A DNA stretch of 64,000 nucleotides from Cohnella cholangitidis (GTDB lineage Bacteria > Bacillota > Bacilli > Paenibacillales > Paenibacillaceae). Location: contig NZ_CP041969.1 in the NCBI RefSeq assembly GCF_014107495.1, positions 3,831,501 to 3,895,500 of the forward strand. The letters are read 5' to 3'. Below, piece by piece: positions 1-64,000 of the stretch. The stretch's first letter is position 1. Each line of letters opens with the position of its first letter. The position numbers were made by a program, and so were the translations under genes. Under the pieces are notes generated by a model that saw only the letters and a list, made by a program, of their open reading frames with translations, was not told where the DNA came from and ran no database searches.

Positions 1-159
1 TATCGCAGCACTCAGATGATCGTCGGGCAATCGGCGCGCGGCTTCTGGCATTCTCTCTTGCGCAGATCCGTCGTGAAATCGATTCTGCGGCACGGACGCC
101 ATATGGATGTCCTTGTCGTGGCCGATTATGATCCGAACATCCGCATGGGGGATGATTAG
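1..159 (+). CDS. kdpD: KdpD-type Usp domain protein, C-terminal end (partial)
   Basis: The gene enters from the left edge and only its last 52 codons are visible. The residues TQMIVGQSARGFWHSL followed by SVVKSILRHGRHMDVLVVAD match the end of the universal-stress-protein-like domain of KdpD, the potassium/osmotic sensor kinase. The protein then stops after about ten more residues. The membrane and histidine-kinase halves of a full KdpD do not follow, so this is probably the short, kinase-less KdpD form found in many Firmicutes. Such proteins keep the cytoplasmic sensing region and are usually encoded beside kdpFABC, which would lie outside the window. The family call rests on a short stretch and could be another Usp-domain protein. 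Confidence 0.6.
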   Translation, partial: YRSTQMIVGQSARGFWHSLLRRSVVKSILRHGRHMDVLVVADYDPNIRMGDD

Positions 160-262
160 CGGGGTTCCCACGCAAGGTTAATTACGGGTAATATAGAGGA
201 GAGGATATATGTAGAGGCTGACATAGTCGGCGCTAAAGGGCACAATGCACGGAGGAAGAGAG

Positions 263-2014
263 ATGCCGTTATTTTTCCGATTGATTAAGAAATATCGCGT
301 GGCCGCGATCATGGCGATTGCGCTTATGCTGATCGAACTGACGGTTGAGCTCGTTCAACCTTTGCTCATATCGAAGATCATCGACGACGGGATTGCCAAG
401 CAGGACACGGGCATCGTGCTCCTATGGAGCGGAGTTTTGGTAGCGGGCACTCTGCTTGCTTTCGGCGCGGGGATACTCAGTTCTTTTTACGCGGCGCACG
501 TTAGCCAGAGCTTGGGGTACGACATTCGCGAGAAGCTCTACGGCAAAGTGCAAGCGTTCTCTTACGCGGTCTTCAACCGGTTCGCGACCTCGTCGCTGAT
601 CACCCGCCTAACGAACGACGTCACGCAAGTGCAGGACACGACGTTCATGGGGCTGCGTTTCATGCTTCGCGTTCCGCTTGTCGTCGTCGGCAGCATGATC
701 ATGGCGCTTGTCGTCCATGCGGGACTTGGCTTTTTGCTGCTCCTGACCGTGCCTGCCCTTATCTTGTTTATTATATGGATCGTGAAGAAAGCGGCGGTCT
801 TATTTAAAACGGTTCAACAACGGCTCGATACCGTCAACGGGGTCATGCAGGAGAACCTGACGGGGATGCGCCTTATTCGCGTGTTCGTGCGCAGGGAGCA
901 AGAAGCCGCCCGATTCGCCCGGCATAGCGGGGAACTCATGCAGAGTTCCTCTTCCGCGCTTCGGCTCACCGAGATAACGCTCCCCTTCATCGTGCTCATC
1001 ATGAACGCGGGTATTATTGCCGTGCTGTGGTTCGGCCAACTCGAAATTCGCGCGGGCAGCGCTACGACCGGGGAAGTCGTCGCGATCGTGAATTACTCGC
1101 TTCGGACCGCGGGCGCGTTATCCGCTCTGTCGATGCTCGTATCGGCTTTCTCGAGAGCGCATGCTTCGTTGCACCGGATCAACGACGCGCTAGAGACGGA
1201 CGGCGGAACCCCATCCTTCGGCGATGCCGAGGCAACGGGGAAATCCGCGGGCAACGTTCGCGAAGGCGATGTCGAGTTCGACCGGGTCACCTTTCAATAT
1301 CCGAATACGGAAGCGCCCGTGTTGGAGGACGTTTCCTTCCGCGTGAGCCAAGGGGAGACGGTTGCGATTCTAGGGGCGACCGGCTCGGGTAAATCCTCGC
1401 TCGTCCAGCTGCTTCTCCGACTGTACGAGGAGGACAAGGGGAGCATTCGCATCGACGGGCGCAACGTCCGCGAGTGGAGCATCCGGAAGCTTCATGACTC
1501 GATCGGGTACGTGCCGCAGGAGGTTGTGTTGTTTACCGGCACGATTCGCGACAATATCGCTTGGGGCCTTGAAGGCGTCGGACTTGAACATGTGATGGAA
1601 GCCGCTAAACTGGCGCAAATCCACGATACGATCGCCCAACTTCCGAACGGTTACGATACGCTGCTCGGACAGCGGGGCGTTAATCTGTCGGGAGGGCAGA
1701 AGCAGCGTCTTTCCATTGCCCGCGCTCTAATCCGCAAGCCGGCCATTCTGGTGCTCGACGATAGCACGAGCGCGCTGGACGTTCGTACCGAGGCCGCTCT
1801 GCTGCAGGCTATCCGAAGCTTGTCCTGCACGACGTTCCTGATCACGCAGAAGATCAGCTCAACCTTGAACGCGGACCTCATTCTACTGCTCGACGACGGA
1901 CGGTTGATCGCCGAAGGGAACCATGCGCAGCTGATGGCGGGCAACGCCTTGTACCGCCGCATCTACGAATCGCAGTTCGGGGAGGAGGGTTCGCATGTGG
2001 GAAGCGCTAAGTGA
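263..2014 (+). CDS. ABC exporter half-transporter, degenerate-site subunit
   Basis: An integral-membrane ABC exporter subunit of 583 residues with six N-terminal transmembrane segments and a C-terminal nucleotide-binding domain. Visible motifs are Walker A (GATGSGKSS, near residue 372), a canonical signature LSGGQKQR and Walker B ILVLDDSTSALD. The catalytic Glu after Walker B is Asp, and the H-loop His is Gln (FLITQKIS). The consensus site is therefore supplied by the partner encoded next, as in TM287/288, BmrCD or YheI/YheH heterodimers. I chose ATG 263 over ATG 245 because GGAGG at 251-255 sits seven bases before it. The gene overlaps the next one by 20 bases, so the two are co-translated. 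The substrate is unknown; multidrug or lipid export is typical. Confidence 0.9.
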   Translation: MPLFFRLIKKYRVAAIMAIALMLIELTVELVQPLLISKIIDDGIAKQDTGIVLLWSGVLVAGTLLAFGAGILSSFYAAHVSQSLGYDIREKLYGKVQAFSYAVFNRFATSSLITRLTNDVTQVQDTTFMGLRFMLRVPLVVVGSMIMALVVHAGLGFLLLLTVPALILFIIWIVKKAAVLFKTVQQRLDTVNGVMQENLTGMRLIRVFVRREQEAARFARHSGELMQSSSSALRLTEITLPFIVLIMNAGIIAVLWFGQLEIRAGSATTGEVVAIVNYSLRTAGALSALSMLVSAFSRAHASLHRINDALETDGGTPSFGDAEATGKSAGNVREGDVEFDRVTFQYPNTEAPVLEDVSFRVSQGETVAILGATGSGKSSLVQLLLRLYEEDKGSIRIDGRNVREWSIRKLHDSIGYVPQEVVLFTGTIRDNIAWGLEGVGLEHVMEAAKLAQIHDTIAQLPNGYDTLLGQRGVNLSGGQKQRLSIARALIRKPAILVLDDSTSALDVRTEAALLQAIRSLSCTTFLITQKISSTLNADLILLLDDGRLIAEGNHAQLMAGNALYRRIYESQFGEEGSHVGSAK

Positions 2015-3830
2015 CCCTTTCCGCTATCGCAAGCCGACAACGCCGGACAAGGAGCAACAAGCCGGAGCCGCGGCGAAACGTCCTAAGCAGAAAGCCAAGG
2101 ACTGGCAAGCGACGCTTAAGCGGATCTGGCAATACCTCGCCCACCGCAAAGGGCGGTTAGGCCTTGTTCTTCTCATGGTCATGCTGAGCTCCGGGTTAAC
2201 TCTTCTCGGGCCTTATTTAATCGGCAGGGCGATCGATCATTATTTGGAGGGAACGGGCGGCGAGCCATGGCTTCTATTCCTTGGCGGTCTAGCGGCCGTG
2301 TACGTATTAAGCTCGGTTGTCGGCTGGCTGCAAAACGTATGGATGATCTCGATCGCGCAGGAAACGGTTTACCGGATGCGCGTCGATTTGTTCGGCCATT
2401 TGCATAAGCTGCCGATTCCGTTCTTCGGCAAGCGTCAACGCGGAGAGTTAATGAGCCGGATGACCAATGATGTGGACAATGTAAGCTCCACCTTGAACAG
2501 CTCCGCGATCCAGATTTTCTCCAGCGTGCTTATTCTCGTCGGAACGATTATCGTGATGTTGATACTAAGCCCTTTGCTCACGCTGCTGACCTTCCTGATC
2601 GTGCCGCTAATGGCGCTCGGCATGAGATGGATCACGAGCAGAACCGGAGTATTGTTCAAAGAGCGCCAACGCAATCTCGGAGATTTGAACGGGTACATCG
2701 AAGAGACGCTATCCGGGCAACGCATCATCAAAGCCTTCTCCCAAGAAGATCGGGTCATCGAGGAGTTCGGAGAGCGTAACAGGCGGATCAAGCTGTCCGG
2801 CTTCTGGGCTCAGGCGATCTCGGGATTCATTCCGAAGCTGATGAACGGGTTGAACAATCTGGGCTTTGCCGTTATCGCCGGCATCGGGGGCCTTCTCGCC
2901 ATTCGGGGAGCGATCACGATCGGGGTTATCGTCGTGTTCGTCGAGTACGCCAGACAATTCACGAGGCCGCTTAACGACCTCGCGAACCAGTGGAATACGC
3001 TCTTGTCGGCCATTGCGGGCGCGGAGCGGGTGTTCGAGATATTGGACGAGGAGGAAGAAGCCAAAGACGAAGGCGAGGCCCGATCGTTGGATACGATTCA
3101 AGGAGTGGTGTCGTTCTCTCATGTGTCTTTCTCGTATACCGATGACGAGCCCACCCTTAAAGACATCAGCTTCGAAGCGCGTCCGGGAGAGACGATCGCG
3201 ATTATCGGCCCTACCGGGGCGGGCAAAACCTCGCTCATCCAACTGCTGTCGCGTTTCTACGAGGCGGATTCAGGGAAGATTACGGTAGACGGGCACGATA
3301 TCCTCTCGATTCGCAGGGAGAGCCTTCGTTCTCATATGGCGTTCGTGCTTCAGGATTCTTTCCTGTTCGAGGGGACGATTCGGGATAATATCCGCTACGG
3401 CAAGCTGGACGCTACGGACGAGCAGGTCGAGCAGGCGGCTCGCCTTGCGAATGCCCACTCGTTCATCTCGCGGTTGCCCGGCGGGTACGACAAGATTCTG
3501 CAAGGGGACGGAAGCGGGATCAGCCAAGGGCAGAAACAATTGCTGGCTATCGCCAGGGCGATTCTAGCGGATCCGGCCATTCTCGTGCTGGACGAGGCGA
3601 CGAGCAGCATCGATACGGTGACTGAAATCAAAATTCAAGAGGGGCTGCAGCGGTTGATGGAAGGGCGTACGAGCTTCGTGATCGCCCATCGCCTCAATAC
3701 GATTCGCCGAGCGGATCAAATTCTGGTCCTGAAGGACGGGAAATTGCTGGAACGGGGCACTCATGAGTCGTTGCTCGCGAAGCAGGGCCTGTACAGCGAG
3801 CTCTACCATGGTCATGGACAACTGCAATAA
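1995..3830 (+). CDS. ABC exporter half-transporter, consensus-site subunit
   Basis: Second half of the heterodimeric ABC exporter, 611 residues. A roughly 45-residue hydrophilic N-terminal extension (TPDKEQQAGAAAKRP...) precedes six transmembrane segments and an ATPase domain. It has Walker A GPTGAGKTS, Walker B ILVLDEATSSID with the catalytic Glu, and an intact H-loop (FVIAHRLNTI). Its signature is altered to ISQGQKQ in place of LSGGQ. This complements the upstream subunit: one composite ATP site is fully consensus and the other is degenerate on both sides. GGAGG just upstream supports ATG 1995, which lies inside the end of the first gene. The substrate cannot be read from the sequence. Confidence 0.9.
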   Translation: MWEALSDPFRYRKPTTPDKEQQAGAAAKRPKQKAKDWQATLKRIWQYLAHRKGRLGLVLLMVMLSSGLTLLGPYLIGRAIDHYLEGTGGEPWLLFLGGLAAVYVLSSVVGWLQNVWMISIAQETVYRMRVDLFGHLHKLPIPFFGKRQRGELMSRMTNDVDNVSSTLNSSAIQIFSSVLILVGTIIVMLILSPLLTLLTFLIVPLMALGMRWITSRTGVLFKERQRNLGDLNGYIEETLSGQRIIKAFSQEDRVIEEFGERNRRIKLSGFWAQAISGFIPKLMNGLNNLGFAVIAGIGGLLAIRGAITIGVIVVFVEYARQFTRPLNDLANQWNTLLSAIAGAERVFEILDEEEEAKDEGEARSLDTIQGVVSFSHVSFSYTDDEPTLKDISFEARPGETIAIIGPTGAGKTSLIQLLSRFYEADSGKITVDGHDILSIRRESLRSHMAFVLQDSFLFEGTIRDNIRYGKLDATDEQVEQAARLANAHSFISRLPGGYDKILQGDGSGISQGQKQLLAIARAILADPAILVLDEATSSIDTVTEIKIQEGLQRLMEGRTSFVIAHRLNTIRRADQILVLKDGKLLERGTHESLLAKQGLYSELYHGHGQLQ

Positions 3831-3849
3831 GCAAAGGGAGGAATTCGGG

Positions 3850-4101
3850 ATGAGCCATACGGCCGATGAGGTTGCGAGATGGATGTTCGAGGAATTAAGA
3901 AACAGCGGAGCGCTCTATCAAACGGCAGCCGTTAACCACATTAAAACCCGCTTTGGGGAACAATTTATCTACGTTAACGACAACGGGCATGAATCGATCG
4001 ACAAGGAGGTCAAGAAGGCGTTCAAGAAGCTCCACGGCGGCAAAGCGGCGTGGGACCGGGATGCCTTCTACTGGGGTTGGACCTCCGCGATCAAGGGGTG
4101 A
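3850..4101 (+). CDS. small conserved protein, DUF6953-like
   Basis: A soluble protein of 83 residues starting MSHTADEVARWMFEEL. Start ATG 3850 is preceded by GGGAGG. The helical N-terminal half resembles a DNA- or protein-binding helical domain, and the C-terminal half has a basic helix (KEVKKAFKKL) followed by an aromatic segment (WDRDAFYWGW). It resembles the small uncharacterised family I know as DUF6953, but that match is from memory. It lies 19 bases downstream of the exporter and probably belongs to the same transcript. No function can be assigned. Confidence 0.6.
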   Translation: MSHTADEVARWMFEELRNSGALYQTAAVNHIKTRFGEQFIYVNDNGHESIDKEVKKAFKKLHGGKAAWDRDAFYWGWTSAIKG

Positions 4102-4110
4102 TGCCCGGTT

Positions 4111-4983
4111 TTATAGAGATAGGGAAGAAGCGTTCTTCTTATTAGTGTAGAAATAATAGACTCCAATGATGCCGATTAGCAGAACGAGGATGGAAACGAA
4201 GCTTCCCTCGGCTCCGAACGAACCGCCCGTCAGGGAGGCGGGGCCGTTGTCCGTCGCTTGCAGTACGGCGGGAACGGAATCGGTACCCGAAACTTTGAAG
4301 CCGTAGACGTACCCTTGGAAATAGTTCCAGCTCAAGTGAAGCCCGATAGGCCACCATAATCCGCCGGTCGCCTCGCGGGCAACCGCCATGATGACGCCTG
4401 CAAGAATAAGGTTAACAATCGGGTACGGCGAATCGAAGGTGCCGGAATTCGCGCCGTGCAGAATCGTAAATAGAAGCGAACTGACGACGATGGCCGTCCT
4501 GGGCCCATAATGATGCCGAATCAACCCTTGAACGTAACCGCGGGAAAAGGTTTCTTCGGAAAGAGCTACGCATACGTATAGCAATATCCCATAGAGCAAC
4601 GATCGAACCAGCTCCGGATTCCAGTCGGACGCTTCCCAGCTTATGCCTCCCGATGCCCATATGATGACGGACGATAGGGATATGAGCAGGATACCGCCGA
4701 TAAGGCCGTGAAGGGCAAATACGGAGCCTCTTTTTTGTTTTAATCCGAGAGACCAGCCTTTCTTGCGCTCGAACCATGCGTACATCGCAAGCGAAGCGAC
4801 CATGAAGGCTCCCATCATCCCGAAGGCGAACAAATCGCCGCTTCCGATATCGGTCTGAATACTGCCGTCGTCGCGTTTATCGGCGGAAGCGATCATTTGA
4901 ATCGCTACGATAAAGAACATAATTCCGAATACGATAACAAAACTGAGCAAGATTTTACCGACGACGGTTGCTAATGTTTTGAT
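4111..4983 (-). CDS. CPBP family intramembrane metalloprotease
   Basis: A polytopic membrane protein of the CPBP (CAAX protease and bacteriocin-processing, Abi) family. The diagnostic EExxxR motif is seen as EETFSRG, followed by HGANSG and HLSWNYFQG, which supply the other metal-binding residues. Members of the family cleave membrane-associated peptides or give self-immunity; the substrate here is unknown. The start is unusual. The only canonical start codon in frame is TTG at 4950, which has no ribosome binding site and would cut into the first membrane helix. An ATC codon at 4983 lies nine bases after GAAGGTG and gives the natural N-terminus (M/I)KTLATVVGKILLSF; upstream of it the frame closes after three codons. 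I annotate from 4983 and flag the ATC start. Confidence 0.8.
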   Translation of the reverse strand: MKTLATVVGKILLSFVIVFGIMFFIVAIQMIASADKRDDGSIQTDIGSGDLFAFGMMGAFMVASLAMYAWFERKKGWSLGLKQKRGSVFALHGLIGGILLISLSSVIIWASGGISWEASDWNPELVRSLLYGILLYVCVALSEETFSRGYVQGLIRHHYGPRTAIVVSSLLFTILHGANSGTFDSPYPIVNLILAGVIMAVAREATGGLWWPIGLHLSWNYFQGYVYGFKVSGTDSVPAVLQATDNGPASLTGGSFGAEGSFVSILVLLIGIIGVYYFYTNKKNASSLSL

Positions 4984-5071
4984 GGCTCTTCACACCTTCG
5001 ATCATTTTTGTTCCTATCCTGTACCTTTGAAAGTATATCTTCCAAATTTACCCTATGTCAATTACTGGGCG

Positions 5072-5578
5072 CTACTTCCGGATAAGAACGGGCGTATTCA
5101 CTTTGATCTGATCATAGAGCCAGCGAACCTCTTTGTTGTGCATGCGGATGCATCCCGCGGAGACGTATTTGCCTATCGATTTTTCGTTGTTGTTGCCGTG
5201 TATTCCGTAAGCGTAGGACGTTTTGCCGTTGCGGGTAACCTCCAAGCCTAACCACCGGTCGCCGAGCGGATTTTTGGGATCTCCGCCTTTGATTTTCTCC
5301 TTATAGTAGGGTCTGTTTTTGATTTTCTCATGAATGGTGAATAAGCCTTCCGGCGTATAGGAGGGTTTCTTTCCCGTGGCCACGGGAAACGATTTGACCA
5401 GCTTTCCTTCTTCGTAGAAATAGAGCTTGTTGGATGACTTGTCGATGAGGATGAATTGCTCGTACTTCGTGTATTTTTTCGCAAGCTGGATGTTTTCCGC
5501 GTGCGCGGAAACGACGGCCGGAAAGAGAAACAAAACGAATAAAGCAATCATGAACCTATACCCGAATTTAACCCGCAT
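5072..5578 (-). CDS. L,D-transpeptidase (YkuD domain)
   Basis: A secreted L,D-transpeptidase of 168 residues. An N-terminal signal peptide or anchor (about residues 5-25, ending near VVSAHA) is followed by a single YkuD catalytic domain. The active-site motif is plain: His127 in YGIHGNN and Cys143/Arg145 in SAGCIRMHNKEV. These enzymes make or remodel 3-3 peptidoglycan cross-links, or attach proteins to the wall, outside the membrane. No LysM domain is present, unlike B. subtilis YkuD. The gene is single, on the minus strand, with GGGGAGG shortly before the start. A TATAAT-like element lies about 30 bases upstream, without a clear -35. Confidence 0.92.
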   Translation of the reverse strand: MRVKFGYRFMIALFVLFLFPAVVSAHAENIQLAKKYTKYEQFILIDKSSNKLYFYEEGKLVKSFPVATGKKPSYTPEGLFTIHEKIKNRPYYKEKIKGGDPKNPLGDRWLGLEVTRNGKTSYAYGIHGNNNEKSIGKYVSAGCIRMHNKEVRWLYDQIKVNTPVLIRK

Positions 5579-5658
5579 GCCAGTGGCCTCCCCGAAGGAT
5601 CTGACTATTATATATGCGGGATCGCGGGCAATATGGTCATAATCGGGCGTTGCGATGG

Positions 5659-5718
5659 AAGAAAAGGCGAGGGCCGGCCTCCAAGGTCAAGGAGACCTTC
5701 GTCGGACGGCCCCCGACA
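5659..5718 (-). terminator. candidate intrinsic terminator of the 71-residue gene
   Basis: Read on the minus strand, a GC-rich outer stem (GGGCC with GGCCC) encloses a smaller hairpin (AAGGTC-N5-GACCTT) and ends in CGCCTTTTCTT. It lies just after the stop of the small gene at 5723-5938. The stem is imperfect. Confidence 0.4.
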
Positions 5719-5722
5719 TCGT

Positions 5723-5938
5723 TTACCGCTTCCTGAGCTCGAAAAACTCGCAATCTCCTCTGGAATGATAGGCCAGATCGCCGACTCCGGATTGGATGAC
5801 GACGGTTTGGCTATCGTAGCGGACGATAATGCCGTTAGTATCGATAATATGGTCGTTCTTGAAGACGCGCAGCCGAGCTTGGCGCTGCATGGCTTCTTCG
5901 AAGTCTTGATCGGTCAGCAAACGGATGCTTAATGCCAT
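5723..5938 (-). CDS. small hypothetical protein, 71 residues
   Basis: A short soluble protein starting MALSIRLLTDQDFEEAMQRQARLRVF. GAGGAG lies upstream of the ATG at a suitable distance, and a TATAAT box on the minus strand at 6006-6011 could drive it. The middle segment (DTNGIIVRYDSQTVVIQSG) reads like two antiparallel beta strands and the tail is charged. I do not recognise the family. The single-gene setting gives no functional clue, but the ribosome binding site, codon use and a following candidate terminator support a real gene. Confidence 0.65.
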   Translation of the reverse strand: MALSIRLLTDQDFEEAMQRQARLRVFKNDHIIDTNGIIVRYDSQTVVIQSGVGDLAYHSRGDCEFFELRKR

Positions 5939-6005
5939 GGATACAGGTCTCCTCGTCTTATCACGTGAAGGAACGGTCGTTTCTCGCGATAAGTTCTAGG
6001 AGACC

Positions 6006-6034
6006 ATTATACCTTTTCTGCGGCGGGCGTTACA
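6006..6034 (-). promoter_or_regulatory. candidate promoter of the 71-residue gene
   Basis: On the minus strand a perfect TATAAT (6011-6006) lies 17 bases from a weak -35, TGTAAC (6034-6029). It overlaps the 3' end of the neighbouring secreted-protein gene. The -10 is convincing; the -35 is not. Confidence 0.4.
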
Positions 6035-6857
6035 GGAACTGGGTCCTCGTTTGGACGATAATGTCGGAAATTCTTAGCTCCAGGGCTTCGATTTTCTGTT
6101 GCTGCGTTACGATTTGGCGAGAAAGATTAACGAGCAAGGAGAGGGAGTCGAGCGTGCCTTTGGCCTCGTTTTTCTTAATGGCGTATTTGAAGTTCGTCCA
6201 GACGGGAGACCTGCTGCTCCGCGGCAAGCCGGCCGCGCTTCGCTGCGCTTTGATCTGGACCGTCAGCGGATCGATGGCGGCGAGCGACGTCCGGGCGGCT
6301 TTGATCTTCTCCGACGTTGCGGTCTTCATCGATTTGAGCGCGGCTTCCTTGGCTTTGATGTCTTCGCGGGCATACTGGACCGACAGCTTCATGGCGTCGG
6401 CTTGGGCTCGAAGAAGGGCGTTGAGCGTTTTGTTCTTTAAGCGCTTGGCCAGCGTAATCTGCTTGTTCAGCGCGGCGTAAGCATCGAACAGGGGCTGATA
6501 GCGGTCTTTGGTTTGCCGGACTTGTACTCCGAGCTTGTAGATCTTATCGGAGTTAATGTCGCGAATTTGCTTGCGTAGCACGGTTAACGATTCTTCGTTC
6601 TTGAAGTGAAGCGCTTTGATCTTCGCCTCGAGATCGATATCCTGTTTGAGCAGCGCGCCCAAATCGCCGTACAGCGAAGTTAGTTTCGATGCCGTTGAGC
6701 CGTCTGCCGCCGCCACGGTTTTGTCGAAGCTGAGCTTGATCGGAACGGTCAACTCGACGGCGGTTGCGGCGGATGCTAAGGCAGACGGTAACGCGGTCAT
6801 GCAGACGAGCAACAGTACGAAGAACGAGGCCAACCAGACGGACTTTCTTTGCGGCAT
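6030..6857 (-). CDS. secreted coiled-coil hypothetical protein
   Basis: A 275-residue exported protein of unknown function. The N-terminus has two positive charges, a hydrophobic core (SFFVLLLVCMTALP) and an Ala-rich cleavage region (SALASAATA), a typical signal peptide with cleavage near residue 32. The rest is almost entirely helical and rich in Lys, Ala, Gln and Leu in heptad-like patterns (for example about residues 75-190), suggesting a long coiled coil or helical bundle. There are no membrane segments or wall-anchor motif. A strong GGAGG precedes ATG 6857. Its own promoter and a large leader hairpin lie upstream, so expression may be controlled in the 5' leader. Comparable coiled-coil secreted proteins occur in Paenibacillaceae, but I cannot name a role. 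Confidence 0.8.
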   Translation of the reverse strand: MPQRKSVWLASFFVLLLVCMTALPSALASAATAVELTVPIKLSFDKTVAAADGSTASKLTSLYGDLGALLKQDIDLEAKIKALHFKNEESLTVLRKQIRDINSDKIYKLGVQVRQTKDRYQPLFDAYAALNKQITLAKRLKNKTLNALLRAQADAMKLSVQYAREDIKAKEAALKSMKTATSEKIKAARTSLAAIDPLTVQIKAQRSAAGLPRSSRSPVWTNFKYAIKKNEAKGTLDSLSLLVNLSRQIVTQQQKIEALELRISDIIVQTRTQFL

Positions 6858-6882
6858 AGCGAATTCCTCCTTTGGTTTTAGG

Positions 6883-6944
6883 ACGACAAAAAAGCACCTG
6901 CAAGAAAGGCTCGATCAGCCTTCTCTTACGGGTGCTTCCGTCGT
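6883..6944 (-). promoter_or_regulatory. leader hairpin with U-run, possible attenuator
   Basis: Between the promoter at 6975-7003 and the secreted-protein gene lies a long stem-loop. On the minus strand ACGAC and AAGCACC pair with GGTGCTT and GTCGT, an inner AAGGC pairs with GCCTT, and the loop is TGATCGA. Six T residues follow GGTGC. Because it sits inside the 5' leader, about 25 bases before the ribosome binding site, it could act as an attenuator. It matches no riboswitch class I know. Confidence 0.6.
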
Positions 6945-6974
6945 AAGCGTGGAAAAATACGGTTTTGTTTGTTC

Positions 6975-7003
6975 AATATACCGAACCGCTCGGGGGGTGT
7001 CAA
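6975..7003 (-). promoter_or_regulatory. sigma-A promoter of the secreted coiled-coil gene
   Basis: On the minus strand, consensus TTGACA (7003-6998) is 17 bases from TATATT (6980-6975). It is among the best sigma-A promoters in the window. The predicted transcript starts near 6968 and includes the hairpin at 6883-6944. Confidence 0.8.
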
Positions 7004-7030
7004 GAACCCCTCTATACATACTTAGGAGAG

Positions 7031-7588
7031 TTATAGGATATCCTCTTCATGCTCGCTTTCCGTTGCGGTATAGACGGCGACAAGCACGATGCTGAGCCCG
7101 TCGCTCAAGTTTCGAACCCGGTGAGGGGTACAGGCGTTCCAACTGAACGAGTCCCCTTCCTTCAGAACGGCGGAGTCTTCTCCCTGCTCGGCCAAGACCG
7201 TTCCTTTGATCACCAAGTGAACCTCTTCCCCCTGATGGGCGTGGGGAGCTTCTCCGGTCGAGGAGCCGGGCGGAAATTCCACGAGCCTGACCTTCAAGCT
7301 CTTCGACGAGCTTAAGTGCTCTACTTTGAGACTTTCGCTCCCGCTCGTAGTCGCCTTGCGGTCCTCTTTGCGGACGACGCTCATCCGTTCTTCTTTTTTC
7401 ATCAGCAAATAGGTCAGGGGCACGTTTAGCGCCTTCGCGATACTGTCCAATGTAGCAATGGACGGCGATGTTTTGTTCGTTTCGACTTGGCTCATGAAAC
7501 CTTGGGACAAGCCGGTTTCCGCGCATATTTGGGCTATCGTGATTTTTTTGCGTTTTCTGATCGTTCGGATCGTGGAGCCGATGTCCAT
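7031..7588 (-). CDS. XRE-cupin transcriptional regulator
   Basis: A 185-residue cytoplasmic regulator. Residues 1-65 form an XRE/Cro helix-turn-helix (TIAQICAETGLSQGFMSQVETNKTSPSIATLDSIAKAL). Residues about 105-180 form a small-molecule-binding cupin barrel (GEAPHAHQGEEVHLVIKG... DSFSWNACTPHRVRN). This architecture is common in repressors that sense a metabolite through the cupin. It is divergent from an esterase, an extradiol dioxygenase and a dehydrogenase, with a 162-base AT-rich gap between, so it probably controls those genes and itself. The ligand may be an aromatic or quinone compound, but that is inferred from the neighbours only. Confidence 0.88.
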   Translation of the reverse strand: MDIGSTIRTIRKRKKITIAQICAETGLSQGFMSQVETNKTSPSIATLDSIAKALNVPLTYLLMKKEERMSVVRKEDRKATTSGSESLKVEHLSSSKSLKVRLVEFPPGSSTGEAPHAHQGEEVHLVIKGTVLAEQGEDSAVLKEGDSFSWNACTPHRVRNLSDGLSIVLVAVYTATESEHEEDIL

Positions 7589-7655
7589 TCGCTTCCCGCG
7601 CCTCTCGCAAAATATTTGTAATACTAAATATAATTAGATATTAACAATTTTCCGA

Positions 7656-7722
7656 TTGACAATCTAGACTTTCTTCGGATAAATTAGTGATACAAAATAA
7701 TATTCTTTATTAGTAATATTCA
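7656..7722 (+). promoter_or_regulatory. promoter and candidate operator of the esterase operon
   Basis: TTGACA (7656-7661) is 18 bases from TAAATT (7680-7685). Just downstream, AATATT-N10-AATATT forms an inverted repeat ending near 7722. It is well placed to serve as an operator for the divergent XRE-cupin regulator. The promoter is well supported; the operator role is inferred. Confidence 0.6.
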
Positions 7723-7750
7723 AGAGCGCAGTATAAGGGAGGAAAACATC

Positions 7751-8392
7751 ATGAAGGCAACCTACGAATACGATATCCACTTGCCTCCGAACGCGGAAGA
7801 AGGAAAGAAATACCCGGTCATCTTCACTTTGCACGGCAAAGGCTCGAACGAACGGAACATGTTCGGTTTAGTGTCACCGTTGGCCGACGAGTTCATTATT
7901 GTCGGAATTCGCGGCAACCTGACGCTAGGCGCGGGATACCAATATTATGAGCTGAAAAGCTTGGGCAATCCGATTCGCGAGCTGTTCGATCAAGCCGTCA
8001 AGCAGTTGGAGGATTTTATCGAGTACGCGACCGGGAAGTATCCGATCGACGCGGGCAGGCGGTATTTGCTCGGCTTCAGCCAAGGAGCGATCCTGTCGAT
8101 GACGCTTGCGCTGACGATGGGCGACCGGTTGAAGGGAATCGTGGCGCTGAACGGGTACGTTCCGGGGTTCGTGAAGACGGATTACGCGCTGCAGGACATC
8201 GGCAACGTGGCCGTGTGGGTGTCTCACGGCTTGTACGATACCGTGTTCCCAATTCGGATCGGCGAAGAGACGGCGGCTTATTTCGCGCCGCTCACGCCGC
8301 AATTGACTTTCAAAACCTATCCTACCGATCATGGCGTGTCGGAAGACAATCAGCGGGATATCCTAGAATGGTTAAAGGAGCGTGAGAAGTGA
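7751..8392 (+). CDS. alpha/beta-hydrolase, carboxylesterase family
   Basis: A cytoplasmic serine esterase of 213 residues in the phospholipase/carboxylesterase branch of the alpha/beta-hydrolases. The oxyanion-hole region is TLHGKGSN (about residues 26-33), the nucleophile is Ser110 in GFSQGA, and Asp163 (GLYDTVFP) and His194 (TDHGVSEDN) complete the triad. AAGGGAGG precedes ATG 7751. Together with the ring-cleaving dioxygenase overlapping its 3' end, it resembles the hydrolase/dioxygenase pairs of B. subtilis quinone-detoxification (mhq) operons. The substrate is not determinable. Confidence 0.88.
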   Translation: MKATYEYDIHLPPNAEEGKKYPVIFTLHGKGSNERNMFGLVSPLADEFIIVGIRGNLTLGAGYQYYELKSLGNPIRELFDQAVKQLEDFIEYATGKYPIDAGRRYLLGFSQGAILSMTLALTMGDRLKGIVALNGYVPGFVKTDYALQDIGNVAVWVSHGLYDTVFPIRIGEETAAYFAPLTPQLTFKTYPTDHGVSEDNQRDILEWLKEREK

Positions 8393-9168
8393 TGATGCCT
8401 TCTTATTTTATCGCCCATGGGGCGCCTTCGTTAGTATTGGACAAGGTCGATTATACGGACTTCCTTAAGAGCTATTTCGCGGCATCGCATCCTCGGCCTA
8501 AAGCGATCGTGCTGTTCTCCGCGCATTGGGAAAGCCGGACGCAGACGATCAGCGCCGTTCCCGATACCTACTCGACGATCTACGATTTCGGCGGTTTTCA
8601 GGACGAGTTGTATCGGATGAAGTACCCGGCCAAAGGCGACCGTTCCGTCAGCGAGGAGATCGAGCGCTTATTCAAGGAGCACAGGGTCGACAGCGCCATC
8701 GACGTGGAAAGAGGACTGGATCACGGAGCGTGGGCGATTCTGAAGCTGATGTATCCGGATGCGGACATTCCTGTGATCGCCTTGTCGGTCAACCGTTATT
8801 TGACGAACGAACAGCAATACCGAATCGGCGCGGCGCTCGCTGAGCTGCGGGAGAAAGACATCCTGGTCATCGGCAGCGGGGGCACCGTTCATAATCTTCG
8901 GAGAGTGAATTGGCGGGCCGAGGAAGCGGAGGAATGGGCGGAGACGTTCGACGGCTGGCTGGAGGACAAGCTGCTCGCTTGGGATACTCAGGCATTGTTC
9001 GAATATCGCTCCGCTGCCCCTCACGCGGTCGAGGCCGTCCCGACGAACGAGCATTTTATCCCGTTGCTGCTGGCCATGGGAGCCGGGGATCGCAACCGGC
9101 AAGCGAAATTATTGCACCGCAGCTACCAATATGGCACTCTTAGCTTAAGCTGCTGGCAGTTTAACTAA
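8392..9168 (+). CDS. DODA-type extradiol ring-opening dioxygenase
   Basis: A member of the LigB/DODA family (YgiD-like), 258 residues. These Zn- or Fe-dependent cytoplasmic enzymes open catechol-type rings. The metal-binding histidines are visible in FIAHGAPSL near the start, LFSAHWESR, GLDHGAWAI and GSGGTVHNLR. I start at ATG 8392 because AAAGGAG precedes it by about ten bases and the codon overlaps the stop of the esterase gene (TGATG); a GTG at 8389 is also in frame. The neighbours suggest degradation or detoxification of aromatic compounds or quinones. Confidence 0.9.
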   Translation: MMPSYFIAHGAPSLVLDKVDYTDFLKSYFAASHPRPKAIVLFSAHWESRTQTISAVPDTYSTIYDFGGFQDELYRMKYPAKGDRSVSEEIERLFKEHRVDSAIDVERGLDHGAWAILKLMYPDADIPVIALSVNRYLTNEQQYRIGAALAELREKDILVIGSGGTVHNLRRVNWRAEEAEEWAETFDGWLEDKLLAWDTQALFEYRSAAPHAVEAVPTNEHFIPLLLAMGAGDRNRQAKLLHRSYQYGTLSLSCWQFN

Positions 9169-9214
9169 ACGAAAGCGGCCACCATCTGGATGTCAGGGAA
9201 GGGTGTAGTCGAAC

Positions 9215-10003
9215 ATGGATTTGATGCTGTCGGGTAAATCCGTATTCGTGGCCGCGGCAAGCAAAGGCTTGGGCAAAGCGGTCGCGCTTCAATACGCTAA
9301 AGAAGGCGCGCGCGTGACGATCGCCAGCCGCAGCTTGGAGCAATTGGCTCAGGCGCGGGAAGAGATCAGGGCGGAGACTGGCGTCGAGCCGGCGCTTATT
9401 AAGATGGACGTAACGAACGCCGAGGATATCCGCAATGCGATTCGCACGGCCGCCGCGTCGTCGGACGGTCTGGACGTGCTGGTTACGAACGCCGGCGGGC
9501 CTCCGGGAGGATTTTTCTCCGATATGAAGGACGAGGATTGGGCGGGAGGCTTCGAGCTCAGCCTGATGAGCGCCATTCGGATGATTCGCGAAGCCTTGCC
9601 TTTCATGAAGGCGGCGGGGGGCGGAAGGATCGTGAACCTGGCGTCCACCTCCATCAAGCAGCCGATCGACGGGCTTATTCTCTCCAACGTCTTCCGGGCG
9701 GGAGTAAACGCCCTGGCGAAGAGTCTGGCATCGGAATTGGCGGGGGACGGCATTCTGATCAACACGATCGCGCCGGGAAGAATCGGAACGGATCGCATAA
9801 CGGAGTTGGATCGGAAGAGGGCCGCGGATCAGCAACGCTCGTTCGAGGACGTTCAGGCGGAAGCGATCGGGCAAATCCCGCTCGGCAGAATGGGCACGCC
9901 CGAGGAGTTCGCGCGCCACGCCGTTTTCTACGGTTCGTTCGCCAACACGTACGTTACCGGACAATCGTTGCTCGTCGACGGCGGAATGATTAAAGGGCTT
10001 TGA
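9215..10003 (+). CDS. SDR-family protein lacking the YxxxK catalytic pair
   Basis: A 262-residue Rossmann-fold protein of the short-chain dehydrogenase/reductase superfamily. The cofactor loop is AAASKGLGKAVA, followed by the NAGG motif and the typical C-terminal VTGQSLLVDGG. Where classical SDRs have YxxxK, this protein reads SNVFRAGVNALAKSL, so Tyr is Ser and Lys is Arg. It belongs to a divergent group usually labelled 3-oxoacyl-ACP reductase, and such activity is doubtful. It follows the dioxygenase by 46 bases and may share its operon. A terminator follows at 10056. Confidence 0.85.
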   Translation: MDLMLSGKSVFVAAASKGLGKAVALQYAKEGARVTIASRSLEQLAQAREEIRAETGVEPALIKMDVTNAEDIRNAIRTAAASSDGLDVLVTNAGGPPGGFFSDMKDEDWAGGFELSLMSAIRMIREALPFMKAAGGGRIVNLASTSIKQPIDGLILSNVFRAGVNALAKSLASELAGDGILINTIAPGRIGTDRITELDRKRAADQQRSFEDVQAEAIGQIPLGRMGTPEEFARHAVFYGSFANTYVTGQSLLVDGGMIKGL

Positions 10004-10055
10004 GGTGATGGCGTAACGCTGTTGCTCGCGCATAAGAATTTGGATATAGGAAGAA

Positions 10056-10085
10056 AGTCGTCAGGGCGCAACCTGGCGGCTTTTT
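10056..10085 (+). terminator. intrinsic terminator after the SDR gene
   Basis: AGTCGTCAGG pairs, with G-T pairs, to CCTGGCGGCT across a GCGCAA loop and is followed by a run of T. It closes the esterase/dioxygenase/SDR unit. Confidence 0.75.
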
Positions 10086-10194
10086 GGCGTTCATTACCCT
10101 GCGGCCATGCATATTTGTCCGTCATTCGGAGCATTCTCAAATGATGCTTCCAGTCCATAGGAGCAGATGTCCATTACATAATGAGGTGTGCGGA

Positions 10195-12281
10195 TTGCGA
10201 GGAAGCTGGAAATCGATTGTGCTGTGGTGCTGCGTTTCGTTGCTGGGCGCGGTTTCCTTTGCGATCGTGGCCCTTATGAGGGGAGAGACCGTTAACGCGG
10301 TATGGCTCGTCGTGGCGGCCGTGTGCTTCTATGCCGTCGCTTATCGGTTTTACGCGCGGTTCATGGCGCGAAAAGTGTTGGAGGTCGACGAGACGCGCAT
10401 GACGCCCTCCGAGCGGCACAATGACGGCAAAGATTTCGTGCCGACGCACAAAGGGGTGCTGTTCGGCCATCATTTTGCGGCGATCGCGGGAGCGGGGCCC
10501 TCGTCGGACCCGTGCTGGCCGCGCAAATGGGATACTTGCCGGGCGCGTTATGGATTATCGTCGGCGTCGTCTTCGCGGGAGCGGTGCAGGATTTTATCGT
10601 GCTGTTCGCCTCTACGCGCCGGGACGGCAAATCGTTGGGCGACATGATCAAGGACGAGATGGGACGGGTCACGGGCCTCATCGCGATGGTCGGCATACTG
10701 GGCATCATGATTATTTTGCTGGCCGTGTTGGCTCTGATCGTGGTGAAGGCTTTGATCGGAAGCCCGTGGGGAACGTTCACGATCGCATGCACGATTCCGA
10801 TTGCCTTGCTTATGGGCTTCTACATGCGATACATCCGTCCGGGTCGGGTCACCGAAGCGTCGGTCGTCGGGTTCGTTCTGCTGATCGCCGCGCTGATCTA
10901 CGGACAGTCGGTGGCCGAGAGCGCGACGCTTGCTCCGCTGTTCACGTTCGAGGGCGAGACGATCGCTTATTTGCTCATAGGCTACGGATTCGTGGCGTCG
11001 GTCATGCCGGTATGGCTGCTGCTGGCGCCGCGCGATTACTTGAGCACCTTTCTCAAGATCGGCACGATCACGGCGCTCGCGATCGGCATTCTCGTCGTTA
11101 TGCCGGATCTCTTAATGCCCGACGTTTCCAAATTCGTGGACGGAACCGGTCCCGTATTCTCGGGCAACGTCTTTCCGTTCCTGTTCATCACGATCGCTTG
11201 CGGCTCCGTATCGGGGTTCCACGCCTTAATCGCTTCCGGCACGACTCCGAAAATGATCGAGCGGGAGTCGCATACGACGATGATCGGGTACGGTGCCATG
11301 TTAACCGAATCGTTCGTGGCGATCATGGCGCTAATCGCGGCCTGCATCATTACGCCGGGCGTTTACTTCGCCATTAATAGCCCCGTCGCGGTCATCGGCG
11401 CGGATGCCGCGCAGGCGGCTTCGACGATCTCCTCTTGGGGTTACTCCCTTTCGGCGGAGGAACTTACGACGCTCGCACGCGACATCGGAGAATCGACCGT
11501 GCTGTCGAGGACGGGCGGCGCGCCCACGCTTGCCGTGGGGATGGCGAATATTTTGTCCAACGTCGTCGGCGGGAAAGCGCTGATGTCGTTCTGGTACCAT
11601 TTCGCGATCTTGTTCGAGGCGCTGTTCATCCTGACGACGGTCGATGCGGGAACAAGAGTCGGAAGGTTTATGGTACAGGAACTGCTGGGAACGGTAAATA
11701 AACGGCTCGGAAACACGGAGTCGTTCGCGGGCAATCTGATCGCGACGGGAATTTGCGTTTTCGCTTGGGGTTATTTTCTCGTTCAGGGGGTGATCGATCC
11801 TCTTGGGGGCATTAATTCTTTGTGGGCGCTATTCGGAATCGCCAACCAGATGCTCGCCGGAATCGCGCTGCTATTCGGCACGACGATTCTGTTCAAGATG
11901 GGGAAAAAAGCTTACGTATGGGTAACGCTCTTGCCTACCACGTGGCTGCTCGTCGTTACGATGGCCGCAGGTTATCAGAAGCTGTTTCATGCGAAGCCTT
12001 CTATCGGGTTTCTGGCTCAGGCCAGGCAATACCGGACTGCGCTCGACGACGGACAGATTATCGGAGCGGCCAAAACCCTCGGCCAGATGGGGCAGATCGT
12101 GCGGAACAACTACGTGAACGCGGTCATTTGCGGAATATTCATGCTCGTGGTCATTACGGTGTTCGTCGCGGCCGCGAGGATGTGGTACGGCATAGCGGCG
12201 GGGCGGTCTTTTCCGCTCCGTGAAACTCCCTATTCGAAGCGTGGTTCCCATCCGAAGGAGGCGGCAAAATCGCGTGTTTAA
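10195..12281 (+). pseudogene. cstA: carbon starvation protein CstA, frameshifted
   Basis: A CstA-family membrane transporter, linked in other bacteria to peptide or pyruvate uptake under carbon limitation. Translation from TTG 10195 (GAGGTG at 10183-10188) gives RGSWKSIVLWC... to DFVPTHKGVLFGHHFAAIAGAGP, the conserved CstA N-terminus, and then leaves frame. The family sequence LVGPVLAAQMGYLPGALWIIVGVVFAGAVQDF resumes one frame over and runs to 12281. One C added to CCC at 10498-10500 would restore a continuous protein of about 695 residues. The rest shows no decay, so this is either a very recent mutation or a homopolymer sequencing error. The small DUF466 partner overlaps the 3' end. Confidence 0.85.
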
Positions 12282-12477
12282 GCAACTTGGGGAGGCGTTG
12301 AAGGTGGTGCGGCAATTTCTCGATCTGTTGGTCGGCGTGCCCCATTACGAAACCTACGTCCAGCATCGGAAGACGTGCCATCCGGGCGAGCCGATCGTGT
12401 CGCGAGAGCAGTTTTTCCGCGAGGCGCAGGAGGCGCGGTATAACGCGAAGGGCGGCAAAATATCGCGTTGCTGCTAA
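12274..12477 (+). CDS. YbdD/YjiX family protein (DUF466)
   Basis: A 67-residue protein read from GTG 12274 (FKQLGEALKVVRQFLDLLVGVPHYETYVQHRKTCHPGEPIVSREQFFREAQEARY...), ending in the family's typical RCC. Members are encoded directly after CstA-type transporters and are needed with them for transport in enterobacteria. It overlaps the end of cstA by eight bases. AAGGAGG at 12254-12260 is slightly far (13 bases) from the GTG, but no better start exists. The intact partner weakly favours a functional cstA. Confidence 0.85.
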   Translation: MFKQLGEALKVVRQFLDLLVGVPHYETYVQHRKTCHPGEPIVSREQFFREAQEARYNAKGGKISRCC

Positions 12478-12490
12478 AGGCGCTCACGCG

Positions 12491-13171
12491 TCAGAACAGC
12501 ACGGGCTGCTCGACGAGGCACTCGGGCGAATCGTTCTTCACGTTGCCCACGATCGGGGAAACCGGGTAAGCCCGCATCATGTCGGCCGGGTAGGGAAGCA
12601 GCAGGCCCGTGAGCCGGGAAACGTCGTCGTTGCCGCGGTTCAGCCATTCCGCTTCGTCCTCCGGCCGCAGAATGACCGGCATCCGATCGTGGATGTCGGC
12701 CATTAGGTTGTTCGGAGTCGTCGTAATGATCGTGCAAGTACTGATCTTACGGCCGTCCGGCGCCGTCCACGTGTCGTACAGGGCGGCCATGGAGAAGATG
12801 GAGCCGTCTTTCATCGTAATGCGCATCGGCTGTTTTTTGCCCCCGTGGGGTTTCCACTCATAGAATCCGTCCGCCGGCACGATCGCCCTTTTTCGCCGAA
12901 TCAACGTTTTGAACGAGTTTTTCTCCAGAATCGTTTCCGCCCGCGCGTTGATCATCTTGCTGCCGATTTTGTCGTCGGAAGCCCAGGAAGGGACAAGTCC
13001 CCAGCGCAACTCGCCGAGCTTGTTCTTCTCCCCGTCGTGAACGACCGCCATCACGTTCTGCATGGGGGCTACGTTATAGCGGGGCGTATGATACCGGTTG
13101 GTCGGCAAATCGCTTAAATACCGCAGCATCAGCTCTTCCATGGAAACCACGATCGTATATCTTCCGCACAT
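12491..13171 (-). CDS. SRAP-domain abasic-site protein (YedK/HMCES family)
   Basis: A 226-residue member of the SOS-response-associated peptidase family. These proteins form a thiazolidine cross-link with abasic sites in single-stranded DNA to protect them. All key residues are present: Cys2 (MCGRYT, exposed after Met removal), Asn75 (NARAET), Glu105 (GFYEWK) and His161 (HDRMPVIL). Length and layout match E. coli YedK. It is a monocistronic minus-strand gene. Start ATG 13171 is fixed by the catalytic Cys2 requirement. Confidence 0.95.
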   Translation of the reverse strand: MCGRYTIVVSMEELMLRYLSDLPTNRYHTPRYNVAPMQNVMAVVHDGEKNKLGELRWGLVPSWASDDKIGSKMINARAETILEKNSFKTLIRRKRAIVPADGFYEWKPHGGKKQPMRITMKDGSIFSMAALYDTWTAPDGRKISTCTIITTTPNNLMADIHDRMPVILRPEDEAEWLNRGNDDVSRLTGLLLPYPADMMRAYPVSPIVGNVKNDSPECLVEQPVLF

Positions 13172-13322
13172 GGGCTCGTCCCTCCCTCCCTCCCCTTTAC
13201 GTCATCGAACTTTCTTCTCCAGTATAAGCTCGAAAATACATAAAATAAACATGGATAAAGAGGCCCGAATAAACCGCGATTGAACCGGCATGATCCCCTC
13301 CGCGCGTTCAGGCTCCGTCTTT

Positions 13323-14183
13323 TTATACCTTTCGATACTGCAGAGGCGAGCTGCCGGTAATTTTGCGAAATAACGAGTGGAAAAACTTCATATCGCTGTA
13401 TCCGACCTCGTTGGCCGATTGTTGCACGGATTTGTCGGTCGTTCGGAGCAACTGGCAGCATTTTTGAATCCGAACGTGCTGGATATAGTGGTTAAACGTT
13501 TGCCCGGTTGCTTTCTTGAACTGGTTCTGGAAATGGCCGACACTCATGAACGAGCGGTCGGCAAGCGACTTTAGCGTTATTCTATCCGAATAATGGTTCT
13601 CGATGAAGTACAACGCATCATCGATATTCTCCCGGGGGGCTTCATGAGGAACGGCTTCTTGATTCCGCTCAAGTTGTACACGGTGAACGAGTTGCAGCAT
13701 TTGCAGCAAAATGGCGGTTACCATCGATTGGAAGCCGGCGGGACGCTCGGAATATTCGAGATAAGCTTGATTGAAGAGGGACAGAAACTGCCCTCGTTTA
13801 TCCGCATGTCGGAACCATCGTTGTTCCAAACGCGCGGGAGCGTATAGATACCGGATCAGCTCCGATTGCTCGGGAATCCAATCCTGCAGGCGGCTGGCTA
13901 CGGATAAGTCGAATATGCAGTTCAAAATGATTAACGGACTTGCTTTGTCCGGTGAATTCGGGCGAAATACGTGCGAAGTTCCGACCGGCAAGAGGAATAG
14001 ATCGCCTTTCTGAACTTCGAGCAAGCATTCATCGATATATTGGTATCCTTTTCCTTCAAGGACAAGGCATAACTCGACAAAGTCATGGCTGTGCATGGGA
14101 GTGGCGAAAGCTTCCGTCTCGCGGTTCAGGAAAATTTTGAAGTCGGGTTCGAAGAACCTGTCGCCATTCAATATTTGCGTCAT
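13323..14183 (-). CDS. AraC-family regulator with cupin sensor domain
   Basis: A 286-residue regulator. The N-terminal cupin/AraC-binding domain (MHSHDFVELCLVLEGKGYQYIDE... GDLFLLPVGTSHVFRP) probably binds a sugar. The C-terminal roughly 100 residues are a two-helix-turn-helix AraC domain (ITLKSLADRSFMSVGHFQNQFKKATGQTFNHYIQHVRIQKCCQLL). A strong AAGGAGG fixes the start at ATG 14183. It is divergent from the first YesM/YesN system at the edge of the sugar island and probably senses one of its sugars. Inverted repeats in the 182-base gap are candidate operator sites. Confidence 0.9.
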   Translation of the reverse strand: MTQILNGDRFFEPDFKIFLNRETEAFATPMHSHDFVELCLVLEGKGYQYIDECLLEVQKGDLFLLPVGTSHVFRPNSPDKASPLIILNCIFDLSVASRLQDWIPEQSELIRYLYAPARLEQRWFRHADKRGQFLSLFNQAYLEYSERPAGFQSMVTAILLQMLQLVHRVQLERNQEAVPHEAPRENIDDALYFIENHYSDRITLKSLADRSFMSVGHFQNQFKKATGQTFNHYIQHVRIQKCCQLLRTTDKSVQQSANEVGYSDMKFFHSLFRKITGSSPLQYRKV

Positions 14184-14238
14184 CCCGCTTTCCTCCTTGC
14201 TTTGAAATAACTCGTGTAATCGTAATTTAAAGGGATTC

Positions 14239-14316
14239 GGCCGTATTGTACATGGAAGATCCGTACTTTGCTTTTTGTAATATGCGTACCTTTCAGCATA
14301 CGGCCTGAGATATGAT
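14239..14316. promoter_or_regulatory. divergent control region with inverted repeat
   Basis: A perfect 8-base inverted repeat, GGCCGTAT (14239-14246) and ATACGGCC (14298-14305), brackets 51 bases between the AraC gene and the YesM-type kinase gene. TATGAT at 14311-14316 is a plausible -10 for the kinase operon, with no good -35. The spacing would suit two AraC-type half-sites joined by looping. Confidence 0.45.
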
Positions 14317-14365
14317 AGGGTAGTAATAGATGAGGACATCAAGAGGGAACTGGAGGATTAACCTT

Positions 14366-16195
14366 ATGCGCTCAATCGGAATCCGCAGCAGATTGTTCCT
14401 TTCTTATACATTTATCGTAACGCTCGTGATCGCAACATTGAGCTCGTTCTTCTATATTCGAATGTCGAATGTCGTCTGGGAGCGTTCTTTAGAATCGTCC
14501 AGGCAAATGCTTCAACGCGTAGACGCCGCTTTGTCTCAATCGATCCGCGATCTGGACCGGATTTCAGCGCAAGTGATCTACAATCCGGATTTCCAGAATC
14601 GTTTCGAAGAAACGTTCGACTCAGTTGAATCCTATGAGGTGCTCAATCAGAAAAACGCTTTCGTAAGAATATTGGCCACTTTGAACGGACCGTCGTTCAT
14701 TGCCCAGCAGATCAATGTATTTAATCTGGAGGGCAACTTTATCAGCTTCGGGCTTAAGATCGACCCGTACGACAATCTCAAGGCAAGGATCGGGATGTTG
14801 GACTGGGTTACCCCTACCTTGAACAAGGATGGAGATAAGCAAATCAATCCTCCTCATCATGATGAGCTATTCCGTTCCGGAGAGCTCGTGTACTCGTTGT
14901 CGCGACTGTTCCCGCATAGCGCCAGCTCCTCGCCGAAATTCGTTGAAGTCCAGCAATCCTATGACAAGATGGAGGAAATCGTAGGCGACGCGCGTCTCCA
15001 AACGAACAACCGTCTCTATATTTTCGATGATGAAGGAAGGTTGTTCTATCCGATTATGAAGGACGACCAGGCGCCCCCATTCGAATGGACGAGCATTCCT
15101 GAAATGCCTTCGGGCGTTTTCCACCACGTTACCGAAACGTCGGACGGAGAAGGCACGGTTATCGGCTGGCTCCGTTCGTCGTTCTCCGGTCTTACCGTCG
15201 TCGCCGCTCAGCCTAAACACGAATTGCTCGACCCGGTGAACAGCTTGCGGAATATCGTGCTTACGGTTACAGCGGCCGCCGAAGTGTTGGCGTTGCTCAT
15301 CGCCTATTGGATCGCTTCAACGATCACCCGTCCGATTAGATTGATTTTGCGGGATGTCAGAAGGCTGGACCTAGAGCAGATCAACTTAAATACGATGGCT
15401 CATAATCAGAAAACATACCGCAAATCTACTTACGAAATTCAAGAGCTCCATGACGGGTTTATTTCGATGAAGACGAGGCTGAACCTGTCCATGGATCAGA
15501 TGCTGAACGCGCAGAAACGTGAAAATCTCGCGCATATGAGAGTGTTGCACAACCAACTTCAGCCGCACTTCGTCTTCAATACGCTTTCATCGATCGGGGT
15601 GCTTGCCGAAAATTCCGGAGCGGACCAAGCGGCGGCTATGTCCTATAAAATGATGCAAATGATGGAATATATCAGCGGATCGAACGCAGAGCCGGTCGAG
15701 TTGCGGGAGGAGCTTCGTTACACCGAAAACTATTTGGAGCTTATGAAGCTTAGATATCAGGATAAGTTCAATTACGTTATGGATGTGGAGGAAGCGATGG
15801 AGCAAATCGTTTTTCCGAAATTCGTGCTGCAGCCGATCGTGGAAAATTGTTTTGCTCACGGATTCAATCGAATCTATCCGCCGTGGATCATTCAGATTCA
15901 AGTAGATCAGGAAGAGGACGGCTGCTGGAAGCTGATAATAAGGGACAACGGGAGCGGATTTCATGCCGAACCTCTTAAGAGGATTAATATGTTTATCAAC
16001 GAATTGACCCATAGCACTTCCGGGCAGTTAGATCGAATCGGAAGCAAAGGCATTGGCGGAATGGGATTGGAAAATGCTTTCATGCGTCTGCACTTGTTCT
16101 ACGGAGGAAAGGCGAAGTTCGCCATCCGAAACTTAGATGAAGGTATGGAACTGACGATTGCGATTAGACAACGGGAGGGGAATCCGAATGTTTAG
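14366..16195 (+). CDS. YesM-type sensor histidine kinase, system 1
   Basis: A membrane sensor kinase of 609 residues in the LytS/YesM family. Layout: transmembrane helix near residues 10-32, a large extracellular sensing domain, a second helix near 290-320 (VLTVTAAAEVLALLIAYWIA), a HAMP region, the histidine box HNQLQPHFVFNTLSSI and a C-terminal ATPase domain (IRDNGSGF, GSKGIGGMGLENAFMRL). ATG 14366 has GGAGG nine bases upstream. The response regulator gene overlaps it by eight bases. Such systems usually sense extracellular carbohydrates and induce the adjacent importer, here at 17812-20951. Confidence 0.92.
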   Translation: MRSIGIRSRLFLSYTFIVTLVIATLSSFFYIRMSNVVWERSLESSRQMLQRVDAALSQSIRDLDRISAQVIYNPDFQNRFEETFDSVESYEVLNQKNAFVRILATLNGPSFIAQQINVFNLEGNFISFGLKIDPYDNLKARIGMLDWVTPTLNKDGDKQINPPHHDELFRSGELVYSLSRLFPHSASSSPKFVEVQQSYDKMEEIVGDARLQTNNRLYIFDDEGRLFYPIMKDDQAPPFEWTSIPEMPSGVFHHVTETSDGEGTVIGWLRSSFSGLTVVAAQPKHELLDPVNSLRNIVLTVTAAAEVLALLIAYWIASTITRPIRLILRDVRRLDLEQINLNTMAHNQKTYRKSTYEIQELHDGFISMKTRLNLSMDQMLNAQKRENLAHMRVLHNQLQPHFVFNTLSSIGVLAENSGADQAAAMSYKMMQMMEYISGSNAEPVELREELRYTENYLELMKLRYQDKFNYVMDVEEAMEQIVFPKFVLQPIVENCFAHGFNRIYPPWIIQIQVDQEEDGCWKLIIRDNGSGFHAEPLKRINMFINELTHSTSGQLDRIGSKGIGGMGLENAFMRLHLFYGGKAKFAIRNLDEGMELTIAIRQREGNPNV

Positions 16196-17711
16196 AATTA
16201 TCGTAGCGGAGGATGAGCCGTTGATTCTCCAAAGCATATGCGAGAAAATTCGCGCCAGCGATCCCGACTTTAGAATCGCGGGGGAGTACGAGAATGGGGA
16301 ATATGCGATGCTTGAGCTGGAATTGATCAAGCCGCATATTCTATTGACCGATATTTATATGCCCGTAAAGGACGGGCTTTCGCTGATCGAGCACGTGAAG
16401 AAAAACTCGCCATCGACGATTTGCGCCGTTCTGACGGGTTATCGGGATTTCGATTACGCGAGGAAAGCGATCGAGCTGGGGGTGTCCGATTATTTGCTGA
16501 AGCCTCCAACATCCGACACGATCGCCAAGTTTCTTGCCGAAGTCAAACTGAAGCTGAGGGCCAACCAGTCTTTGATCGAATCCGAGCTGCTGCAGCAATG
16601 GGCTTATCATAAGGAGGGGTATCCATCCTTATCTTCGGATATCCGTCAATTGGCCCACGAGTACTTCTATTATGCAAGGTACATCGTGCTGTACGCATGG
16701 ACGCCCCCGCAACAAAACTATCATTTGGCGGGCTCGGAGGAAAGATGGAGCATGGGAGGGTTGCTGGATGAAGGGGAAAAAGCCTATTTGATCCCCTCCG
16801 TTGCGGGACATGAGCAGGTGATCGTGGTCGGGGTGCATACCTTGTCCGATTCCCGGCTTATTGCATTCGCGGAATTCGCCGCCAGTGTCCATTCGAGCTC
16901 CGCCTGCGTGGGGGCGACTTCCGTCGGGAAATTGCAGAACGAATTGTACGGCGCTCTGGGCAAGTTGAAGAAAGCCGTCCAAGTCGGTTATCCGCTGCAA
17001 GGGTCCAAATCCATAATCGTACGGAACGGCGAGCCTTCATATGAAGCCTCCCAGCTACCCATTCCGTACGCGTTGGAGCAAGAACTGTCCCAATTGTTCG
17101 CCAAACAAAGGAAGACGGACTTCTTGAAGAAACTGGAGCAGCTATTCCATTTGGATGCATGGGATGTCGCAACGAGGGCGCAATGGCTTCGAACGTTATC
17201 CTTCCTGGTCAATTCATGGATGCTGCAATACCCTGAATTCGCCAAAAAGGCGGTTGAAATCGGCTGGAACCATGAACTAGAGGAAACCATCTGGCAAGCG
17301 AGCGACCTTATCTCGTTGATGCAGGGCTTGAAGGAGCTTCACGCTTCTTTGTTCGATGCGTTCGATCAGGACCCGGAAGCCGAAGGGTCATGGACCGAGG
17401 AGGTTAAGAGCTTCATCGACAACAATTATATGGATAATATTGCATTAATCGATCTGGCGAACCGCTATGGGCTAAACCCCTCTTATTTAGGAAGGGTGTT
17501 CAAACGAAAATACGGGCACAGCCCGATCGATTATTTGATCCAGATCCGGCTGGCGAAGGCCCGGCAGCTCATCAGGGAAAAACCGAGACTCCTGTTCAAG
17601 GACGTCGCGGAGATGGTCGGTTACAGCGATCCTTTTTATTTCAGCAAGCTATTTAAGCAATGGACCGGCCAGACGCCCAGGGAGTACAAGAAGCATATCG
17701 CAAGTGAATGA
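16188..17711 (+). CDS. YesN-type response regulator (REC-AraC), system 1
   Basis: A 507-residue regulator with an N-terminal receiver domain (phospho-acceptor Asp55 in LLTDIYMP, acidic pair EDE at 8-10), a middle region of about 270 residues and a C-terminal AraC-type DNA-binding domain (IALIDLANRYGLNPSYLGRVFKRKYGHSPIDYLIQIRLAKARQLI). GGGAGGGG precedes ATG 16188, which lies within the last codons of the kinase gene. It should activate the importer operon starting about 100 bases downstream; an inverted repeat there is a candidate binding site. Confidence 0.92.
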   Translation: MFRIIVAEDEPLILQSICEKIRASDPDFRIAGEYENGEYAMLELELIKPHILLTDIYMPVKDGLSLIEHVKKNSPSTICAVLTGYRDFDYARKAIELGVSDYLLKPPTSDTIAKFLAEVKLKLRANQSLIESELLQQWAYHKEGYPSLSSDIRQLAHEYFYYARYIVLYAWTPPQQNYHLAGSEERWSMGGLLDEGEKAYLIPSVAGHEQVIVVGVHTLSDSRLIAFAEFAASVHSSSACVGATSVGKLQNELYGALGKLKKAVQVGYPLQGSKSIIVRNGEPSYEASQLPIPYALEQELSQLFAKQRKTDFLKKLEQLFHLDAWDVATRAQWLRTLSFLVNSWMLQYPEFAKKAVEIGWNHELEETIWQASDLISLMQGLKELHASLFDAFDQDPEAEGSWTEEVKSFIDNNYMDNIALIDLANRYGLNPSYLGRVFKRKYGHSPIDYLIQIRLAKARQLIREKPRLLFKDVAEMVGYSDPFYFSKLFKQWTGQTPREYKKHIASE

Positions 17712-17721
17712 TATCGCCCTA

Positions 17722-17756
17722 TACATTGTATGCAATCCCCCTACTTTTGCAATGTA
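17722..17756. repeat. inverted repeat upstream of importer 1
   Basis: TACATTG (17722-17728) and CAATGTA (17750-17756) form a perfect 7-base inverted repeat, with the hexamer TGCAAT also occurring twice inside or beside it. It lies directly before the promoter of the binding-protein gene and is a candidate site for the YesN-type regulator encoded just upstream. Confidence 0.45.
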
Positions 17757-17771
17757 ACCGTTTTCTATAAT
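17753..17771 (+). promoter_or_regulatory. cre-like site and -10 box of importer 1
   Basis: TGTAACCGTTTTCT (17753-17766) matches the CcpA operator consensus TGWAANCGNTNWCA at 13 of 14 positions. It runs directly into a perfect TATAAT (17766-17771). CcpA bound here would block transcription when a preferred sugar is available. No good -35 is visible, which fits an activator-dependent promoter. Confidence 0.6.
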
Positions 17772-17811
17772 AAACATGCAGCCAATACTAATGAATTTGG
17801 GGGGCAACAAA

Positions 17812-19182
17812 ATGAAACGAAAATTGAAGTTAGTAACGCCATTGATGGTCCTTGTACTGATGTTTGGCGTGCTTACGGCATGCGGCGGCAATTCCAATGA
17901 GAACAAGCAGGCTAGTTCTCCGGCGGCTTCAGGCAAGGCTTCCGAAGAGGCATCGCCTGCGGCATCCGCGGCTGCCGCGAAGCCCGTCAAGCTAACGTTC
18001 GCCACGATGGCTAACGGGGATTCGGAATCCCAGGCGTTCAAAGAGATTTTCGCAAGTTTCGAGAAGGAAACCGGGCATACGGTAGATTTTCAAATATTGC
18101 CCGATGTGAACCAGTACGAGAACATTATCAAAACGCGCTTCGCGACACAGGACGCGCCGGACATCTTCTACTTCTTCGCCGGTCCAAACGAGTACGTGAC
18201 GATGCAGGCGGAGAAAAATCTTGTGGAAATGACAAGCGAGGCTTATGTTGGCAACTTGACTTCCGCAGTGAAAGATTTCTATACGGTAGACAATAAAATT
18301 TACGGGATTCCGTGGGGCTCATACAATGCGATGGGCGTTATGTACAACAAGGAAGTATACAACAGCAACGGATTGAGCATTCCGAACAACTACGAAGAAC
18401 TGTTGGCTAACGCCGAGAAGCTGAAGGCAGCCGGAATTACTCCTTTCTATGAGGCGGTGAAAACGGGTTGGCCGACGCAAATATTCCCGTTGGCGGCTTT
18501 CCAATCGATGGTTATGCCTACCATTGACGGAGAAGCAGGCGTTCAGAAACTGATTGCCAACACGCTGCGATTTAATGAAATTCCGGAAATGAAGAAAGTA
18601 TACGAACTTCAGTACGATTTGAAAAACAAAGGCTATTACAACAAAGATTTGCTTGCCGGGACGTATGAGATGCAACAGGAACAGTTGGCGAATGGAACTG
18701 CGGCCATGGCGTTCCAGGCGGATTGGATGCTTCCGGAAATATCCAAGCGGTTCTCGGATAAGGTCAACAATATCGGGTTTTTTCCTCTGCCGTCGCATTC
18801 GGATGCCGGAATCGTTTCCTTGTACCCGCCAAAGCAAATATTCGTCACTAAGACGTCTCCGCGCGTCGAAGCGGCCAAGGCTCTCGCAAACTTCATGACG
18901 AAGCCGGAATCGCTCGCGATCTGGTACAAATATAATCCGGGAATTCCCGTTTACAATGGAGTAGATACGACGCTTTTCCCGGGTCAGCAGGATATTTACA
19001 ATTACATCCAAGAAGGCAAGGGGATCATTCAGATCCAGCTTCGTTTGCCGGCAGGCATCATCGATTTCGATAAAATCACGCAAGAACTCGTAGGCAAGGG
19101 CGATGCTCAGAAAGCCGTCGATCAGATGGACAAAAACTATCGGATGGACGGAAGGAACAAGAAGGTACCGGGATTCGAATAA
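17812..19182 (+). CDS. sugar ABC importer substrate-binding lipoprotein 1
   Basis: A family-1 extracellular solute-binding protein of 456 residues. A lipoprotein signal ends in the lipobox LTAC, an Ser/Ala-rich linker follows, and then a bilobed domain (LTFATMANGDSESQAFKEIFASFEKETGHTVDFQILP...). It is close in layout to the binding protein at 24358 (shared segments such as AAGITPFYEAVKTGWPTQIF). It delivers an oligosaccharide to the permeases encoded next. GGGG before ATG 17812 gives a better start than the ATG at 17776. No dedicated ATPase gene follows, so a shared MsmX-like ATPase is presumably used. Confidence 0.92.
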   Translation: MKRKLKLVTPLMVLVLMFGVLTACGGNSNENKQASSPAASGKASEEASPAASAAAAKPVKLTFATMANGDSESQAFKEIFASFEKETGHTVDFQILPDVNQYENIIKTRFATQDAPDIFYFFAGPNEYVTMQAEKNLVEMTSEAYVGNLTSAVKDFYTVDNKIYGIPWGSYNAMGVMYNKEVYNSNGLSIPNNYEELLANAEKLKAAGITPFYEAVKTGWPTQIFPLAAFQSMVMPTIDGEAGVQKLIANTLRFNEIPEMKKVYELQYDLKNKGYYNKDLLAGTYEMQQEQLANGTAAMAFQADWMLPEISKRFSDKVNNIGFFPLPSHSDAGIVSLYPPKQIFVTKTSPRVEAAKALANFMTKPESLAIWYKYNPGIPVYNGVDTTLFPGQQDIYNYIQEGKGIIQIQLRLPAGIIDFDKITQELVGKGDAQKAVDQMDKNYRMDGRNKKVPGFE

Positions 19183-19189
19183 TGAAGAG

Positions 19190-19227
19190 AAAGGTTCAGG
19201 GGATTGTACATCGCAATTCCCTCCTTT
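19190..19227 (+). terminator. intercistronic hairpin after binding protein 1
   Basis: AAAGG and AGGGGATTG pair with CAATTCCCT and CCTTT, with a short loop and no long T run. It lies between binding-protein and permease genes, where such hairpins usually stabilise or attenuate so that more binding protein than permease is made. Confidence 0.55.
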
Positions 19228-19254
19228 CCTATACCCTGAAAGAGGAATGAGAAC

Positions 19255-20127
19255 ATGAGAAAACAGGTTAGATATCCGCTCTACTTCATCCTGCCGGCGC
19301 TCGCCGTCTATGCTGTTCTGTTCGTCTTTCCGACGTTTTCCGGCTTTATGTACAGCTTCACCGACTGGAGCTCCTATAGCGACGAAGTGAATTTCATCGG
19401 TCTCGACAATTATCGTTCGCTTTTCTCGGAAGGCGTTCTCGGGCTGGCCATCAAGAATACGCTCATTTATGCTTTATTCGTTACGATATTCGTGAACGTG
19501 ATCGGATTAATGCTGGCATTAATGCTCAACCGAAATTCAAGAGTCGGCAAATTTTACAGGACTGCCTTTTATACCCCTGTTGTCATAGCGCCACTGATCG
19601 TCGGATACATTTTCACCGCGATTTACAGCCCGGAGCAAGGAATATTGAACCAAATTCTACGGACCATAGGGCTCGATTACTTCGCTGTCGACTGGCTGAA
19701 CGATTCCCGTTATGCGTTATTATCCATCATCATGACGGAGCTGTGGAGAGGCGCCGGCTTCGCGATGGTGATCTACCTGGCCGGATTGAAGACGATCCCG
19801 AAGGATTTGTTGGAGCAAGCCGATGTCGACGGAGCAGGCGCGTTCAGCAAGTTCAAGAACATTACGTTTCCTTTATTGGCGCCGTCATTTACGGTTAATT
19901 TCCTGCTGACTATCATTACCTCCCTTAAAGTATTCGAGACGGTACTCGTGCTTACGAACGGTGGACCGGGATATGATACCGAAGTGTTCAATACGCTAAT
20001 CTTCCGAAATTTCTCGCGGGGAAATTGGGGATACGCAACGGCTTCCGGCCTCGTGCTTACCGTTGTCGTCTCTGTGATCGCCATCACTTTCCTTAGAATT
20101 CTTCGCAAAAGGGAGGTGGAGATGTGA
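19255..20127 (+). CDS. sugar ABC importer permease (MalF/UgpA type) 1
   Basis: A 290-residue inner-membrane permease with six predicted transmembrane helices. The cytoplasmic EAA loop contacting the ATPase reads EQADVDGAGAFSKFKNITFPLLAP. AGAGGAA precedes ATG 19255. It ends ATGTGA, overlapping the next permease gene, so the two are translationally coupled. It pairs with the following gene and the lipoprotein at 17812. Confidence 0.93.
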   Translation: MRKQVRYPLYFILPALAVYAVLFVFPTFSGFMYSFTDWSSYSDEVNFIGLDNYRSLFSEGVLGLAIKNTLIYALFVTIFVNVIGLMLALMLNRNSRVGKFYRTAFYTPVVIAPLIVGYIFTAIYSPEQGILNQILRTIGLDYFAVDWLNDSRYALLSIIMTELWRGAGFAMVIYLAGLKTIPKDLLEQADVDGAGAFSKFKNITFPLLAPSFTVNFLLTIITSLKVFETVLVLTNGGPGYDTEVFNTLIFRNFSRGNWGYATASGLVLTVVVSVIAITFLRILRKREVEM

Positions 20128-20951
20128 ATATGTCTTTGTTCAAATGGCGGAGACTCGGCGTGGAGGCGTTGTTGTTCGTTATGGCGCTCGTCGTGATCAT
20201 TCCCTTCTTCATGATTTTGGTCAATTCGTTCAAGGACGTTACGGAGGCGGCACGGTTCAAGCTGACTCTTCCTGCAAGCCTGAATTTCGATAACTTCGCA
20301 GCCGTCTTCGCGGACGGAAAAATATGGCGCGGATACATGAACAGCGCTTTGATCTCGGTCGGCGCGCTTATCGTAACCAATTTGTTCGCTTCGCTGGCTT
20401 CGTTCAGCATCCAACGTAACGGTACTCGATTAACTACCTTCCTGTATTACTTTTTTATCGTAGGCTTAGTTATGCCGGTATCGCTGATCCCGACGATCAA
20501 GTTGATGATGGGACTGGGCATCCATAACACGTACCAAGGGATGATCGTATACTACGCCTCAGTTCTGCTTCCTTTCACCATTTTCCTAATGACGGGATAC
20601 TTAAAGACGATTCCCCGGGAGCTGGACGAATCGGGTATCATCGATGGTTGCGGCCCGCTTCGGCTGTTCTTCAAAATCATGCTGCCCCTTATGCAACCGG
20701 TTATGGTGACTGCATCGCTGCTGACCATTATCTCGGTATGGAACGATTTCATGGGACCATTCTATCTGCTGACGGACGGTTCCAAATGGACTGTAACCGT
20801 ATCAGTCTATAATTATGTCGGGAAATACAGTTCCGATTGGAACTTGATTTTCGCCGATATTCTCGTCGTCATCCTGCCGATTCTTATTTTGTATTTCTTG
20901 CTGCAGGAATACATTGTGGAGGGCATGACCGCGGGAGCGATCAAAGGCTAA
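20124..20951 (+). CDS. sugar ABC importer permease (MalG/UgpE type) 1
   Basis: A 275-residue permease with six predicted helices and the EAA loop ESGIIDGCGPLRLFFKIMLPLM. It ends in the usual EYIVEGMTAGAIKG of this subfamily. GTG 20124 overlaps the stop of the first permease and sits seven bases after GGAGG; ATG 20130 is an alternative start two codons in. It completes importer 1. Confidence 0.92.
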   Translation: MNMSLFKWRRLGVEALLFVMALVVIIPFFMILVNSFKDVTEAARFKLTLPASLNFDNFAAVFADGKIWRGYMNSALISVGALIVTNLFASLASFSIQRNGTRLTTFLYYFFIVGLVMPVSLIPTIKLMMGLGIHNTYQGMIVYYASVLLPFTIFLMTGYLKTIPRELDESGIIDGCGPLRLFFKIMLPLMQPVMVTASLLTIISVWNDFMGPFYLLTDGSKWTVTVSVYNYVGKYSSDWNLIFADILVVILPILILYFLLQEYIVEGMTAGAIKG

Positions 20952-20983
20952 CGACAACTTCAGGCAACCGAGGAGATGCAGGA

Positions 20984-22279
20984 ATGTCCGATAAAATGAA
21001 ACATTACGAACAGTTGTTGCGGAATTATATTCTGTCTCAAGTCGATACGATTCTGAAGGAGCCCGTGCATTATTTGAAGCATCCGTTCGTCGATCCGGGC
21101 TCGATCTATGACGGGAATTTATGGGACTGGGATTCTTTCTGGGCGGTGTACGCGATTTTTAATTTGGCCGACGATTCAGAATCGGGTCAAGAGACCAGAG
21201 AACGCTATATTCGCCATGCGAAGGGAAATATTCGTAATTTCCTGGATTATCAGATGCAAGACGGCTATATTCCGATGATGGTAGCCACATTGGATCTCAA
21301 TTCGCAGCTTCCGGAACCCTATTTGAACTTGAAGCGTAAGGAAGGCTTACTGACGAACATGCACAAGCCTTTCCTTTGCCAGCAGATTGCGTTGATCGGC
21401 GGCTACAGCGGAGATTTCGAGTGGATCGCCGAGGATTACGCCAAGCTGGAAGCTTATTTCGAATGTTATGAACGCGATTATTTCAATGGCAACTGCGGGT
21501 TGTACGTGTGGGCGGACGATATTATGATCGGGATGGACAACGATCCGGCTACCTTCGGAAGACCGCGATTCTCGACTGCGAATATTTACTTGAACGCCTT
21601 CATGGTTTCAGAGTTGAATGCAATGGCCGTGATTGCGGATGCGTTAGGGATTTCTTCGAGGGGGGAGTTTTACCGGGGGAAATCCGCGGCGCTCACCGCG
21701 GCGATTCAAGAGGAGAGCTGGGATCAACGGGATAAGTTTTTCTATTCCGTGGACGTGGACATTAAGACAAGGCATTACGATTGGTTTCATCAAGGCCTCG
21801 GCGTATTCTGGAAAACGCTCCCGATCAAGATCCGCGCCTGGACCGGTTTTATTCCATTGTGGTCCCGCGTCGCGGAGCCGCGGCAAGCCGCTTATTTAGC
21901 GGGAGATCATGCCGCCGATTATAACACTTTCAATAGTCCATACGGCATTTCGACTCTGGCCCAGGACGAGAAGATGTTCGATTGCCGCGCGACGAACAAT
22001 CCGTCCAACTGGCTCGGTCCGATCTGGATCGTCTCCAATTACGTCGTATTCCGCGGATTGATGAACTACGGCTTCACGGAGCAAGCGCGGGAGCTGTGCG
22101 ACAAAACCGTCACCTTGCTGGGCGAAGATCTGGAGAGGACCGGAACGCTTCATGAATATTACGTTCCGAAAACCGGAGAGCCCGTCATGAACGGCGGTTT
22201 CTTGAATTGGAACCTGCTCGTCTTGAACATGATCGACGAGCTGAAGGGCAAAGCGCCAATGTGCCGGTATTGGACTTAG
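20984..22279 (+). CDS. MGH1-like (GH63-type) intracellular glycosidase
   Basis: A cytoplasmic (alpha/alpha)6-barrel glycoside hydrolase of 431 residues, related to trehalase/GH63-type enzymes. Recognisable segments are DGNLWDWDSFWAV near residue 41, MFDCRATNNPSNWLGPIWIVSNYVVFRGL and GTLHEYYVPKTGEPVMNGGFLNWNLLVLNM near the C-terminus. It has no signal peptide, so it acts on imported oligosaccharides, probably alpha-linked glucosides or mannosides. It is the last gene of the importer 1 unit. ATG 20984 follows GAGGAG. The exact substrate cannot be read from the sequence. Confidence 0.75.
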   Translation: MSDKMKHYEQLLRNYILSQVDTILKEPVHYLKHPFVDPGSIYDGNLWDWDSFWAVYAIFNLADDSESGQETRERYIRHAKGNIRNFLDYQMQDGYIPMMVATLDLNSQLPEPYLNLKRKEGLLTNMHKPFLCQQIALIGGYSGDFEWIAEDYAKLEAYFECYERDYFNGNCGLYVWADDIMIGMDNDPATFGRPRFSTANIYLNAFMVSELNAMAVIADALGISSRGEFYRGKSAALTAAIQEESWDQRDKFFYSVDVDIKTRHYDWFHQGLGVFWKTLPIKIRAWTGFIPLWSRVAEPRQAAYLAGDHAADYNTFNSPYGISTLAQDEKMFDCRATNNPSNWLGPIWIVSNYVVFRGLMNYGFTEQARELCDKTVTLLGEDLERTGTLHEYYVPKTGEPVMNGGFLNWNLLVLNMIDELKGKAPMCRYWT

Positions 22280-22311
22280 ATATAATACGTCCGGAAAGCC
22301 CGGTCAGAGAG

Positions 22312-22337
22312 AGGTCCATGCAATTGCGCATGGGCCT
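22312..22337 (+). terminator. hairpin ending the importer 1 operon
   Basis: AGGTCCATGC pairs with GCATGGGCCT (one G-T pair) across a six-base loop. The same element, with the same AGAGAG lead-in, occurs at 44952-44977 after the first GH78 gene. The T run is short, so termination is probable but not certain. Confidence 0.5.
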
Positions 22338-22408
22338 TCTCAATCGTTATAAAGGTTAAAGACACTTTATGATGGCTAACGAGAAGCACGTTTAAGCAGG
22401 AATTTCCG

Positions 22409-22448
22409 TTGCAGGAGCTAGTTATTTTTGATATTGTAAACGCTATCA
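22409..22448 (+). promoter_or_regulatory. promoter with a perfect cre box, kinase 2
   Basis: TTGCAG (22409-22414) and TATTGT (22432-22437) are 17 bases apart. TGTAAACGCTATCA (22435-22448) matches the CcpA operator consensus TGWAANCGNTNWCA at all 14 positions and overlaps the -10. This is the strongest evidence of catabolite repression in the window. Confidence 0.78.
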
Positions 22449-22469
22449 TCGAGAAAGGGGGCGACCGAC

Positions 22470-24242
22470 ATCCGCATTCGCACCGTACTTCTATTTAGCT
22501 ACTTTGTCGTCATCTTGCTTAGCATTGCGTTGGTCGGAACCGTATCTTTCTATATCTCCTACAAGAGCATGGCCGAGAGAATCGAATCGGCCAGTATGCA
22601 AGTCATAAGGCAGATCGAGAACAATATCGACAACGACTTTCACAGTAAACGAAATTTATTGCTGGCACCCTATACTGATTCTGAATATGTCGACGGAATT
22701 AACCGTTATGAAGATATGAGCGACAAAGAGAAGTTTCTGTTCCGGCAGAATATCGGGGATCTCTACTTAAGAAGCTTTAACGTTACTCCGATCCGTGATT
22801 TTATCCGATTCCAAATCTATTATAGCAACGGGGAGCTGTTAAGCTCTTCGGATGCACGGAAGCCTTGGACACCGGCGCAGGTGCGCAATTCGGAATGGTT
22901 CCGTGCTACTGTCGCTAAGGACGGGGAAGTGTTTTTTAGCGGATTGGTTGCACGGGACGGGAAAGACTCATCGGAAGTGGCCTCCTATTTTTCTTCTATC
23001 ATGATCCGGGACTTCTCGAATCCCGACCGCTTTATTATCGTGAGGACGGAATACAGATCCAGTCTATTCCGCAGTATCGGACAAAACGATAATCTATCCG
23101 AGAACAGTCAGATCGTTATTCTGGACGAGGGTAATCGGCTTATTTACGAATCCGGCGACCATCCGAGCTCCCTCTCCGAAACTGATAAACTGGGGCAGGC
23201 GATCGGAAAGGAAGGGAGATTCTGGACGCAAGTCGGCGATCGGGAAATGCTCGTTACGTATACGCGTTCCGAATATTCGGATTGGAAAGCGGTGCTCGTC
23301 ACGCCGCGGGTTGAAATATTCGGAGCGCTCGACAAGATCAAGACGACGGTTATTTTTACCGCGCTGATCGCATTCGTCATTACGTTCCTTATCTCCATGA
23401 TTTTCGGTCAACGAATTACGAAGCCGATCCTGAACTTATTCAAATCGGTCAATCGCATTAAGCGGGGCGACTTCTCCATAAGGATCGAGGTTGATCGGAA
23501 TGATGAAATCGGCCTCATCGGAAAAAACTTCAACGCGATGCAGGACGAGCTTCAGACGTTGATCGAGACGAAGTATTTGAACCAGATCAAGCTGCAGGAA
23601 GTGGAGCTTGCGATGCTTTATTCCCAGATCAACCCGCATTTTCTCTATAACACGCTCGATAGCATTCGCTCGATGTCGGATTATTATAAGGTGCCTGAAA
23701 TTAGCGTAATGGCGCAATCGCTCGCGGACATGTTTAGGTATAATACCAGAAACCGGGACGAAATTGTCACGCTGCAAGAGGAACTCGTACAGATCGACGC
23801 TTACATTAAGATTCAGAGCATTCGGTTCGAGGACAAGATTGTCTATTATCAGCATATTGAAGAAGAGTTGTACGGAACTCCGTTATTAAAAATGACGCTG
23901 CAACCCCTTGTTGAGAATGCCGTATTTCACGGAATCGAGCGCAAGCGCGGAAAAGGAAACATAACGATCTCCGCTCAGCGCGAACAATCTCGTATCAGAC
24001 TCTCCATTAAAGATGACGGCGTCGGCATATCGGAGAGAAGGCTAAAGGAGATCAGGGAAAAACTGAAACCGCCATTGCAACAAGCGGAAGTAACATTCTC
24101 TGCCCAAGAGAACGGAATCGGAATCGCTAACGTGTACTCGCGGTATGTGATTCGTTTCGGCGACGATTTTGATTTCTTCATAGACAGCAAAAAAGGGGCC
24201 GGAACGGAAATCACGATGGTCTTTCCCCTGTTCGAGGATTGA
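22470..24242 (+). CDS. YesM-type sensor histidine kinase, system 2
   Basis: A membrane sensor kinase of about 590 residues: helix 1 at the very N-terminus (TVLLFSYFVVILLSIALVGTVSFY), an extracellular sensing domain, helix 2 (TTVIFTALIAFVITFLISMIFG), HAMP, the histidine box QINPHFLYNTLDSIRSM and an ATPase domain (IKDDGVGISERRL, ENGIGIANVYSRY). No ATG, GTG or TTG lies where the protein should begin. The first canonical codon, TTG 22515, would delete half of helix 1. ATC at 22470, nine bases after AAAGGGGG, gives the expected N-terminus RIRTVLLFSYF. The partner response regulator is probably the one at 27650, beyond importer 2. Confidence 0.85.
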   Translation: MRIRTVLLFSYFVVILLSIALVGTVSFYISYKSMAERIESASMQVIRQIENNIDNDFHSKRNLLLAPYTDSEYVDGINRYEDMSDKEKFLFRQNIGDLYLRSFNVTPIRDFIRFQIYYSNGELLSSSDARKPWTPAQVRNSEWFRATVAKDGEVFFSGLVARDGKDSSEVASYFSSIMIRDFSNPDRFIIVRTEYRSSLFRSIGQNDNLSENSQIVILDEGNRLIYESGDHPSSLSETDKLGQAIGKEGRFWTQVGDREMLVTYTRSEYSDWKAVLVTPRVEIFGALDKIKTTVIFTALIAFVITFLISMIFGQRITKPILNLFKSVNRIKRGDFSIRIEVDRNDEIGLIGKNFNAMQDELQTLIETKYLNQIKLQEVELAMLYSQINPHFLYNTLDSIRSMSDYYKVPEISVMAQSLADMFRYNTRNRDEIVTLQEELVQIDAYIKIQSIRFEDKIVYYQHIEEELYGTPLLKMTLQPLVENAVFHGIERKRGKGNITISAQREQSRIRLSIKDDGVGISERRLKEIREKLKPPLQQAEVTFSAQENGIGIANVYSRYVIRFGDDFDFFIDSKKGAGTEITMVFPLFED

Positions 24243-24313
24243 TTCGACAAAGAGGTAAGAATATTAAACATAACAGGTCATAATCGTGAATGGGGTCTTC
24301 GGAAGCGGTTTCA

Positions 24314-24338
24314 TATAATCAGGTTGTAAGCGATTACG
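24314..24338 (+). promoter_or_regulatory. -10 box and cre-like site of importer 2
   Basis: TATAAT (24314-24319) is followed by TGTAAGCGATTACG (24325-24338), which matches the cre consensus at 13 of 14 positions and covers the expected transcription start. The -35 region is weak, as expected for an activator-dependent promoter. Confidence 0.65.
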
Positions 24339-24357
24339 TCTGAGAGGGTGTCAACGA

Positions 24358-25728
24358 ATGAGAAAAATGAAAGCGATTTATCTCTTATTAACCGTGATGC
24401 TGGTTGCTCTTTCACTGACCGCATGCGGCGGCAATAAGAAGGAGAATGCCTCGCCGTCGTCCGGCGCTTCGGAAAGCGCTTCCGCAAGTTCGCCGGCAGC
24501 AAGTCCATCGGCCGAGCCGAAGAAGGATCCCGTTACGCTGACTTTCCTGATTCCGAATACGGACGATGTAACTCCGTACAACAAGATCTTCGCTGAATTC
24601 CAAAAACAAACCGGCAATAAAGTCGAAGTCCAAGCGCTTCCCGGCGGAGATTACGACAATATGCTGAAAACCCGGTTCTCAACCGGCGATTTCCCGGATG
24701 TGTTCCTCATGCAGCCAGGCACGAAGCAGTATGTGAAGCTTAGAGCGGACGAGACGCTGTACGAGTGGTCCAAAGAAGCGGGCGTATGGGACAACATTAT
24801 CGAATCTATTGCAGAATTCCAGAAAACGCCTGAAGGTCTTGCGTATGGCGTTCCATTCGGCAAAACCGGTCAGATGGGCGTTTTCTACAACAAAGACGTC
24901 TTCGCGAAAGCCGGCGTAGAACCCCCGAAAAACTATGCCGATTTCATCGAGATCGCCCAAAAAATCAAAGCGGCCGGCGTTACGCCGTTCTACGAAGCGG
25001 TCAAAGAAGGCTGGCCGACGCAAATCTTTTATTTGTCGGGCTGGGTATCTCAGGTCGATCAAGCCGTCGGCGCCGAAGGCGTTCAGAAGCTGAACGTAAA
25101 CGGGATGAAGCTGTCGGACATTGCCGAGCTGAAAGATTTGTTCGCTAAATCGAAAGAGTTGAAAGCTCTTGATCTATTCCAGAAAAACGCGCTCTCGGGA
25201 ACTTACGACGAGATGCAAAATGAGTTCGGCGACGGTAAAGTCGGAATGATCTTCATGCTGGACGGCGTTCTGCCGCAATTGGAGAAAAAATTCGGCAAAG
25301 AGTTCCTGACGGACAAAGTCGGATTCTTCCCGTTCCCGTCCGCTACGGATGCCGGAACCGCGATGATTACTCCGCCGAACCAGTTAATGGTTCCTTCCAA
25401 GGCGAAGCATCTGGAGCAAGCGAAAGAATTGGTTAAATTCATGCTTTCGCAGGAGAGCATTAATACTTTCTATGCAAGCCAACCCGGAATTCCGATCTTC
25501 AAAGGCGCAACGAGCGAGATGTATCCGGTACAACAAACGGTTCAAGGGTTCATCGACGCGGGCAAGTCGACCGTCAACGTACAAAATCGTCTGACCGCTT
25601 CGTTCCTGGATCTAGGCAAAACGTTGCAAAACTTCCACATCGATGGGGATGTAGACAAGGCAATTAACGAGATGGCCGCTAACTATATTAAAGACGGCAA
25701 ATCCAAACGCTTGACAGGCTTCGAATAA
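24358..25728 (+). CDS. sugar ABC importer substrate-binding lipoprotein 2
   Basis: A 456-residue family-1 solute-binding lipoprotein with lipobox LTAC, a Ser/Ala/Pro-rich linker and a bilobed sugar-binding domain. Segments such as NTDDVTPYNKIFAEFQKQTGNKVEVQALPGGDYDNMLKTRFSTGD and AAGVTPFYEAVKEGWPTQIFY show it is a paralogue of the protein at 17812. It feeds the permeases at 25926 and 26795 and lies between the kinase and response regulator of system 2, which probably induces it. A strong hairpin follows the gene. Confidence 0.92.
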   Translation: MRKMKAIYLLLTVMLVALSLTACGGNKKENASPSSGASESASASSPAASPSAEPKKDPVTLTFLIPNTDDVTPYNKIFAEFQKQTGNKVEVQALPGGDYDNMLKTRFSTGDFPDVFLMQPGTKQYVKLRADETLYEWSKEAGVWDNIIESIAEFQKTPEGLAYGVPFGKTGQMGVFYNKDVFAKAGVEPPKNYADFIEIAQKIKAAGVTPFYEAVKEGWPTQIFYLSGWVSQVDQAVGAEGVQKLNVNGMKLSDIAELKDLFAKSKELKALDLFQKNALSGTYDEMQNEFGDGKVGMIFMLDGVLPQLEKKFGKEFLTDKVGFFPFPSATDAGTAMITPPNQLMVPSKAKHLEQAKELVKFMLSQESINTFYASQPGIPIFKGATSEMYPVQQTVQGFIDAGKSTVNVQNRLTASFLDLGKTLQNFHIDGDVDKAINEMAANYIKDGKSKRLTGFE

Positions 25729-25750
25729 AGATTCGCCAACAGTACACGAC

Positions 25751-25807
25751 AAAGGAGGGACGGCTTCGCTGCAGAGTTTGTTCTGGGCGAGGCGGTCCCT
25801 CCCTTTT
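25751..25807 (+). terminator. hairpin after binding protein 2
   Basis: GGAGGGAC (25754-25761) pairs with GTCCCTCC (25795-25802) and is followed by CTTTTATAG. It is a good intrinsic-terminator shape inside the operon and would lower permease expression relative to the binding protein. Confidence 0.7.
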
Positions 25808-25925
25808 ATAGACTATCGGAAGTTAAAGTTTCACGCTTGCTTAGTGCTTATCCGATAGCTCGATGCAAACGCGTGCCGCCGTCACATGGACGGTGAAGCC
25901 GTTTTACTTGGAAGGAGGGATTAAC

Positions 25926-26795
25926 GTGAAGAGGCTGAAGTATCCGCTTTATTTTTCATTTCCGGCAATCGCGGTATTCCTATTGTTCTTCATCGTTCCG
26001 ACGATTATCGGGGTCTATTACAGCTTTACGGATTGGAACATTAATGCCGACGATATCAAGTTTATCGGATTGGACAACTACGTCGAATTATTCAATGAAC
26101 CTCGCCTTAAGCAAGCTTTTACGAATACGCTTATTTTCGCTGCCGCGGTTACCGTGCTTCAGAACGTAACGGGAATCGCGCTGGCGTTGATTCTGAACGA
26201 AAAGCTGAAATCCCGCAACTTATTGCGCATGATCTTCTTCATGCCTTATGTCATCGCTCCTCTTGTGATCGGGTATATTTTTCGCGCCATCTATCATCCC
26301 GAGCATGGGGTAGTCAATCAGTTTCTCGACTTAGTCGGCCTCGATTTCATGATGCAGGATTGGCTGAACGATCCGAAATACGCGCTGTTTACGATCATCA
26401 TAACGGACATTTGGCGCGTCGCCGGATTCTCGATGGTCGTCTACCTGGCGGGCTTGCAGTTCATCCCCAAGGATTTGATCGAGAGCTCGTCCATCGATGG
26501 AGCGAATTACTGGACCCGCTTCAAGCATATCGTGTTCCCTCTGCTGGCACCTGCATTTACGGTAAATGTATTGCTGGCGATGATCGGTTCGATGAAAGTA
26601 TTCGAGATCGTCATGGTATTGACCGAGGGCGGGCCGGGCTATACGACAGAAGTATTCTATACCTTGATTCGCACGACGTTCAGTTCGGGCGAGATGGGCT
26701 ACGCAACCGCGGTAAACATGCTTCTATTCGGATTCGTAACGATTGTAGGCGTACCGGTATTGATGATGATGAAGAAAAGGGAGGTCGAAATGTGA
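25926..26795 (+). CDS. sugar ABC importer permease (MalF/UgpA type) 2
   Basis: A 289-residue permease with six predicted helices and EAA loop ESSSIDGANYWTRFKHIVFPLLAP. GTG 25926 is seven bases after AAGGAGG; the longer frame from 25863 has no ribosome binding site and adds a non-membrane tail. It is a paralogue of the permease at 19255 and ends in the same ATGTGA arrangement with its partner gene. Confidence 0.92.
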   Translation: MKRLKYPLYFSFPAIAVFLLFFIVPTIIGVYYSFTDWNINADDIKFIGLDNYVELFNEPRLKQAFTNTLIFAAAVTVLQNVTGIALALILNEKLKSRNLLRMIFFMPYVIAPLVIGYIFRAIYHPEHGVVNQFLDLVGLDFMMQDWLNDPKYALFTIIITDIWRVAGFSMVVYLAGLQFIPKDLIESSSIDGANYWTRFKHIVFPLLAPAFTVNVLLAMIGSMKVFEIVMVLTEGGPGYTTEVFYTLIRTTFSSGEMGYATAVNMLLFGFVTIVGVPVLMMMKKREVEM

Positions 26796-27613
26796 TGACG
26801 AGGCGAAGCTCTTTAATCGCGCTAGAGATCGTAGCCATCGCGCTTGCTCTCCTCATTCTGATTCCATTTTTCATGATCCTGGTAAACTCCTTCAAAGGAA
26901 TACGGGAATCGGCCCTATTCGGCCTTTCCTTGCCAACGACTTGGGAATTCGGCAACTACAAGGACGTCTTCAAGCAGGACAATATCATTCGCGGATTTAA
27001 GAACAGCTTCTTGATCTCCGGCTTAACCGTCGTTTGCGTTAACTTGTTCGCAGCGATGTCGGCGTTTATTATTCAACGCCGAGGCGGTAAATTTCTCAAT
27101 TTCGTCTATCTTGCTTTCATTATGGGATTGATTGTTCCGGTGTCCATCATTCCGACGATCAAATTGATGGGCGACCTGCATATTAAAGGAACTTATTTCA
27201 GCATCATTATGTATTATGCGGCCGTCTTGCTTCCTTTCGCGGTGTTTTTGCTCGTCGGTTTCATGAAATCGATCCCGCGCGAGTTGGATGAGGCGGCGCT
27301 GCTGGAAGGTTGCGGTTATTTCCGGTTGTTTTTCCGAATCATTCTTCCGCTCATCAGCACGGTGCTCGTCACGGTATCCATCGTCGTTATCGTATCGGTA
27401 TGGAACGATTTCTTCGGGCCGTTCTATCTGGTTACCGACAGTACGAAGTGGACGATCGTTCTGCAAGTTTTTAATTTCGTAACGCTCTACAGTACGAACT
27501 GGGGCATTGTGTTCGCCTTCATGATCGTTGTTATTAGTCCCGTGCTTGTCATTTATTTGTTCTTGCAGCGCTATATCATAGACGGGTTGACCGCAGGTTC
27601 CATGAAAGGCTGA
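26795..27613 (+). CDS. sugar ABC importer permease (MalG/UgpE type) 2
   Basis: A 272-residue permease, paralogous to that at 20124, with EAA loop EAALLEGCGYFRLFFRIILPLIS and C-terminus RYIIDGLTAGSMKG. ATG 26795 shares its first base with the stop of the previous gene, and GTG 26792 is an equally possible start. GGGAGG at 26779-26784 serves both. It completes importer 2. Confidence 0.92.
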   Translation: MTRRSSLIALEIVAIALALLILIPFFMILVNSFKGIRESALFGLSLPTTWEFGNYKDVFKQDNIIRGFKNSFLISGLTVVCVNLFAAMSAFIIQRRGGKFLNFVYLAFIMGLIVPVSIIPTIKLMGDLHIKGTYFSIIMYYAAVLLPFAVFLLVGFMKSIPRELDEAALLEGCGYFRLFFRIILPLISTVLVTVSIVVIVSVWNDFFGPFYLVTDSTKWTIVLQVFNFVTLYSTNWGIVFAFMIVVISPVLVIYLFLQRYIIDGLTAGSMKG

Positions 27614-27649
27614 GTTCCGGCAATACACCAGAACAAGGAGGCGGATACG

Positions 27650-29254
27650 ATGAGGCAAGTGATCATTGTCGACGATGAACGTTGGATTCGACGCGGCCTG
27701 ATCGGAGCTATCCCTTGGGACGAGATGGGACTTGAACTGGCCGGGGAGGCCGGGGATGGGCAAGATGCGTACGATTTGGCGATCGAGAAGAAACCGGATT
27801 TGTTGTTTCTGGACATGCGCATGCCCGGCTTGGACGGCAAGCAATTACTAGGTATGCTCAAGCGGGATTTGCCGGATTTGCTGACCATCGTCGTCAGCGG
27901 ATATTCCGATTTCGAATATACGAGCGAAGCGATCCGTTGCGGAGCATTCGATTATTTGCTTAAACCGGTCAAGAAAGAAGAACTGATCGCCGTCCTAGGA
28001 AAGGTGACCTCTAAGTTGGATGAGCGTGATGCGATCCATCGTGAGAAACAGGTCGGCCCAGGCGAGAACTGGCTTTGGAACGCGCTGTTTTATTCTGAAC
28101 AGCCGATTCAATCGATGCTGGAAAGGGGCATTCAGCCTCCTGTTGAATGGAAGAATCATCCATTCATTCTGCTTGTCGCTCTACCGGACCGGTTCTGCGA
28201 TCGATATGAGACCGAGCAGCACGTAGCGTACCTGCAGAAGAAGCTTGCGGCGGATAGAGGTTTTTATTTTAACGGATCATGGGATTTCGCCCTCGCAACA
28301 GTATTGGGTGGAACCGGGGAAATCGTCATCACGGTCGCGGGTCGTTCAGGCGCATTGAATTCGAAGGAATTGTACCCGTTTATCGCATTTCTGCAAAATC
28401 AATTAAAGCAGCAAGCGGATGTCAGCTACAGCGTCGGCGTCATCGATAAAGTGGAGAGCGTTGCGACGATTCAGCAGGCTTATAAGCAGGCTAAACAACT
28501 GTTAGCCGGCAAGAAATTGGGAGATGCGGGTGCGATTTTGCTTTCTACTCCTGACCCGGAACAGAGAAGCCGCATGATCCAATATCCGCAACACAAAGAA
28601 GACGTCATGCTTCTTACGCTGCAGACAGGCAACGAAGAAGCGGCCTATGCGGAGTTTAATCGTTTCTTCGAGGCGATCTCCGGGGATGGAATGACCGTCG
28701 ACCATCTTCAACGATGCGCTTCCATGCTCGTCCATTCGATCGAACGGATGCTTCAAGCCGCGCATTCGAGCTTGGAGGAGATCGGCGGTAAGGGGCCGAT
28801 CGGCTATACGGAATTGATTCAAGTCCGCAATGATGCCGTTTCAATCCGCGAAATCTTCGATCGTTACGTGATCCCTGCCGTGATTTCGTATTATAGCAAC
28901 CCGCGAGCTAATCAAGGAGAAAAAATCGTAAGGGAAATCCAAAAGCTGATCGAAGTTCAATATGCTCAGCCGCTTTCCTTGCAGCACATCGCGGAAAGCC
29001 GGTTTCTGAATCCCGACTACTTGAGCAGGCTGTTTAAGAAGACGACGGGTCAAAACTTCGTCGATTATTTAACCGATTATCGGATTGCCAAGTCTATCGA
29101 TTATTTAAAATATACGAATCATAAAAACTATGAAATCGCGAGTAAAGTCGGATACGAGGATTATCGTTATTTCAGCCAGATTTTCAAGAAAAAAACCGGA
29201 ATGACGATCGGAGAATTCCGCAGCTCGCATGGGTGCCGCTTAGAGAAAACTTAA
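27650..29254 (+). CDS. YesN-type response regulator (REC-AraC), system 2
   Basis: A 534-residue regulator: receiver domain with phospho-acceptor Asp55 (LLFLDMRMPG), a middle region, and a C-terminal AraC DNA-binding domain (LSLQHIAESRFLNPDYLSRLFKKTTGQNFVDYLTDYRIAKSIDYLK). AAGGAGG precedes ATG 27650. Its kinase partner is probably the gene at 22470, separated from it by importer 2. It ends 13 bases before the first RLP-cassette gene, so cassette 1 is probably read through from this operon and induced by the same signal. Confidence 0.92.
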   Translation: MRQVIIVDDERWIRRGLIGAIPWDEMGLELAGEAGDGQDAYDLAIEKKPDLLFLDMRMPGLDGKQLLGMLKRDLPDLLTIVVSGYSDFEYTSEAIRCGAFDYLLKPVKKEELIAVLGKVTSKLDERDAIHREKQVGPGENWLWNALFYSEQPIQSMLERGIQPPVEWKNHPFILLVALPDRFCDRYETEQHVAYLQKKLAADRGFYFNGSWDFALATVLGGTGEIVITVAGRSGALNSKELYPFIAFLQNQLKQQADVSYSVGVIDKVESVATIQQAYKQAKQLLAGKKLGDAGAILLSTPDPEQRSRMIQYPQHKEDVMLLTLQTGNEEAAYAEFNRFFEAISGDGMTVDHLQRCASMLVHSIERMLQAAHSSLEEIGGKGPIGYTELIQVRNDAVSIREIFDRYVIPAVISYYSNPRANQGEKIVREIQKLIEVQYAQPLSLQHIAESRFLNPDYLSRLFKKTTGQNFVDYLTDYRIAKSIDYLKYTNHKNYEIASKVGYEDYRYFSQIFKKKTGMTIGEFRSSHGCRLEKT

Positions 29255-29267
29255 GGAGAGAACCGAT

Positions 29268-30995
29268 ATGGAAAAGAGACAAATACCGGATACGCTAACG
29301 CTGGAAGAAAGAGCCGGACACGCAATGAATGCGATTGCCGGCATGGCGGACCGCGATTATAACGACATCCCGTTTTTCGCCGCCAATCTCATGACCGACC
29401 CGGCCAACCTAACGCACGGAGATTGGGATTATGGATCCTCGCACGGACGGATGGTCGACGGAATGATTCTCGCCCGCCATATGTCCGGCGAAACGTTCGG
29501 CACCGATATCGAAGAGAAATACCGCTCGAACCTGCTGTCCTTCTTCAAGGAAGACGGTTTAAGCTACCGCCAGAAAAACCCTAACTACGATTGGGAACCG
29601 AACGCGAATTTCATTGACCAGCGCGCGGTCATCCTATCTCTGACGACATGGTATATGGACACGAAAGATCCAAAGGTGAAGGAGGCGGCCGACAAGCACG
29701 TCGCGGCGCTTAAGCGGGTCGCGATCAAAGAGAAGGATATTTGGTATTATCCATCCTCGGAATACAAAGAAGGCGGTTGGCCTTCTTCCAATCAAATTCT
29801 GCTTCGCCTGGCTCCGGATCCGGCCGCCTTCTGCGGCAGATTGGTCATGCCGTTGCTGAAGTACCATGAGCTGACGGGGAATCAAGATGCGTTCGAGTTA
29901 TGTCAATTTTTCACCGCGCTGATCGTACAGCGCAGCGGCGTGTTCAATGCGGACGGCAGCTTCAATGATTCGCTGGCGTATCGCAGCGGACACTTCCATA
30001 CCCGTCTTGGCACTCTTGACGCGCTTGCTAGATTCGGCGTGTTCACCGGAGATGCAGCTTTGATTAGCTATGTCGAAAAGAGTTACGCTTGGGCGGTTAC
30101 GCAATGCACGGCATTCGGCTGGACGCCCGGCGATATGAAGGAGCAGGCGTACGAGCACGAAACATGCTCTTTAGTCGATCTGATCGCTACGGGGATTACG
30201 CTCGCGAAGAGCGGATATACGAAATATTGGAGCGTCGTGGAGAAATATATTCGCAATCATTTAACGGAATCTCAACTATTGGACATGGACTGGGTGAAAG
30301 AATCGGACGATCGGTCCAAAGACGTGCCCGGAAAAATTACTTACCATAACATCGCGCAGCGGACGCGCGGTGCTTTCGCCGGTTATTCCGCGCCGAACGA
30401 CTTTTGCTGCGATGTAAACCATGGGCGAGGACATACGAATGATTTGCAAATCTGCTGCTTAGGCTCGGGAACTCGCGGCTTGTACATGGGCTGGAGCAAT
30501 ACGGTTACCGAGAAGAACGGCACGGTCAGCGTCAATTTTCTGCTCAACCGCGGTTCCAAGTGGCTGGACGTAGACAGCTATCTTCCGCACGAAGGCAAGC
30601 TGGTGCTGCATATTCGCGCAGACATTAAGCGTCTGCTCGTACGCATTCCGGAATGGGCGGGCTTCGCGAAGGTTTCGTATACTCGAGAGTTGAACGGCGG
30701 CGAGATCCGTACGGGCAAAGGAAGCGAGCCGAGCTCTTGGGTCAATGAATGCTTCTTGGCGTTAGGCGCGGCAACCGCAGGCGAGACGATAACGATCGAA
30801 TTCCCACTGTCTCGTCGCAAGACGATCGAGACGGCCATCGGCCAAGTGTTCGAGACCGAATGGCGCGGAGACGATGTTGTCAATATATCCCCGGCGGGTA
30901 CGAAGCATCCTTTCTATAGCGGGCGCAAAGTTTACGACAAAGCGCCGATGCGCGAAGGCGGATTCCGTCGGATCGAGAACGAGCTCGTCTGGTAG
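29268..30995 (+). CDS. GH127-like (DUF1680-type) protein, cassette copy 1
   Basis: A 575-residue cytoplasmic protein without signal peptide. The N-terminal two thirds look like an (alpha/alpha)6 barrel (THGDWDYGSSHGRM near residue 50). A Cys-rich region near residues 378-398 (FCCDVNHGRGHTNDLQICCLGSGTRGLY) is followed by a beta-rich tail with LLVRIPEWAG. The Cys pair before an N/G-x-x-R-x-L-Y segment and the RIPxWA strand resemble GH127 enzymes, which use a Zn-bound Cys nucleophile on L-arabinofuranose and, in gut Bacteroides, on the branched RG-II sugar aceric acid. I am not certain of the family. It leads a cassette with a racemase-fold protein, RLP and acid-sugar kinase; the paralogue is at 45148. 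Confidence 0.55.
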   Translation: MEKRQIPDTLTLEERAGHAMNAIAGMADRDYNDIPFFAANLMTDPANLTHGDWDYGSSHGRMVDGMILARHMSGETFGTDIEEKYRSNLLSFFKEDGLSYRQKNPNYDWEPNANFIDQRAVILSLTTWYMDTKDPKVKEAADKHVAALKRVAIKEKDIWYYPSSEYKEGGWPSSNQILLRLAPDPAAFCGRLVMPLLKYHELTGNQDAFELCQFFTALIVQRSGVFNADGSFNDSLAYRSGHFHTRLGTLDALARFGVFTGDAALISYVEKSYAWAVTQCTAFGWTPGDMKEQAYEHETCSLVDLIATGITLAKSGYTKYWSVVEKYIRNHLTESQLLDMDWVKESDDRSKDVPGKITYHNIAQRTRGAFAGYSAPNDFCCDVNHGRGHTNDLQICCLGSGTRGLYMGWSNTVTEKNGTVSVNFLLNRGSKWLDVDSYLPHEGKLVLHIRADIKRLLVRIPEWAGFAKVSYTRELNGGEIRTGKGSEPSSWVNECFLALGAATAGETITIEFPLSRRKTIETAIGQVFETEWRGDDVVNISPAGTKHPFYSGRKVYDKAPMREGGFRRIENELVW

Positions 30996-31019
30996 ATCAA
31001 ATCGAGGAGGCGTTGAGGA

Positions 31020-31709
31020 ATGAGAACGGTTGTAGCCGTCTATACCGGCCAAGGGTTAGCCGATCCGCTTAAAGCGGTATTCAAGGAATTGTTGCCGGAC
31101 GTTCGTCTAGTGAATATTATCGACGACAGCCTGATCGGAGACGTAGTAAAGGCAGGGCATGTACCTCCCGGCGTCGCTAGAAGACTCGTGCAATATTATC
31201 ATAACGGAGAAGAGCTTGGCGCGGACGTTATTCTGAATACATGCTCGTCCGTGGGCGAAGTCGCGGACAGCGCCGGTCCGATGATCGGGGTACCCATTGT
31301 CAAAATCGATCAATCGATGGCGGCCAAAGCTGCCGCGGAATATAACCGGATCGCGGTTCTCGCGACGCTGCCCTCTACGCTTGACCCGACGGTGCGATTG
31401 ATTCAAAGGGAAGCGGGCCTGCTTGGTAAAGACGTTACATTGGTTAAAGGACTGGCGGAAGGCGCATTCGATGCTTTGGTCGGAGGAAAGCCCGAGGAAC
31501 ACGACCGAATATTGCTGGAAACGGCCAAACGGGTTTGCGAGCAAGCGGATGCGCTCGTGCTAGCGCAAGGTTCGATGGCGCGTATGGAGAACGGGCTGCG
31601 CGAAGCGACGGGTAAACCGGTATTGTCCAGTCCGCGGCTTGGCGTTGAGCAAGTGAAGGCGGTGCTGCGGCGGCTTGACGTCGAGCAGGCAGGAAGCGGG
31701 AAGGCATAG
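31020..31709 (+). CDS. Asp/Glu racemase-fold protein, one Cys, copy 1
   Basis: A 229-residue cytoplasmic protein with the aspartate/glutamate racemase superfamily layout. The first catalytic-Cys motif is intact (VILNTCSSVGE, Cys75). The second, normally GCT-like, reads LVLAQGSMARM without Cys. A two-base racemization mechanism is therefore unlikely. A one-Cys isomerase or decarboxylase, by analogy with arylmalonate decarboxylase, or another lyase is more plausible. It lies between the GH127-like and RLP genes with short gaps. AGGAGG precedes ATG 31020. The paralogue at 46907 has the same substitution. Confidence 0.7.
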   Translation: MRTVVAVYTGQGLADPLKAVFKELLPDVRLVNIIDDSLIGDVVKAGHVPPGVARRLVQYYHNGEELGADVILNTCSSVGEVADSAGPMIGVPIVKIDQSMAAKAAAEYNRIAVLATLPSTLDPTVRLIQREAGLLGKDVTLVKGLAEGAFDALVGGKPEEHDRILLETAKRVCEQADALVLAQGSMARMENGLREATGKPVLSSPRLGVEQVKAVLRRLDVEQAGSGKA

Positions 31710-31726
31710 AAACGGAGGTTATTCCA

Positions 31727-32995
31727 TTGGTTACGTTGGTTCAGGATAGAGTGATCGCCGTCTATCTCGTCGAGACGCCTTACACCTTGCAGAGGGCAGC
31801 CGAGGTAATCGCCGGAGAACAGTCTACGGGAACGTTCACGGCCGTTCCCGGAGAAACGGACGAGTTGAAGCGCAAGCATGGCGCTCGCGTCGAGAACATC
31901 GTAGAGCTGGAGGCGGTGAAGGAGCCTTCGCTACCCGGCTCTAAGACGCCGCCCGGACATGACGGGTTTTATCGGCGGGGGCTCGTGTCGGTGTCATTTC
32001 CTTTGCACAACTTCGGTCCGTCCATTCCAAACCTCATGTCCGCGATTGCGGGCAACCTATATGAATTGCAAGAGTTATCCGGATTGCGGTTAGTCGATTT
32101 GGAACTTCCGGACGCATTCGCTGCCCAGTATTCCGGTCCGAAATTCGGCATCGAAGGGACACGCCGATTAACAGGCGTCTATGATCGTCCCATTCTAGGG
32201 ACGATTGTAAAGCCGAGTATCGGCTTGGCGATGGAGGATTTACAGCGGATCATCATGGACGTATCCGAAGCGGGACTCGATTTTATCAAGGATGACGAGC
32301 TGAACGCGAATCCGCCTTATGCGCCTCTAGAACTGAAAGTAAAGTCCGTCATGGAAGCCATCGAGAGGGCAGCCGACGCCAAGGGCAAAAAAATCATGTA
32401 CGCTTTCAACATTACGGGCGACATTGAAGAGATGAAACGCAATCACGACTTGGTCGTGAAGGCCGGCGGTAATTGCGTCATGGTCAGCATCATGAGTATC
32501 GGATTAGCCGGATTGGCCCATCTGAACGAGTATAGCGAAGTGCCGATTCACGGGCATCGCAATCAGTGGGGGATGCTGACCCGCTCCCCGCTGCTCGGTT
32601 TCGAGTTTTCCGCGTACCAGAAGCTTTGCCGGTTAGCCGGTGCGGATCATCTCCACGTCAATGGGCTGAATAGCAAGTTCTATGAGAGCAACGACTCTGT
32701 CGTTCGATCCATTCAGGCATGCGTAGCGCCTATGTATGGTGGATACGCGACGATGCCGGTCGTATCCTCGGCGCAATGGGCAGGTACGGCTCCGGCCACA
32801 TACGCGGCTACTCGCACGGTTGACGTCATGCATTTGGCGGGCGGAGGCATTCTGGCGCATCCGGATGGCGCGGCTGCCGGGTTCGAAAGCATGAAGCTGG
32901 GATGGGAAGCGGCGGTCAAAGGCATCCCGCTTGAGGAATACGCAGAGAAACACGTGCCGCTTAAACGTGCGATCGAGAAATATGGAAAGGGCTGA
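31727..32995 (+). CDS. RuBisCO-like protein (form IV), copy 1
   Basis: A 422-residue RuBisCO-large-subunit homologue. Most catalytic positions are kept: Lys162 (GTIVKPSIG, as Lys175 of RuBisCO), carbamate Lys188 with Asp190 and Glu191 (DFIKDDELN), His277/Arg278 (IHGHRNQWG), His310 and loop-6 Lys317 (DHLHVNGLNSKFYE). The clear change is KPK to KPS, so Lys177 is Ser164. The cassette's kinase suggests an acid-sugar phosphate substrate. Known RLPs of that kind decarboxylate or hydrolyse 3-oxo-isoapionate 4-phosphate (OiaC, OiaX). The start is TTG 31727, nine bases after GGAGG; the paralogue is at 47610. Confidence 0.88.
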   Translation: MVTLVQDRVIAVYLVETPYTLQRAAEVIAGEQSTGTFTAVPGETDELKRKHGARVENIVELEAVKEPSLPGSKTPPGHDGFYRRGLVSVSFPLHNFGPSIPNLMSAIAGNLYELQELSGLRLVDLELPDAFAAQYSGPKFGIEGTRRLTGVYDRPILGTIVKPSIGLAMEDLQRIIMDVSEAGLDFIKDDELNANPPYAPLELKVKSVMEAIERAADAKGKKIMYAFNITGDIEEMKRNHDLVVKAGGNCVMVSIMSIGLAGLAHLNEYSEVPIHGHRNQWGMLTRSPLLGFEFSAYQKLCRLAGADHLHVNGLNSKFYESNDSVVRSIQACVAPMYGGYATMPVVSSAQWAGTAPATYAATRTVDVMHLAGGGILAHPDGAAAGFESMKLGWEAAVKGIPLEEYAEKHVPLKRAIEKYGKG

Positions 32996-33001
32996 TCGGC
33001 G

Positions 33002-34444
33002 ATGACGGAACCGTTACCCTTAGAGCAGGCACATTCGGACGTTGGGCATCGCGCCGTATCCGTAGCCAATGATCGTCGACCTAGCAAGTTGCTCTGTTAC
33101 TACGGGGACGATTTCACCGGCTCGACGGATGTTCTGGAATCGCTGTTTCGCGCCGGCGTGAGAACCGCTCTGTTCCTGGAGCCGCCAAGCGACGAACAGC
33201 TTCGGGGACGCTTCGCTTCGTTGGAAGCGTTCGGAGTCGCCGGCATCGGACGATCCTTGTCGCCGGATGAGGCAGGGCAGGAGCTGCGCCCGATCTTCCA
33301 GACGTTGAAGAAAGCCGAAGCGGCTATCATACATTATAAAATTTGCTCGACCTTCGATTCCTCTCCGGAAATCGGCAATATCGGAACGGCAGCCCGAATC
33401 GGGCGCGAAACGTTCGGCGGCCGATTTATTCCGCTGCTTGTCGGCGTGCCGTATTTGGGCCGATATACGTTGTTCGGCAATCATTTCGCAGCGGCAGGAG
33501 GGGAGATTCACCGGTTGGACCGGCATCCGACGATGTCGCGGCATCCCATCACTCCGATGAAGGAAGCGGATCTGCGCAAGCATCTCGCCGAGCAAAGCGA
33601 GTATCGGATCTCCTTGATCGATATATTGGCGCTGCAAGGCGAGTTTACCGACGTGCGCGAACGGCTGAACCTATGCGTATCCGCGGAGCAACCCGGGATC
33701 GTTCTGTTCGATGTGCTGGATGAAGAACGACTGGAGACGGCCGGACAGCTCATTTGGGAGGAGGCTGAGCGAAGCGATGGCCTGTTCGTCATCGGCTCGT
33801 CCGGAATCGAATATGCGCTTGGCGCTTGCTGGAAGTCGGAAGGGCGGGTTGAACGACAGCCGGATATTCCGACCGGCGTCTCGTCCGTTGATCGGCTGCT
33901 CGTCGTATCCGGGAGTTGCTCGCCCGTTACCGAGGGGCAGATTCATGCCGCTCTGGCAGAGGGTTTTGTCGGACTGCGCGTTCCTGTGGAAGAATGGATC
34001 AACCCTGAGACTGCAATACATGCGCGCGATCGGCTTATGGAAGACGCGAGAGCGCTGCTGAAGCAGGGGAGGAGCGTCATCCTATATTCGGCAACGGGAC
34101 CAAGCGACAGCAGTATCGCGCAATTCCGCAGGGCGCTCGTCGACGGAGGGTACCGTGCCGACGACAGCAGTCGGCTGCTCGGGTCGATACTCGGGTCGTT
34201 GGCCAAGTCGCTTATCACGGAAACGGCACTGACGCGAATCGTCATCGCCGGCGGGGATACGTCCGGTTACGTCACCCGAGAACTGGGCATTTATGCGCTA
34301 GAGTGCGTTGCCGCGTTGACTCCGGGCGGACCTCTGTGCCGCGCTTCTTCGTCCGACCCTCGGCTTGACGGCCTGGAACTGGTACTGAAGGGCGGCCAAG
34401 TCGGAGGCGTCGGCTTCTTTGATCAAGTGCGACGCGGAGGATAA
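33002..34444 (+). CDS. four-carbon acid sugar kinase family (DUF1537), copy 1
   Basis: A 480-residue cytoplasmic ATP-dependent kinase of the DUF1537 family (OtnK, DtnK, OiaK). The N-terminal substrate domain has CYYGDDFTGSTDVLESL near residue 31 and RLDRHPTMSRHPITPMKEADLRKHL. The C-terminal nucleotide domain has LVVSGSCSPVTEGQI and VIAGGDTSGYVTRELG, ending LVLKGGQVGG. It phosphorylates an aldonic or oxo-acid sugar. Directly after an RLP, its nearest functional analogue is OiaK (3-oxo-isoapionate kinase), but the substrate is unproven. The gene ends the cassette. The paralogue is at 48876. Confidence 0.88.
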   Translation: MTEPLPLEQAHSDVGHRAVSVANDRRPSKLLCYYGDDFTGSTDVLESLFRAGVRTALFLEPPSDEQLRGRFASLEAFGVAGIGRSLSPDEAGQELRPIFQTLKKAEAAIIHYKICSTFDSSPEIGNIGTAARIGRETFGGRFIPLLVGVPYLGRYTLFGNHFAAAGGEIHRLDRHPTMSRHPITPMKEADLRKHLAEQSEYRISLIDILALQGEFTDVRERLNLCVSAEQPGIVLFDVLDEERLETAGQLIWEEAERSDGLFVIGSSGIEYALGACWKSEGRVERQPDIPTGVSSVDRLLVVSGSCSPVTEGQIHAALAEGFVGLRVPVEEWINPETAIHARDRLMEDARALLKQGRSVILYSATGPSDSSIAQFRRALVDGGYRADDSSRLLGSILGSLAKSLITETALTRIVIAGGDTSGYVTRELGIYALECVAALTPGGPLCRASSSDPRLDGLELVLKGGQVGGVGFFDQVRRGG

Positions 34445-34563
34445 CCGATCTTCTCCGAATAAGTGAGGACAGAGGGCTGTCCCATTAGCATTCGCATGCA
34501 TGCGGAAATCCCGTGATTAGAACAAAAGATCTTTCAAATCCACCAGAGTAGCGGCTGAATTAA

Positions 34564-34747
34564 CTACATTTTATACATTTAGTTCTTAACACACTAAACC
34601 TTCGTGGACTACTAAGTGCATTTTGTACACTTAATTTTGGGTGACTTACCGGAAATGCGAGGTTTGAAGTAAACTAAATGTTCAAAATACACTTAAACCG
34701 CTAGAAGTCGACATATCGGATTAAAATAAGTGTACGGAATACACTTA
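34564..34747. repeat. array of four 21-base dyads TAAGTG-N9-CACTTA
   Basis: Three clear copies lie at 34613-34633, 34675-34695 (first half TAAATG) and 34727-34747. A poorer, opposite-facing copy is at 34564-34582. Copies are about 50-60 bases apart in a gene-free interval. Each is an imperfect palindrome with an A/T-rich core resembling TACA or AATA before CACTTA. This could be a regulator-binding array or an intergenic repeat family; spacers and copy number do not fit CRISPR. Confidence 0.6.
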
Positions 34748-34893
34748 GACCCGGGATCTCGGAAGCCACGAGGGCATTGTGGATGAATAGGATTCCTGCG
34801 TTTTCTGGCGAAAAACGAAAAGAGGCTTACCCAAAAGTAGTTAAGTTTGCTTACGGAACGGCTCACTTTGGTCAAAAATCATGCTTAAACAAC

Positions 34894-34937
34894 AAAAATG
34901 TTGGTGCAGGTTATTCCTGTACCAACATTTTTCGTTT
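34894..34937. terminator. bidirectional intrinsic terminator
   Basis: AAAAATGTTGGT and CAGG pair with CCTG and ACCAACATTTTT across a TTATT loop, with A and T runs on the two sides. It lies between the convergent cassette 1 genes and the LacI gene and can serve both strands. Confidence 0.85.
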
Positions 34938-35030
34938 TTGATGTACTGCTGCTTTCTTGAACAGATTATGGGCAATTGAAAGCTACCCGACCTCTAAGCT
35001 TACCTTTGGCAAACCACGAAGCAGGGGAAG

Positions 35031-36080
35031 TTATTTCGAATGGTTGATAGGAGCGCGGCACGACAACCTTTCAATGAATTTCGTGTCGATCGTTGTTTTC
35101 GTTGTCGTGTTCAAGCCTTCATGAATAAGCTCGATAAGCATGTCGACTGCGACCTGCGCCATTTTCTCCTTCTCGACGTGAATCGTTGTCAGCTCCGGAG
35201 TGACGACCATAGACTCGGTAATATTATCAAAGCCGATGACGGACACATCCTCCGGCACTCGAAAGCCCAGCTCGTTTAGCGTCTTCATCGCGCTGATGGC
35301 GATATAATCGCATTCGCAGAACAAAGCCGTCGGGAGGCGTCCGTTCTCTTGTAAATAATGCTGGAGCTGCTCCCTCATCGATTCCTGCGAGTAGAGGATC
35401 GTCGGAGCAACCGAGAATATGCGGTTATCGGGAATGGCGAGCTCCCTGTCCTCAAGCGCGGACATGAAGCCTCGTTGACGGGAATTGAAATTATGGATCC
35501 GAACATTAGAAGCGACATAACCGATTTCCCGGTGGCCGATCTCATATAAATAGGAGCCTGCCTGATAAGCGCCCATGACATTGTTAATTTCAACAAAAGG
35601 AATAGGCAAGGTTTCGAAATTGGTATCGAGCACGACGATCTGCGGCAAATGTTCGGCGATGCTTACGATCTGCTGCCTGCCCAAATTAGTTCCTAGCAGG
35701 ATAACGCCGCTATTCCGATTATCTTCGCTTAGGCTCTTGACGTTCTGTTCCAACGATTCCGTATTCAGGGTCGCGAACTGAAGGGAGTACCCTTTGGAGC
35801 GGCAGCGCTCCTCGATGTAATGAATCAATTCGCGGAAGAAAGGTTGTTGATAATACTGCTCTAATACGATCCCCGAATTCGCGCAGACGAGGAATAACAG
35901 GGACGAGAGGGGGCGCTCTTGAGCGGGGGCCGCTCTTCTTTTCGCGATATACCCCGACTCTTGCGCAATTCTGATCACCCTTTCGCGTGTATCCTCGCTA
36001 ATACCGGGCTTGCCATTAAGAGCCAGGGATACAGCCGATTTAGATACATTGGCTTGCTTAGCGATATCCTCCATTTTCAC
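35031..36080 (-). CDS. LacI-family transcriptional regulator
   Basis: A 349-residue LacI/GalR-type regulator: an N-terminal helix-turn-helix (MEDIAKQANVSKSAVSLALNGKPGISEDTRERVIRIAQESGYI) followed by a periplasmic-binding-protein-like sensor domain (LSSLLFLVCANSGIVLEQYYQQPFF... VSVIGFDNITESMVVTPELTTI). GTG 36080 lies nine bases after GGAG; ATG 36074 and 36095 are alternatives. It is divergent from the isomerase/transketolase/kinase operon, and the 320-base gap holds many TTTAGT repeats that are probably its operators. The effector is presumably a sugar handled by that operon. Confidence 0.92.
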   Translation of the reverse strand: MKMEDIAKQANVSKSAVSLALNGKPGISEDTRERVIRIAQESGYIAKRRAAPAQERPLSSLLFLVCANSGIVLEQYYQQPFFRELIHYIEERCRSKGYSLQFATLNTESLEQNVKSLSEDNRNSGVILLGTNLGRQQIVSIAEHLPQIVVLDTNFETLPIPFVEINNVMGAYQAGSYLYEIGHREIGYVASNVRIHNFNSRQRGFMSALEDRELAIPDNRIFSVAPTILYSQESMREQLQHYLQENGRLPTALFCECDYIAISAMKTLNELGFRVPEDVSVIGFDNITESMVVTPELTTIHVEKEKMAQVAVDMLIELIHEGLNTTTKTTIDTKFIERLSCRAPINHSK

Positions 36081-36175
36081 GCAAACATTCTCCATCCTCG
36101 CCAAATTTTCCGAACGATCAGTAAGCCGCCGCCATGGGAAGCCGTGACAGCGGTACAAGCTCAACAAATAATAAG

Positions 36176-36384
36176 TTTAGTTTACAATTGTTCCTAAACA
36201 ATAGCAATCGTTAATGCGTTTAGTTTAGTTATTTCCACTAAACTTTCGCTAAATTTTCGTGGAGAGGTGTGTCTATTTTGTATTGACGGGGTAGATATAG
36301 GGTGCTAGGATGAAGTTAAGTTTTAAGTTTAGTTTCTTTTAGTGGAAACATATCATAATGTTTAGTTATTAAATTTAGTTTAGT
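36176..36384. promoter_or_regulatory. TTTAGT repeat cluster, candidate LacI operators
   Basis: Nine copies of TTTAGT or its complement ACTAAA lie at 36176, 36219, 36224, 36237, 36328, 36338, 36361, 36374 and 36379 (first bases). The best dyad is AGTTTAGT-N7-ACTAAACT (36222-36244), a perfect 8-base inverted repeat. The copies lie on both sides of the operon promoter, between the LacI gene and the isomerase gene. This makes them good operator candidates for that regulator. Nothing else was seen in this 320-base gap. Confidence 0.6.
36283..36311 (+). promoter_or_regulatory. promoter of the isomerase/transketolase operon
   Basis: TTGACG (36283-36288) is 17 bases from TAGGAT (36306-36311), about 90 bases before the first gene. 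TTTAGT repeats lie both upstream and within the leader. Confidence 0.65.
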
Positions 36385-36400
36385 TTAGGGGGAAATGGCA

Positions 36401-37831
36401 ATGAAAAAAATAAAGCTTGGTTATGCGCCAACACGTCGGTTTACGTTTAGTGAAAAAGACGCTTTTAAGTACAAGGTGCAAATCCGCGAGAAGATGGATT
36501 CCTTCGGCATGGACATCGACATCGTCGATCTTGAGGGCTTGAATTCGGAAGGCTTGCTCTACGATGACCGCATCAATGCGGAACAGATTGCGGAGCACTT
36601 TAAGCAACAAGACGTGGATGCGGTATTTTTCCCCCATTGTAACTTCGGAACCGAGGATACCGTTGCCCGCGTGGCCAAAAGTCTAGGTAAACCCGTACTG
36701 CTATGGGGCCCAAGAGATGAAGCGCCGTTAGAGGACGGGATGCGGCTGCGGGATACGCAGTGCGGACTATTTGCAACAGGAAAGGTGCTGCGTCGTTTCA
36801 ATGTTCCTTTTACTTATATCACGAATAGCAGAGTGAATGACCTTGTCTTTGAAAGGGGATTCAAAAACTTCATCTCGGCGGCTAACGTCGTTCGGCATTT
36901 CCGTAAACTGCGAATTTTGCAAATCGGGCCCCGCCCCCATTCTTTCTGGACAATGATGTGTAATGAAGGCGAGCTGCTCGAGAGGTTCGGAATCGAATTG
37001 TACCCGATCACTCTCGTCGATATCACGAAAGCGGCGAAAAACCAAGAGAAAATGAACAGCACGGAGATGCAAGAGGCGATTACTTACATTCGCGCGAAGC
37101 TCGACGTTTCCGAAGTAACGGACGACGATGTGCGCCGCGTGGCGGCGCTTAAAGTCGCGATGAAGAAGTACGCGGCAGATACGGGCAGCACGGCGATCGC
37201 GATCCAGTGCTGGTCCTCGTTGCAGGATGCGATTGGAATCATGCCTTGCTTAGCCAACGCGCTGCTCACGGATGAGCAGATTCCGGTTACTTGCGAGACG
37301 GATATTCACGGTGCGATTACTTCCATTATGGTACAGGCGGCAGCGATGAACGAAGCACCGACTTTTTTCGCGGATTTGACGATTAGACATCCCGAGAACG
37401 AGAACGGAGAGCTGCTGTTTCATTGCGGTAATTTCCCCGTCTCCCTATCCGTCGAAGATAAGCCGAAGATACGCAAGCATTTCCTCTTCGACGACCATGC
37501 GCCGGGGACGCATGAAGGCGAGATCCGCGGTGGAGATATGACACTGGCGCGGTTTGACGGCGACCATGGGGAGTATCAGTTGTTCTTGGGCAAAGCTCGC
37601 GGTATTCAAGGACCTTACACTCGGGGCTCCTATGTGTGGGTAGAGGTTAACGACTGGCCGTTGTGGGAAGAGAAATTAGTCAAAGGGCCTTATGTTCATC
37701 ATTCAGTCGGTATTCATGCGAACGTTATTCCTTCTTTATATGAAGCGTGCTCGTATATCCCAGGTCTAACGCCGGATCCCGTCGATCCGACGGAAGCGCA
37801 AATTCAAGCTTGGCTGAGGGGGAGCGTGTAA
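36401..37831 (+). CDS. L-fucose/L-arabinose isomerase-like enzyme
   Basis: A 476-residue cytoplasmic aldose-ketose isomerase-like protein of the fucose/arabinose isomerase superfamily. Typical segments are GYAPTRRFTFSEKDAFKYK at the start, VFFPHCNFGTEDTVARVAK, KPVLLWGPRDEAP and AIQCWSSLQDAIGIMPCLANALL. I chose ATG 36401 because AGGGGG lies eight bases upstream; ATG 36395 is only two bases from it. It opens an operon with split transketolase and FGGY kinase. A sugar isomerase, ketose kinase and two-subunit transketolase is the gene set of the non-oxidative apiose route (apiose to apulose, apulose 4-phosphate, then transketolase). Apiose isomerase activity is an inference from this context. Confidence 0.8.
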   Translation: MKKIKLGYAPTRRFTFSEKDAFKYKVQIREKMDSFGMDIDIVDLEGLNSEGLLYDDRINAEQIAEHFKQQDVDAVFFPHCNFGTEDTVARVAKSLGKPVLLWGPRDEAPLEDGMRLRDTQCGLFATGKVLRRFNVPFTYITNSRVNDLVFERGFKNFISAANVVRHFRKLRILQIGPRPHSFWTMMCNEGELLERFGIELYPITLVDITKAAKNQEKMNSTEMQEAITYIRAKLDVSEVTDDDVRRVAALKVAMKKYAADTGSTAIAIQCWSSLQDAIGIMPCLANALLTDEQIPVTCETDIHGAITSIMVQAAAMNEAPTFFADLTIRHPENENGELLFHCGNFPVSLSVEDKPKIRKHFLFDDHAPGTHEGEIRGGDMTLARFDGDHGEYQLFLGKARGIQGPYTRGSYVWVEVNDWPLWEEKLVKGPYVHHSVGIHANVIPSLYEACSYIPGLTPDPVDPTEAQIQAWLRGSV

Positions 37832-37833
37832 GA

Positions 37834-38697
37834 ATGTCAACGACAAATATGCTGCGCAATAAAGCAATACAAATCCGCATGGACCTGCTTAGGCTCATAC
37901 ATGGGGCAAAGATGGGGCATACCGGCGGGTCGCTTAGCAATACCGATGTGTTAACGGCACTCTATTATCACGTCATGCGCCATGACCCGCTGAACCCGAA
38001 ATGGCCGGATCGGGATCGCTTTATTGCGAGTAAGGGTCATTCCGTGGAGTCGCTCTGGTGTATCCTCGCCGATCTTGGCTATTTTCCCAAGGAGGAGCTC
38101 ACTACATTCTGTCAGTTCGGAACGCGGCTAATCGGTCATCCGAATAACAAGGTGCCGGGGATCGAGATGAATACAGGAGCGCTCGGTCATGGCTTGTCGG
38201 TATCCGTAGGCATGGCGCTGGCCGCACGTAAGGATAGCAGGCCTAGCCGGGTATTCTGTCTGATGGGCGACGGGGAGCAAGCGGAAGGCTCCGTATGGGA
38301 AGCCGCGATGGCGGGCGCTCATTATAAGCTAGATAATCTCGTGGGCATTATCGACCGAAATAGATTGCAAATAAGCGGCTCCACAGAGGATGTTATGGGA
38401 ATGGATCCGTTAGATAAGAAGTGGGAAGCCTTCGGCTGGAACGTCATCTCGATTGATGGACACGATTATGAACAACTGGTGCATACGTTCGAATCCGCAC
38501 CGCAGGCAGCGGATAAACCTACGCTTGTTATTGCGAATACGATTAAGGGTAAGGGCGTGTCTTTCGCGGAAAACGTTCCGGCATGGCACCACCATGTTCC
38601 GAATGATGCCGAACTGCAGCAAGCTATTGAAGAGCTGACCGCAGCGATTACGAATCAGGTTGAAGGGAGCGACCCTAGCTATGCAAACCATTCCTAA
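37834..38697 (+). CDS. transketolase, N-terminal (TPP-binding) subunit
   Basis: A 287-residue subunit carrying the thiamine-diphosphate/Mg site: GDGEQAEGSVWEAAMAGAHYKLDNLVGIIDRNR is the classic GDG-to-N motif, preceded by SKGHSVESLW and TGALGHGLSVSVGMALA. It needs the C-terminal subunit encoded next, which overlaps it by 17 bases. Split transketolases in sugar operons often have special ketose substrates; apulose 4-phosphate is a known case (AptA/AptB). ATG 37834 follows a GGGGGAG sequence and begins just after the isomerase stop. Confidence 0.92.
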   Translation: MSTTNMLRNKAIQIRMDLLRLIHGAKMGHTGGSLSNTDVLTALYYHVMRHDPLNPKWPDRDRFIASKGHSVESLWCILADLGYFPKEELTTFCQFGTRLIGHPNNKVPGIEMNTGALGHGLSVSVGMALAARKDSRPSRVFCLMGDGEQAEGSVWEAAMAGAHYKLDNLVGIIDRNRLQISGSTEDVMGMDPLDKKWEAFGWNVISIDGHDYEQLVHTFESAPQAADKPTLVIANTIKGKGVSFAENVPAWHHHVPNDAELQQAIEELTAAITNQVEGSDPSYANHS

Positions 38698-39631
38698 TCG
38701 TCAGGCCATGTGCGAGAAGCTATTGGAGCTGGCGGAAACAGATCGAGATATTATGGTGTTGACCAGCGATTCTCGAGGGTCCGCGGCTATGGCTCCTTTT
38801 GCCAAGCAATATCCGGAGCAATTCGTAGAGACGGGTATCGCCGAACAGAATATTGTCGGTATCGCAGCCGGGTTAGCGCACAGCGGCAAAATACCGTTCG
38901 TCACTTCGCCCGCTTGTTTCTTGAGCATGCGCAGCATCGAACAGATCAAGGTAGATGTCGCTTATTCGGGAACTAATGTTAAGCTTATTGGGATTAGCGG
39001 AGGCGTGAGTTATGGAGCGCTTGGGATGTCGCATCATTCATTGCAGGATTATGCGGTAACAAGGGCGATTCCGGGATTAACGGTTGTTATACCCGCGGAT
39101 CGACACGAGACGAAGAAGCTGACGGAGGCGCTCGTTAAACACGATGGCGGCGCATATGTCCGAATTGGCCGGAATCCCGTTGATGACGTCTATGAGTCGG
39201 AGGATTACGAGTTCGAGATCGGCAAGGCGGTTCGCTTGCAGGATGGCGAGCATTTGACTCTAATCGCAGTAGGCGAAACGGTCCGGGTTGCGTTAGATGC
39301 AGCTGAACTCATGGCGAAACAGGGCATTCGCTCGCGAGTGATTAATATGCATACCATTAAGCCGCTAGATGAGGAAGCGATACTAAGCGCTGCTAGGGAA
39401 ACCGGCTTTATTATTACGCTCGAGGAGCACAGCATCTATGGAGGGCTTGGCGCGGCGGTCGCCGAAGTAACCTCGAGAGCTTGCCCCGTACCCGTTCATA
39501 TTCTGGGAATACCCGACGAGCCGGCGATTGCCGGGAAAACTTCGGAGATTTTCCGCCATTACGGCCTGTCGGCAGAGAACGTGTTATCGATCGCTCAAGA
39601 GCGGTTAGCAAAGAAGGGGCAGCCAGGATGA
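38681..39631 (+). CDS. transketolase, C-terminal (pyrimidine-binding) subunit
   Basis: A 316-residue partner of the preceding subunit. It contains the catalytic-Glu segment QFVETGIAEQNIVGIAAGLA, the central GVSYGALGMSHHSLQDYAVTRAIPGLTVVIPAD and the C-terminal transketolase domain (HTIKPLDEEAILSAARETGFIITLEEHSIYGGLG). GAAGGGAG precedes ATG 38681 inside the end of the N-terminal gene. Its stop overlaps the kinase start (ATGA), so subunits and kinase are coupled. Confidence 0.92.
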   Translation: MQTIPNRQAMCEKLLELAETDRDIMVLTSDSRGSAAMAPFAKQYPEQFVETGIAEQNIVGIAAGLAHSGKIPFVTSPACFLSMRSIEQIKVDVAYSGTNVKLIGISGGVSYGALGMSHHSLQDYAVTRAIPGLTVVIPADRHETKKLTEALVKHDGGAYVRIGRNPVDDVYESEDYEFEIGKAVRLQDGEHLTLIAVGETVRVALDAAELMAKQGIRSRVINMHTIKPLDEEAILSAARETGFIITLEEHSIYGGLGAAVAEVTSRACPVPVHILGIPDEPAIAGKTSEIFRHYGLSAENVLSIAQERLAKKGQPG

Positions 39632-41124
39632 ACGGTTCCATTCTGCTGACGATTGACCAGAGCACGACAGGAACCAAGGCAATCTTAACGAATCAAGAGG
39701 GGCGCATCGTGAGTAAGCTCGCGTTGCCCCATCAGCAGTATTATCCGCAGGAGGGATGGGTGGAGCACGATCCCTTAGAGATCTATCATAACGTGAAGTC
39801 CGTTATTCGGGGCGTGCTTACTCAAGCGGAATTGGTTCCCGCAGCGATCGCGGGCATTACGATTACGAATCAGCGAGAGACGGCGTTAATCTGGAACAGG
39901 AAAACAGGTTTGCCGATAGCGAATGCCATCGTCTGGCAGTGTCGCCGCACCGCGGATTTCTGCGATCGGTTGAAGGAAGAGGGGCAAGAGGCGCTTGTGC
40001 AAGCTAAAACAGGCTTGCTGCTCGATCCCTACTTCTCCGCGGCCAAATGGCGCTGGCTGCTCGATCATCATTCGGCGGATCATCCGATCGATGAGTTGAT
40101 GGCGGGTACGGTAGACAGCTGGCTCTTGTGGAAGCTAACGGGCGGAGTCGTTCATGCAACCGATTACACGAATGCGAGCAGAACGCAGTTATTTAATATT
40201 CATACGTTACAATGGGATGAGGAGCTGGCCGAGCTCTTCGGCGTGCCCCTCAGTATTCTGCCGCGGGCGTATCCAAGCGATCACGTATTCGGACGGATAG
40301 ACGAACCGGAGCTGTTCCCCGAAGGGGCTCTGATCGCAGGCGTGATCGGAGATTCGCAAGCGGCTTTGTTCGGTCAGCAATGTATACTTCCCGGCATGGC
40401 CAAAGGGACTTTCGGTACGGGGACATCGATTCTGATGAATGTCGGCGCTAAGCCCATTCAAGGATCGGGCGGATTAGTCTCGGCCATCGCTTGGGGAGTC
40501 GGCGGCCGCGTAGAGTATGCGCTCGAAGCGATCATTCATTCGACGGGCGATAGCTTGAATTGGGCTCGCGATCAGATGGGGTTATATCGCACCTTCGAAG
40601 AGCTTGAACAGTTGATCGGCGCGATTCCGGATACCGGCGGCGTTTACCTCGTGCCGGCCTTCATCGGCCTCGGCGCACCGCATTGGAACCCGCGCGCCCG
40701 CGCTGCCTTCATCGGAATGAACCGTTCCTCCGACCGCCGCCATCTGCTCCGCGCCACGCTCGAGAGCATAGCCTACCAGGTGACGGACGCGGTCCGTCTG
40801 CTGGAGCGGCATACGGGCATGCCCCTCGCCGAGCTTCGCGTCGATGGGGGCGCAACTACGAATGGGACATTGATGCAGCTCCAAGCGGATCTGCTGAATG
40901 TCCCGGTCGTCTCCTCCGAGGCCGCGGAGCTATCCGCGCTCGGCTCGGCTTACATCGGAGGGTTGGCGCTCGGCGTATGGAGCAACGAACAAGATCTGGC
41001 CGGCTTCTACCGTAAGCGGCACGCCTATATCCCAATTGTGGATGAGGAAGAACGCAATCGCTTGGATAAAGGCTGGCAAGCCGCCCTTAAGGCTGTTCTT
41101 ACCGCAGAAGCGACACTAAATTAA
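39628..41124 (+). CDS. FGGY-family carbohydrate kinase (glycerol kinase-like)
   Basis: A 498-residue FGGY kinase. The phosphate-1 motif is LTIDQSTTGTKAILTNQEG. The central GTVDSWLLWKLTGG and GTFGTGTSILMNVG and the C-terminal adenosine motif RVDGGATTNGTLMQLQADLLNVPV are all present. Overall it resembles glycerol kinase, but the operon (isomerase, split transketolase) points to a ketose such as apulose rather than glycerol. ATG 39628 overlaps the transketolase stop. Some FGGY substrate-loop residues differ from GlpK, so a non-glycerol substrate is plausible but unproven. Confidence 0.88.
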   Translation: MNGSILLTIDQSTTGTKAILTNQEGRIVSKLALPHQQYYPQEGWVEHDPLEIYHNVKSVIRGVLTQAELVPAAIAGITITNQRETALIWNRKTGLPIANAIVWQCRRTADFCDRLKEEGQEALVQAKTGLLLDPYFSAAKWRWLLDHHSADHPIDELMAGTVDSWLLWKLTGGVVHATDYTNASRTQLFNIHTLQWDEELAELFGVPLSILPRAYPSDHVFGRIDEPELFPEGALIAGVIGDSQAALFGQQCILPGMAKGTFGTGTSILMNVGAKPIQGSGGLVSAIAWGVGGRVEYALEAIIHSTGDSLNWARDQMGLYRTFEELEQLIGAIPDTGGVYLVPAFIGLGAPHWNPRARAAFIGMNRSSDRRHLLRATLESIAYQVTDAVRLLERHTGMPLAELRVDGGATTNGTLMQLQADLLNVPVVSSEAAELSALGSAYIGGLALGVWSNEQDLAGFYRKRHAYIPIVDEEERNRLDKGWQAALKAVLTAEATLN

Positions 41125-41163
41125 AGGTTACCGCGTAGATTTCTCAAAGGAGCTGTATATAAC

Positions 41164-42087
41164 ATGATCATGCCCTTCGGAATTGCCGATAACAAACGAA
41201 TACGCGTCATTATTAATACCGATCCCGCGAACGAAGCGGATGATCAATATGCGATCGTACATGCGCTGCTCACGCCAAGGTTCCATATCGCCGGGATAAT
41301 AGCGGCGCACTTCGGAACACGTACGGCAACGACGATGGAGGAATCGTATGCCGAAGCAAGCAAACTGTTGAAGCTCATGGAAATGGAAGACGCCGTTCCT
41401 CTCTACAGGGGTGCTCCGCATGCGCTTAAGGATGCATCGACCCCCGTCGTCTCCGAAGGAGCCGAGCTTATCGTTCGCGAGGCATTGAACGATGATCCGC
41501 TTCCTTTGTACGTCATTTTCCTCGGTCCGCTAACGGATTTGGCTTCAGCTTATTTAATGGAGCCGCGAATTGCAGACCGGTTGACAGCGGTTTGGATTGG
41601 CGGCGGAACGTATCCGCACGGCGCGGAGGAATTTAATCTGCAAAACGATATTAAAGCTGCTAATACCGTGTTTCAGTCTCCGATACCGTTATGGCAGGTT
41701 CCTAAGAACGTCTATTCCATGATCCGGGTTAGCTTGGCTGAGCTAGCGGTTAGAGTTCGCCCCTATGGAGAAATCGGTAGATATCTTTATGAGCAGCTTG
41801 TCGAATTCAACTTATTGCCGAGACATGGCGCGAGGTGGCCTAAAGGCGAGATGTGGATGCTCGGGGATTCTCCGGCGGTTTCGTTGCTGATCGATGACCA
41901 CACCTTCGAATACGATCTCCGCAAAGCTCCTTATATCCGGGAGGATATGAGTTACGAGGACCGGGAGGATGGGCGAATTATCCGCGTTTATCGTTATGTA
42001 GATTCCAGATTCACTCTTGAGGATATGTACGCCAAGCTGGTTTTGTTCCACGCTTATAATGAAGAGAAGGGGAGAACGTCATCATGA
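41164..42087 (+). CDS. nucleoside hydrolase-like protein
   Basis: A 307-residue cytoplasmic protein of the inosine-uridine nucleoside hydrolase fold. The Ca-binding N-terminal motif reads INTDPANEADDQYAIVHALL, followed by FLGPLTDLASAYLMEP and WIGGGTYPHGAEEFNLQNDIKAANTVF. These enzymes hydrolyse N-ribofuranosides. Here the gene sits between a sugar kinase and a rhamnosidase, overlapping the latter (ATGA). A glycoside-type role on a furanosidic sugar is therefore possible. AAGGAG precedes ATG 41164. Nucleoside salvage is the conventional alternative. Confidence 0.85.
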   Translation: MIMPFGIADNKRIRVIINTDPANEADDQYAIVHALLTPRFHIAGIIAAHFGTRTATTMEESYAEASKLLKLMEMEDAVPLYRGAPHALKDASTPVVSEGAELIVREALNDDPLPLYVIFLGPLTDLASAYLMEPRIADRLTAVWIGGGTYPHGAEEFNLQNDIKAANTVFQSPIPLWQVPKNVYSMIRVSLAELAVRVRPYGEIGRYLYEQLVEFNLLPRHGARWPKGEMWMLGDSPAVSLLIDDHTFEYDLRKAPYIREDMSYEDREDGRIIRVYRYVDSRFTLEDMYAKLVLFHAYNEEKGRTSS

Positions 42088-44798
42088 CTCTAAAGATAGT
42101 AGGCTGCAAAACGGAATATGCGATTAATCCGCTCGGGCTAAGCACGCTTGCGCCCCGCCTTTTCTGGAGAATAGAAACAGAGGAGCAAGCCGTAAGACAA
42201 ACCGCTTATCAAATTCTCGTTGCTTCCTCCCTGCAGCAGCTTGATGATGAAGCTGCCGATATGTGGGATAGCGGTAAAGTAGCTTCCGGCGAATCCATCC
42301 AGATTGTCTATGAAGGCGAACCGCTTGAGCAGGAGGGCCTTTATTATTGGAAGGTTCGCGTTTGGGATGGAGACGATCGGCAATCCGAATGGAGCGACCC
42401 TGCATTCTGGAGTATGGGGTTGCTCTCCCGATCGGCTTGGAAGGGGAAATGGATCGGACGCAAGCCCGTACTGAATCGGGCCGAGGCTTCGCCGGAGGAT
42501 GAGCATCGACCGGAGCTCGAAAAGGAGTTGTTGCCATCCCCGTATTTACGTAAAACATTCTCTATTCGGGGGCCTGTTAAACGCGCAACGGCGTATGCGA
42601 CCGCTCTCGGCGTGTACAAGCTGAGCGTGAACGGAGCCCGGATCGGCGGGGATTGGTTCGCGCCGGGATGGACGGATTACAACGTTCGCGCGCAAGTACA
42701 GACCTATGACATCACCGACAAGCTTAAGTCGGGAAACAATACGTTCAGCGTGATCGTGGGAGATGGCTGGTATTCGGGAACGGTCGGTTTTCTCGGCGAT
42801 AAAGTGTACGGGGAAAGACCCTTCTTCCTCTTGCAAACGAATATCGAGTATGAAGACGGGAGCCGAGACAGCGTCGTAACCGACGGCAGCTGGGCGGTAA
42901 CGACCGGTCCGATTCTCTACTCCGACATGATTAAAGGCGAAACCTACGATGCGACGAAGGAACTGACGGGCTGGGACACGGCCGATTACGACGACTCCGC
43001 TTGGGAGATTCCGGATGTGCGTCCCGGCTACAATGGCGTTCTGAGCGCTACTCTCGAACCTCCGATTCGGACAACGGAAGTACTTAAGCCGATCAGCATC
43101 CGCAAGACGGACCATGGAACCTATATTTATGATATGGGACAAAATATGGTGGGCTGGACCGAAGCGGTCGTCAGCGGTAAGCGCGGAACGCGAATTACGC
43201 TTAGTCACGCGGAGATGCTTAATCCGGACGGTTCGTTGTATTTGGATAACTTACGCGTAGCCGTTCAGCAGAATCATTACATCCTCAAGGGAGAAGGAGA
43301 AGAGCGCTACGAGCCGAACTTCACCTTTCACGGCTTCCGCTATGTCGAATTGATCGGATATCCGGGTGAAGCCGATCTTGAGACGATTGTCGGCAAGGTC
43401 GTCCATTCCGATACGCCTAAGACCGGAAGTCTTCGCACTTCGGACGAGAAAGTAAATAAGCTATATTCGAATATTACATGGGGTCAGAGAGGCAACTTCC
43501 TATCGGTTCCAACGGATTGTCCGCAGCGCGACGAGCGTCTGGGATGGACTGGCGATGCTCAGATATTCGCTCGCACGGCATCTTACAATATGGACGTGTC
43601 CCGATTTTTCACCAAGTTCTATCAGGATATGCTGGATTGCCAGCAGCCGTCGGGCGCATTCACGGACGTCGCTCCGGATGCAGGATGGATTCGGCATAAA
43701 ATGTGGAACACGAGACTCAATTGGTATGCGCCGGACAATTCGGGTTGGGGGGATGCGGGGGTCGTTATTCCATGGACTCTGTATCTGATGTATGGAGATA
43801 CGCGTATTCTGGAGACCAACTATGGCGCCATGGAACGTTGGGTTGAATATTTACGTTGCACGACGGATAACCTTGTTCGTCCGAACTATGCGAATTACGG
43901 AGACTGGTTATCGATTGGTGCGGATACGCCTAACGAAGTGCTTGCAACGGCTTATTTTGCTTATAGTACACAACTGCTGTCTCGTATTGCGGGCGTACTA
44001 GGCAGAACGGATGACGAGGCGCATTATAAGGCGTTGTTCGAGGATATTGCGGCGGCTTTCCGGGGGGCATTCGTCGATGATGCGGGAATCATCAGAGGCC
44101 ACACCCAAACCGTGTACGTATTAGCGCTGCAATTCGGTTTATTGACCGATGAGCTCCGGGAGAAGGCAGTTGCCCACTTGACAGCTGATATTAAGCAGCG
44201 AGGCGATCGATTGTCTACGGGATTCCTAGGGGTAGGTTACTTGCTTCCTGCGCTAACGGATAATGGCCGGTTGGATGTCGCGTATCAACTGTTAACCCAA
44301 GAGGAGTTTCCTTCTTGGATGTACTCGATCAAGCACGGCGCGACGACCATATGGGAAAGATGGGACGGTTGGACGGAGGACAACGGCTTCCAGACACCGA
44401 CCATGAACTCCTTCAACCATTATTCTCTCGGCTCCGTTGGGGAATGGATGTATCGCTATATGGCCGGGATAGAAACGGACGCGGCGGCATCCGGCTTCCG
44501 TCACGCCATTATTCGCCCCCGTCCGGGCGGAACGCTGACAGAGGTGGAAGCAACCTACGAATCGTTGTACGGCACGATCTCCACGCATTGGAAGCAGGAG
44601 AACAACGGCCCGTTCCGCCTTGTTGTCGCAATCCCGCCGAATACGACCGCTACCGTTTGGGTTCCGAAAGGCAACGTATCCGTTAACGGTAGGCCCGTTG
44701 GAGCTCCGGTAGGCTTCAAGGCATTGGGAGAAGCCGAGGGCAGCCTGGTATTCGAAATCTTGTCGGGCACTTACGAGTTCGTAAGCACTCCGTCTTGA
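42084..44798 (+). CDS. GH78 alpha-L-rhamnosidase 1
   Basis: A 904-residue inverting alpha-L-rhamnosidase. The layout is N-terminal beta domains (about 1-440), an (alpha/alpha)6 catalytic barrel and a C-terminal beta domain. The catalytic loop SVPTDCPQRDERLGWTGDAQ is canonical, carrying acidic residues for substrate binding and catalysis, and the barrel also shows GDWLSIGADTPNE and the WERWDGWTEDNGF region. No signal peptide is present, so it acts on imported rhamnosides. Start ATG 42084 overlaps the stop of the nucleoside-hydrolase-like gene. It ends the LacI-controlled operon. A paralogue is at 55426. Confidence 0.95.
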   Translation: MTLKIVGCKTEYAINPLGLSTLAPRLFWRIETEEQAVRQTAYQILVASSLQQLDDEAADMWDSGKVASGESIQIVYEGEPLEQEGLYYWKVRVWDGDDRQSEWSDPAFWSMGLLSRSAWKGKWIGRKPVLNRAEASPEDEHRPELEKELLPSPYLRKTFSIRGPVKRATAYATALGVYKLSVNGARIGGDWFAPGWTDYNVRAQVQTYDITDKLKSGNNTFSVIVGDGWYSGTVGFLGDKVYGERPFFLLQTNIEYEDGSRDSVVTDGSWAVTTGPILYSDMIKGETYDATKELTGWDTADYDDSAWEIPDVRPGYNGVLSATLEPPIRTTEVLKPISIRKTDHGTYIYDMGQNMVGWTEAVVSGKRGTRITLSHAEMLNPDGSLYLDNLRVAVQQNHYILKGEGEERYEPNFTFHGFRYVELIGYPGEADLETIVGKVVHSDTPKTGSLRTSDEKVNKLYSNITWGQRGNFLSVPTDCPQRDERLGWTGDAQIFARTASYNMDVSRFFTKFYQDMLDCQQPSGAFTDVAPDAGWIRHKMWNTRLNWYAPDNSGWGDAGVVIPWTLYLMYGDTRILETNYGAMERWVEYLRCTTDNLVRPNYANYGDWLSIGADTPNEVLATAYFAYSTQLLSRIAGVLGRTDDEAHYKALFEDIAAAFRGAFVDDAGIIRGHTQTVYVLALQFGLLTDELREKAVAHLTADIKQRGDRLSTGFLGVGYLLPALTDNGRLDVAYQLLTQEEFPSWMYSIKHGATTIWERWDGWTEDNGFQTPTMNSFNHYSLGSVGEWMYRYMAGIETDAAASGFRHAIIRPRPGGTLTEVEATYESLYGTISTHWKQENNGPFRLVVAIPPNTTATVWVPKGNVSVNGRPVGAPVGFKALGEAEGSLVFEILSGTYEFVSTPS

Positions 44799-44951
44799 GA
44801 TGCGGGAAAGCGGAAAGGGTTGCTATCGATAAGAGAACATCATCAGTCAGCTATTAGAATAATGAATGGAATTGGATGGATCAAGAACCGCCTTTACAAG
44901 ATCGATAAGGATTTGAAAGGTTGTTCGAGAAAGATACCGGCTCGGAGAGAG

Positions 44952-44977
44952 AGGCCCATGCGATTATGCATGGGCTT
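44952..44977 (+). terminator. hairpin after GH78 operon, second copy
   Basis: AGGCCCATGC pairs with GCATGGGCTT across a six-base loop. Sequence and AGAGAG lead-in match the hairpin at 22312-22337. It lies 150 bases after the rhamnosidase stop and before cassette 2. The rest of the 349-base gap holds no convincing gene; a weak cre-like TGTGAGCGCAAGCA (11 of 14) lies at about 45103-45116. Confidence 0.5.
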
Positions 44978-45147
44978 ACTTGATTTGCTAAAAACCCTCT
45001 TCGGAATAGCCGGTTTGTCGTTTAGATTAAAAAATGATTCAACGCCTATAAATCTTAAGAGCTTAGAAACCATCGCTTGTGAGAGCAATTGTTATTTGTT
45101 ACTGTGAGCGCAAGCAGTAGAGAACAACGAGGAGGAGAGTTTCAAAT

Positions 45148-46872
45148 ATGGAGAAACGAAGATTGCCCGATACGCTGACTTTAGAGGATAGAGCCGGAAT
45201 TGCGATGAATGCCATCTTAGGTATGGCGGACCGGAATTATAACCATATTCCTTTTTTTGCGGCGAATCTCATGACGGACCCTGCCAACCTGACTCACGGA
45301 GATTGGGATTACGGCTCTTCTCATGGACGTATGATCGATGCGTTGGTACTGGCTCGCCATATGTCGGGTGAGACGATTGGTGCAGATATTGAAGAGATAT
45401 ACCGTTCCAATCTGTTATCGTTTTTCAAAGATGACGGACTTAGCTATCGCCAGACGAATCCAAACCACAATTGGGAGCCTAATGCTAACTTAATCGATCA
45501 GCGGGCAGTCATTTTATCGCTTACGTCCTGGTATATGGCGACAGGAGACTTGAAGGTGAAAGAAGCGGCGGACAAACATGTCGCGGCACTTAAACGCGTG
45601 GCCATTAAGGAACGGGACGTCTGGTACTATCCTGCATCGGAATACAAGGAGGGCGGCTGGCCTTCCTCCAACGCGATCCTGCTGCGACTCGCTCCGGATC
45701 CCGCTGCTTTCTGCGGACGGCTAGTTATGCCTTTGCTTAAGTATCATGAACTGACAAGAAATCAGGATGCGTTCGAGCTGTGCCAATTTTTCACGCAACT
45801 AATCGTACAGCGCAGCGGGGTGTTCAACCCGGACGGCAGCTTTAACGATTCGCTCGCTTACCGCAGCGGGCATTTCCATACCCGGCTTGGCACGCTGGAC
45901 GCGCTTGCCCGATTCGGAGTATTTACCGGGGATGCGGCTTTAATCAGCTATGTAGAAAAAAGCTTCGCTTGGGCAACGACTCAATGCACGGCTTTCGGCT
46001 GGACGCCGGGAGATCTGAAGGAGCAGGCCTACGAGCATGAAACCTGCTCATTGGTCGACCTGATTGCTACGGGAATCACACTGGCAAAGAGCGGCTACAC
46101 GAAGTATTGGGGAACCGTGGAAAGATATATTCGCAATCATCTCGCCGAATCGCAGCTTTTGGATATGGATTGGGTGAAGGAGACGGACGACCTCTCAAAG
46201 GAAATTACCGGCAAGATAACTTTCCAAAATATCGGCCAACGTACGCGCGGCGCATTCGCGGGTTATTCTGCGCCTAACGACTTCTGCTGCGATGTGAATT
46301 ACGGCCGTGGACATACGAATGATTTGCAGATATGCTGCCTCGGCTCGGGAACCCGCGGTTTGTACATGGGCTGGAGCAATACGATCACGGAGAAAGAAGG
46401 CGCGATCAGCGTTAACTTCTTGCTCAACCGCGGCTCTATTTGGCTCGATGTGGACAGCTATCTGCCGCATGAGGGCAAGCTGGTGCTGCATATTCATCGT
46501 GATCTTCCAAGATTGCAGGTTCGCATTCCGGAATGGGCTGGCTATGCGAAGGTTAGCTATACCCGTGAATTGGACGGCGAGACGAGCACGGGCAGAGGAA
46601 ACGAACCAAGCACCTGGGTAAACGAGCACTTCCTGTTGCTTGGCGCGGCGAAAGCCGGAGAGTTAATTACAATTGAGTTCCCATTATCTCACCGTACAAC
46701 GACCGAAACGGCAATCGGTCAGACGTTCGAGACGACGTGGCGTGGAGACGATGTTGTCGCTATTTCTCCGTCAGGGACGAAGCATCCTTTCTACTCCGGG
46801 CGCCGAACGTTCGATAAAGCACCAATGCGCGATGGTTCATTACGTCGCATAGACAAAGAGTTGGTCTGGTAA
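45148..46872 (+). CDS. GH127-like protein, cassette copy 2
   Basis: A 574-residue paralogue of the protein at 29268, collinear over its whole length (THGDWDYGSSHGRM, FCCDVNYGRGHTNDLQICCLGSGTRGLY, LQVRIPEWAGYAK, GTKHPFYSGRR). All Cys residues of the putative metal/nucleophile region are kept. DNA third positions differ widely, so the duplication is not recent. GAGGAGG precedes ATG 45148. It begins cassette 2, about 350 bases after the rhamnosidase operon, probably with its own promoter. Function is as uncertain as for copy 1. Confidence 0.55.
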   Translation: MEKRRLPDTLTLEDRAGIAMNAILGMADRNYNHIPFFAANLMTDPANLTHGDWDYGSSHGRMIDALVLARHMSGETIGADIEEIYRSNLLSFFKDDGLSYRQTNPNHNWEPNANLIDQRAVILSLTSWYMATGDLKVKEAADKHVAALKRVAIKERDVWYYPASEYKEGGWPSSNAILLRLAPDPAAFCGRLVMPLLKYHELTRNQDAFELCQFFTQLIVQRSGVFNPDGSFNDSLAYRSGHFHTRLGTLDALARFGVFTGDAALISYVEKSFAWATTQCTAFGWTPGDLKEQAYEHETCSLVDLIATGITLAKSGYTKYWGTVERYIRNHLAESQLLDMDWVKETDDLSKEITGKITFQNIGQRTRGAFAGYSAPNDFCCDVNYGRGHTNDLQICCLGSGTRGLYMGWSNTITEKEGAISVNFLLNRGSIWLDVDSYLPHEGKLVLHIHRDLPRLQVRIPEWAGYAKVSYTRELDGETSTGRGNEPSTWVNEHFLLLGAAKAGELITIEFPLSHRTTTETAIGQTFETTWRGDDVVAISPSGTKHPFYSGRRTFDKAPMRDGSLRRIDKELVW

Positions 46873-46906
46873 GATTACCTATTTTAGCGTAACGGAGGCA
46901 ATGAAT

Positions 46907-47593
46907 ATGAGAACGGTTGTAGCGGTCTATACCGGTCAAGGATTGGCGGACCCGTTAAAAGCGGTATTCAAAGAAAAGCTGCCGAACGTTCGGCTTGTTA
47001 ATATTATCGATGATAGTCTGATCGGAGACGTTGTACAAGCCGGACATGTTCCTCCGGGAGTCGCAAGAAGACTAGTGCAGTACTATCATAATGCCGAAGA
47101 ACTTGGAGCGGACGTCATCTTGAACACCTGCTCATCCGTAGGAGAGGTTGTGGACAGGGCAAGTTCGTTGATCGGTATTCCCATTGTCAAGATTGACCAG
47201 GCGATGGCGGCAAATGCGGCTGCCGAGTTCTCTACGATTGCCGTACTCGCAACGCTGCCTTCTACGCTTGATCCGACAATGCGCTTAATCTCGAAGGAAG
47301 CTTCCTTGCTTGGCAAAGAAATTCATTTGATTCAAGGTCTTGCGATCGGGGCTTTCGATTCGCTAGTCGGAGGAAGACCCGAGGAGCATGATCGGATATT
47401 GCTGGAAACGGCCAAGCGAATTTCCGGGGAAGCGGATGTGCTTGTTCTGGCGCAGGGCTCAATGGCACGTATGGCGCAATCGTTGCATGAGGCGACGGGG
47501 AAGCCGGTGCTGTCTAGTCCGCATCTTGGCGTAGAGCAGGTGAAAGCGGTATTGGAGCAGCTTGATCGCGAGCAAGCGGGAAGCAACAGCTAG
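46907..47593 (+). CDS. Asp/Glu racemase-fold protein, one Cys, copy 2
   Basis: A 228-residue paralogue of the protein at 31020. The first Cys motif (VILNTCSSVGE) is kept and the second site again reads LVLAQGSMARM, so loss of the second Cys predates the duplication and is probably functional. ATG 46907 lies eight bases after GGAGG and matches the start of copy 1; the ATG at 46901 is too close. A 16-base gap separates it from the RLP gene. Confidence 0.7.
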   Translation: MRTVVAVYTGQGLADPLKAVFKEKLPNVRLVNIIDDSLIGDVVQAGHVPPGVARRLVQYYHNAEELGADVILNTCSSVGEVVDRASSLIGIPIVKIDQAMAANAAAEFSTIAVLATLPSTLDPTMRLISKEASLLGKEIHLIQGLAIGAFDSLVGGRPEEHDRILLETAKRISGEADVLVLAQGSMARMAQSLHEATGKPVLSSPHLGVEQVKAVLEQLDREQAGSNS

Positions 47594-47609
47594 AACGGAG
47601 GTCGTCCCA

Positions 47610-48869
47610 ATGAAACAAGATCGAGTGAATGCCACGTACCTCGTTGAAACGCCCTATTCCCTGCAGCTTGCGGCTGAAGTGATCGCAGGAGAGCAATCTA
47701 CCGGAACGTTTACTGCGGTACCGGGTGAGACCGATGCGCTGAAAGAAAAGTTCGGTGCTCGAATCGAGAAGGTTGTGGATCTTGAAACGGCAGGAACGCC
47801 GACGCTTCCGGGTTCCGATTCGCCCGCTGGGCATGACGGGCTTTACCGCAGGGGGTTAGTGACGTTGTCCTTCCCGTTGCACAATTTCGGTCCCTCCATT
47901 CCGAACCTGATGTCTGCCATAGCGGGTAATTTGTACGAGTTGCAGCAATTGTCCGGGTTGCGACTAGTCGATCTGGAGCTGCCGTCCGCATTCGCGGATC
48001 GATATCCCGGGCCCAAATTCGGGATAGAAGGAACGCGCAAGCTGACGAACGTGTACGATCGTCCGATTCTAGGAACAATTGTCAAGCCTAGTATTGGATT
48101 GGCGCCGGAACAGCTGCAGAAGATGATTATCGAAGTGTCCGAAGCGGGTTTGGATTTCATTAAGGACGACGAGTTGAACGCCAATCCGCCATATGCGCCC
48201 CTTGAGGCGAAAGTGAAGGCCGTAATGGAGGCAATAGAGCGGGCAGCGGACGCAACGGGCAAGAAGATCATGTATGCATTCAATATTACAGGCGACATCG
48301 AAGAGATGAAGCGCCATCACGAGATTGTTGTCAATGCTGGCGGGAACTGCGTAATGGTCAGCATCATGAGCGTCGGGCTAGCGGGTTTAGCCCATTTGAA
48401 CGAGTACAGCGAGGTGCCGATTCACGGGCACCGCAATCAATGGGGGATGATGACGCGCTGCCCTAATCTCGGCTTCGAGTTTGCAGCCTATCAGAAGCTA
48501 TGCCGTCTGGCGGGAGCCGATCATCTTCACGTGAACGGGTTGAATAGCAAATTTTACGAAAGCAATGAATCCGTGGTTCGTTCCATTCAGGCATGCATGG
48601 CTCCGATGTACGGCGGGTATGCTTCGATGCCGGTCGTCTCCTCCGGGCAGTGGGCGGGAACGGCTATAGACACTTATGCGGCTACGAAATCCGTAGATGT
48701 CATGCATCTGGCCGGCGGAGGCATCTTGGCTCATCCGGATGGGGCCGCAGCCGGATTCGAGAGCATGAAACTGGGTTGGGAAGCAGCGGTCAAAGGCGTT
48801 CCGCTCGATGAATATGCGAAATCGCATCTATCGCTTAAGAGGGCGATTGAGAAATATGGAAAGGGCTGA
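47610..48869 (+). CDS. RuBisCO-like protein (form IV), copy 2
   Basis: A 419-residue paralogue of the RLP at 31727. The same active-site residues are present: KPSIG, the carbamate-Lys segment DFIKDDELN, IHGHRNQWG and DHLHVNGLNSKFYE. Differences are scattered and outside these motifs (for example TRCPNLGFEFAA for TRSPLLGFEFSA). GGAGG lies before ATG 47610; the longer frame from 47562 overlaps the previous gene and lacks a ribosome binding site. Two intact copies argue against decay and for dosage or slightly different substrates. Confidence 0.88.
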   Translation: MKQDRVNATYLVETPYSLQLAAEVIAGEQSTGTFTAVPGETDALKEKFGARIEKVVDLETAGTPTLPGSDSPAGHDGLYRRGLVTLSFPLHNFGPSIPNLMSAIAGNLYELQQLSGLRLVDLELPSAFADRYPGPKFGIEGTRKLTNVYDRPILGTIVKPSIGLAPEQLQKMIIEVSEAGLDFIKDDELNANPPYAPLEAKVKAVMEAIERAADATGKKIMYAFNITGDIEEMKRHHEIVVNAGGNCVMVSIMSVGLAGLAHLNEYSEVPIHGHRNQWGMMTRCPNLGFEFAAYQKLCRLAGADHLHVNGLNSKFYESNESVVRSIQACMAPMYGGYASMPVVSSGQWAGTAIDTYAATKSVDVMHLAGGGILAHPDGAAAGFESMKLGWEAAVKGVPLDEYAKSHLSLKRAIEKYGKG

Positions 48870-48875
48870 GCAACG

Positions 48876-50318
48876 ATGACCATGCGGTCGCGGGAAGAAT
48901 CGGATGCTAACCGAGGAGCCTCAGGAACGTCTAGCGGCCGCTTTCGAAAGCTTCTCTGTTATTACGGGGATGATTTCACGGGTTCGACGGATGTATTGGA
49001 ATCGCTCTTCCGTGCTGGCGTCAGGTCGGCTCTATTCCTAGATCCGCCGAGCGATGAGCAATTGCAAGAGGAGCGTTACGCGTCTTTGGATGCTTTCGGC
49101 GTTGCGGGAATCGGACGTTCCCTCACGCCTGAAGAAGCGGAGAGGGAGCTTCGTCCGATCTTCGAGACGCTTAAGAAAGCGGAAGCCGCAATCATACACT
49201 ATAAAATCTGCTCTACCTTCGATTCGTCGCCGGAAATAGGCAACATCGGCATTGCGGCTCGGATTGGCCGCGAAACGTTCGGCGGCAGGTATATCCCGCT
49301 GCTTGCGGGAGTGCCTTACCTAGGAAGATATACTTTGTTCGGCAATCACTTTGCCAAGTCGGGGACCGAGGTGCACAGGCTGGATCGTCATCCGACAATG
49401 TCCAGGCATCCGATTACGCCTATGAAAGAGGGGGATCTGCGTAAGCATCTCTCAGCGCAGTGCGATGATCGGATATCGTTATTTGACATTCTGGCATTAG
49501 AAGGCAAGTTGGATGACGTTCGTATGCGGCTGGAGCAACAGTTGGCGGATGAACAGCCTGACATGCTGCTGTTCGACGTACTGGATGAGGAGCGGCTGGA
49601 AACAACGGGGCACCTGCTCTGGGAGGAGGCTTTACGCAGTGAAGGGTCATTCTTGATCGGATCCTCCGGAATTGAATATGCGTTAGCGGCATGCTGGAAA
49701 TCCTTACGGTTGCCGGAGCTGCAGCCGGATGTGCCGACGAGCATATCTTCCGTTGAACGTTTGCTGGTCGTGTCGGGAAGCTGTTCCCCCGTTACCGAAG
49801 ATCAGATCAATGCCGCATTAGCTTCGGGATTCGCCGGAATTCGCATTCCTGTCGATAAGTTAATCGATCCTCATCTTGCGGAACGAACAAGTCGGCAGTT
49901 GCTGGATGAAGCCATGCAACTGCTTGAGCAGGGGAGAAGCGTCCTCTTATTTTCGGCTGCCGGACCTAACGATAGCAGTATTGAGAGATTTCGCAAGGCG
50001 CTCGTTGCCAACGGCTGCCGAGCGGAGGACAGCAGCAAGCGGCTAGGCGGAATCCTTGGCTCGTTGGCTCGTACGCTCCTCATCGAGACGGGGCTGACCC
50101 GTGTTGTTATCGCGGGAGGAGACACGTCTGGCTATGTGACTCGCGAACTCGGTATCCGTTCGTTGGAGTGCAAGGCCGTATTAGCACCCGGCGCGCCGCT
50201 GTGCCGGGCGACATCGGAGAATCCGCAGCTTAACGGCCTAGAGTTAGTGCTCAAAGGAGGACAAGTCGGCGGCATCGATTTCTTTAGCCGCGTGAAGAGC
50301 GGTAATCGATCGCGATAG
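48876..50318 (+). CDS. four-carbon acid sugar kinase family (DUF1537), copy 2
   Basis: A 480-residue paralogue of the kinase at 33002 with the same motifs (CYYGDDFTGSTDVLESL, RLDRHPTMSRHPITPMKE, LVVSGSCSPVTEDQI, VIAGGDTSGYVTRELG). It is more diverged than the RLP pair, especially in the middle and N-terminal tail, which could mean some substrate divergence. It ends cassette 2; a strong terminator follows. Confidence 0.88.
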   Translation: MTMRSREESDANRGASGTSSGRFRKLLCYYGDDFTGSTDVLESLFRAGVRSALFLDPPSDEQLQEERYASLDAFGVAGIGRSLTPEEAERELRPIFETLKKAEAAIIHYKICSTFDSSPEIGNIGIAARIGRETFGGRYIPLLAGVPYLGRYTLFGNHFAKSGTEVHRLDRHPTMSRHPITPMKEGDLRKHLSAQCDDRISLFDILALEGKLDDVRMRLEQQLADEQPDMLLFDVLDEERLETTGHLLWEEALRSEGSFLIGSSGIEYALAACWKSLRLPELQPDVPTSISSVERLLVVSGSCSPVTEDQINAALASGFAGIRIPVDKLIDPHLAERTSRQLLDEAMQLLEQGRSVLLFSAAGPNDSSIERFRKALVANGCRAEDSSKRLGGILGSLARTLLIETGLTRVVIAGGDTSGYVTRELGIRSLECKAVLAPGAPLCRATSENPQLNGLELVLKGGQVGGIDFFSRVKSGNRSR

Positions 50319-50350
50319 CCGGAGCGAATGTCCCAATTGAACGCCCCTCC

Positions 50351-50404
50351 ATACCCCGCACTATCCTGCCTTATTTCGCAGGGATGGTGCGGGGCATTTT
50401 TTTC
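50351..50404 (+). terminator. intrinsic terminator of cassette 2
   Basis: CCCCGCAC and ATCCTGC pair with GCAGGGAT and GTGCGGGG, followed by CATTTTTTTC. This is one of the clearest intrinsic terminators in the window. The rest of the 312-base gap holds the importer 3 control region. Confidence 0.92.
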
Positions 50405-50532
50405 TACGACCGACCGATTAACGCACATTGCTCCCGGCGGATTGCAAGTCATACTTCGGAATGGCTTAATCCAGGAGGCGTTGATCTTAAAAATGAGCAA
50501 TACCAATCTAAGTTATCATCAATATTCAGCGT

Positions 50533-50602
50533 TTGCCAATGCTTTTAGAATAAGAGTATGACATCGCTCATCCGGCTTTCACGTGAAATGGAAACGATTA
50601 CA
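50533..50602 (+). promoter_or_regulatory. promoter and cre-like site of importer 3
   Basis: TTGCCA (50533-50538) and TATGAC (50557-50562) are 18 bases apart. TGGAAACGATTACA (50589-50602) matches the cre consensus at 13 of 14 positions and lies downstream of the expected start, where CcpA would act as a roadblock. Confidence 0.55.
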
Positions 50603-50630
50603 GATGGCGAGTAAGAAGGAGTGAGCAGCT

Positions 50631-51557
50631 ATGTGGAGCAGCATAAAAAGACAAAAGTATGCCCATATGTTCGTATTGACCGGGATGCTGATCGTCTTCA
50701 TCTTCCAGTACATGCCGATGTTCGGCATATTGATGGCCTTTAAGCAGTATTCGATTACTACCGGCATTAAAGGCATTTTTACGAGCCAGTGGGTGGGATT
50801 TAAGTATTTCGTAGAATTCTTCAATGCGTACAATTTCGAGCAAATAGTGAAAAACACGATTGGAATCAGCTTGCTGAAGCTAGTATTCACCTTTCCGGTG
50901 CCTATTTTGCTGGCGATCATGCTAAACGAAGTCAAGAGTCGTTTTTTTAAGCGATTCGTGCAAACCGTCAGCTACTTTCCGCATTTCATCTCCTGGATCG
51001 TCGTATCCGGCTTGCTCGTTATTTTTTTCTCCACGAACTCCGGTATTGTCAATGATGCGCTGCTATCGCTCGGCATCATTAAGGAACCGATCGCTCTATT
51101 AAGCAATCCGGACTACTTCTGGGGCTTGGCTGTCGGCAGCGCGATGTGGAAGGAAGCGGGCTGGTGGGCCATCATTTTCCTGGCAGCGATCAGCGGTTTG
51201 GATCCTTCGCTTTATGAGGCAGCCGAAATAGACGGCGCCGGACGTCTGAGAAGAATATGGCACATCACATTGCCTGGTATTAGAGGAACAATCGTCGTCG
51301 TGCTCATTTTGGCGGTAGGCAGTTTGCTGGGCGGAGGCCTGGTCGGCTCCAACTTCGAGCAATCCTACTTGCTAGGGAACGTCATGAATAACGAAAAGTC
51401 TGAAATTCTGCAAACCTATGCATTCAAGATGGGGTTAGCGCAGGGCAGATATGCGTTCGCAACCGCAATTGATCTGCTGCAATCGATCATCGCGATTATT
51501 CTAGTATTCAGCAGCAACTATATTTCCAAGAAGGCAACAAAGAGCGGTTTATTCTAA
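50631..51557 (+). CDS. LplB-type polysaccharide ABC importer permease
   Basis: A 308-residue permease of the LplB/YtcP-type family for complex oligosaccharides. It has six predicted helices, the typical N-terminal YMPMFGILMAFKQYSI and the EAA loop EAAEIDGAGRLRRIWHITLPGI. It differs from the MalF-type permeases of importers 1 and 2, so this transporter probably takes a larger oligosaccharide. It is followed by its partner permease and binding protein. Confidence 0.93.
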   Translation: MWSSIKRQKYAHMFVLTGMLIVFIFQYMPMFGILMAFKQYSITTGIKGIFTSQWVGFKYFVEFFNAYNFEQIVKNTIGISLLKLVFTFPVPILLAIMLNEVKSRFFKRFVQTVSYFPHFISWIVVSGLLVIFFSTNSGIVNDALLSLGIIKEPIALLSNPDYFWGLAVGSAMWKEAGWWAIIFLAAISGLDPSLYEAAEIDGAGRLRRIWHITLPGIRGTIVVVLILAVGSLLGGGLVGSNFEQSYLLGNVMNNEKSEILQTYAFKMGLAQGRYAFATAIDLLQSIIAIILVFSSNYISKKATKSGLF

Positions 51558-51578
51558 CAAGACAGTGAGGTGAGAAAT

Positions 51579-52460
51579 ATGCATCGGAGAACAAATGAAG
51601 ACCGCGTTTTTGATTTTATCAATATTGTCATATTAGGCTTGATTGCCATTGTAACGACTTATCCTTTCTATTACATGGTCGTCATTTCATTCAATAACGG
51701 ACTGGATTCTACGCTGGGCGGAATTTATTTTTGGCCGAGAAGCTTTACATTCAACAACTACACGGAATTTTTGAGCGATCCGAAATGGATGCAATCGTTC
51801 TTCGTATCCGTAGCGCGAACGATAGTCGGTGCATTCATTACGATATGGTTTACCTGCTTGGCCGCTTACGGATTAGCCTACAAAAATCTTAAATTCCAGA
51901 AATTATACTATAGCTTTTTTATCGTTGGGATGTATACTGCAGGGGGTCTTATCCCCTACTACGTAGTCCTTCGGGGTCTGGGATTGCTCAATACTTTCTG
52001 GGTGTACGTCATACCGGGCGCGGTTAATATCTTTTTCCTGATTGTTGCCGTTTCTTTCTTTAGGGAAATTCCCGCCGAAATGGAGGAGTCGGCGAGAATC
52101 GATGGCGCATCCGACCTGAAAATTTATTATAAGCTGATCTTACCGTTGTCGAAGCCGCTATTAGCCGCAATGGGACTGTTCGTGGGGGTAGGGCAATGGA
52201 ATTCTTGGCTCGACTCCGCGTATTTCGTCAACAACGATAGCCTGCGTACGTTAACCTACCGAATGATGGAGATCATTAATCAAGGGCTGTCTCCGCTCGA
52301 TGCGGAAAGCGCGGAGCGTGCGGCAGCCGTTACAGGGGTTACGACCTTCTCGATGCAGATTACGGCGATGGTTATCGCCGTGCTTCCGATTCTGTGCGTA
52401 TACCCGTTCCTGCAAAAGTATTTCGTTAAAGGGATCATGCTGGGTTCCGTCAAAGGGTAG
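51579..52460 (+). CDS. LplC-type polysaccharide ABC importer permease
   Basis: A 293-residue permease with six predicted helices and EAA loop ESARIDGASDLKIYYKLILPLS, ending in QKYFVKGIMLGSVKG as usual for LplC/YtcP proteins. GAGGTGAG precedes ATG 51579. It pairs with the LplB-type protein encoded 21 bases upstream. Confidence 0.93.
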   Translation: MHRRTNEDRVFDFINIVILGLIAIVTTYPFYYMVVISFNNGLDSTLGGIYFWPRSFTFNNYTEFLSDPKWMQSFFVSVARTIVGAFITIWFTCLAAYGLAYKNLKFQKLYYSFFIVGMYTAGGLIPYYVVLRGLGLLNTFWVYVIPGAVNIFFLIVAVSFFREIPAEMEESARIDGASDLKIYYKLILPLSKPLLAAMGLFVGVGQWNSWLDSAYFVNNDSLRTLTYRMMEIINQGLSPLDAESAERAAAVTGVTTFSMQITAMVIAVLPILCVYPFLQKYFVKGIMLGSVKG

Positions 52461-52484
52461 GCAATCCAATCCGGTGTTGAACGG

Positions 52485-52529
52485 GTTGGAGTGCAGACCG
52501 GATCTGCCGGCGTTGTACTCCAACTTGTT
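52485..52529 (+). terminator. hairpin between permease and binding protein 3
   Basis: GTTGGAGT (52485-52492) pairs with ACTCCAAC (52517-52524), followed by TTGTTTT. It is a terminator-like element inside the importer 3 operon. Confidence 0.55.
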
Positions 52530-52570
52530 TTACATATATAATCTGCGATAACAACAGGGAGGAAATGAAA

Positions 52571-54142
52571 ATGGCACGTAATAAAAAGAAAGTGTTATTG
52601 ATCTTATCTCTTGTAATCGTCATGCTGATTTCGGCGTGCGGCGGCGAGAAGAAAAACGAAGCGTCTCCTGCAGCCAGCCCGGCTTCGAGTGCTTCGAACC
52701 CTCCAAGCGAATCTGCAAGCGAAGAGCCGAAAGAAGTAGTTGAGCTTACGTTGCTAGTGAATCATCCATGGTGGCCGTTCAAGGAGTGGAAGGGTAAAAT
52801 TCCCGAAGAAATTACGAAGAGAACCGGCGTCAAGCTGAATGTTCAGATCGCTGTCGATGACAAACAGCTTCCGCTTCTCATTGCTTCGAACGAATTGCCG
52901 GATCTGGTCTACACCGCATCCGATCTGACCCGAATGGCTAATCCGGATATCTCCTATGCTTGGAATGAACTCATAGCAAAATATGCTCCCGATTTCAAAA
53001 TCGATCAGAGCCGGATCGGCGTAAACACGATGCCTGACGGGAATTTTTACACCGTCAAGAACGGCTATTCCACGGAACAAGAATGGAAGGATAATCCGAA
53101 AGCGCTGCCAGGCGGTTCAGGCCTAGCGATTAGACAAGATATCCTGGATGAGCTGGGTAATCCTAAGCTGGACACATTAGAGGACTTATATCAAATCCTA
53201 ATGACCGTAAAGCAGAAATATCCGAAAATGATGCCGATCATCTTCGATAAAGATCAAATCGGCCAGTTTTTCCGCATTAACTTCGGCTTGAAAAGAAATA
53301 CGGGTTTTATCGATCAGGGCGGAAATGCCGTTCATTATTTGAAGGATCCTAACTATCTGGACTACTACTTGTATATGAACCGTCTCTATCGCGATAAATT
53401 GCTGACCGCCGAGAATTTCACCTTCAAGGATGCGCAGCAGGACGATCAATTATCGCTGAACGGTCAAGTCTTCGTGCACGGCGGAGCGATGGCGGATACA
53501 TTGAATGCCCAATTGTTAACATTGAACAAAGATTTCTCCTTTATGTCATTGCCTAAAGTATTAAGCGACAAAGCGGGCACGCCGATGGGCGGCTCAGGCT
53601 GGTCGGGCATGTACATTACGAAAAATAATAAAAACGTAGAGGCGTCCATCAAATTCATGCAGTTTATGATGAGCGAAGAGGGACAGCGTTTAGGCGTGTG
53701 GGGGATTGAAGGCGAAGATTGGACTTGGAACGAGGCAGGACAATTTCCCGAGATGAAATACGATATGAATAACGCCGAAGTACAAAAGGAATTCGGTTAC
53801 GTCTATTGGGGACTGCTTGGAAGCAGCGGCGTTACGGAAGCGCTTCAACGCTACGACGAGAAAGCATTGCAAACGCCTTGGGGACTCGCTCTAAGGGATA
53901 CTCTGAAGTTTAATCCGGCGCTTGGTCTTGTCGTCACGAATCCGGACACGGATGAGCAGGTCATCGAGAGCCAAATCAAAAATATGGTCGCAACGGAAGA
54001 ATTGAAAATTTACATGGCCAAATCCGAGGAAGAAGCTAAGAAAGAGTATGAAAAAATAATCGCGCAAATGGAAAGCATGGGGTTGAGCAGGCTGGAAGCT
54101 TGGGCTACGGCGCAGTACAAAGAATATCAGAAAAATTTCTAA
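52571..54142 (+). CDS. LplA-type solute-binding lipoprotein 3
   Basis: A 523-residue extracellular binding protein with a lipoprotein signal (lipobox ISAC), an Ser/Ala/Pro-rich linker and a large bilobed domain (VNHPWWPFKEWKGKIPEEITKRTGVKLNVQIAVDDKQLPLLIASNELPDLVY). It belongs to the larger LplA group, about 70 residues longer than the other two binding proteins here. ATG 52571 is eight bases after GGGAGG. No ATPase gene is nearby. It is the binding component for the permeases at 50631 and 51579. Confidence 0.92.
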   Translation: MARNKKKVLLILSLVIVMLISACGGEKKNEASPAASPASSASNPPSESASEEPKEVVELTLLVNHPWWPFKEWKGKIPEEITKRTGVKLNVQIAVDDKQLPLLIASNELPDLVYTASDLTRMANPDISYAWNELIAKYAPDFKIDQSRIGVNTMPDGNFYTVKNGYSTEQEWKDNPKALPGGSGLAIRQDILDELGNPKLDTLEDLYQILMTVKQKYPKMMPIIFDKDQIGQFFRINFGLKRNTGFIDQGGNAVHYLKDPNYLDYYLYMNRLYRDKLLTAENFTFKDAQQDDQLSLNGQVFVHGGAMADTLNAQLLTLNKDFSFMSLPKVLSDKAGTPMGGSGWSGMYITKNNKNVEASIKFMQFMMSEEGQRLGVWGIEGEDWTWNEAGQFPEMKYDMNNAEVQKEFGYVYWGLLGSSGVTEALQRYDEKALQTPWGLALRDTLKFNPALGLVVTNPDTDEQVIESQIKNMVATEELKIYMAKSEEEAKKEYEKIIAQMESMGLSRLEAWATAQYKEYQKNF

Positions 54143-54164
54143 TCGGATAGCTCACTCCGTATAA

Positions 54165-54206
54165 GGGAGGCGGCGGGCAGGGACTATCCCTGCTTCGCCC
54201 CTCCTT
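54165..54206 (+). terminator. hairpin after binding protein 3
   Basis: GGGAGG and CAGGGA pair with CCCTG and CCTCC, followed by TTTCATTTT. It lies between the lipoprotein gene and the propeller-glycosidase gene. Confidence 0.6.
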
Positions 54207-54257
54207 TCATTTTGATCAAATGCTGCACGAATCTTAAGGAAAAAGGAGCATCTCCAG

Positions 54258-55265
54258 ATGGATATTCAACCCTTCGTAACTCCTTATAAATATGGTAAAC
54301 CAGTGCTGGTTGGGTCCGGCGAGCAAGGGCGCTTTGATCGGAATGCGGTTGATTGCCCATTCGTATTCGAGCATCGCAGTCGCTTCTATATGATGTATAT
54401 CGGTTATGACGGAATCGGTTATCAGACTGCGCTGGCCGTTAGCGATGACTTGCTCGATTGGGAACATCTAAGCGTTATTTTGCCGAGAAAAAATGATGGC
54501 TCTTGGGACTCGCAAAATGTTGCAGGAACCTGGATCTTAAGAGAGAACGGGCTTGATGCCCCGCCGAAACTTAAAAAGTGGGATAACAAGTATTGGCTCG
54601 TATATCATGCCTATCCTCATCAAGGGTATGAGGAAGGACCGGCAAAGATCGGACTGGCATGGACGGAAGATGAGAATTTGCTGAATTGGCACCGTCTGAC
54701 GGAGCCGATCCTTGTCCCTGAGGATGGCGGAGATTGGGAGCGGGGAGGCTTGTATAAGGAGTGTCTCGTAGAACATGAAGGGACCTTCTATCTGTTCTAC
54801 AATGCCAAGACAACCGACGTTCCATGGGTAGAGCAAACGGGCGTAGCCTTCTCCGCGAATTTGCGAGAGTGGACGAGATACGAGCGCAATCCGGTGCTTC
54901 CCGTTACTCCCGGAGGCTGGGACAGCGGCTTCGCAAGCGACCCCTGCGTTCTAAGGCGCGGCTCGCAGTGGGTGATGTATTATTTCGGATTTAACTTCAA
55001 AAAGGCTCAGGAGGGACTTGCGCTGTCCGATAATTTACTGGACTGGAGCAAGTATCCTGAACCCATTATAGAAGTAGGCGAGGCGGGGGATATCGATGCC
55101 GTATTCGCGCATAAGCCCTCCGTTATCTCGCACGATGGCGTGCTCTATCATTTCTATTGCTCTTGCAGGAAGACGCGGGAAGGGGATCGCACGATTAACA
55201 TGGGCAACGAATTCCGGACGATTACCGTAGCGGCTTCGCATGATGTCTTCAGAAAGCAGGAATGA
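54258..55265 (+). CDS. five-bladed beta-propeller glycosidase (GH43-like)
   Basis: A 335-residue cytoplasmic protein with repeated blade motifs typical of five-bladed propellers: DCPFVFEHRSRFYMMYIGYD, WDNKYWLVYHAYP, YKECLVEHEGTFYLFYNAK, ASDPCVLRRGSQWVMYYFGF and HKPSVISHDGVLYHFYCSC. Paired acidic residues in the first and fourth blades fit GH43, GH32 or GH130-type enzymes. In this locus an arabinosidase- or galactosidase-type role on pectic side chains is plausible, but the exact family is unclear. It has no signal peptide. A terminator follows. Confidence 0.78.
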   Translation: MDIQPFVTPYKYGKPVLVGSGEQGRFDRNAVDCPFVFEHRSRFYMMYIGYDGIGYQTALAVSDDLLDWEHLSVILPRKNDGSWDSQNVAGTWILRENGLDAPPKLKKWDNKYWLVYHAYPHQGYEEGPAKIGLAWTEDENLLNWHRLTEPILVPEDGGDWERGGLYKECLVEHEGTFYLFYNAKTTDVPWVEQTGVAFSANLREWTRYERNPVLPVTPGGWDSGFASDPCVLRRGSQWVMYYFGFNFKKAQEGLALSDNLLDWSKYPEPIIEVGEAGDIDAVFAHKPSVISHDGVLYHFYCSCRKTREGDRTINMGNEFRTITVAASHDVFRKQE

Positions 55266-55309
55266 TGACCGCCTGCCTCCATTCATAGCGGATTAATGCG
55301 CGCATAGTC

Positions 55310-55337
55310 CCGCAGCCGTCCAATCGGCTGCGGTTTT
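55310..55337 (+). terminator. intrinsic terminator after propeller glycosidase
   Basis: CCGCAGCCG and CGGCTGCGG pair perfectly across TCCAAT and are followed by TTTT. It lies between convergent genes. Confidence 0.85.
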
Positions 55338-55425
55338 GGCGTCGATCCATGGGCTGCGATACGAAGCTCGAACCGAAGTTTAATCCTACGACGGCCATCC
55401 GAATTCGAGTCATGGCCTTGCCCTC

Positions 55426-58125
55426 TTAGTCAGCCGCAACGCTAAAGCTGTATTGACCCGAGGCTAATTGCAGTACTGTCCAACCCGGCTCATAACGCTC
55501 GAGCGAGATTCCGACGGCAACTTCGATCGGGCTTCCATTTTCGGTTATTTTCCGAGGATGAGAGATGGGGATATGAGCAGTCGCAGTGTTATTTACAGGA
55601 ATGCTTAGGTCGAGCTTAATGCTTCCGTCGCCGCTGCGCTCCCATTCGACGCTCATTTCACCGAGGTCCGCACGAATTTTCGACTTAACGAAATCAAGAC
55701 TTTCTTCGAAATAAGGCCTAACCACATAATGAATAGCTTCCGTATCAGGGTTATACGAATAATCAATGCCGGCCAAGTCTCGATAGAACCATTCTTCCAG
55801 ATGACCGAGCATAAAGTGGTTTTGCGACTTGCCGACGGTCGGTCCGTCCCATGCTTCCGTTAAGGAAGTCGCTCCGTGAACAATTTGGTAGCCATAGCTG
55901 GGATGTTCCGTCTGGCGGGACATCTTCAGGATCACATCATTGCGATTGTGTTGCGACAGCGCCAGCAGTACAAAGCGGTGCGCAACATCGCCGGATGACG
56001 TATGATAGCCCCGTGACATAATATCACTAACCAGATGACTTAGCACGTCCGGCTCGTACTCTTCTCCGACTAATCCAAGCGCGAGCGACATCGCTTGCGC
56101 GGCCTGGCTTCCGGAGCTATATTGCTTGGAGATCGGATCGAAGAAGGCAGCGTTGTATGCCGCTTTAATTCGAGAGCAGAGGGAATCGAACCGTTCGGCA
56201 TCATCGTTATGGCCTAGCAAAGCTGCAATCTGCCTTATGACATCGACGATATGATAGAACATGGCGGTTTCGGGCAGGGCAATCGGCGTGTTCTGGGTAA
56301 AGCCCGGACCTTGTTCGCCAACGTCATACCAGTCTCCAAGTCCGTCCTGAATGATAAGCTCGTCAGAATGACTGACCAAGAAGCCGATGTACCTTTTCAT
56401 ATCCGAATAGTGCTCGGCCATGACGGTCCTGTTTCCGTATTTCGCATACAGATTCCAGGCATTCAGAATATAAGTTGCCCCCCAAGGAACGGAATGCCGG
56501 AAAATATCCCATGGCTCCTCGAAGATGACGAATTCCGGAGCGGTTGTCGGAACCATTCCGTTCGGAAGCTGGGCGTCGCGTATGTCGTCCATGACTTTAG
56601 CGAGCAAAGCCTCAATGGAGTAATTATAGATCATCGCAGGTCCCATCAGATGTACCTGTTCCAGCCAACCAAACTTCTCTCGATGCGGACAGTCGGTGAA
56701 TACGCTCTTCATGTTGCTAAGGATAGCCCAATTAATCATCTCGTGAGTTCGATTCAGCAGAGAGTCCGAGCATTCGAATTGGCCGCCTGCTTCGATATCG
56801 GGATAAATCATTTGACCTTCGATGCTTAATAGAATCGGAAGCTCGCTAGCATCTCCGCTGCTCGCCACCGCCTCGCTAGCAGGTACAGCGCCTTCAACCT
56901 GAACGTAACGAAATCCGGAATAAGAGAAGCGGGGCTGCCAGCTTTCGATTCCTTCTCCGGACAAAGTATAATGCCATTCATTCGGAGAACCCGTCCATTT
57001 CTGGTTTACGGTACCGTCATCGTTCAGCAGCTCTGCCGGAATGATTTTCACACGCGAATTTGAACGTCCCTGGATAGCGATGTTGACCCATCCGGAGAAG
57101 TTTTGTCCGAGATCGAAGACGTATTTGTTTGACTCTATGCGCGTAATTCGGCGCGGTTGAAAGGTTTGCATGACCTTTATCGGCGATGACTTGTCCCACT
57201 TGAGTTGACCGAGCGGCGCTGTCGTTTCCTCCGCCTTCCGCCAGGAAGACTGTGCAGCAAAAGATGGCCGATCCCAACCGGACTGCCACAGCCGCGCATC
57301 GTAATCTTCCCCCCCGTAAACGGTTGAAAAAGTAATCGGTCCTTTCGTTGAAGCCCACTCCGCGTTACTGCCGATCGTCTCGGTCGTACCATCCGTATAT
57401 TCGATTTCGATTTGTACAATGCATTTCGGGCGGCCGAAAGACTTCTCGTACTTCGCGTAACGGCCGCCGCTCGTCACATGATAGAAACCATTGCCAAGCA
57501 TAACGCCGACAGCGTGTTGATCTGCGGTCAACAGCTTTGTTATATCATATGCCTTGTAGAGGCATGTGCGGTCATAGTGGGTCCATCCTGGCTCGAGTAC
57601 ATGATCTTCAACCTTGCAACCGTTGATGCGAAGCTCATATTGGCCTAATCCGCAAATGTATGCTCTGGCACGCGAGATAGATTTCCTAGTGAGGAATTCA
57701 TGTCTGAAGAGAGGCATCGACAAGTCGTTGTCGGTCCCGACTTCGGCTGCTCTATGCCCGATCCATCGGGCAGACCAGTCGTCCGCGCGGAGCAGGCCCA
57801 TTTCCCACCAGCTTGTATGGCTCTCCGACATATGATCATGGTTATCCCAGATTTGAACCTTCCAATAATACCGTTTACGCGAGATCAACGGGATACCTTC
57901 GTATTCAATGCCGAATTGTCGTCTGCTGCGGACGATTCCGCTGTCCCATACGTCCCCTTGCTCTTGCCCGGTCGCATGTTCGTTCGTGGAGACGAGAACG
58001 CGGTATGCAGTTTGAATTTCCATTCGCTCTCCGGCGCTGGCGAGACTCCAACTTAATGTTGGCTGACGGCTGTCAAGGCCTAATGGCTGGATCTGGGCAT
58101 TCACATACAGATTTCTGACGTACAT
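55426..58125 (-). CDS. GH78 alpha-L-rhamnosidase 2
   Basis: An 899-residue GH78-type rhamnosidase on the minus strand, only moderately similar to the protein at 42084. N-terminal beta domains (LSWSLASAGERMEIQTAYRVLVST) precede the catalytic barrel with SVFTDCPHREKFGWLEQVHLMGPAM, which replaces the usual DCPQRDERLGWTGD loop, and the HGATSLTEAWDGP region. The changed loop suggests a different rhamnoside. I chose ATG 58125 because AAAGGATG precedes it, rather than the longer frame from 58167. It has no signal peptide. It is divergent from the GH106-like gene. Confidence 0.9.
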   Translation of the reverse strand: MYVRNLYVNAQIQPLGLDSRQPTLSWSLASAGERMEIQTAYRVLVSTNEHATGQEQGDVWDSGIVRSRRQFGIEYEGIPLISRKRYYWKVQIWDNHDHMSESHTSWWEMGLLRADDWSARWIGHRAAEVGTDNDLSMPLFRHEFLTRKSISRARAYICGLGQYELRINGCKVEDHVLEPGWTHYDRTCLYKAYDITKLLTADQHAVGVMLGNGFYHVTSGGRYAKYEKSFGRPKCIVQIEIEYTDGTTETIGSNAEWASTKGPITFSTVYGGEDYDARLWQSGWDRPSFAAQSSWRKAEETTAPLGQLKWDKSSPIKVMQTFQPRRITRIESNKYVFDLGQNFSGWVNIAIQGRSNSRVKIIPAELLNDDGTVNQKWTGSPNEWHYTLSGEGIESWQPRFSYSGFRYVQVEGAVPASEAVASSGDASELPILLSIEGQMIYPDIEAGGQFECSDSLLNRTHEMINWAILSNMKSVFTDCPHREKFGWLEQVHLMGPAMIYNYSIEALLAKVMDDIRDAQLPNGMVPTTAPEFVIFEEPWDIFRHSVPWGATYILNAWNLYAKYGNRTVMAEHYSDMKRYIGFLVSHSDELIIQDGLGDWYDVGEQGPGFTQNTPIALPETAMFYHIVDVIRQIAALLGHNDDAERFDSLCSRIKAAYNAAFFDPISKQYSSGSQAAQAMSLALGLVGEEYEPDVLSHLVSDIMSRGYHTSSGDVAHRFVLLALSQHNRNDVILKMSRQTEHPSYGYQIVHGATSLTEAWDGPTVGKSQNHFMLGHLEEWFYRDLAGIDYSYNPDTEAIHYVVRPYFEESLDFVKSKIRADLGEMSVEWERSGDGSIKLDLSIPVNNTATAHIPISHPRKITENGSPIEVAVGISLERYEPGWTVLQLASGQYSFSVAAD

Positions 58126-58288
58126 AGGATCAACATCCTTTCCAGTGAGGCGCGCATGAATATCCATTTTTAGCTTAGCATGTTGCTGTCCGGATTTAGA
58201 TTCCGAAAATTAAGGCTTTTCGTTTAAAATGATCGCTTTGTTCGGCATGCGGAACGAACTATACTTGAACGAAAGATTGGAGGCGATC

Positions 58289-61200
58289 ATGGTGACAACG
58301 ATAATGGAACTTAGAAAGCGCTTTAGCAACGCCGATCCCGATTTCGGCCCGTTACCTTTTTGGTGGTGGAGCGCGGAAGAAATTACGGCCGAGCGCGTAC
58401 GTTGGCAATTGCAGAAGTTCCGCAGCGGCGGTCTCCGGAATATAGGCATCATTAACATCGCTCCTACGGGTCCGCAATATGGAAGCGTAAGCGACAATCC
58501 CGTTCACTACTCGGAGCGTTGGTGGACGATGTTCGAGATCGCGTTGCGCGAAGCCGAACGTCTGGGCATGCGCCTTTATTTCTATGATCAAATCGGATTT
58601 TCCGGTTCCAATATTCCTTCTAGACTCGTGACCGAGAACCCTGAATATGCCGGCTATTGTTTGCGTCGACTGCCGATTAACGAGCCGTTGCCGGAAGGCG
58701 CGAAGGTGTTCCTGGAAACGGAAGATTATCGCTATGCTACGGTTAGACAGGGCTTCAATTGGCTGGACCCGGTTGCGACCGCATCCTTGCTCAAGCTCGT
58801 CCACGGCGAATTCGAGCGGAGATTCCCGAACGATCTGGGCAAGACGCTCGGGGGTAGCTTCCAGGATGAATTGCCTCCGCTTCCGTTATGGACCGCGGAA
58901 TTGCCGGCAAAATATAAGCTTCAATACGGTGAGGATATACATCGGGAGCTACCCGCATTATTCGATGATCTGCCCAACTCGGCAATCGTACGAAGACGGG
59001 TGTATAAGCTGGCGGCCGAGCTCGCTGAGCAATCCTTATTCATACCGCTTGCGCAATGGCATGAGAAGTACGGCATGCTGCTCTGCTGCGATCAGGCGGA
59101 CCCGCGCGCAGGGCGGATGTGCATGGCGCGCAACGATTGTATTTGGATTATTTCCGGACGCATCGATGGTATAATTCGGCGGGTAGCGACATGGACGGAG
59201 AGATTAAGCCGCATTCGTCGATGGTACACCTTCATGGCGGCAAACGCGTATTTCTGGAAGCTTTCCATACGAGCGGTTGGGGCGGAACGCTCGAAGAGAC
59301 GTTACATTGGCTCATTCCTTGGCTGCAGGCGGGCGTCACCCTATATAGTCCTCATTCCGTGTATTACAGCACGAGAGGGGGATGGTGGGAGTGGGCACCG
59401 CCGGATACCGGTTGGCGCCAGCCCTATTACGAGCACTATTCGATCTTCGCGGATACGATCAGCCGAGTCTGTTCGTTATTAAGCGAAGGTACTCACGTGG
59501 CTGATATCGCGGTGCACTATCCGGCACACGCAGTATGCGGTTACATGTCCTTGGCCGACGGCGGCGATAGGGCTCATCCGATGGTCGTTGCCAATCAGAT
59601 GCCTCATCGCTCGCTGCAGCACATCCATGATACGTATGTACGCATAACGGGACGCTGGGTCGGAAGGAACAGCGCAATCTCGGAGCGCTTAGGGAAGCGT
59701 TCCGAGATTACGATATCGTAGATGATTCGGCGTTGGAGAAGTCCGGCGTAGAGGACGGGAAGCTCGCGATAGCGGACGAGCGTTTCTCCGTACTGCTGCT
59801 CTGCGGAACAACCGAGATGGACGAAGCCGCGCGATTGCGGGTGGAAGCATGGTTAAAGGAAGGAGGGAAGGTGATTGTCGTCGATGTCCTTGACCAGCAG
59901 CCTCCGCTTGAAGGAGCGACCTATGCGGCTTCCGCCGAAGAGGCGGTAGCAATGATAACGGCGAGTACACCTGCAAGGGTTGATGGACCGGGGATGAGCT
60001 TGCAACGCCGTACGGATGACGCGGATCTGTTTCTGTTATTGCCGGAAGAAGGCGCTCTGCTCAGAATGCACAAGCCGGCGAATGAAAACACGACTGTGCG
60101 GCGACTCGGTACTTATCGCTTACGAACGGCCGGAACGCCGCAGATTTGGGATCCTGTTAGCGGAGAGGTACTGGATGCCGCCTATAAGCGAGACGGTGAA
60201 TGGGTAGAGGTTGATGTGCCGTTCGACACATGGCCCGCGGCACTCGTTGTATGTCCTCAGCCATCGTCCGTAACGGCGGCAGCCCCGGAGCAAGCTTTGG
60301 CACTCGGTTTCTATCACGGTCCAAGACCGGCACGCATTCGGAGCGAACAAGCCTTCGACGAGGAAATCGAAATTTCAGGCAACGCGTGGCGGATTCAAGC
60401 GGTGTCTACACTGGATAACCGATATGGGGATTTCGATCTTCATGGCGAGCGCTCCGAGTACGTACCGATTGAAACGAGACTTGTTAAAGTTCAAAGCGAG
60501 TCCGACGATCTGACTGGCATGCAAGCGGGCTGGCACTTGAGTTCGTATGACGATTCCGATTGGAAGCAGCGACTCTGGAGCGAAGCGGATTACTGGACGG
60601 CCTCCAAGGGGGAGCGGTACGATCCCGATCGCTGTTGGCCTGTCACTTACTCTCAAGTGATGGGAGATATGAAGTTCAGAACTTGGGCCGGGAGAATGGG
60701 CAGAGTCCCGCGAAGATTTCTCAACCTCGGGCACTTGGAGTCGGGGGAAACGGTGTGCGCGGCAACGCATGTCATCGCCCCGTCCGCCGGACGATACTGG
60801 ATCCGAGCAGAAAGCAATGCAAAGATAGAAGGTTCATTGAATGGCAGAGCGATCGAGTGGTCCGGCGGACCTGAAGAACAGACTGCATGGCTGGATCTAG
60901 ACAGCGGAGCAAATGCACTCTTGCTTCGCGCCAAGGCGATCGTTAACGGCGTCATCCGAGCAGCCGTTGAAGTCAATACGTTAGCACGGCCTGCGTTACC
61001 GAAATGGATCTTCGCGAAGTCTCCGAATAGGAGTTCCACTCTGAGGCTAACCATTCAATCCGGCGATGGGCCGGTGCAAAGAGTCCGTATGGTGTTCGCG
61101 GCAAGAGGCAGAGCCATACTGTTCGTGAACGGGGAGCGGGTCATCGAGCATGGCGACTTCAATCCCTATATTCGTCAAGGGCAGGAGGAACTGGATCTGA

Positions 61201-62168
61201 CTTCGCTGTGGCGCAGGGGAGAGAATGAAATTACATTCGCGCTGCCCGAAGGCATTGGCGAGGTATTCGCGGACGGGATCATTGAACGAATGGACGGAGA
61301 ATCGATTTCCTTCTGCACGGGAGAGCATTGGCAGGATGAACGGGGTAACGCGCCGTCTATTCTGCATGATGCGGTTCTGCAATTCGCGGAGACGGAATCG
61401 CTGTGGATCACTGGCCGGGCTCATCCGTTATCCGGCGTCGGTTGGCTGATGCCGGATTCCGCGCCGGAACCGAAGCCGCTTAGCTTTCGGCGGGATCCTG
61501 CCGAAGCGGGCAAAGCGATTTGGCTGCGATACTCCCTGCCGATCGGGGCTAACCGAATGAAGCTGCACTGCGCCGGCAAGAGCAGATTATGGATCGATGG
61601 ACAGGAGATCGCCGTTCGCGATGGCGTAGCGGTATTCGCCCCGCAGCTTGCCCATGCCCAAGCCGCAGTAAGAATCGAACCGTTCGGCATAAGCTCGGAT
61701 GCCGATGCGTTGACGGCACCGATTCGTTATGAGACGGTTCCGGCGCCGGGAAGCGTCGGAGATTGGCGATCGGCACTTAACATGCCGCATTACAGCGGCG
61801 CGGTAGAATACGAAACGACGATCGAATTGCGATGCGGAGGACAGGCTTATCTTGAATTGGGTCATGTGCGCGGAACGGCAGAATGCTGGCTAAACGGCCG
61901 ACCGCTCGGAGTTAGGGCCTGGCGGCCTTATCGGTTCGTGCTCGGGGATGATCTTCCTGCGGGCATATATTCGCTTCGCATCCGCGTGACGAATACGCTT
62001 GGCACGCATTACGAGGTTGGGCGACCGACCAGCAACGTAGGAGGCAGCACGGATCCGAAAGTATCGTATTGGGAGCCGTCATCGTTGAGTCCGACCGTCC
62101 AGGATGATTTCGCTTCGGGCGGATTATACGGTCCGGTGCGTGTTTATGTGAAGGCATCGATCCGTTAG
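58289..62168 (+). pseudogene. GH106-like alpha-L-rhamnosidase, two frameshifts
   Basis: The three reading-frame pieces encode one protein of about 1290 residues. Piece 1 (from ATG 58289, after GGAGG) reads FGPLPFWWWSAEEITAERVRWQLQKFRSGGLRNIGI, typical of GH106-type rhamnosidases. Piece 2 continues one frame over with VHGAQRLYLDYFRTHRW and GKRVFLEAFHTSGWGG. Piece 3 continues after a second shift with HNGTLGRKEQRNLGALREAFRDYDIVDDSALE and ends in beta-rich domains (GTAECWLNGRPLGVRAWRPY). Each shift corresponds to one missing base, near CCC at 59101-59103 and within about 59630-59648. Little other decay is visible, so it is a very young pseudogene or a sequencing artefact. GH106 enzymes act on rhamnose in RG-II and related glycans. 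Confidence 0.75.
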
Positions 62169-62221
62169 TTTCTTGGAAATGAACATGGGCATCTTAAAAA
62201 TATACACTTTCGAGTTCACTG

Positions 62222-62259
62222 AAGTAACGGTACAATGCAAGTACCGTTACTTTTTTTTT
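62222..62259 (+). terminator. intrinsic terminator after GH106-like gene
   Basis: AAGTAACGGTAC and GTACCGTTACTT pair perfectly (12 bases) across AATGCAA and lead into a long T run. A strong terminator. Confidence 0.93.
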
Positions 62260-62268
62260 ATCCCTTAA

Positions 62269-62282
62269 TGAAAGCGCTTAAC
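62269..62282 (+). promoter_or_regulatory. cre-like site before kinase 3
   Basis: TGAAAGCGCTTAAC matches the cre consensus at 12 of 14 positions; one extra A displaces the final CA. It lies 44 bases upstream of the kinase start. Confidence 0.45.
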
Positions 62283-62325
62283 AAAAGTTGTAAAGCCTAT
62301 ATCATGGAAAAGTTGTGATTGCGTT

Positions 62326-64000
62326 ATGAAAACGTTCTTCCGTCATTTGTGGGATCGATTCAGCAGTGTGCGCATCGTTAGGAAAATGGCGTTAGGATAC
62401 ATTCTTCTCGTTGTTGTTCCGGTCATTACTTTCGGATATTATTTTTTCAATCAAATCTATGACGAAATGATGAATGAATACTCGCGAGGGAAGCAAGAGT
62501 TGATTAGACAGGCAGCAGGAAGCTTTGATGTCAGTATAGAGCAGGTCAAGTCGGTCCATTCTCTGTTCCAATATAATCAGCAAGTACTTGAATACTTGAA
62601 CGGAAATTATTTGACGGAGGCCGACCAGGTTTATAACTACTTGAAAGACGTCCGTCCGGCATTTTCATTTGCTTATCTAGGCAACGAAGCGATCCGATCC
62701 ATCCGCTTGTACAAATTCGACCAATCGGTATTGTCCGTGCAAGGAGAAGTGGACGATTTGAATGCGCTTCCTAACCCGGACATCCTTCAGCGGCTGAAGA
62801 AGCTCAAGGTAAGCCAGGGGGTGTGGCAAAAGCAAGATGCGACCGGAAGCTCGGGAGTTCCGTATTTCGCTTATTACCAAAGGCTCTACAACAACAGCTA
62901 TTCGAAGCAATTGGCTGTTATGGAAGTGATTGTCGATGACACGATTTTATCCAATTTTATGAACACGGTGAAGGCTTCTAAGGGAACAGAAGTTATGATC
63001 GTAAGCGATCAGCAGGTCGTATATCGCGATAAAAGCGACAGCTTCAACGATAAACGGGAGCAAGCGGTTTTGGATGCGATTTCATACGAAGGCAAGAAAA
63101 GCTATTGGAAAGACGGGAATCTGCTCGTAAACGTATTTGTACGAAACGATCTGCACCTCGCCTTTTATTTCTTCAGTCCGTTGGACGAGATGTTTTTGGA
63201 TTTTCGCAAAGAGACCTTAGTGACCGGAAGCGTCCTCTTAGTCCTGCTCATCGTGCTTTCCGTTCTTTATTATTTTATCGCATCCCTTCTGACAAAACGG
63301 ATATTGAAGCTGGCGAAGCATATGCGACGGGTGGACGAGAACAATATGAGCCTATACGAGGGCGAGACAGCGAGCGACGAGATCGGATTTCTTACCTTTT
63401 CCTATAATTCGATGATTCATCGGATCGATGAGCTGTTGAATAAGGTTCAGAAAGCGGAATTGATGAAGAAAGAAGCCGATTATTTGGTTATGCAGGCGCA
63501 AATCAAGCCCCATTTTCTGTACAACACATTGGAATCGATTCGCATGCTGGCGGAAATAAACGACGATCAAGACGTAGTCGAAGCGACTTATACTTTTGGC
63601 AAATTGCTCCGATACACGTTATCTTCGGGAGATAATGAAACGCCGCTTGTGGACGAATTTGAAAATATTCGCAATTACTTGGAAATGTACAAGCTGCGGA
63701 TGCTAGATCGATTAAGTTATGAAATCCATATGGATACAGATATCTCCGGCATATTCTGTCCGCGTTTTATCCTTCAGCCTCTGGTTGAAAATAGTATTCA
63801 TCATGGAATTTCAAAGAGTCGAGGCCAGGGCGAGATTAAGGTGAAGATAACGGAAGCCGATCCGTTTATACACATCAGCATTTCCGACAACGGCGCGGGC
63901 ATTACGGAGGAACGTCTATCCATCATACGGGGCGTGCTTGACAATCGATTGGATCGAAGCGAACTGCAAACCGAAGACTCCGGTATGGGGTTGTACAATG
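62326..64000 (+). CDS. YesM-type sensor histidine kinase, system 3 (partial)
   Basis: The first 558 residues of a YesM-family kinase that runs off the right edge. Layout: transmembrane helix 1 (MALGYILLVVVPVITFGYYF), an extracellular sensing domain, helix 2 (VTGSVLLVLLIVLSVLYYFIASLL), HAMP, the histidine box QIKPHFLYNTLESIRML, and an ATPase domain with LQPLVENSIHHGI, ISDNGAGITEERL and the beginning of GMGLYN. ATG 62326 is the only reasonable start, though its ribosome binding site is weak (GGAAAAG). A YesN-type regulator and another importer probably follow beyond the window. Confidence 0.92.
   Translation, partial: MKTFFRHLWDRFSSVRIVRKMALGYILLVVVPVITFGYYFFNQIYDEMMNEYSRGKQELIRQAAGSFDVSIEQVKSVHSLFQYNQQVLEYLNGNYLTEADQVYNYLKDVRPAFSFAYLGNEAIRSIRLYKFDQSVLSVQGEVDDLNALPNPDILQRLKKLKVSQGVWQKQDATGSSGVPYFAYYQRLYNNSYSKQLAVMEVIVDDTILSNFMNTVKASKGTEVMIVSDQQVVYRDKSDSFNDKREQAVLDAISYEGKKSYWKDGNLLVNVFVRNDLHLAFYFFSPLDEMFLDFRKETLVTGSVLLVLLIVLSVLYYFIASLLTKRILKLAKHMRRVDENNMSLYEGETASDEIGFLTFSYNSMIHRIDELLNKVQKAELMKKEADYLVMQAQIKPHFLYNTLESIRMLAEINDDQDVVEATYTFGKLLRYTLSSGDNETPLVDEFENIRNYLEMYKLRMLDRLSYEIHMDTDISGIFCPRFILQPLVENSIHHGISKSRGQGEIKVKITEADPFIHISISDNGAGITEERLSIIRGVLDNRLDRSELQTEDSGMGLYN

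Follow-up and report, generated by a model that had tools for sequence, protein, structure and literature searches.

This soil bacterium carries two copies of one four-gene set, at positions 29268-34444 and 45148-50318 of the window, by which we mean the whole 64-kb stretch of DNA that was analysed. In both cassettes the order is a GH127-like protein, a one-Cys protein of the Asp/Glu racemase fold (named RACE here), an OiaX-type RuBisCO-like protein (RLP) and an OiaK-type DUF1537 kinase. The cassettes and the genes around them are as follows.

22515..24242, +, sensor histidine kinase (HAMP, His_kinase, HATPase; Cache below cut-off), upstream of copy 1
24358..25728, +, ABC sugar-binding protein (PF01547), conserved in genus loci
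25863..26795, +, ABC permease 1 (PF00528)
26360..27613, +, ABC permease 2 (PF00528), conserved; ORF taken from an earlier TTG, real start further in
27650..29254, +, response regulator with AraC-type DNA-binding domain (PF00072, PF12833), conserved
29268..30995, +, GH127-like protein, copy 1 (575 aa; PF07944 E=0.015, below cut-off; signal peptide not seen by eye)
31020..31709, +, RACE, copy 1 (PF01177 E=3.9e-19; conserved C75), proposed aceric acid isomerase
31727..32995, +, RLP, copy 1 (PF00016 E=1.4e-67; OiaX below cut-off), proposed decarboxylase of a phosphorylated keto acid
33002..34444, +, DUF1537 acid-sugar kinase, copy 1 (PF07005/PF17042; best NCBIfam model OiaK, below cut-off)
35031..36167, -, LacI-type regulator (PF00356/PF13377)
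36395..37831, +, fucose-isomerase-like protein (PF02952 26.1 bits, cut-off 29.3; remote to SftI)
37747..38697, +, transketolase N-terminal subunit, apiose-type operon (PF00456; 49% identity to E. coli AptA)
38660..39631, +, transketolase C-terminal subunit, apiose-type operon (PF02779/PF02780; 38% identity to AptB)
39481..41124, +, FGGY kinase, apulose kinase candidate (PF00370/PF02782; 39% identity to AplK)
41164..42087, +, nucleoside-hydrolase-like protein (PF01156)
42084..44798, +, GH78 alpha-L-rhamnosidase (PF17389; PDB 3w5m E=4.5e-254)
45148..46872, +, GH127-like protein, copy 2 (86% identity to copy 1; PF20736 E=0.025, below cut-off)
46901..47593, +, RACE, copy 2 (PF01177; 82% identity to copy 1)
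47562..48869, +, RLP, copy 2 (85% identity to copy 1; OiaX below cut-off); listed from TTG at 47562, overlapping RACE, true start probably slightly inside
48876..50318, +, DUF1537 kinase, copy 2 (72% identity to copy 1; OiaK below cut-off)
50631..51557, +, ABC permease, second transporter (PF00528)
51570..52460, +, ABC permease, second transporter (PF00528)
52565..54142, +, ABC solute-binding protein, second transporter (PF13416 29.7 bits, cut-off 27), conserved
54258..55265, +, GH137-like protein, beta-L-arabinofuranosidase candidate (PDB 5mt2 E=1.2e-34; NF049877 E=3.4e-51, below cut-off)
55426..58167, -, second GH78 alpha-L-rhamnosidase (PF17389 E=1.2e-91)
58229..62168, +, GH106-type alpha-L-rhamnosidase gene in two ORFs, 58229-59482 and 59733-62168 (PF17132 on the first, 26.3 bits, cut-off 29)

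The collinear duplication, first claimed in a sequence-only reading of this DNA, was recovered as eight intact ORFs in the order and at the coordinates given above. The copies share 74% DNA identity over 5178 aligned columns (E=0.0), which excludes chance and indicates an old, true duplication. A third RLP and kinase pair lies outside the window (G000:C1:3764991-3767648) and has no adjoining RACE or GH127-like gene. The co-occurrence check that had been proposed found all four genes together in 33 of 37 other Paenibacillaceae loci.

The GH127-like label stood as a remote relationship, by profile alignment and motif, and fell as family membership by Pfam gathering cut-offs. Copy 1 reaches 14.8 bits against 24.9 for the PF07944 catalytic domain, copy 2 reaches 15.2 against 24.2 for the PF20736 middle domain, and a Limnochordia homologue 19.4 against 24.9. 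Comparison with BT1003-type GH127 by hhalign gave a probability of 68% (E=4.9e-5). HETC of the GH127-like protein is aligned with NETC of the BT1003-type enzymes and ICCLGSG with WCCVGSG of 5opj; hhalign pairs the other CC (C380-C381), not C396-C397, with the GH127 CC. E298, C300, C396 and C397 (Glu-x-Cys ... Cys-Cys) are invariant across 30 aligned homologues and match, by pattern only, the Cys3-Glu zinc site of GH127 (E-x-C ... C-C), for which PMC10850190 served as reference. The protein is probably a Zn(Cys3Glu) cysteine glycosidase.

RACE passes PF01177, the Asp/Glu/hydantoin racemase superfamily, with 69.7 and 70.1 bits against a cut-off of 31, and T74-C75-S76-S77 and Q183-G184-S185-M186 are invariant in 46 sequences. 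Racemases proper of this superfamily use two catalytic cysteines. RACE keeps the first, which we take to be C75, but this is its sole invariant Cys, and the second site, AQGSM, lacks one, as fits a one-base reaction. A single conserved Cys would fit a 1,2-proton shift, and we infer that RACE is a new aldose-ketose isomerase; we know of no such isomerase with the Asp/Glu racemase fold.

Both the RLP (PF00016/PF02788) and the kinase (PF07005/PF17042) pass their Pfam cut-offs, and the RLP keeps the KDDE motif and the loop-6 Lys. On the NCBI OiaX equivalog NF042437 (3-oxo-isoapionate-4-phosphate decarboxylase) the RLPs of the window score 464 and 472 bits, below the cut-off of 700, and on OiaK NF042436 (3-oxo-isoapionate kinase) the kinases score 505 and 477, again below 700. 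Three apionate-linked RLPs of the genus, with ApnO and ApsD in all three loci and ApnL in two, also fall short at 452-469 bits (a Rhizobium OiaX reaches 780), so the OiaX cut-off does not discriminate here; the apionate-linked kinases of the genus score 477-495 on OiaK. In the RLP tree these three (L146, L149 and L154) nest among the cassette RLPs, with modest support for the joining branch (84/78), and the MtnW encoded by the genome with the two cassettes (605.7 bits) falls outside this clade. By tree and model score, then, the cassette RLPs and kinases cannot be separated from the apionate-linked ones of the genus, and the idea of an RLP family apart has to be dropped. It had been reasoned that an RLP within the OiaX clade, with ApnO and ApnL encoded elsewhere in the genome, would speak against a new pathway. 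The RLPs do lie within that clade, but neither ApnO nor ApnL has a match anywhere in the genome, and the cassettes therefore cannot draw on the known route from apionate. OiaC, which had been treated as an RLP, is not known to be one. According to PMC6302742, the RLPs of the apiose and apionate routes are one decarboxylase and one transcarboxylase/hydrolase.

In many loci of the genus a sensor histidine kinase likewise precedes the cassette, and permeases of the second ABC transporter follow the cassette in L032, L034 and L056 (the last two from one genome). The putative apiose operon between the copies holds a split transketolase and an FGGY kinase related to AptA/AptB and AplK; the fucose-isomerase-like protein is probably its isomerase. 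The FGGY kinase scores above cut-off on a glycerol kinase subfamily model, and its ORF start is probably further in. Glycosidases that may act on side chain B of rhamnogalacturonan II (RG-II) cluster here: GH137-like, two GH78 and GH106, with GH42, GH95 and GH2 beyond the window. The GH106-type gene, in two ORFs here, has single-ORF relatives in six loci (median 1298 aa).

Among plant cell-wall sugars, aceric acid is one of the rarest. PMC8218411 describes its structure and places it in side chain B alongside Gal, Ara, Rha, MeFuc and apiose. Evidence linking it to RACE came from other genomes. In two Anaerolineae loci (L079 and L083) a GH127 gene lies directly upstream of RACE, with an RLP further on and, in L079, a kinase too. 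The L079 GH127 is canonical (PF07944, 377 bits), and among PDB entries it matches 5mqo best (809 bits, E=2.9e-242; next match 414 bits), which we take to be BT1003. BT1003, a GH127 of B. thetaiotaomicron, is an aceric acid hydrolase according to PMC10850190. Of 27 Bacteroidales genomes with RACE, 22 hold a BT1003-type GH127 (at least 490 bits), against 22 of the 300 genomes sampled from the family (Fisher p ~1e-17, a figure inflated by kinship); among the 22 positive Bacteroidales genomes the two genes share a contig in G042 alone, 62 kb apart. Since 21 of the 22 family-sample genomes with a BT1003-type GH127 lack RACE, RACE is not required wherever aceric acid is released. A GH2 LacZ-type beta-galactosidase gene is present in 15/19 fetched genus loci and 11/37 Paenibacillaceae loci (the one examined is beta-galactosidase-like), and BT0993, also GH2, acts on Gal-beta-1,2-aceric acid in RG-II (PMC11739564). 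GH137-like genes occur in 13 of 80 RACE loci. Where the GH127-like gene is missing, sugar-acid-type importers adjoin RACE: TRAP in L112 and L128, and an MFS gene in 25 of the 80 loci, its nearest NCBIfam subfamily being a galactonate transporter, below its cut-off.

These independent linkages favour the aceric acid candidate of the sequence-only reading, of which the ApnO/ApnL absence, the co-occurrence and the aceric acid pointers held up and the separate RLP family did not. They make aceric acid the best-supported substrate: we put at about 0.6 the probability that the cassette frees and degrades aceric acid (3-C-carboxy-5-deoxy-L-xylose) from RG-II side chain B. No BT1003-type GH127 was found in 37 genomes of the genus (best 391 bits, 41%), which would leave aceric acid release to the GH127-like gene. 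The remoteness of that gene from BT1003 and the canonical GH127 genes elsewhere in the same genome (best 286 bits, 41% to the L079 GH127) count against aceric acid.

We infer the substrate and every reaction of the following scheme. The neighbouring ABC transporter would import RG-II side-chain fragments, which glycosidases (GH137-like, GH78/GH106 and GH2) would trim and from which the GH127-like enzyme would liberate aceric acid. RACE would convert this aldose to the 2-ketose HOCH2-CO-C(OH)(COO-)-CHOH-CH3, of which 3-oxo-isoapionate is the counterpart with CH2OH replacing CHOH-CH3, the aceric ketose being its methyl homologue. The kinase may then phosphorylate the terminal CH2OH, in the manner of OiaK with 3-oxo-isoapionate, the RLP may decarboxylate the phosphorylated beta-keto acid, like OiaX, to 5-deoxypentulose 1-phosphate, and a class II aldolase could split this into DHAP and acetaldehyde.

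Three exits were found behind RACE, and in the fetched stretches of the 80 loci they never overlap: an RLP in 37, a second split transketolase in 10 and a second kinase with BKACE in 22. The GH127-like gene was found with each (34 loci; L106; L069, L076 and L077, respectively). The exits thus replace one another, and all suit HOCH2-CO-C(OH)(COO-)-R, as expected of isomerised aceric acid. Tentatively, and with somewhat less than an even chance, RACE founds a class of one-Cys racemase-fold isomerases that opens aceric acid, in several phyla, to kinase and RuBisCO-like decarboxylase, to a split transketolase releasing a 2-oxo acid, or to a second DUF1537 kinase with BKACE. BKACE chemistry normally requires an alpha-hydrogen, and the proposed ketose has none. 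The 11 loci with no exit count against the scheme.

Aceric acid may be the substrate with RACE acting as an epimerase or helper, and isomerisation left to a fucose-isomerase-like or housekeeping enzyme. The odds of this explanation overlap with those of the preferred one, as the substrate is shared. In L095, L096 and L099 a FUCI-type gene immediately precedes RACE, and the RACE relatives with solved structures are racemases, but in 66 of 80 loci the fetched stretch has no FUCI-type gene, and an apiose-type transketolase, present in 13 of the other 14, explains the gene there. C3 of aceric acid bears no hydrogen, so on chemical reasoning a racemase cannot act at that carbon. We consider a helper role for RACE unlikely.

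A rewired apiose/apionate pathway, in which kinase and RLP use 3-oxo-isoapionate made, for example from apiuronic acid (oxidised apiose), by RACE or another enzyme replacing ApnO, appears quite improbable. Its kinase and RLP would be indistinguishable from their apionate-linked counterparts, as observed, an apiose-type operon sits between the copies, and the operon of P. piri (L086) includes ApnO, between RACE and RLP. That apiose-type operon, however, would already supply a non-oxidative apiose route, ApnO and ApnL are unmatched in this genome, ApnO is absent from 11 of the 16 genomes in the genus that combine a close RACE with all four genes, Pfam finds no NAD-binding domain in RACE, and the BT1003-type GH127 linkage is left unexplained. 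We regard as very improbable that the substrate is another pectin acid or branched acid and the GH127-like protein an accompanying arabinofuranosidase or other glycosidase. RG-II loci release many sugars and the protein is a remote GH127 relative, but a kinase and an RLP of this type demand a branched beta-keto acid, 5mqo is by a wide margin the solved GH127 closest to that of L079, and to our knowledge aceric acid is the sole C-carboxyl-branched sugar of plant walls. Characterized GH127/GH146 enzymes, on the side of this alternative, are mostly beta-L-arabinofuranosidases (PMC10850190).

RG-II-degrading enzymes are already described from Bacteroides. Among the papers listed from the open-licence PMC literature no catabolic route for aceric acid was seen, and other or subscription papers may hold one. 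If the aceric acid reading is right, the cassette supplies such a route, RuBisCO-like proteins gain a further role in branched-sugar breakdown, a candidate isomerase appears on a new fold, and the RACE subfamily, the second split transketolase and the kinase-BKACE pair become testable on one named intermediate.

Among known systems, the OiaK-OiaX branch of D-apionate catabolism, reportedly described by Carter et al. in 2018, shares with the cassette its DUF1537 kinase and RLP types, the scores of its genus representatives and the chemistry proposed. It differs in that GH127-like and racemase-fold proteins occupy the upstream place in the cassette, with ApnO and ApnL unmatched in the genome, and in that an SBP_bac_1-type ABC transporter and a two-component regulator adjoin. 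BT0996 of B. thetaiotaomicron is a GH137, and with BT1003 and BT0993 it is matched by type around the linkages of aceric acid (GH127-like, GH2 beta-galactosidase and GH137-like), whereas the enzyme of the window is a remote form of BT1003. The non-oxidative D-apiose pathway, with its kinase and split transketolase (PMC13001218), resembles through its E. coli SE15 genes the operon between the copies, at the identities listed above, but that operon neighbours the cassette rather than forming part of it, and the candidate for its isomerase belongs to the fucose-isomerase type.

The four-gene cassette is best read as a putative aceric acid catabolic module of the kind formed by OiaK and OiaX, the kinase and RuBisCO-like decarboxylase of the apionate route. 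Its claimed duplication was confirmed: two collinear copies, at 29268-34444 and 45148-50318, comprise eight intact open reading frames, and share 74% DNA identity over 5178 aligned columns and 72-86% protein identity. Pfam securely placed the one-Cys racemase-fold protein (RACE; PF01177), the RuBisCO-like protein (RLP; PF00016/PF02788) and the DUF1537 kinase (PF07005/PF17042). The first gene product fell below every Pfam cut-off (catalytic domain 14.8 versus 24.9 bits, middle domain 15.2 versus 24.2), its profile matched PDB entry 5opj at only E=0.0068, with the match spanning a CC motif, and hhalign against GH127 enzymes resembling the Bacteroides aceric acid hydrolase (BT1003-type) gave a probability of 68% (E=4.9e-5). 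Residues E298, C300, C396 and C397, invariant in 30 aligned sequences, form the Glu-x-Cys ... Cys-Cys zinc-binding pattern of GH127 and GH146 enzymes (E723, C725, C804 and C805; PMC10850190). This product is treated here as a putative remote GH127-like enzyme.

Features around the two copies in the own genome, a single contig (C1) of 6.4 Mb
Upstream of copy 1: histidine kinase, sugar-binding protein, two permeases and AraC-type response regulator
Between the copies: LacI regulator, plus an operon encoding a fucose-isomerase-like protein, a split transketolase and an FGGY kinase
42084: GH78 gene
Elsewhere in the window: second GH78 gene
Downstream of copy 2: second ABC transporter and GH137-like gene (best PDB match 5mt2, E=1.2e-34)
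58229-62168: GH106 rhamnosidase gene in two open reading frames (a single one of about 1300 aa in relatives), which may be a pseudogene or a sequencing error
C1:3896525-3904202, beyond the window: GH42, GH95 and LacZ-type GH2 genes

Within the genus set of 37 genomes, RACE had matches in 31 (E<=0.001); a copy of 60% identity or more was present in 16, counting the own genome. All four cassette genes were present in 18 of the 19 fetched genus loci and a GH2 gene in 15; the exception (L048:5261-12378, on G036:C88) has the GH127-like, kinase, RACE and GH2 genes in that order with no adjoining RLP, and the same genome has an RLP in another copy (L042). A named collection searched with the RACE alignment yielded at least 551 confirmed relatives, and the loci of the best 80 were analysed. 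Paenibacillus and Cohnella contributed 37 of these best 80, overlapping partly with the genus set, loci of which recur there under the name Cohnella, and including two (L054 and L056) from one genome. Gene presence in loci was scored by tblastn; open reading frame maps of GC-rich loci showed false antisense genes. The GH127-like gene occurred in 36 of the 37 (31 at most 2.5 kb upstream of RACE), RLP and kinase in 34 each, GH2 in 11 and GH137-like in eight. All four cassette genes were found in 33 of these 37 loci, whereas absence of co-occurrence in other genomes would have counted against the sequence-only reading; chance co-location is rejected on this count. Both copies are also present in two other genomes (G010 and G029), and the RLP tree pairs each copy of the window with its own counterpart in Cohnella sp. 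WQ 127256 (L054, L056). In Cohnella rhizosphaerae (L067:10001-11971) RACE and RLP share a single open frame of 657 aa. This hints that the two act in succession, or the stop may have been lost in this one assembly.

Three alternative gene sets, here termed exits, lie behind RACE in the best 80 of the at least 551 relatives, as scored by neighbour clustering and tblastn in stretches of up to 10 kb each side, shorter at contig ends. An RLP was present in 37 of the 80 loci, 35 of them with the kinase (L083 and L094 stop at a contig end); a second split transketolase, at least 53% identical to that of L095 and on the opposite strand in L132, in ten; and a second DUF1537 kinase with a beta-keto acid cleavage enzyme (BKACE) in 22. 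No fetched stretch held two exits and 11 of the 80 held none: seven of these have RACE followed by an MFS gene only, one (L114) is cut by a contig end, and three (L082, L101 and L127) show neither exit genes nor an MFS gene. The GH127-like gene occurs with each exit (34 RLP loci; L106 with transketolase; L069, L076 and L077 with kinase and BKACE). The simplest reading is that there would be one shared intermediate, made by RACE. Transketolase requires a hydroxymethyl ketone, OiaK and OiaX require HOCH2-CO-C(OH)(COO-)R, and BKACE cleaves beta-keto acids; isomerised aceric acid fits all these requirements alike. BKACE chemistry is awkward at a carbon that lacks an alpha-hydrogen. RACE is the newest and least certain part of the proposed module.

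In L095, L096, L099, L112 and L128 the second transketolase is found together with a transaldolase-like gene (cluster c27; PF00923 in L095), which suggests that the transketolase product may be processed further. An MFS gene lies beside RACE in 25 of the best 80 loci, its nearest NCBIfam subfamily being galactonate transporters (below cut-off); L112 and L128 have a TRAP transporter there, and Rufibacter has a bile-acid-type symporter. Loci lacking the GH127-like gene often have such a transporter beside RACE, one that would suit uptake of a free sugar acid. On a Rufibacter tibetensis plasmid, from Bacteroidota and typed as mobilizable, RLP, kinase, RACE and the symporter (L051:10733-15424) lie next to a pectinesterase and a GH28 gene. 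On a Haloprofundus halobius plasmid (L052:7256-10377) a RACE relative (34%) is accompanied by a class II aldolase and by a kinase resembling OiaK, with no RLP match, perhaps a fourth exit in haloarchaea.

Apionate was the main alternative substrate. Reference ApnO, ApsD and ApnL were taken from Rhizobium loci, where they are annotated as phosphogluconate dehydrogenase C-terminal domain protein, Gfo/Idh/MocA oxidoreductase and hypothetical protein, respectively, the gene assignments being our own. ApnO matched in 6 of the 37 genus genomes and ApnL in 3, and ApnO had no match in 11 of the 16 with a close RACE. Neither matched anywhere in the own genome, in agreement with the earlier observation that genes of this route are missing, and apionate catabolism by the known route is rejected for this genome. 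Three genus genomes have RLP and kinase with ApnO and ApsD (L146, L149 and L154; ApnL in the first two). Their RLPs share 64-65% identity with those of the cassettes, nest among them (51-row tree, support 84/78; long branches may be misplaced, namely L051 with the Rhizobium rows, L094, L005 and L154) and score equally on the NCBI OiaX model. On this tree the cassette label needs four changes, and one sufficed in 0% of 200 bootstrap trees. The sequence-only reading had set against itself an RLP within the OiaC/OiaX clade combined with ApnO/ApnL elsewhere in the genome; the tree places the RLP inside the OiaX clade, and ApnO and ApnL have no match elsewhere in the genome.

A separate family for the cassette RLPs is thus rejected by the tree and the equal scores. 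The NCBIfam cut-offs are rejected as evidence that the two groups differ, because proteins from apionate loci of the genus also fall below them. A methionine-salvage role is likewise rejected, the genome's own MtnW (L004) exceeding both cut-offs. Given the nested position and equal scores, the cassette kinase and RLP are of the OiaK/OiaX kind, and the difference lies in what precedes them. Among ten aligned RLPs, KDDE is present in all and the loop 6 lysine in nine (absent from MtnW); ahead of this lysine stands DHLH in the window RLPs and L146, DQIH in L079 and Rufibacter, and DQFQ in Rhizobium OiaX. In Paenibacillus piri (L086:10001-14300) the cassette is normal except for an ApnO-like gene (52% to Rhizobium) that separates RACE from RLP, so one or more operons may handle aceric acid as well as apionate.

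Aceric acid, the candidate proposed from the sequence, remains the best reading through GH127 linkage, GH2 and the three exits. In two Anaerolineae loci (L079 and L083) a GH127 gene lies immediately upstream of RACE, with RLP a few genes further and, in L079, the kinase too. The L079 GH127 matched PDB entry 5mqo, which we take to be BT1003, at 809 bits (next structure, 414). BT1003 is called an aceric acid hydrolase (PMC10850190). In G038 a further RACE copy lies behind a 303-base GH127 fragment of 43% identity where the contig ends, and BT1003-type GH127 and RACE share a contig outside Anaerolineae in G043 (13 kb) and G042 (62 kb). In 301 genomes of the G048 family the BT1003 type is distinct, with 23 genomes at 670 bits or more and the next at 461. 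Among the 27 RACE-bearing genomes of Prevotella, Prevotellaceae, Bacteroidales and Prolixibacteraceae from the best 80 of at least 551 relatives, 22 carry it at 490 bits or more (not found in G045, G046, G050, G066 and G067), versus 22 of 300 in the family sample, centre left out (Fisher p ~1e-17, in related genomes with rumen Prevotella dominant among the 27). RACE occurs in two of the 301 (the centre and G200), each of which also has BT1003-type GH127, and is missing from 21 of the 22 other carriers; with RACE in 1 of 300 besides the centre, a co-occurrence test inside this sample alone was rejected as too small. The genus genomes hold no BT1003-type GH127 (best 391 bits, 41%), but GH127 genes of other types do lie elsewhere in the own genome (best 286 bits). 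PDB matches identify the GH2 protein of L039 as a beta-galactosidase of the LacZ type, and BT0993 (GH2) acts on Gal-beta-1,2-aceric acid in RG-II (PMC11739564). Aceric acid is 3-C-carboxy-5-deoxy-L-xylose. It occurs in side chain B of RG-II alongside Rha, 2-O-methyl-fucose, Ara, Gal and apiose, and many plants extend this chain with Araf and Rha (PMC8218411). Among the open-licence PMC articles listed, none was titled for aceric acid catabolism and none in a second set on catabolism was relevant to it, and the accessible portion of a 2025 RG-II review has no word beginning 'catabol'.

The last step could be taken by one of the own genome's class II aldolases, for which there are seven matches. 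A third RLP and kinase pair (G000:C1:3763700-3774533; L005:8701-19534), with no adjoining RACE or GH127-like gene, is arranged with LacI, a zinc-type dehydrogenase, a TRAP transporter, a class II aldolase and a CitMHS transporter, and its RLP is 64% identical to those of the cassette; this looks like a locus where another free branched acid is taken up and oxidised, the aldolase being the final step. The two split transketolase subunits encoded between the copies share 49% and 38% identity with AptA and AptB, and the FGGY kinase shares 39% with AplK, all three from the D-apiose cluster of Escherichia coli SE15 (cluster named in PMC13001218).
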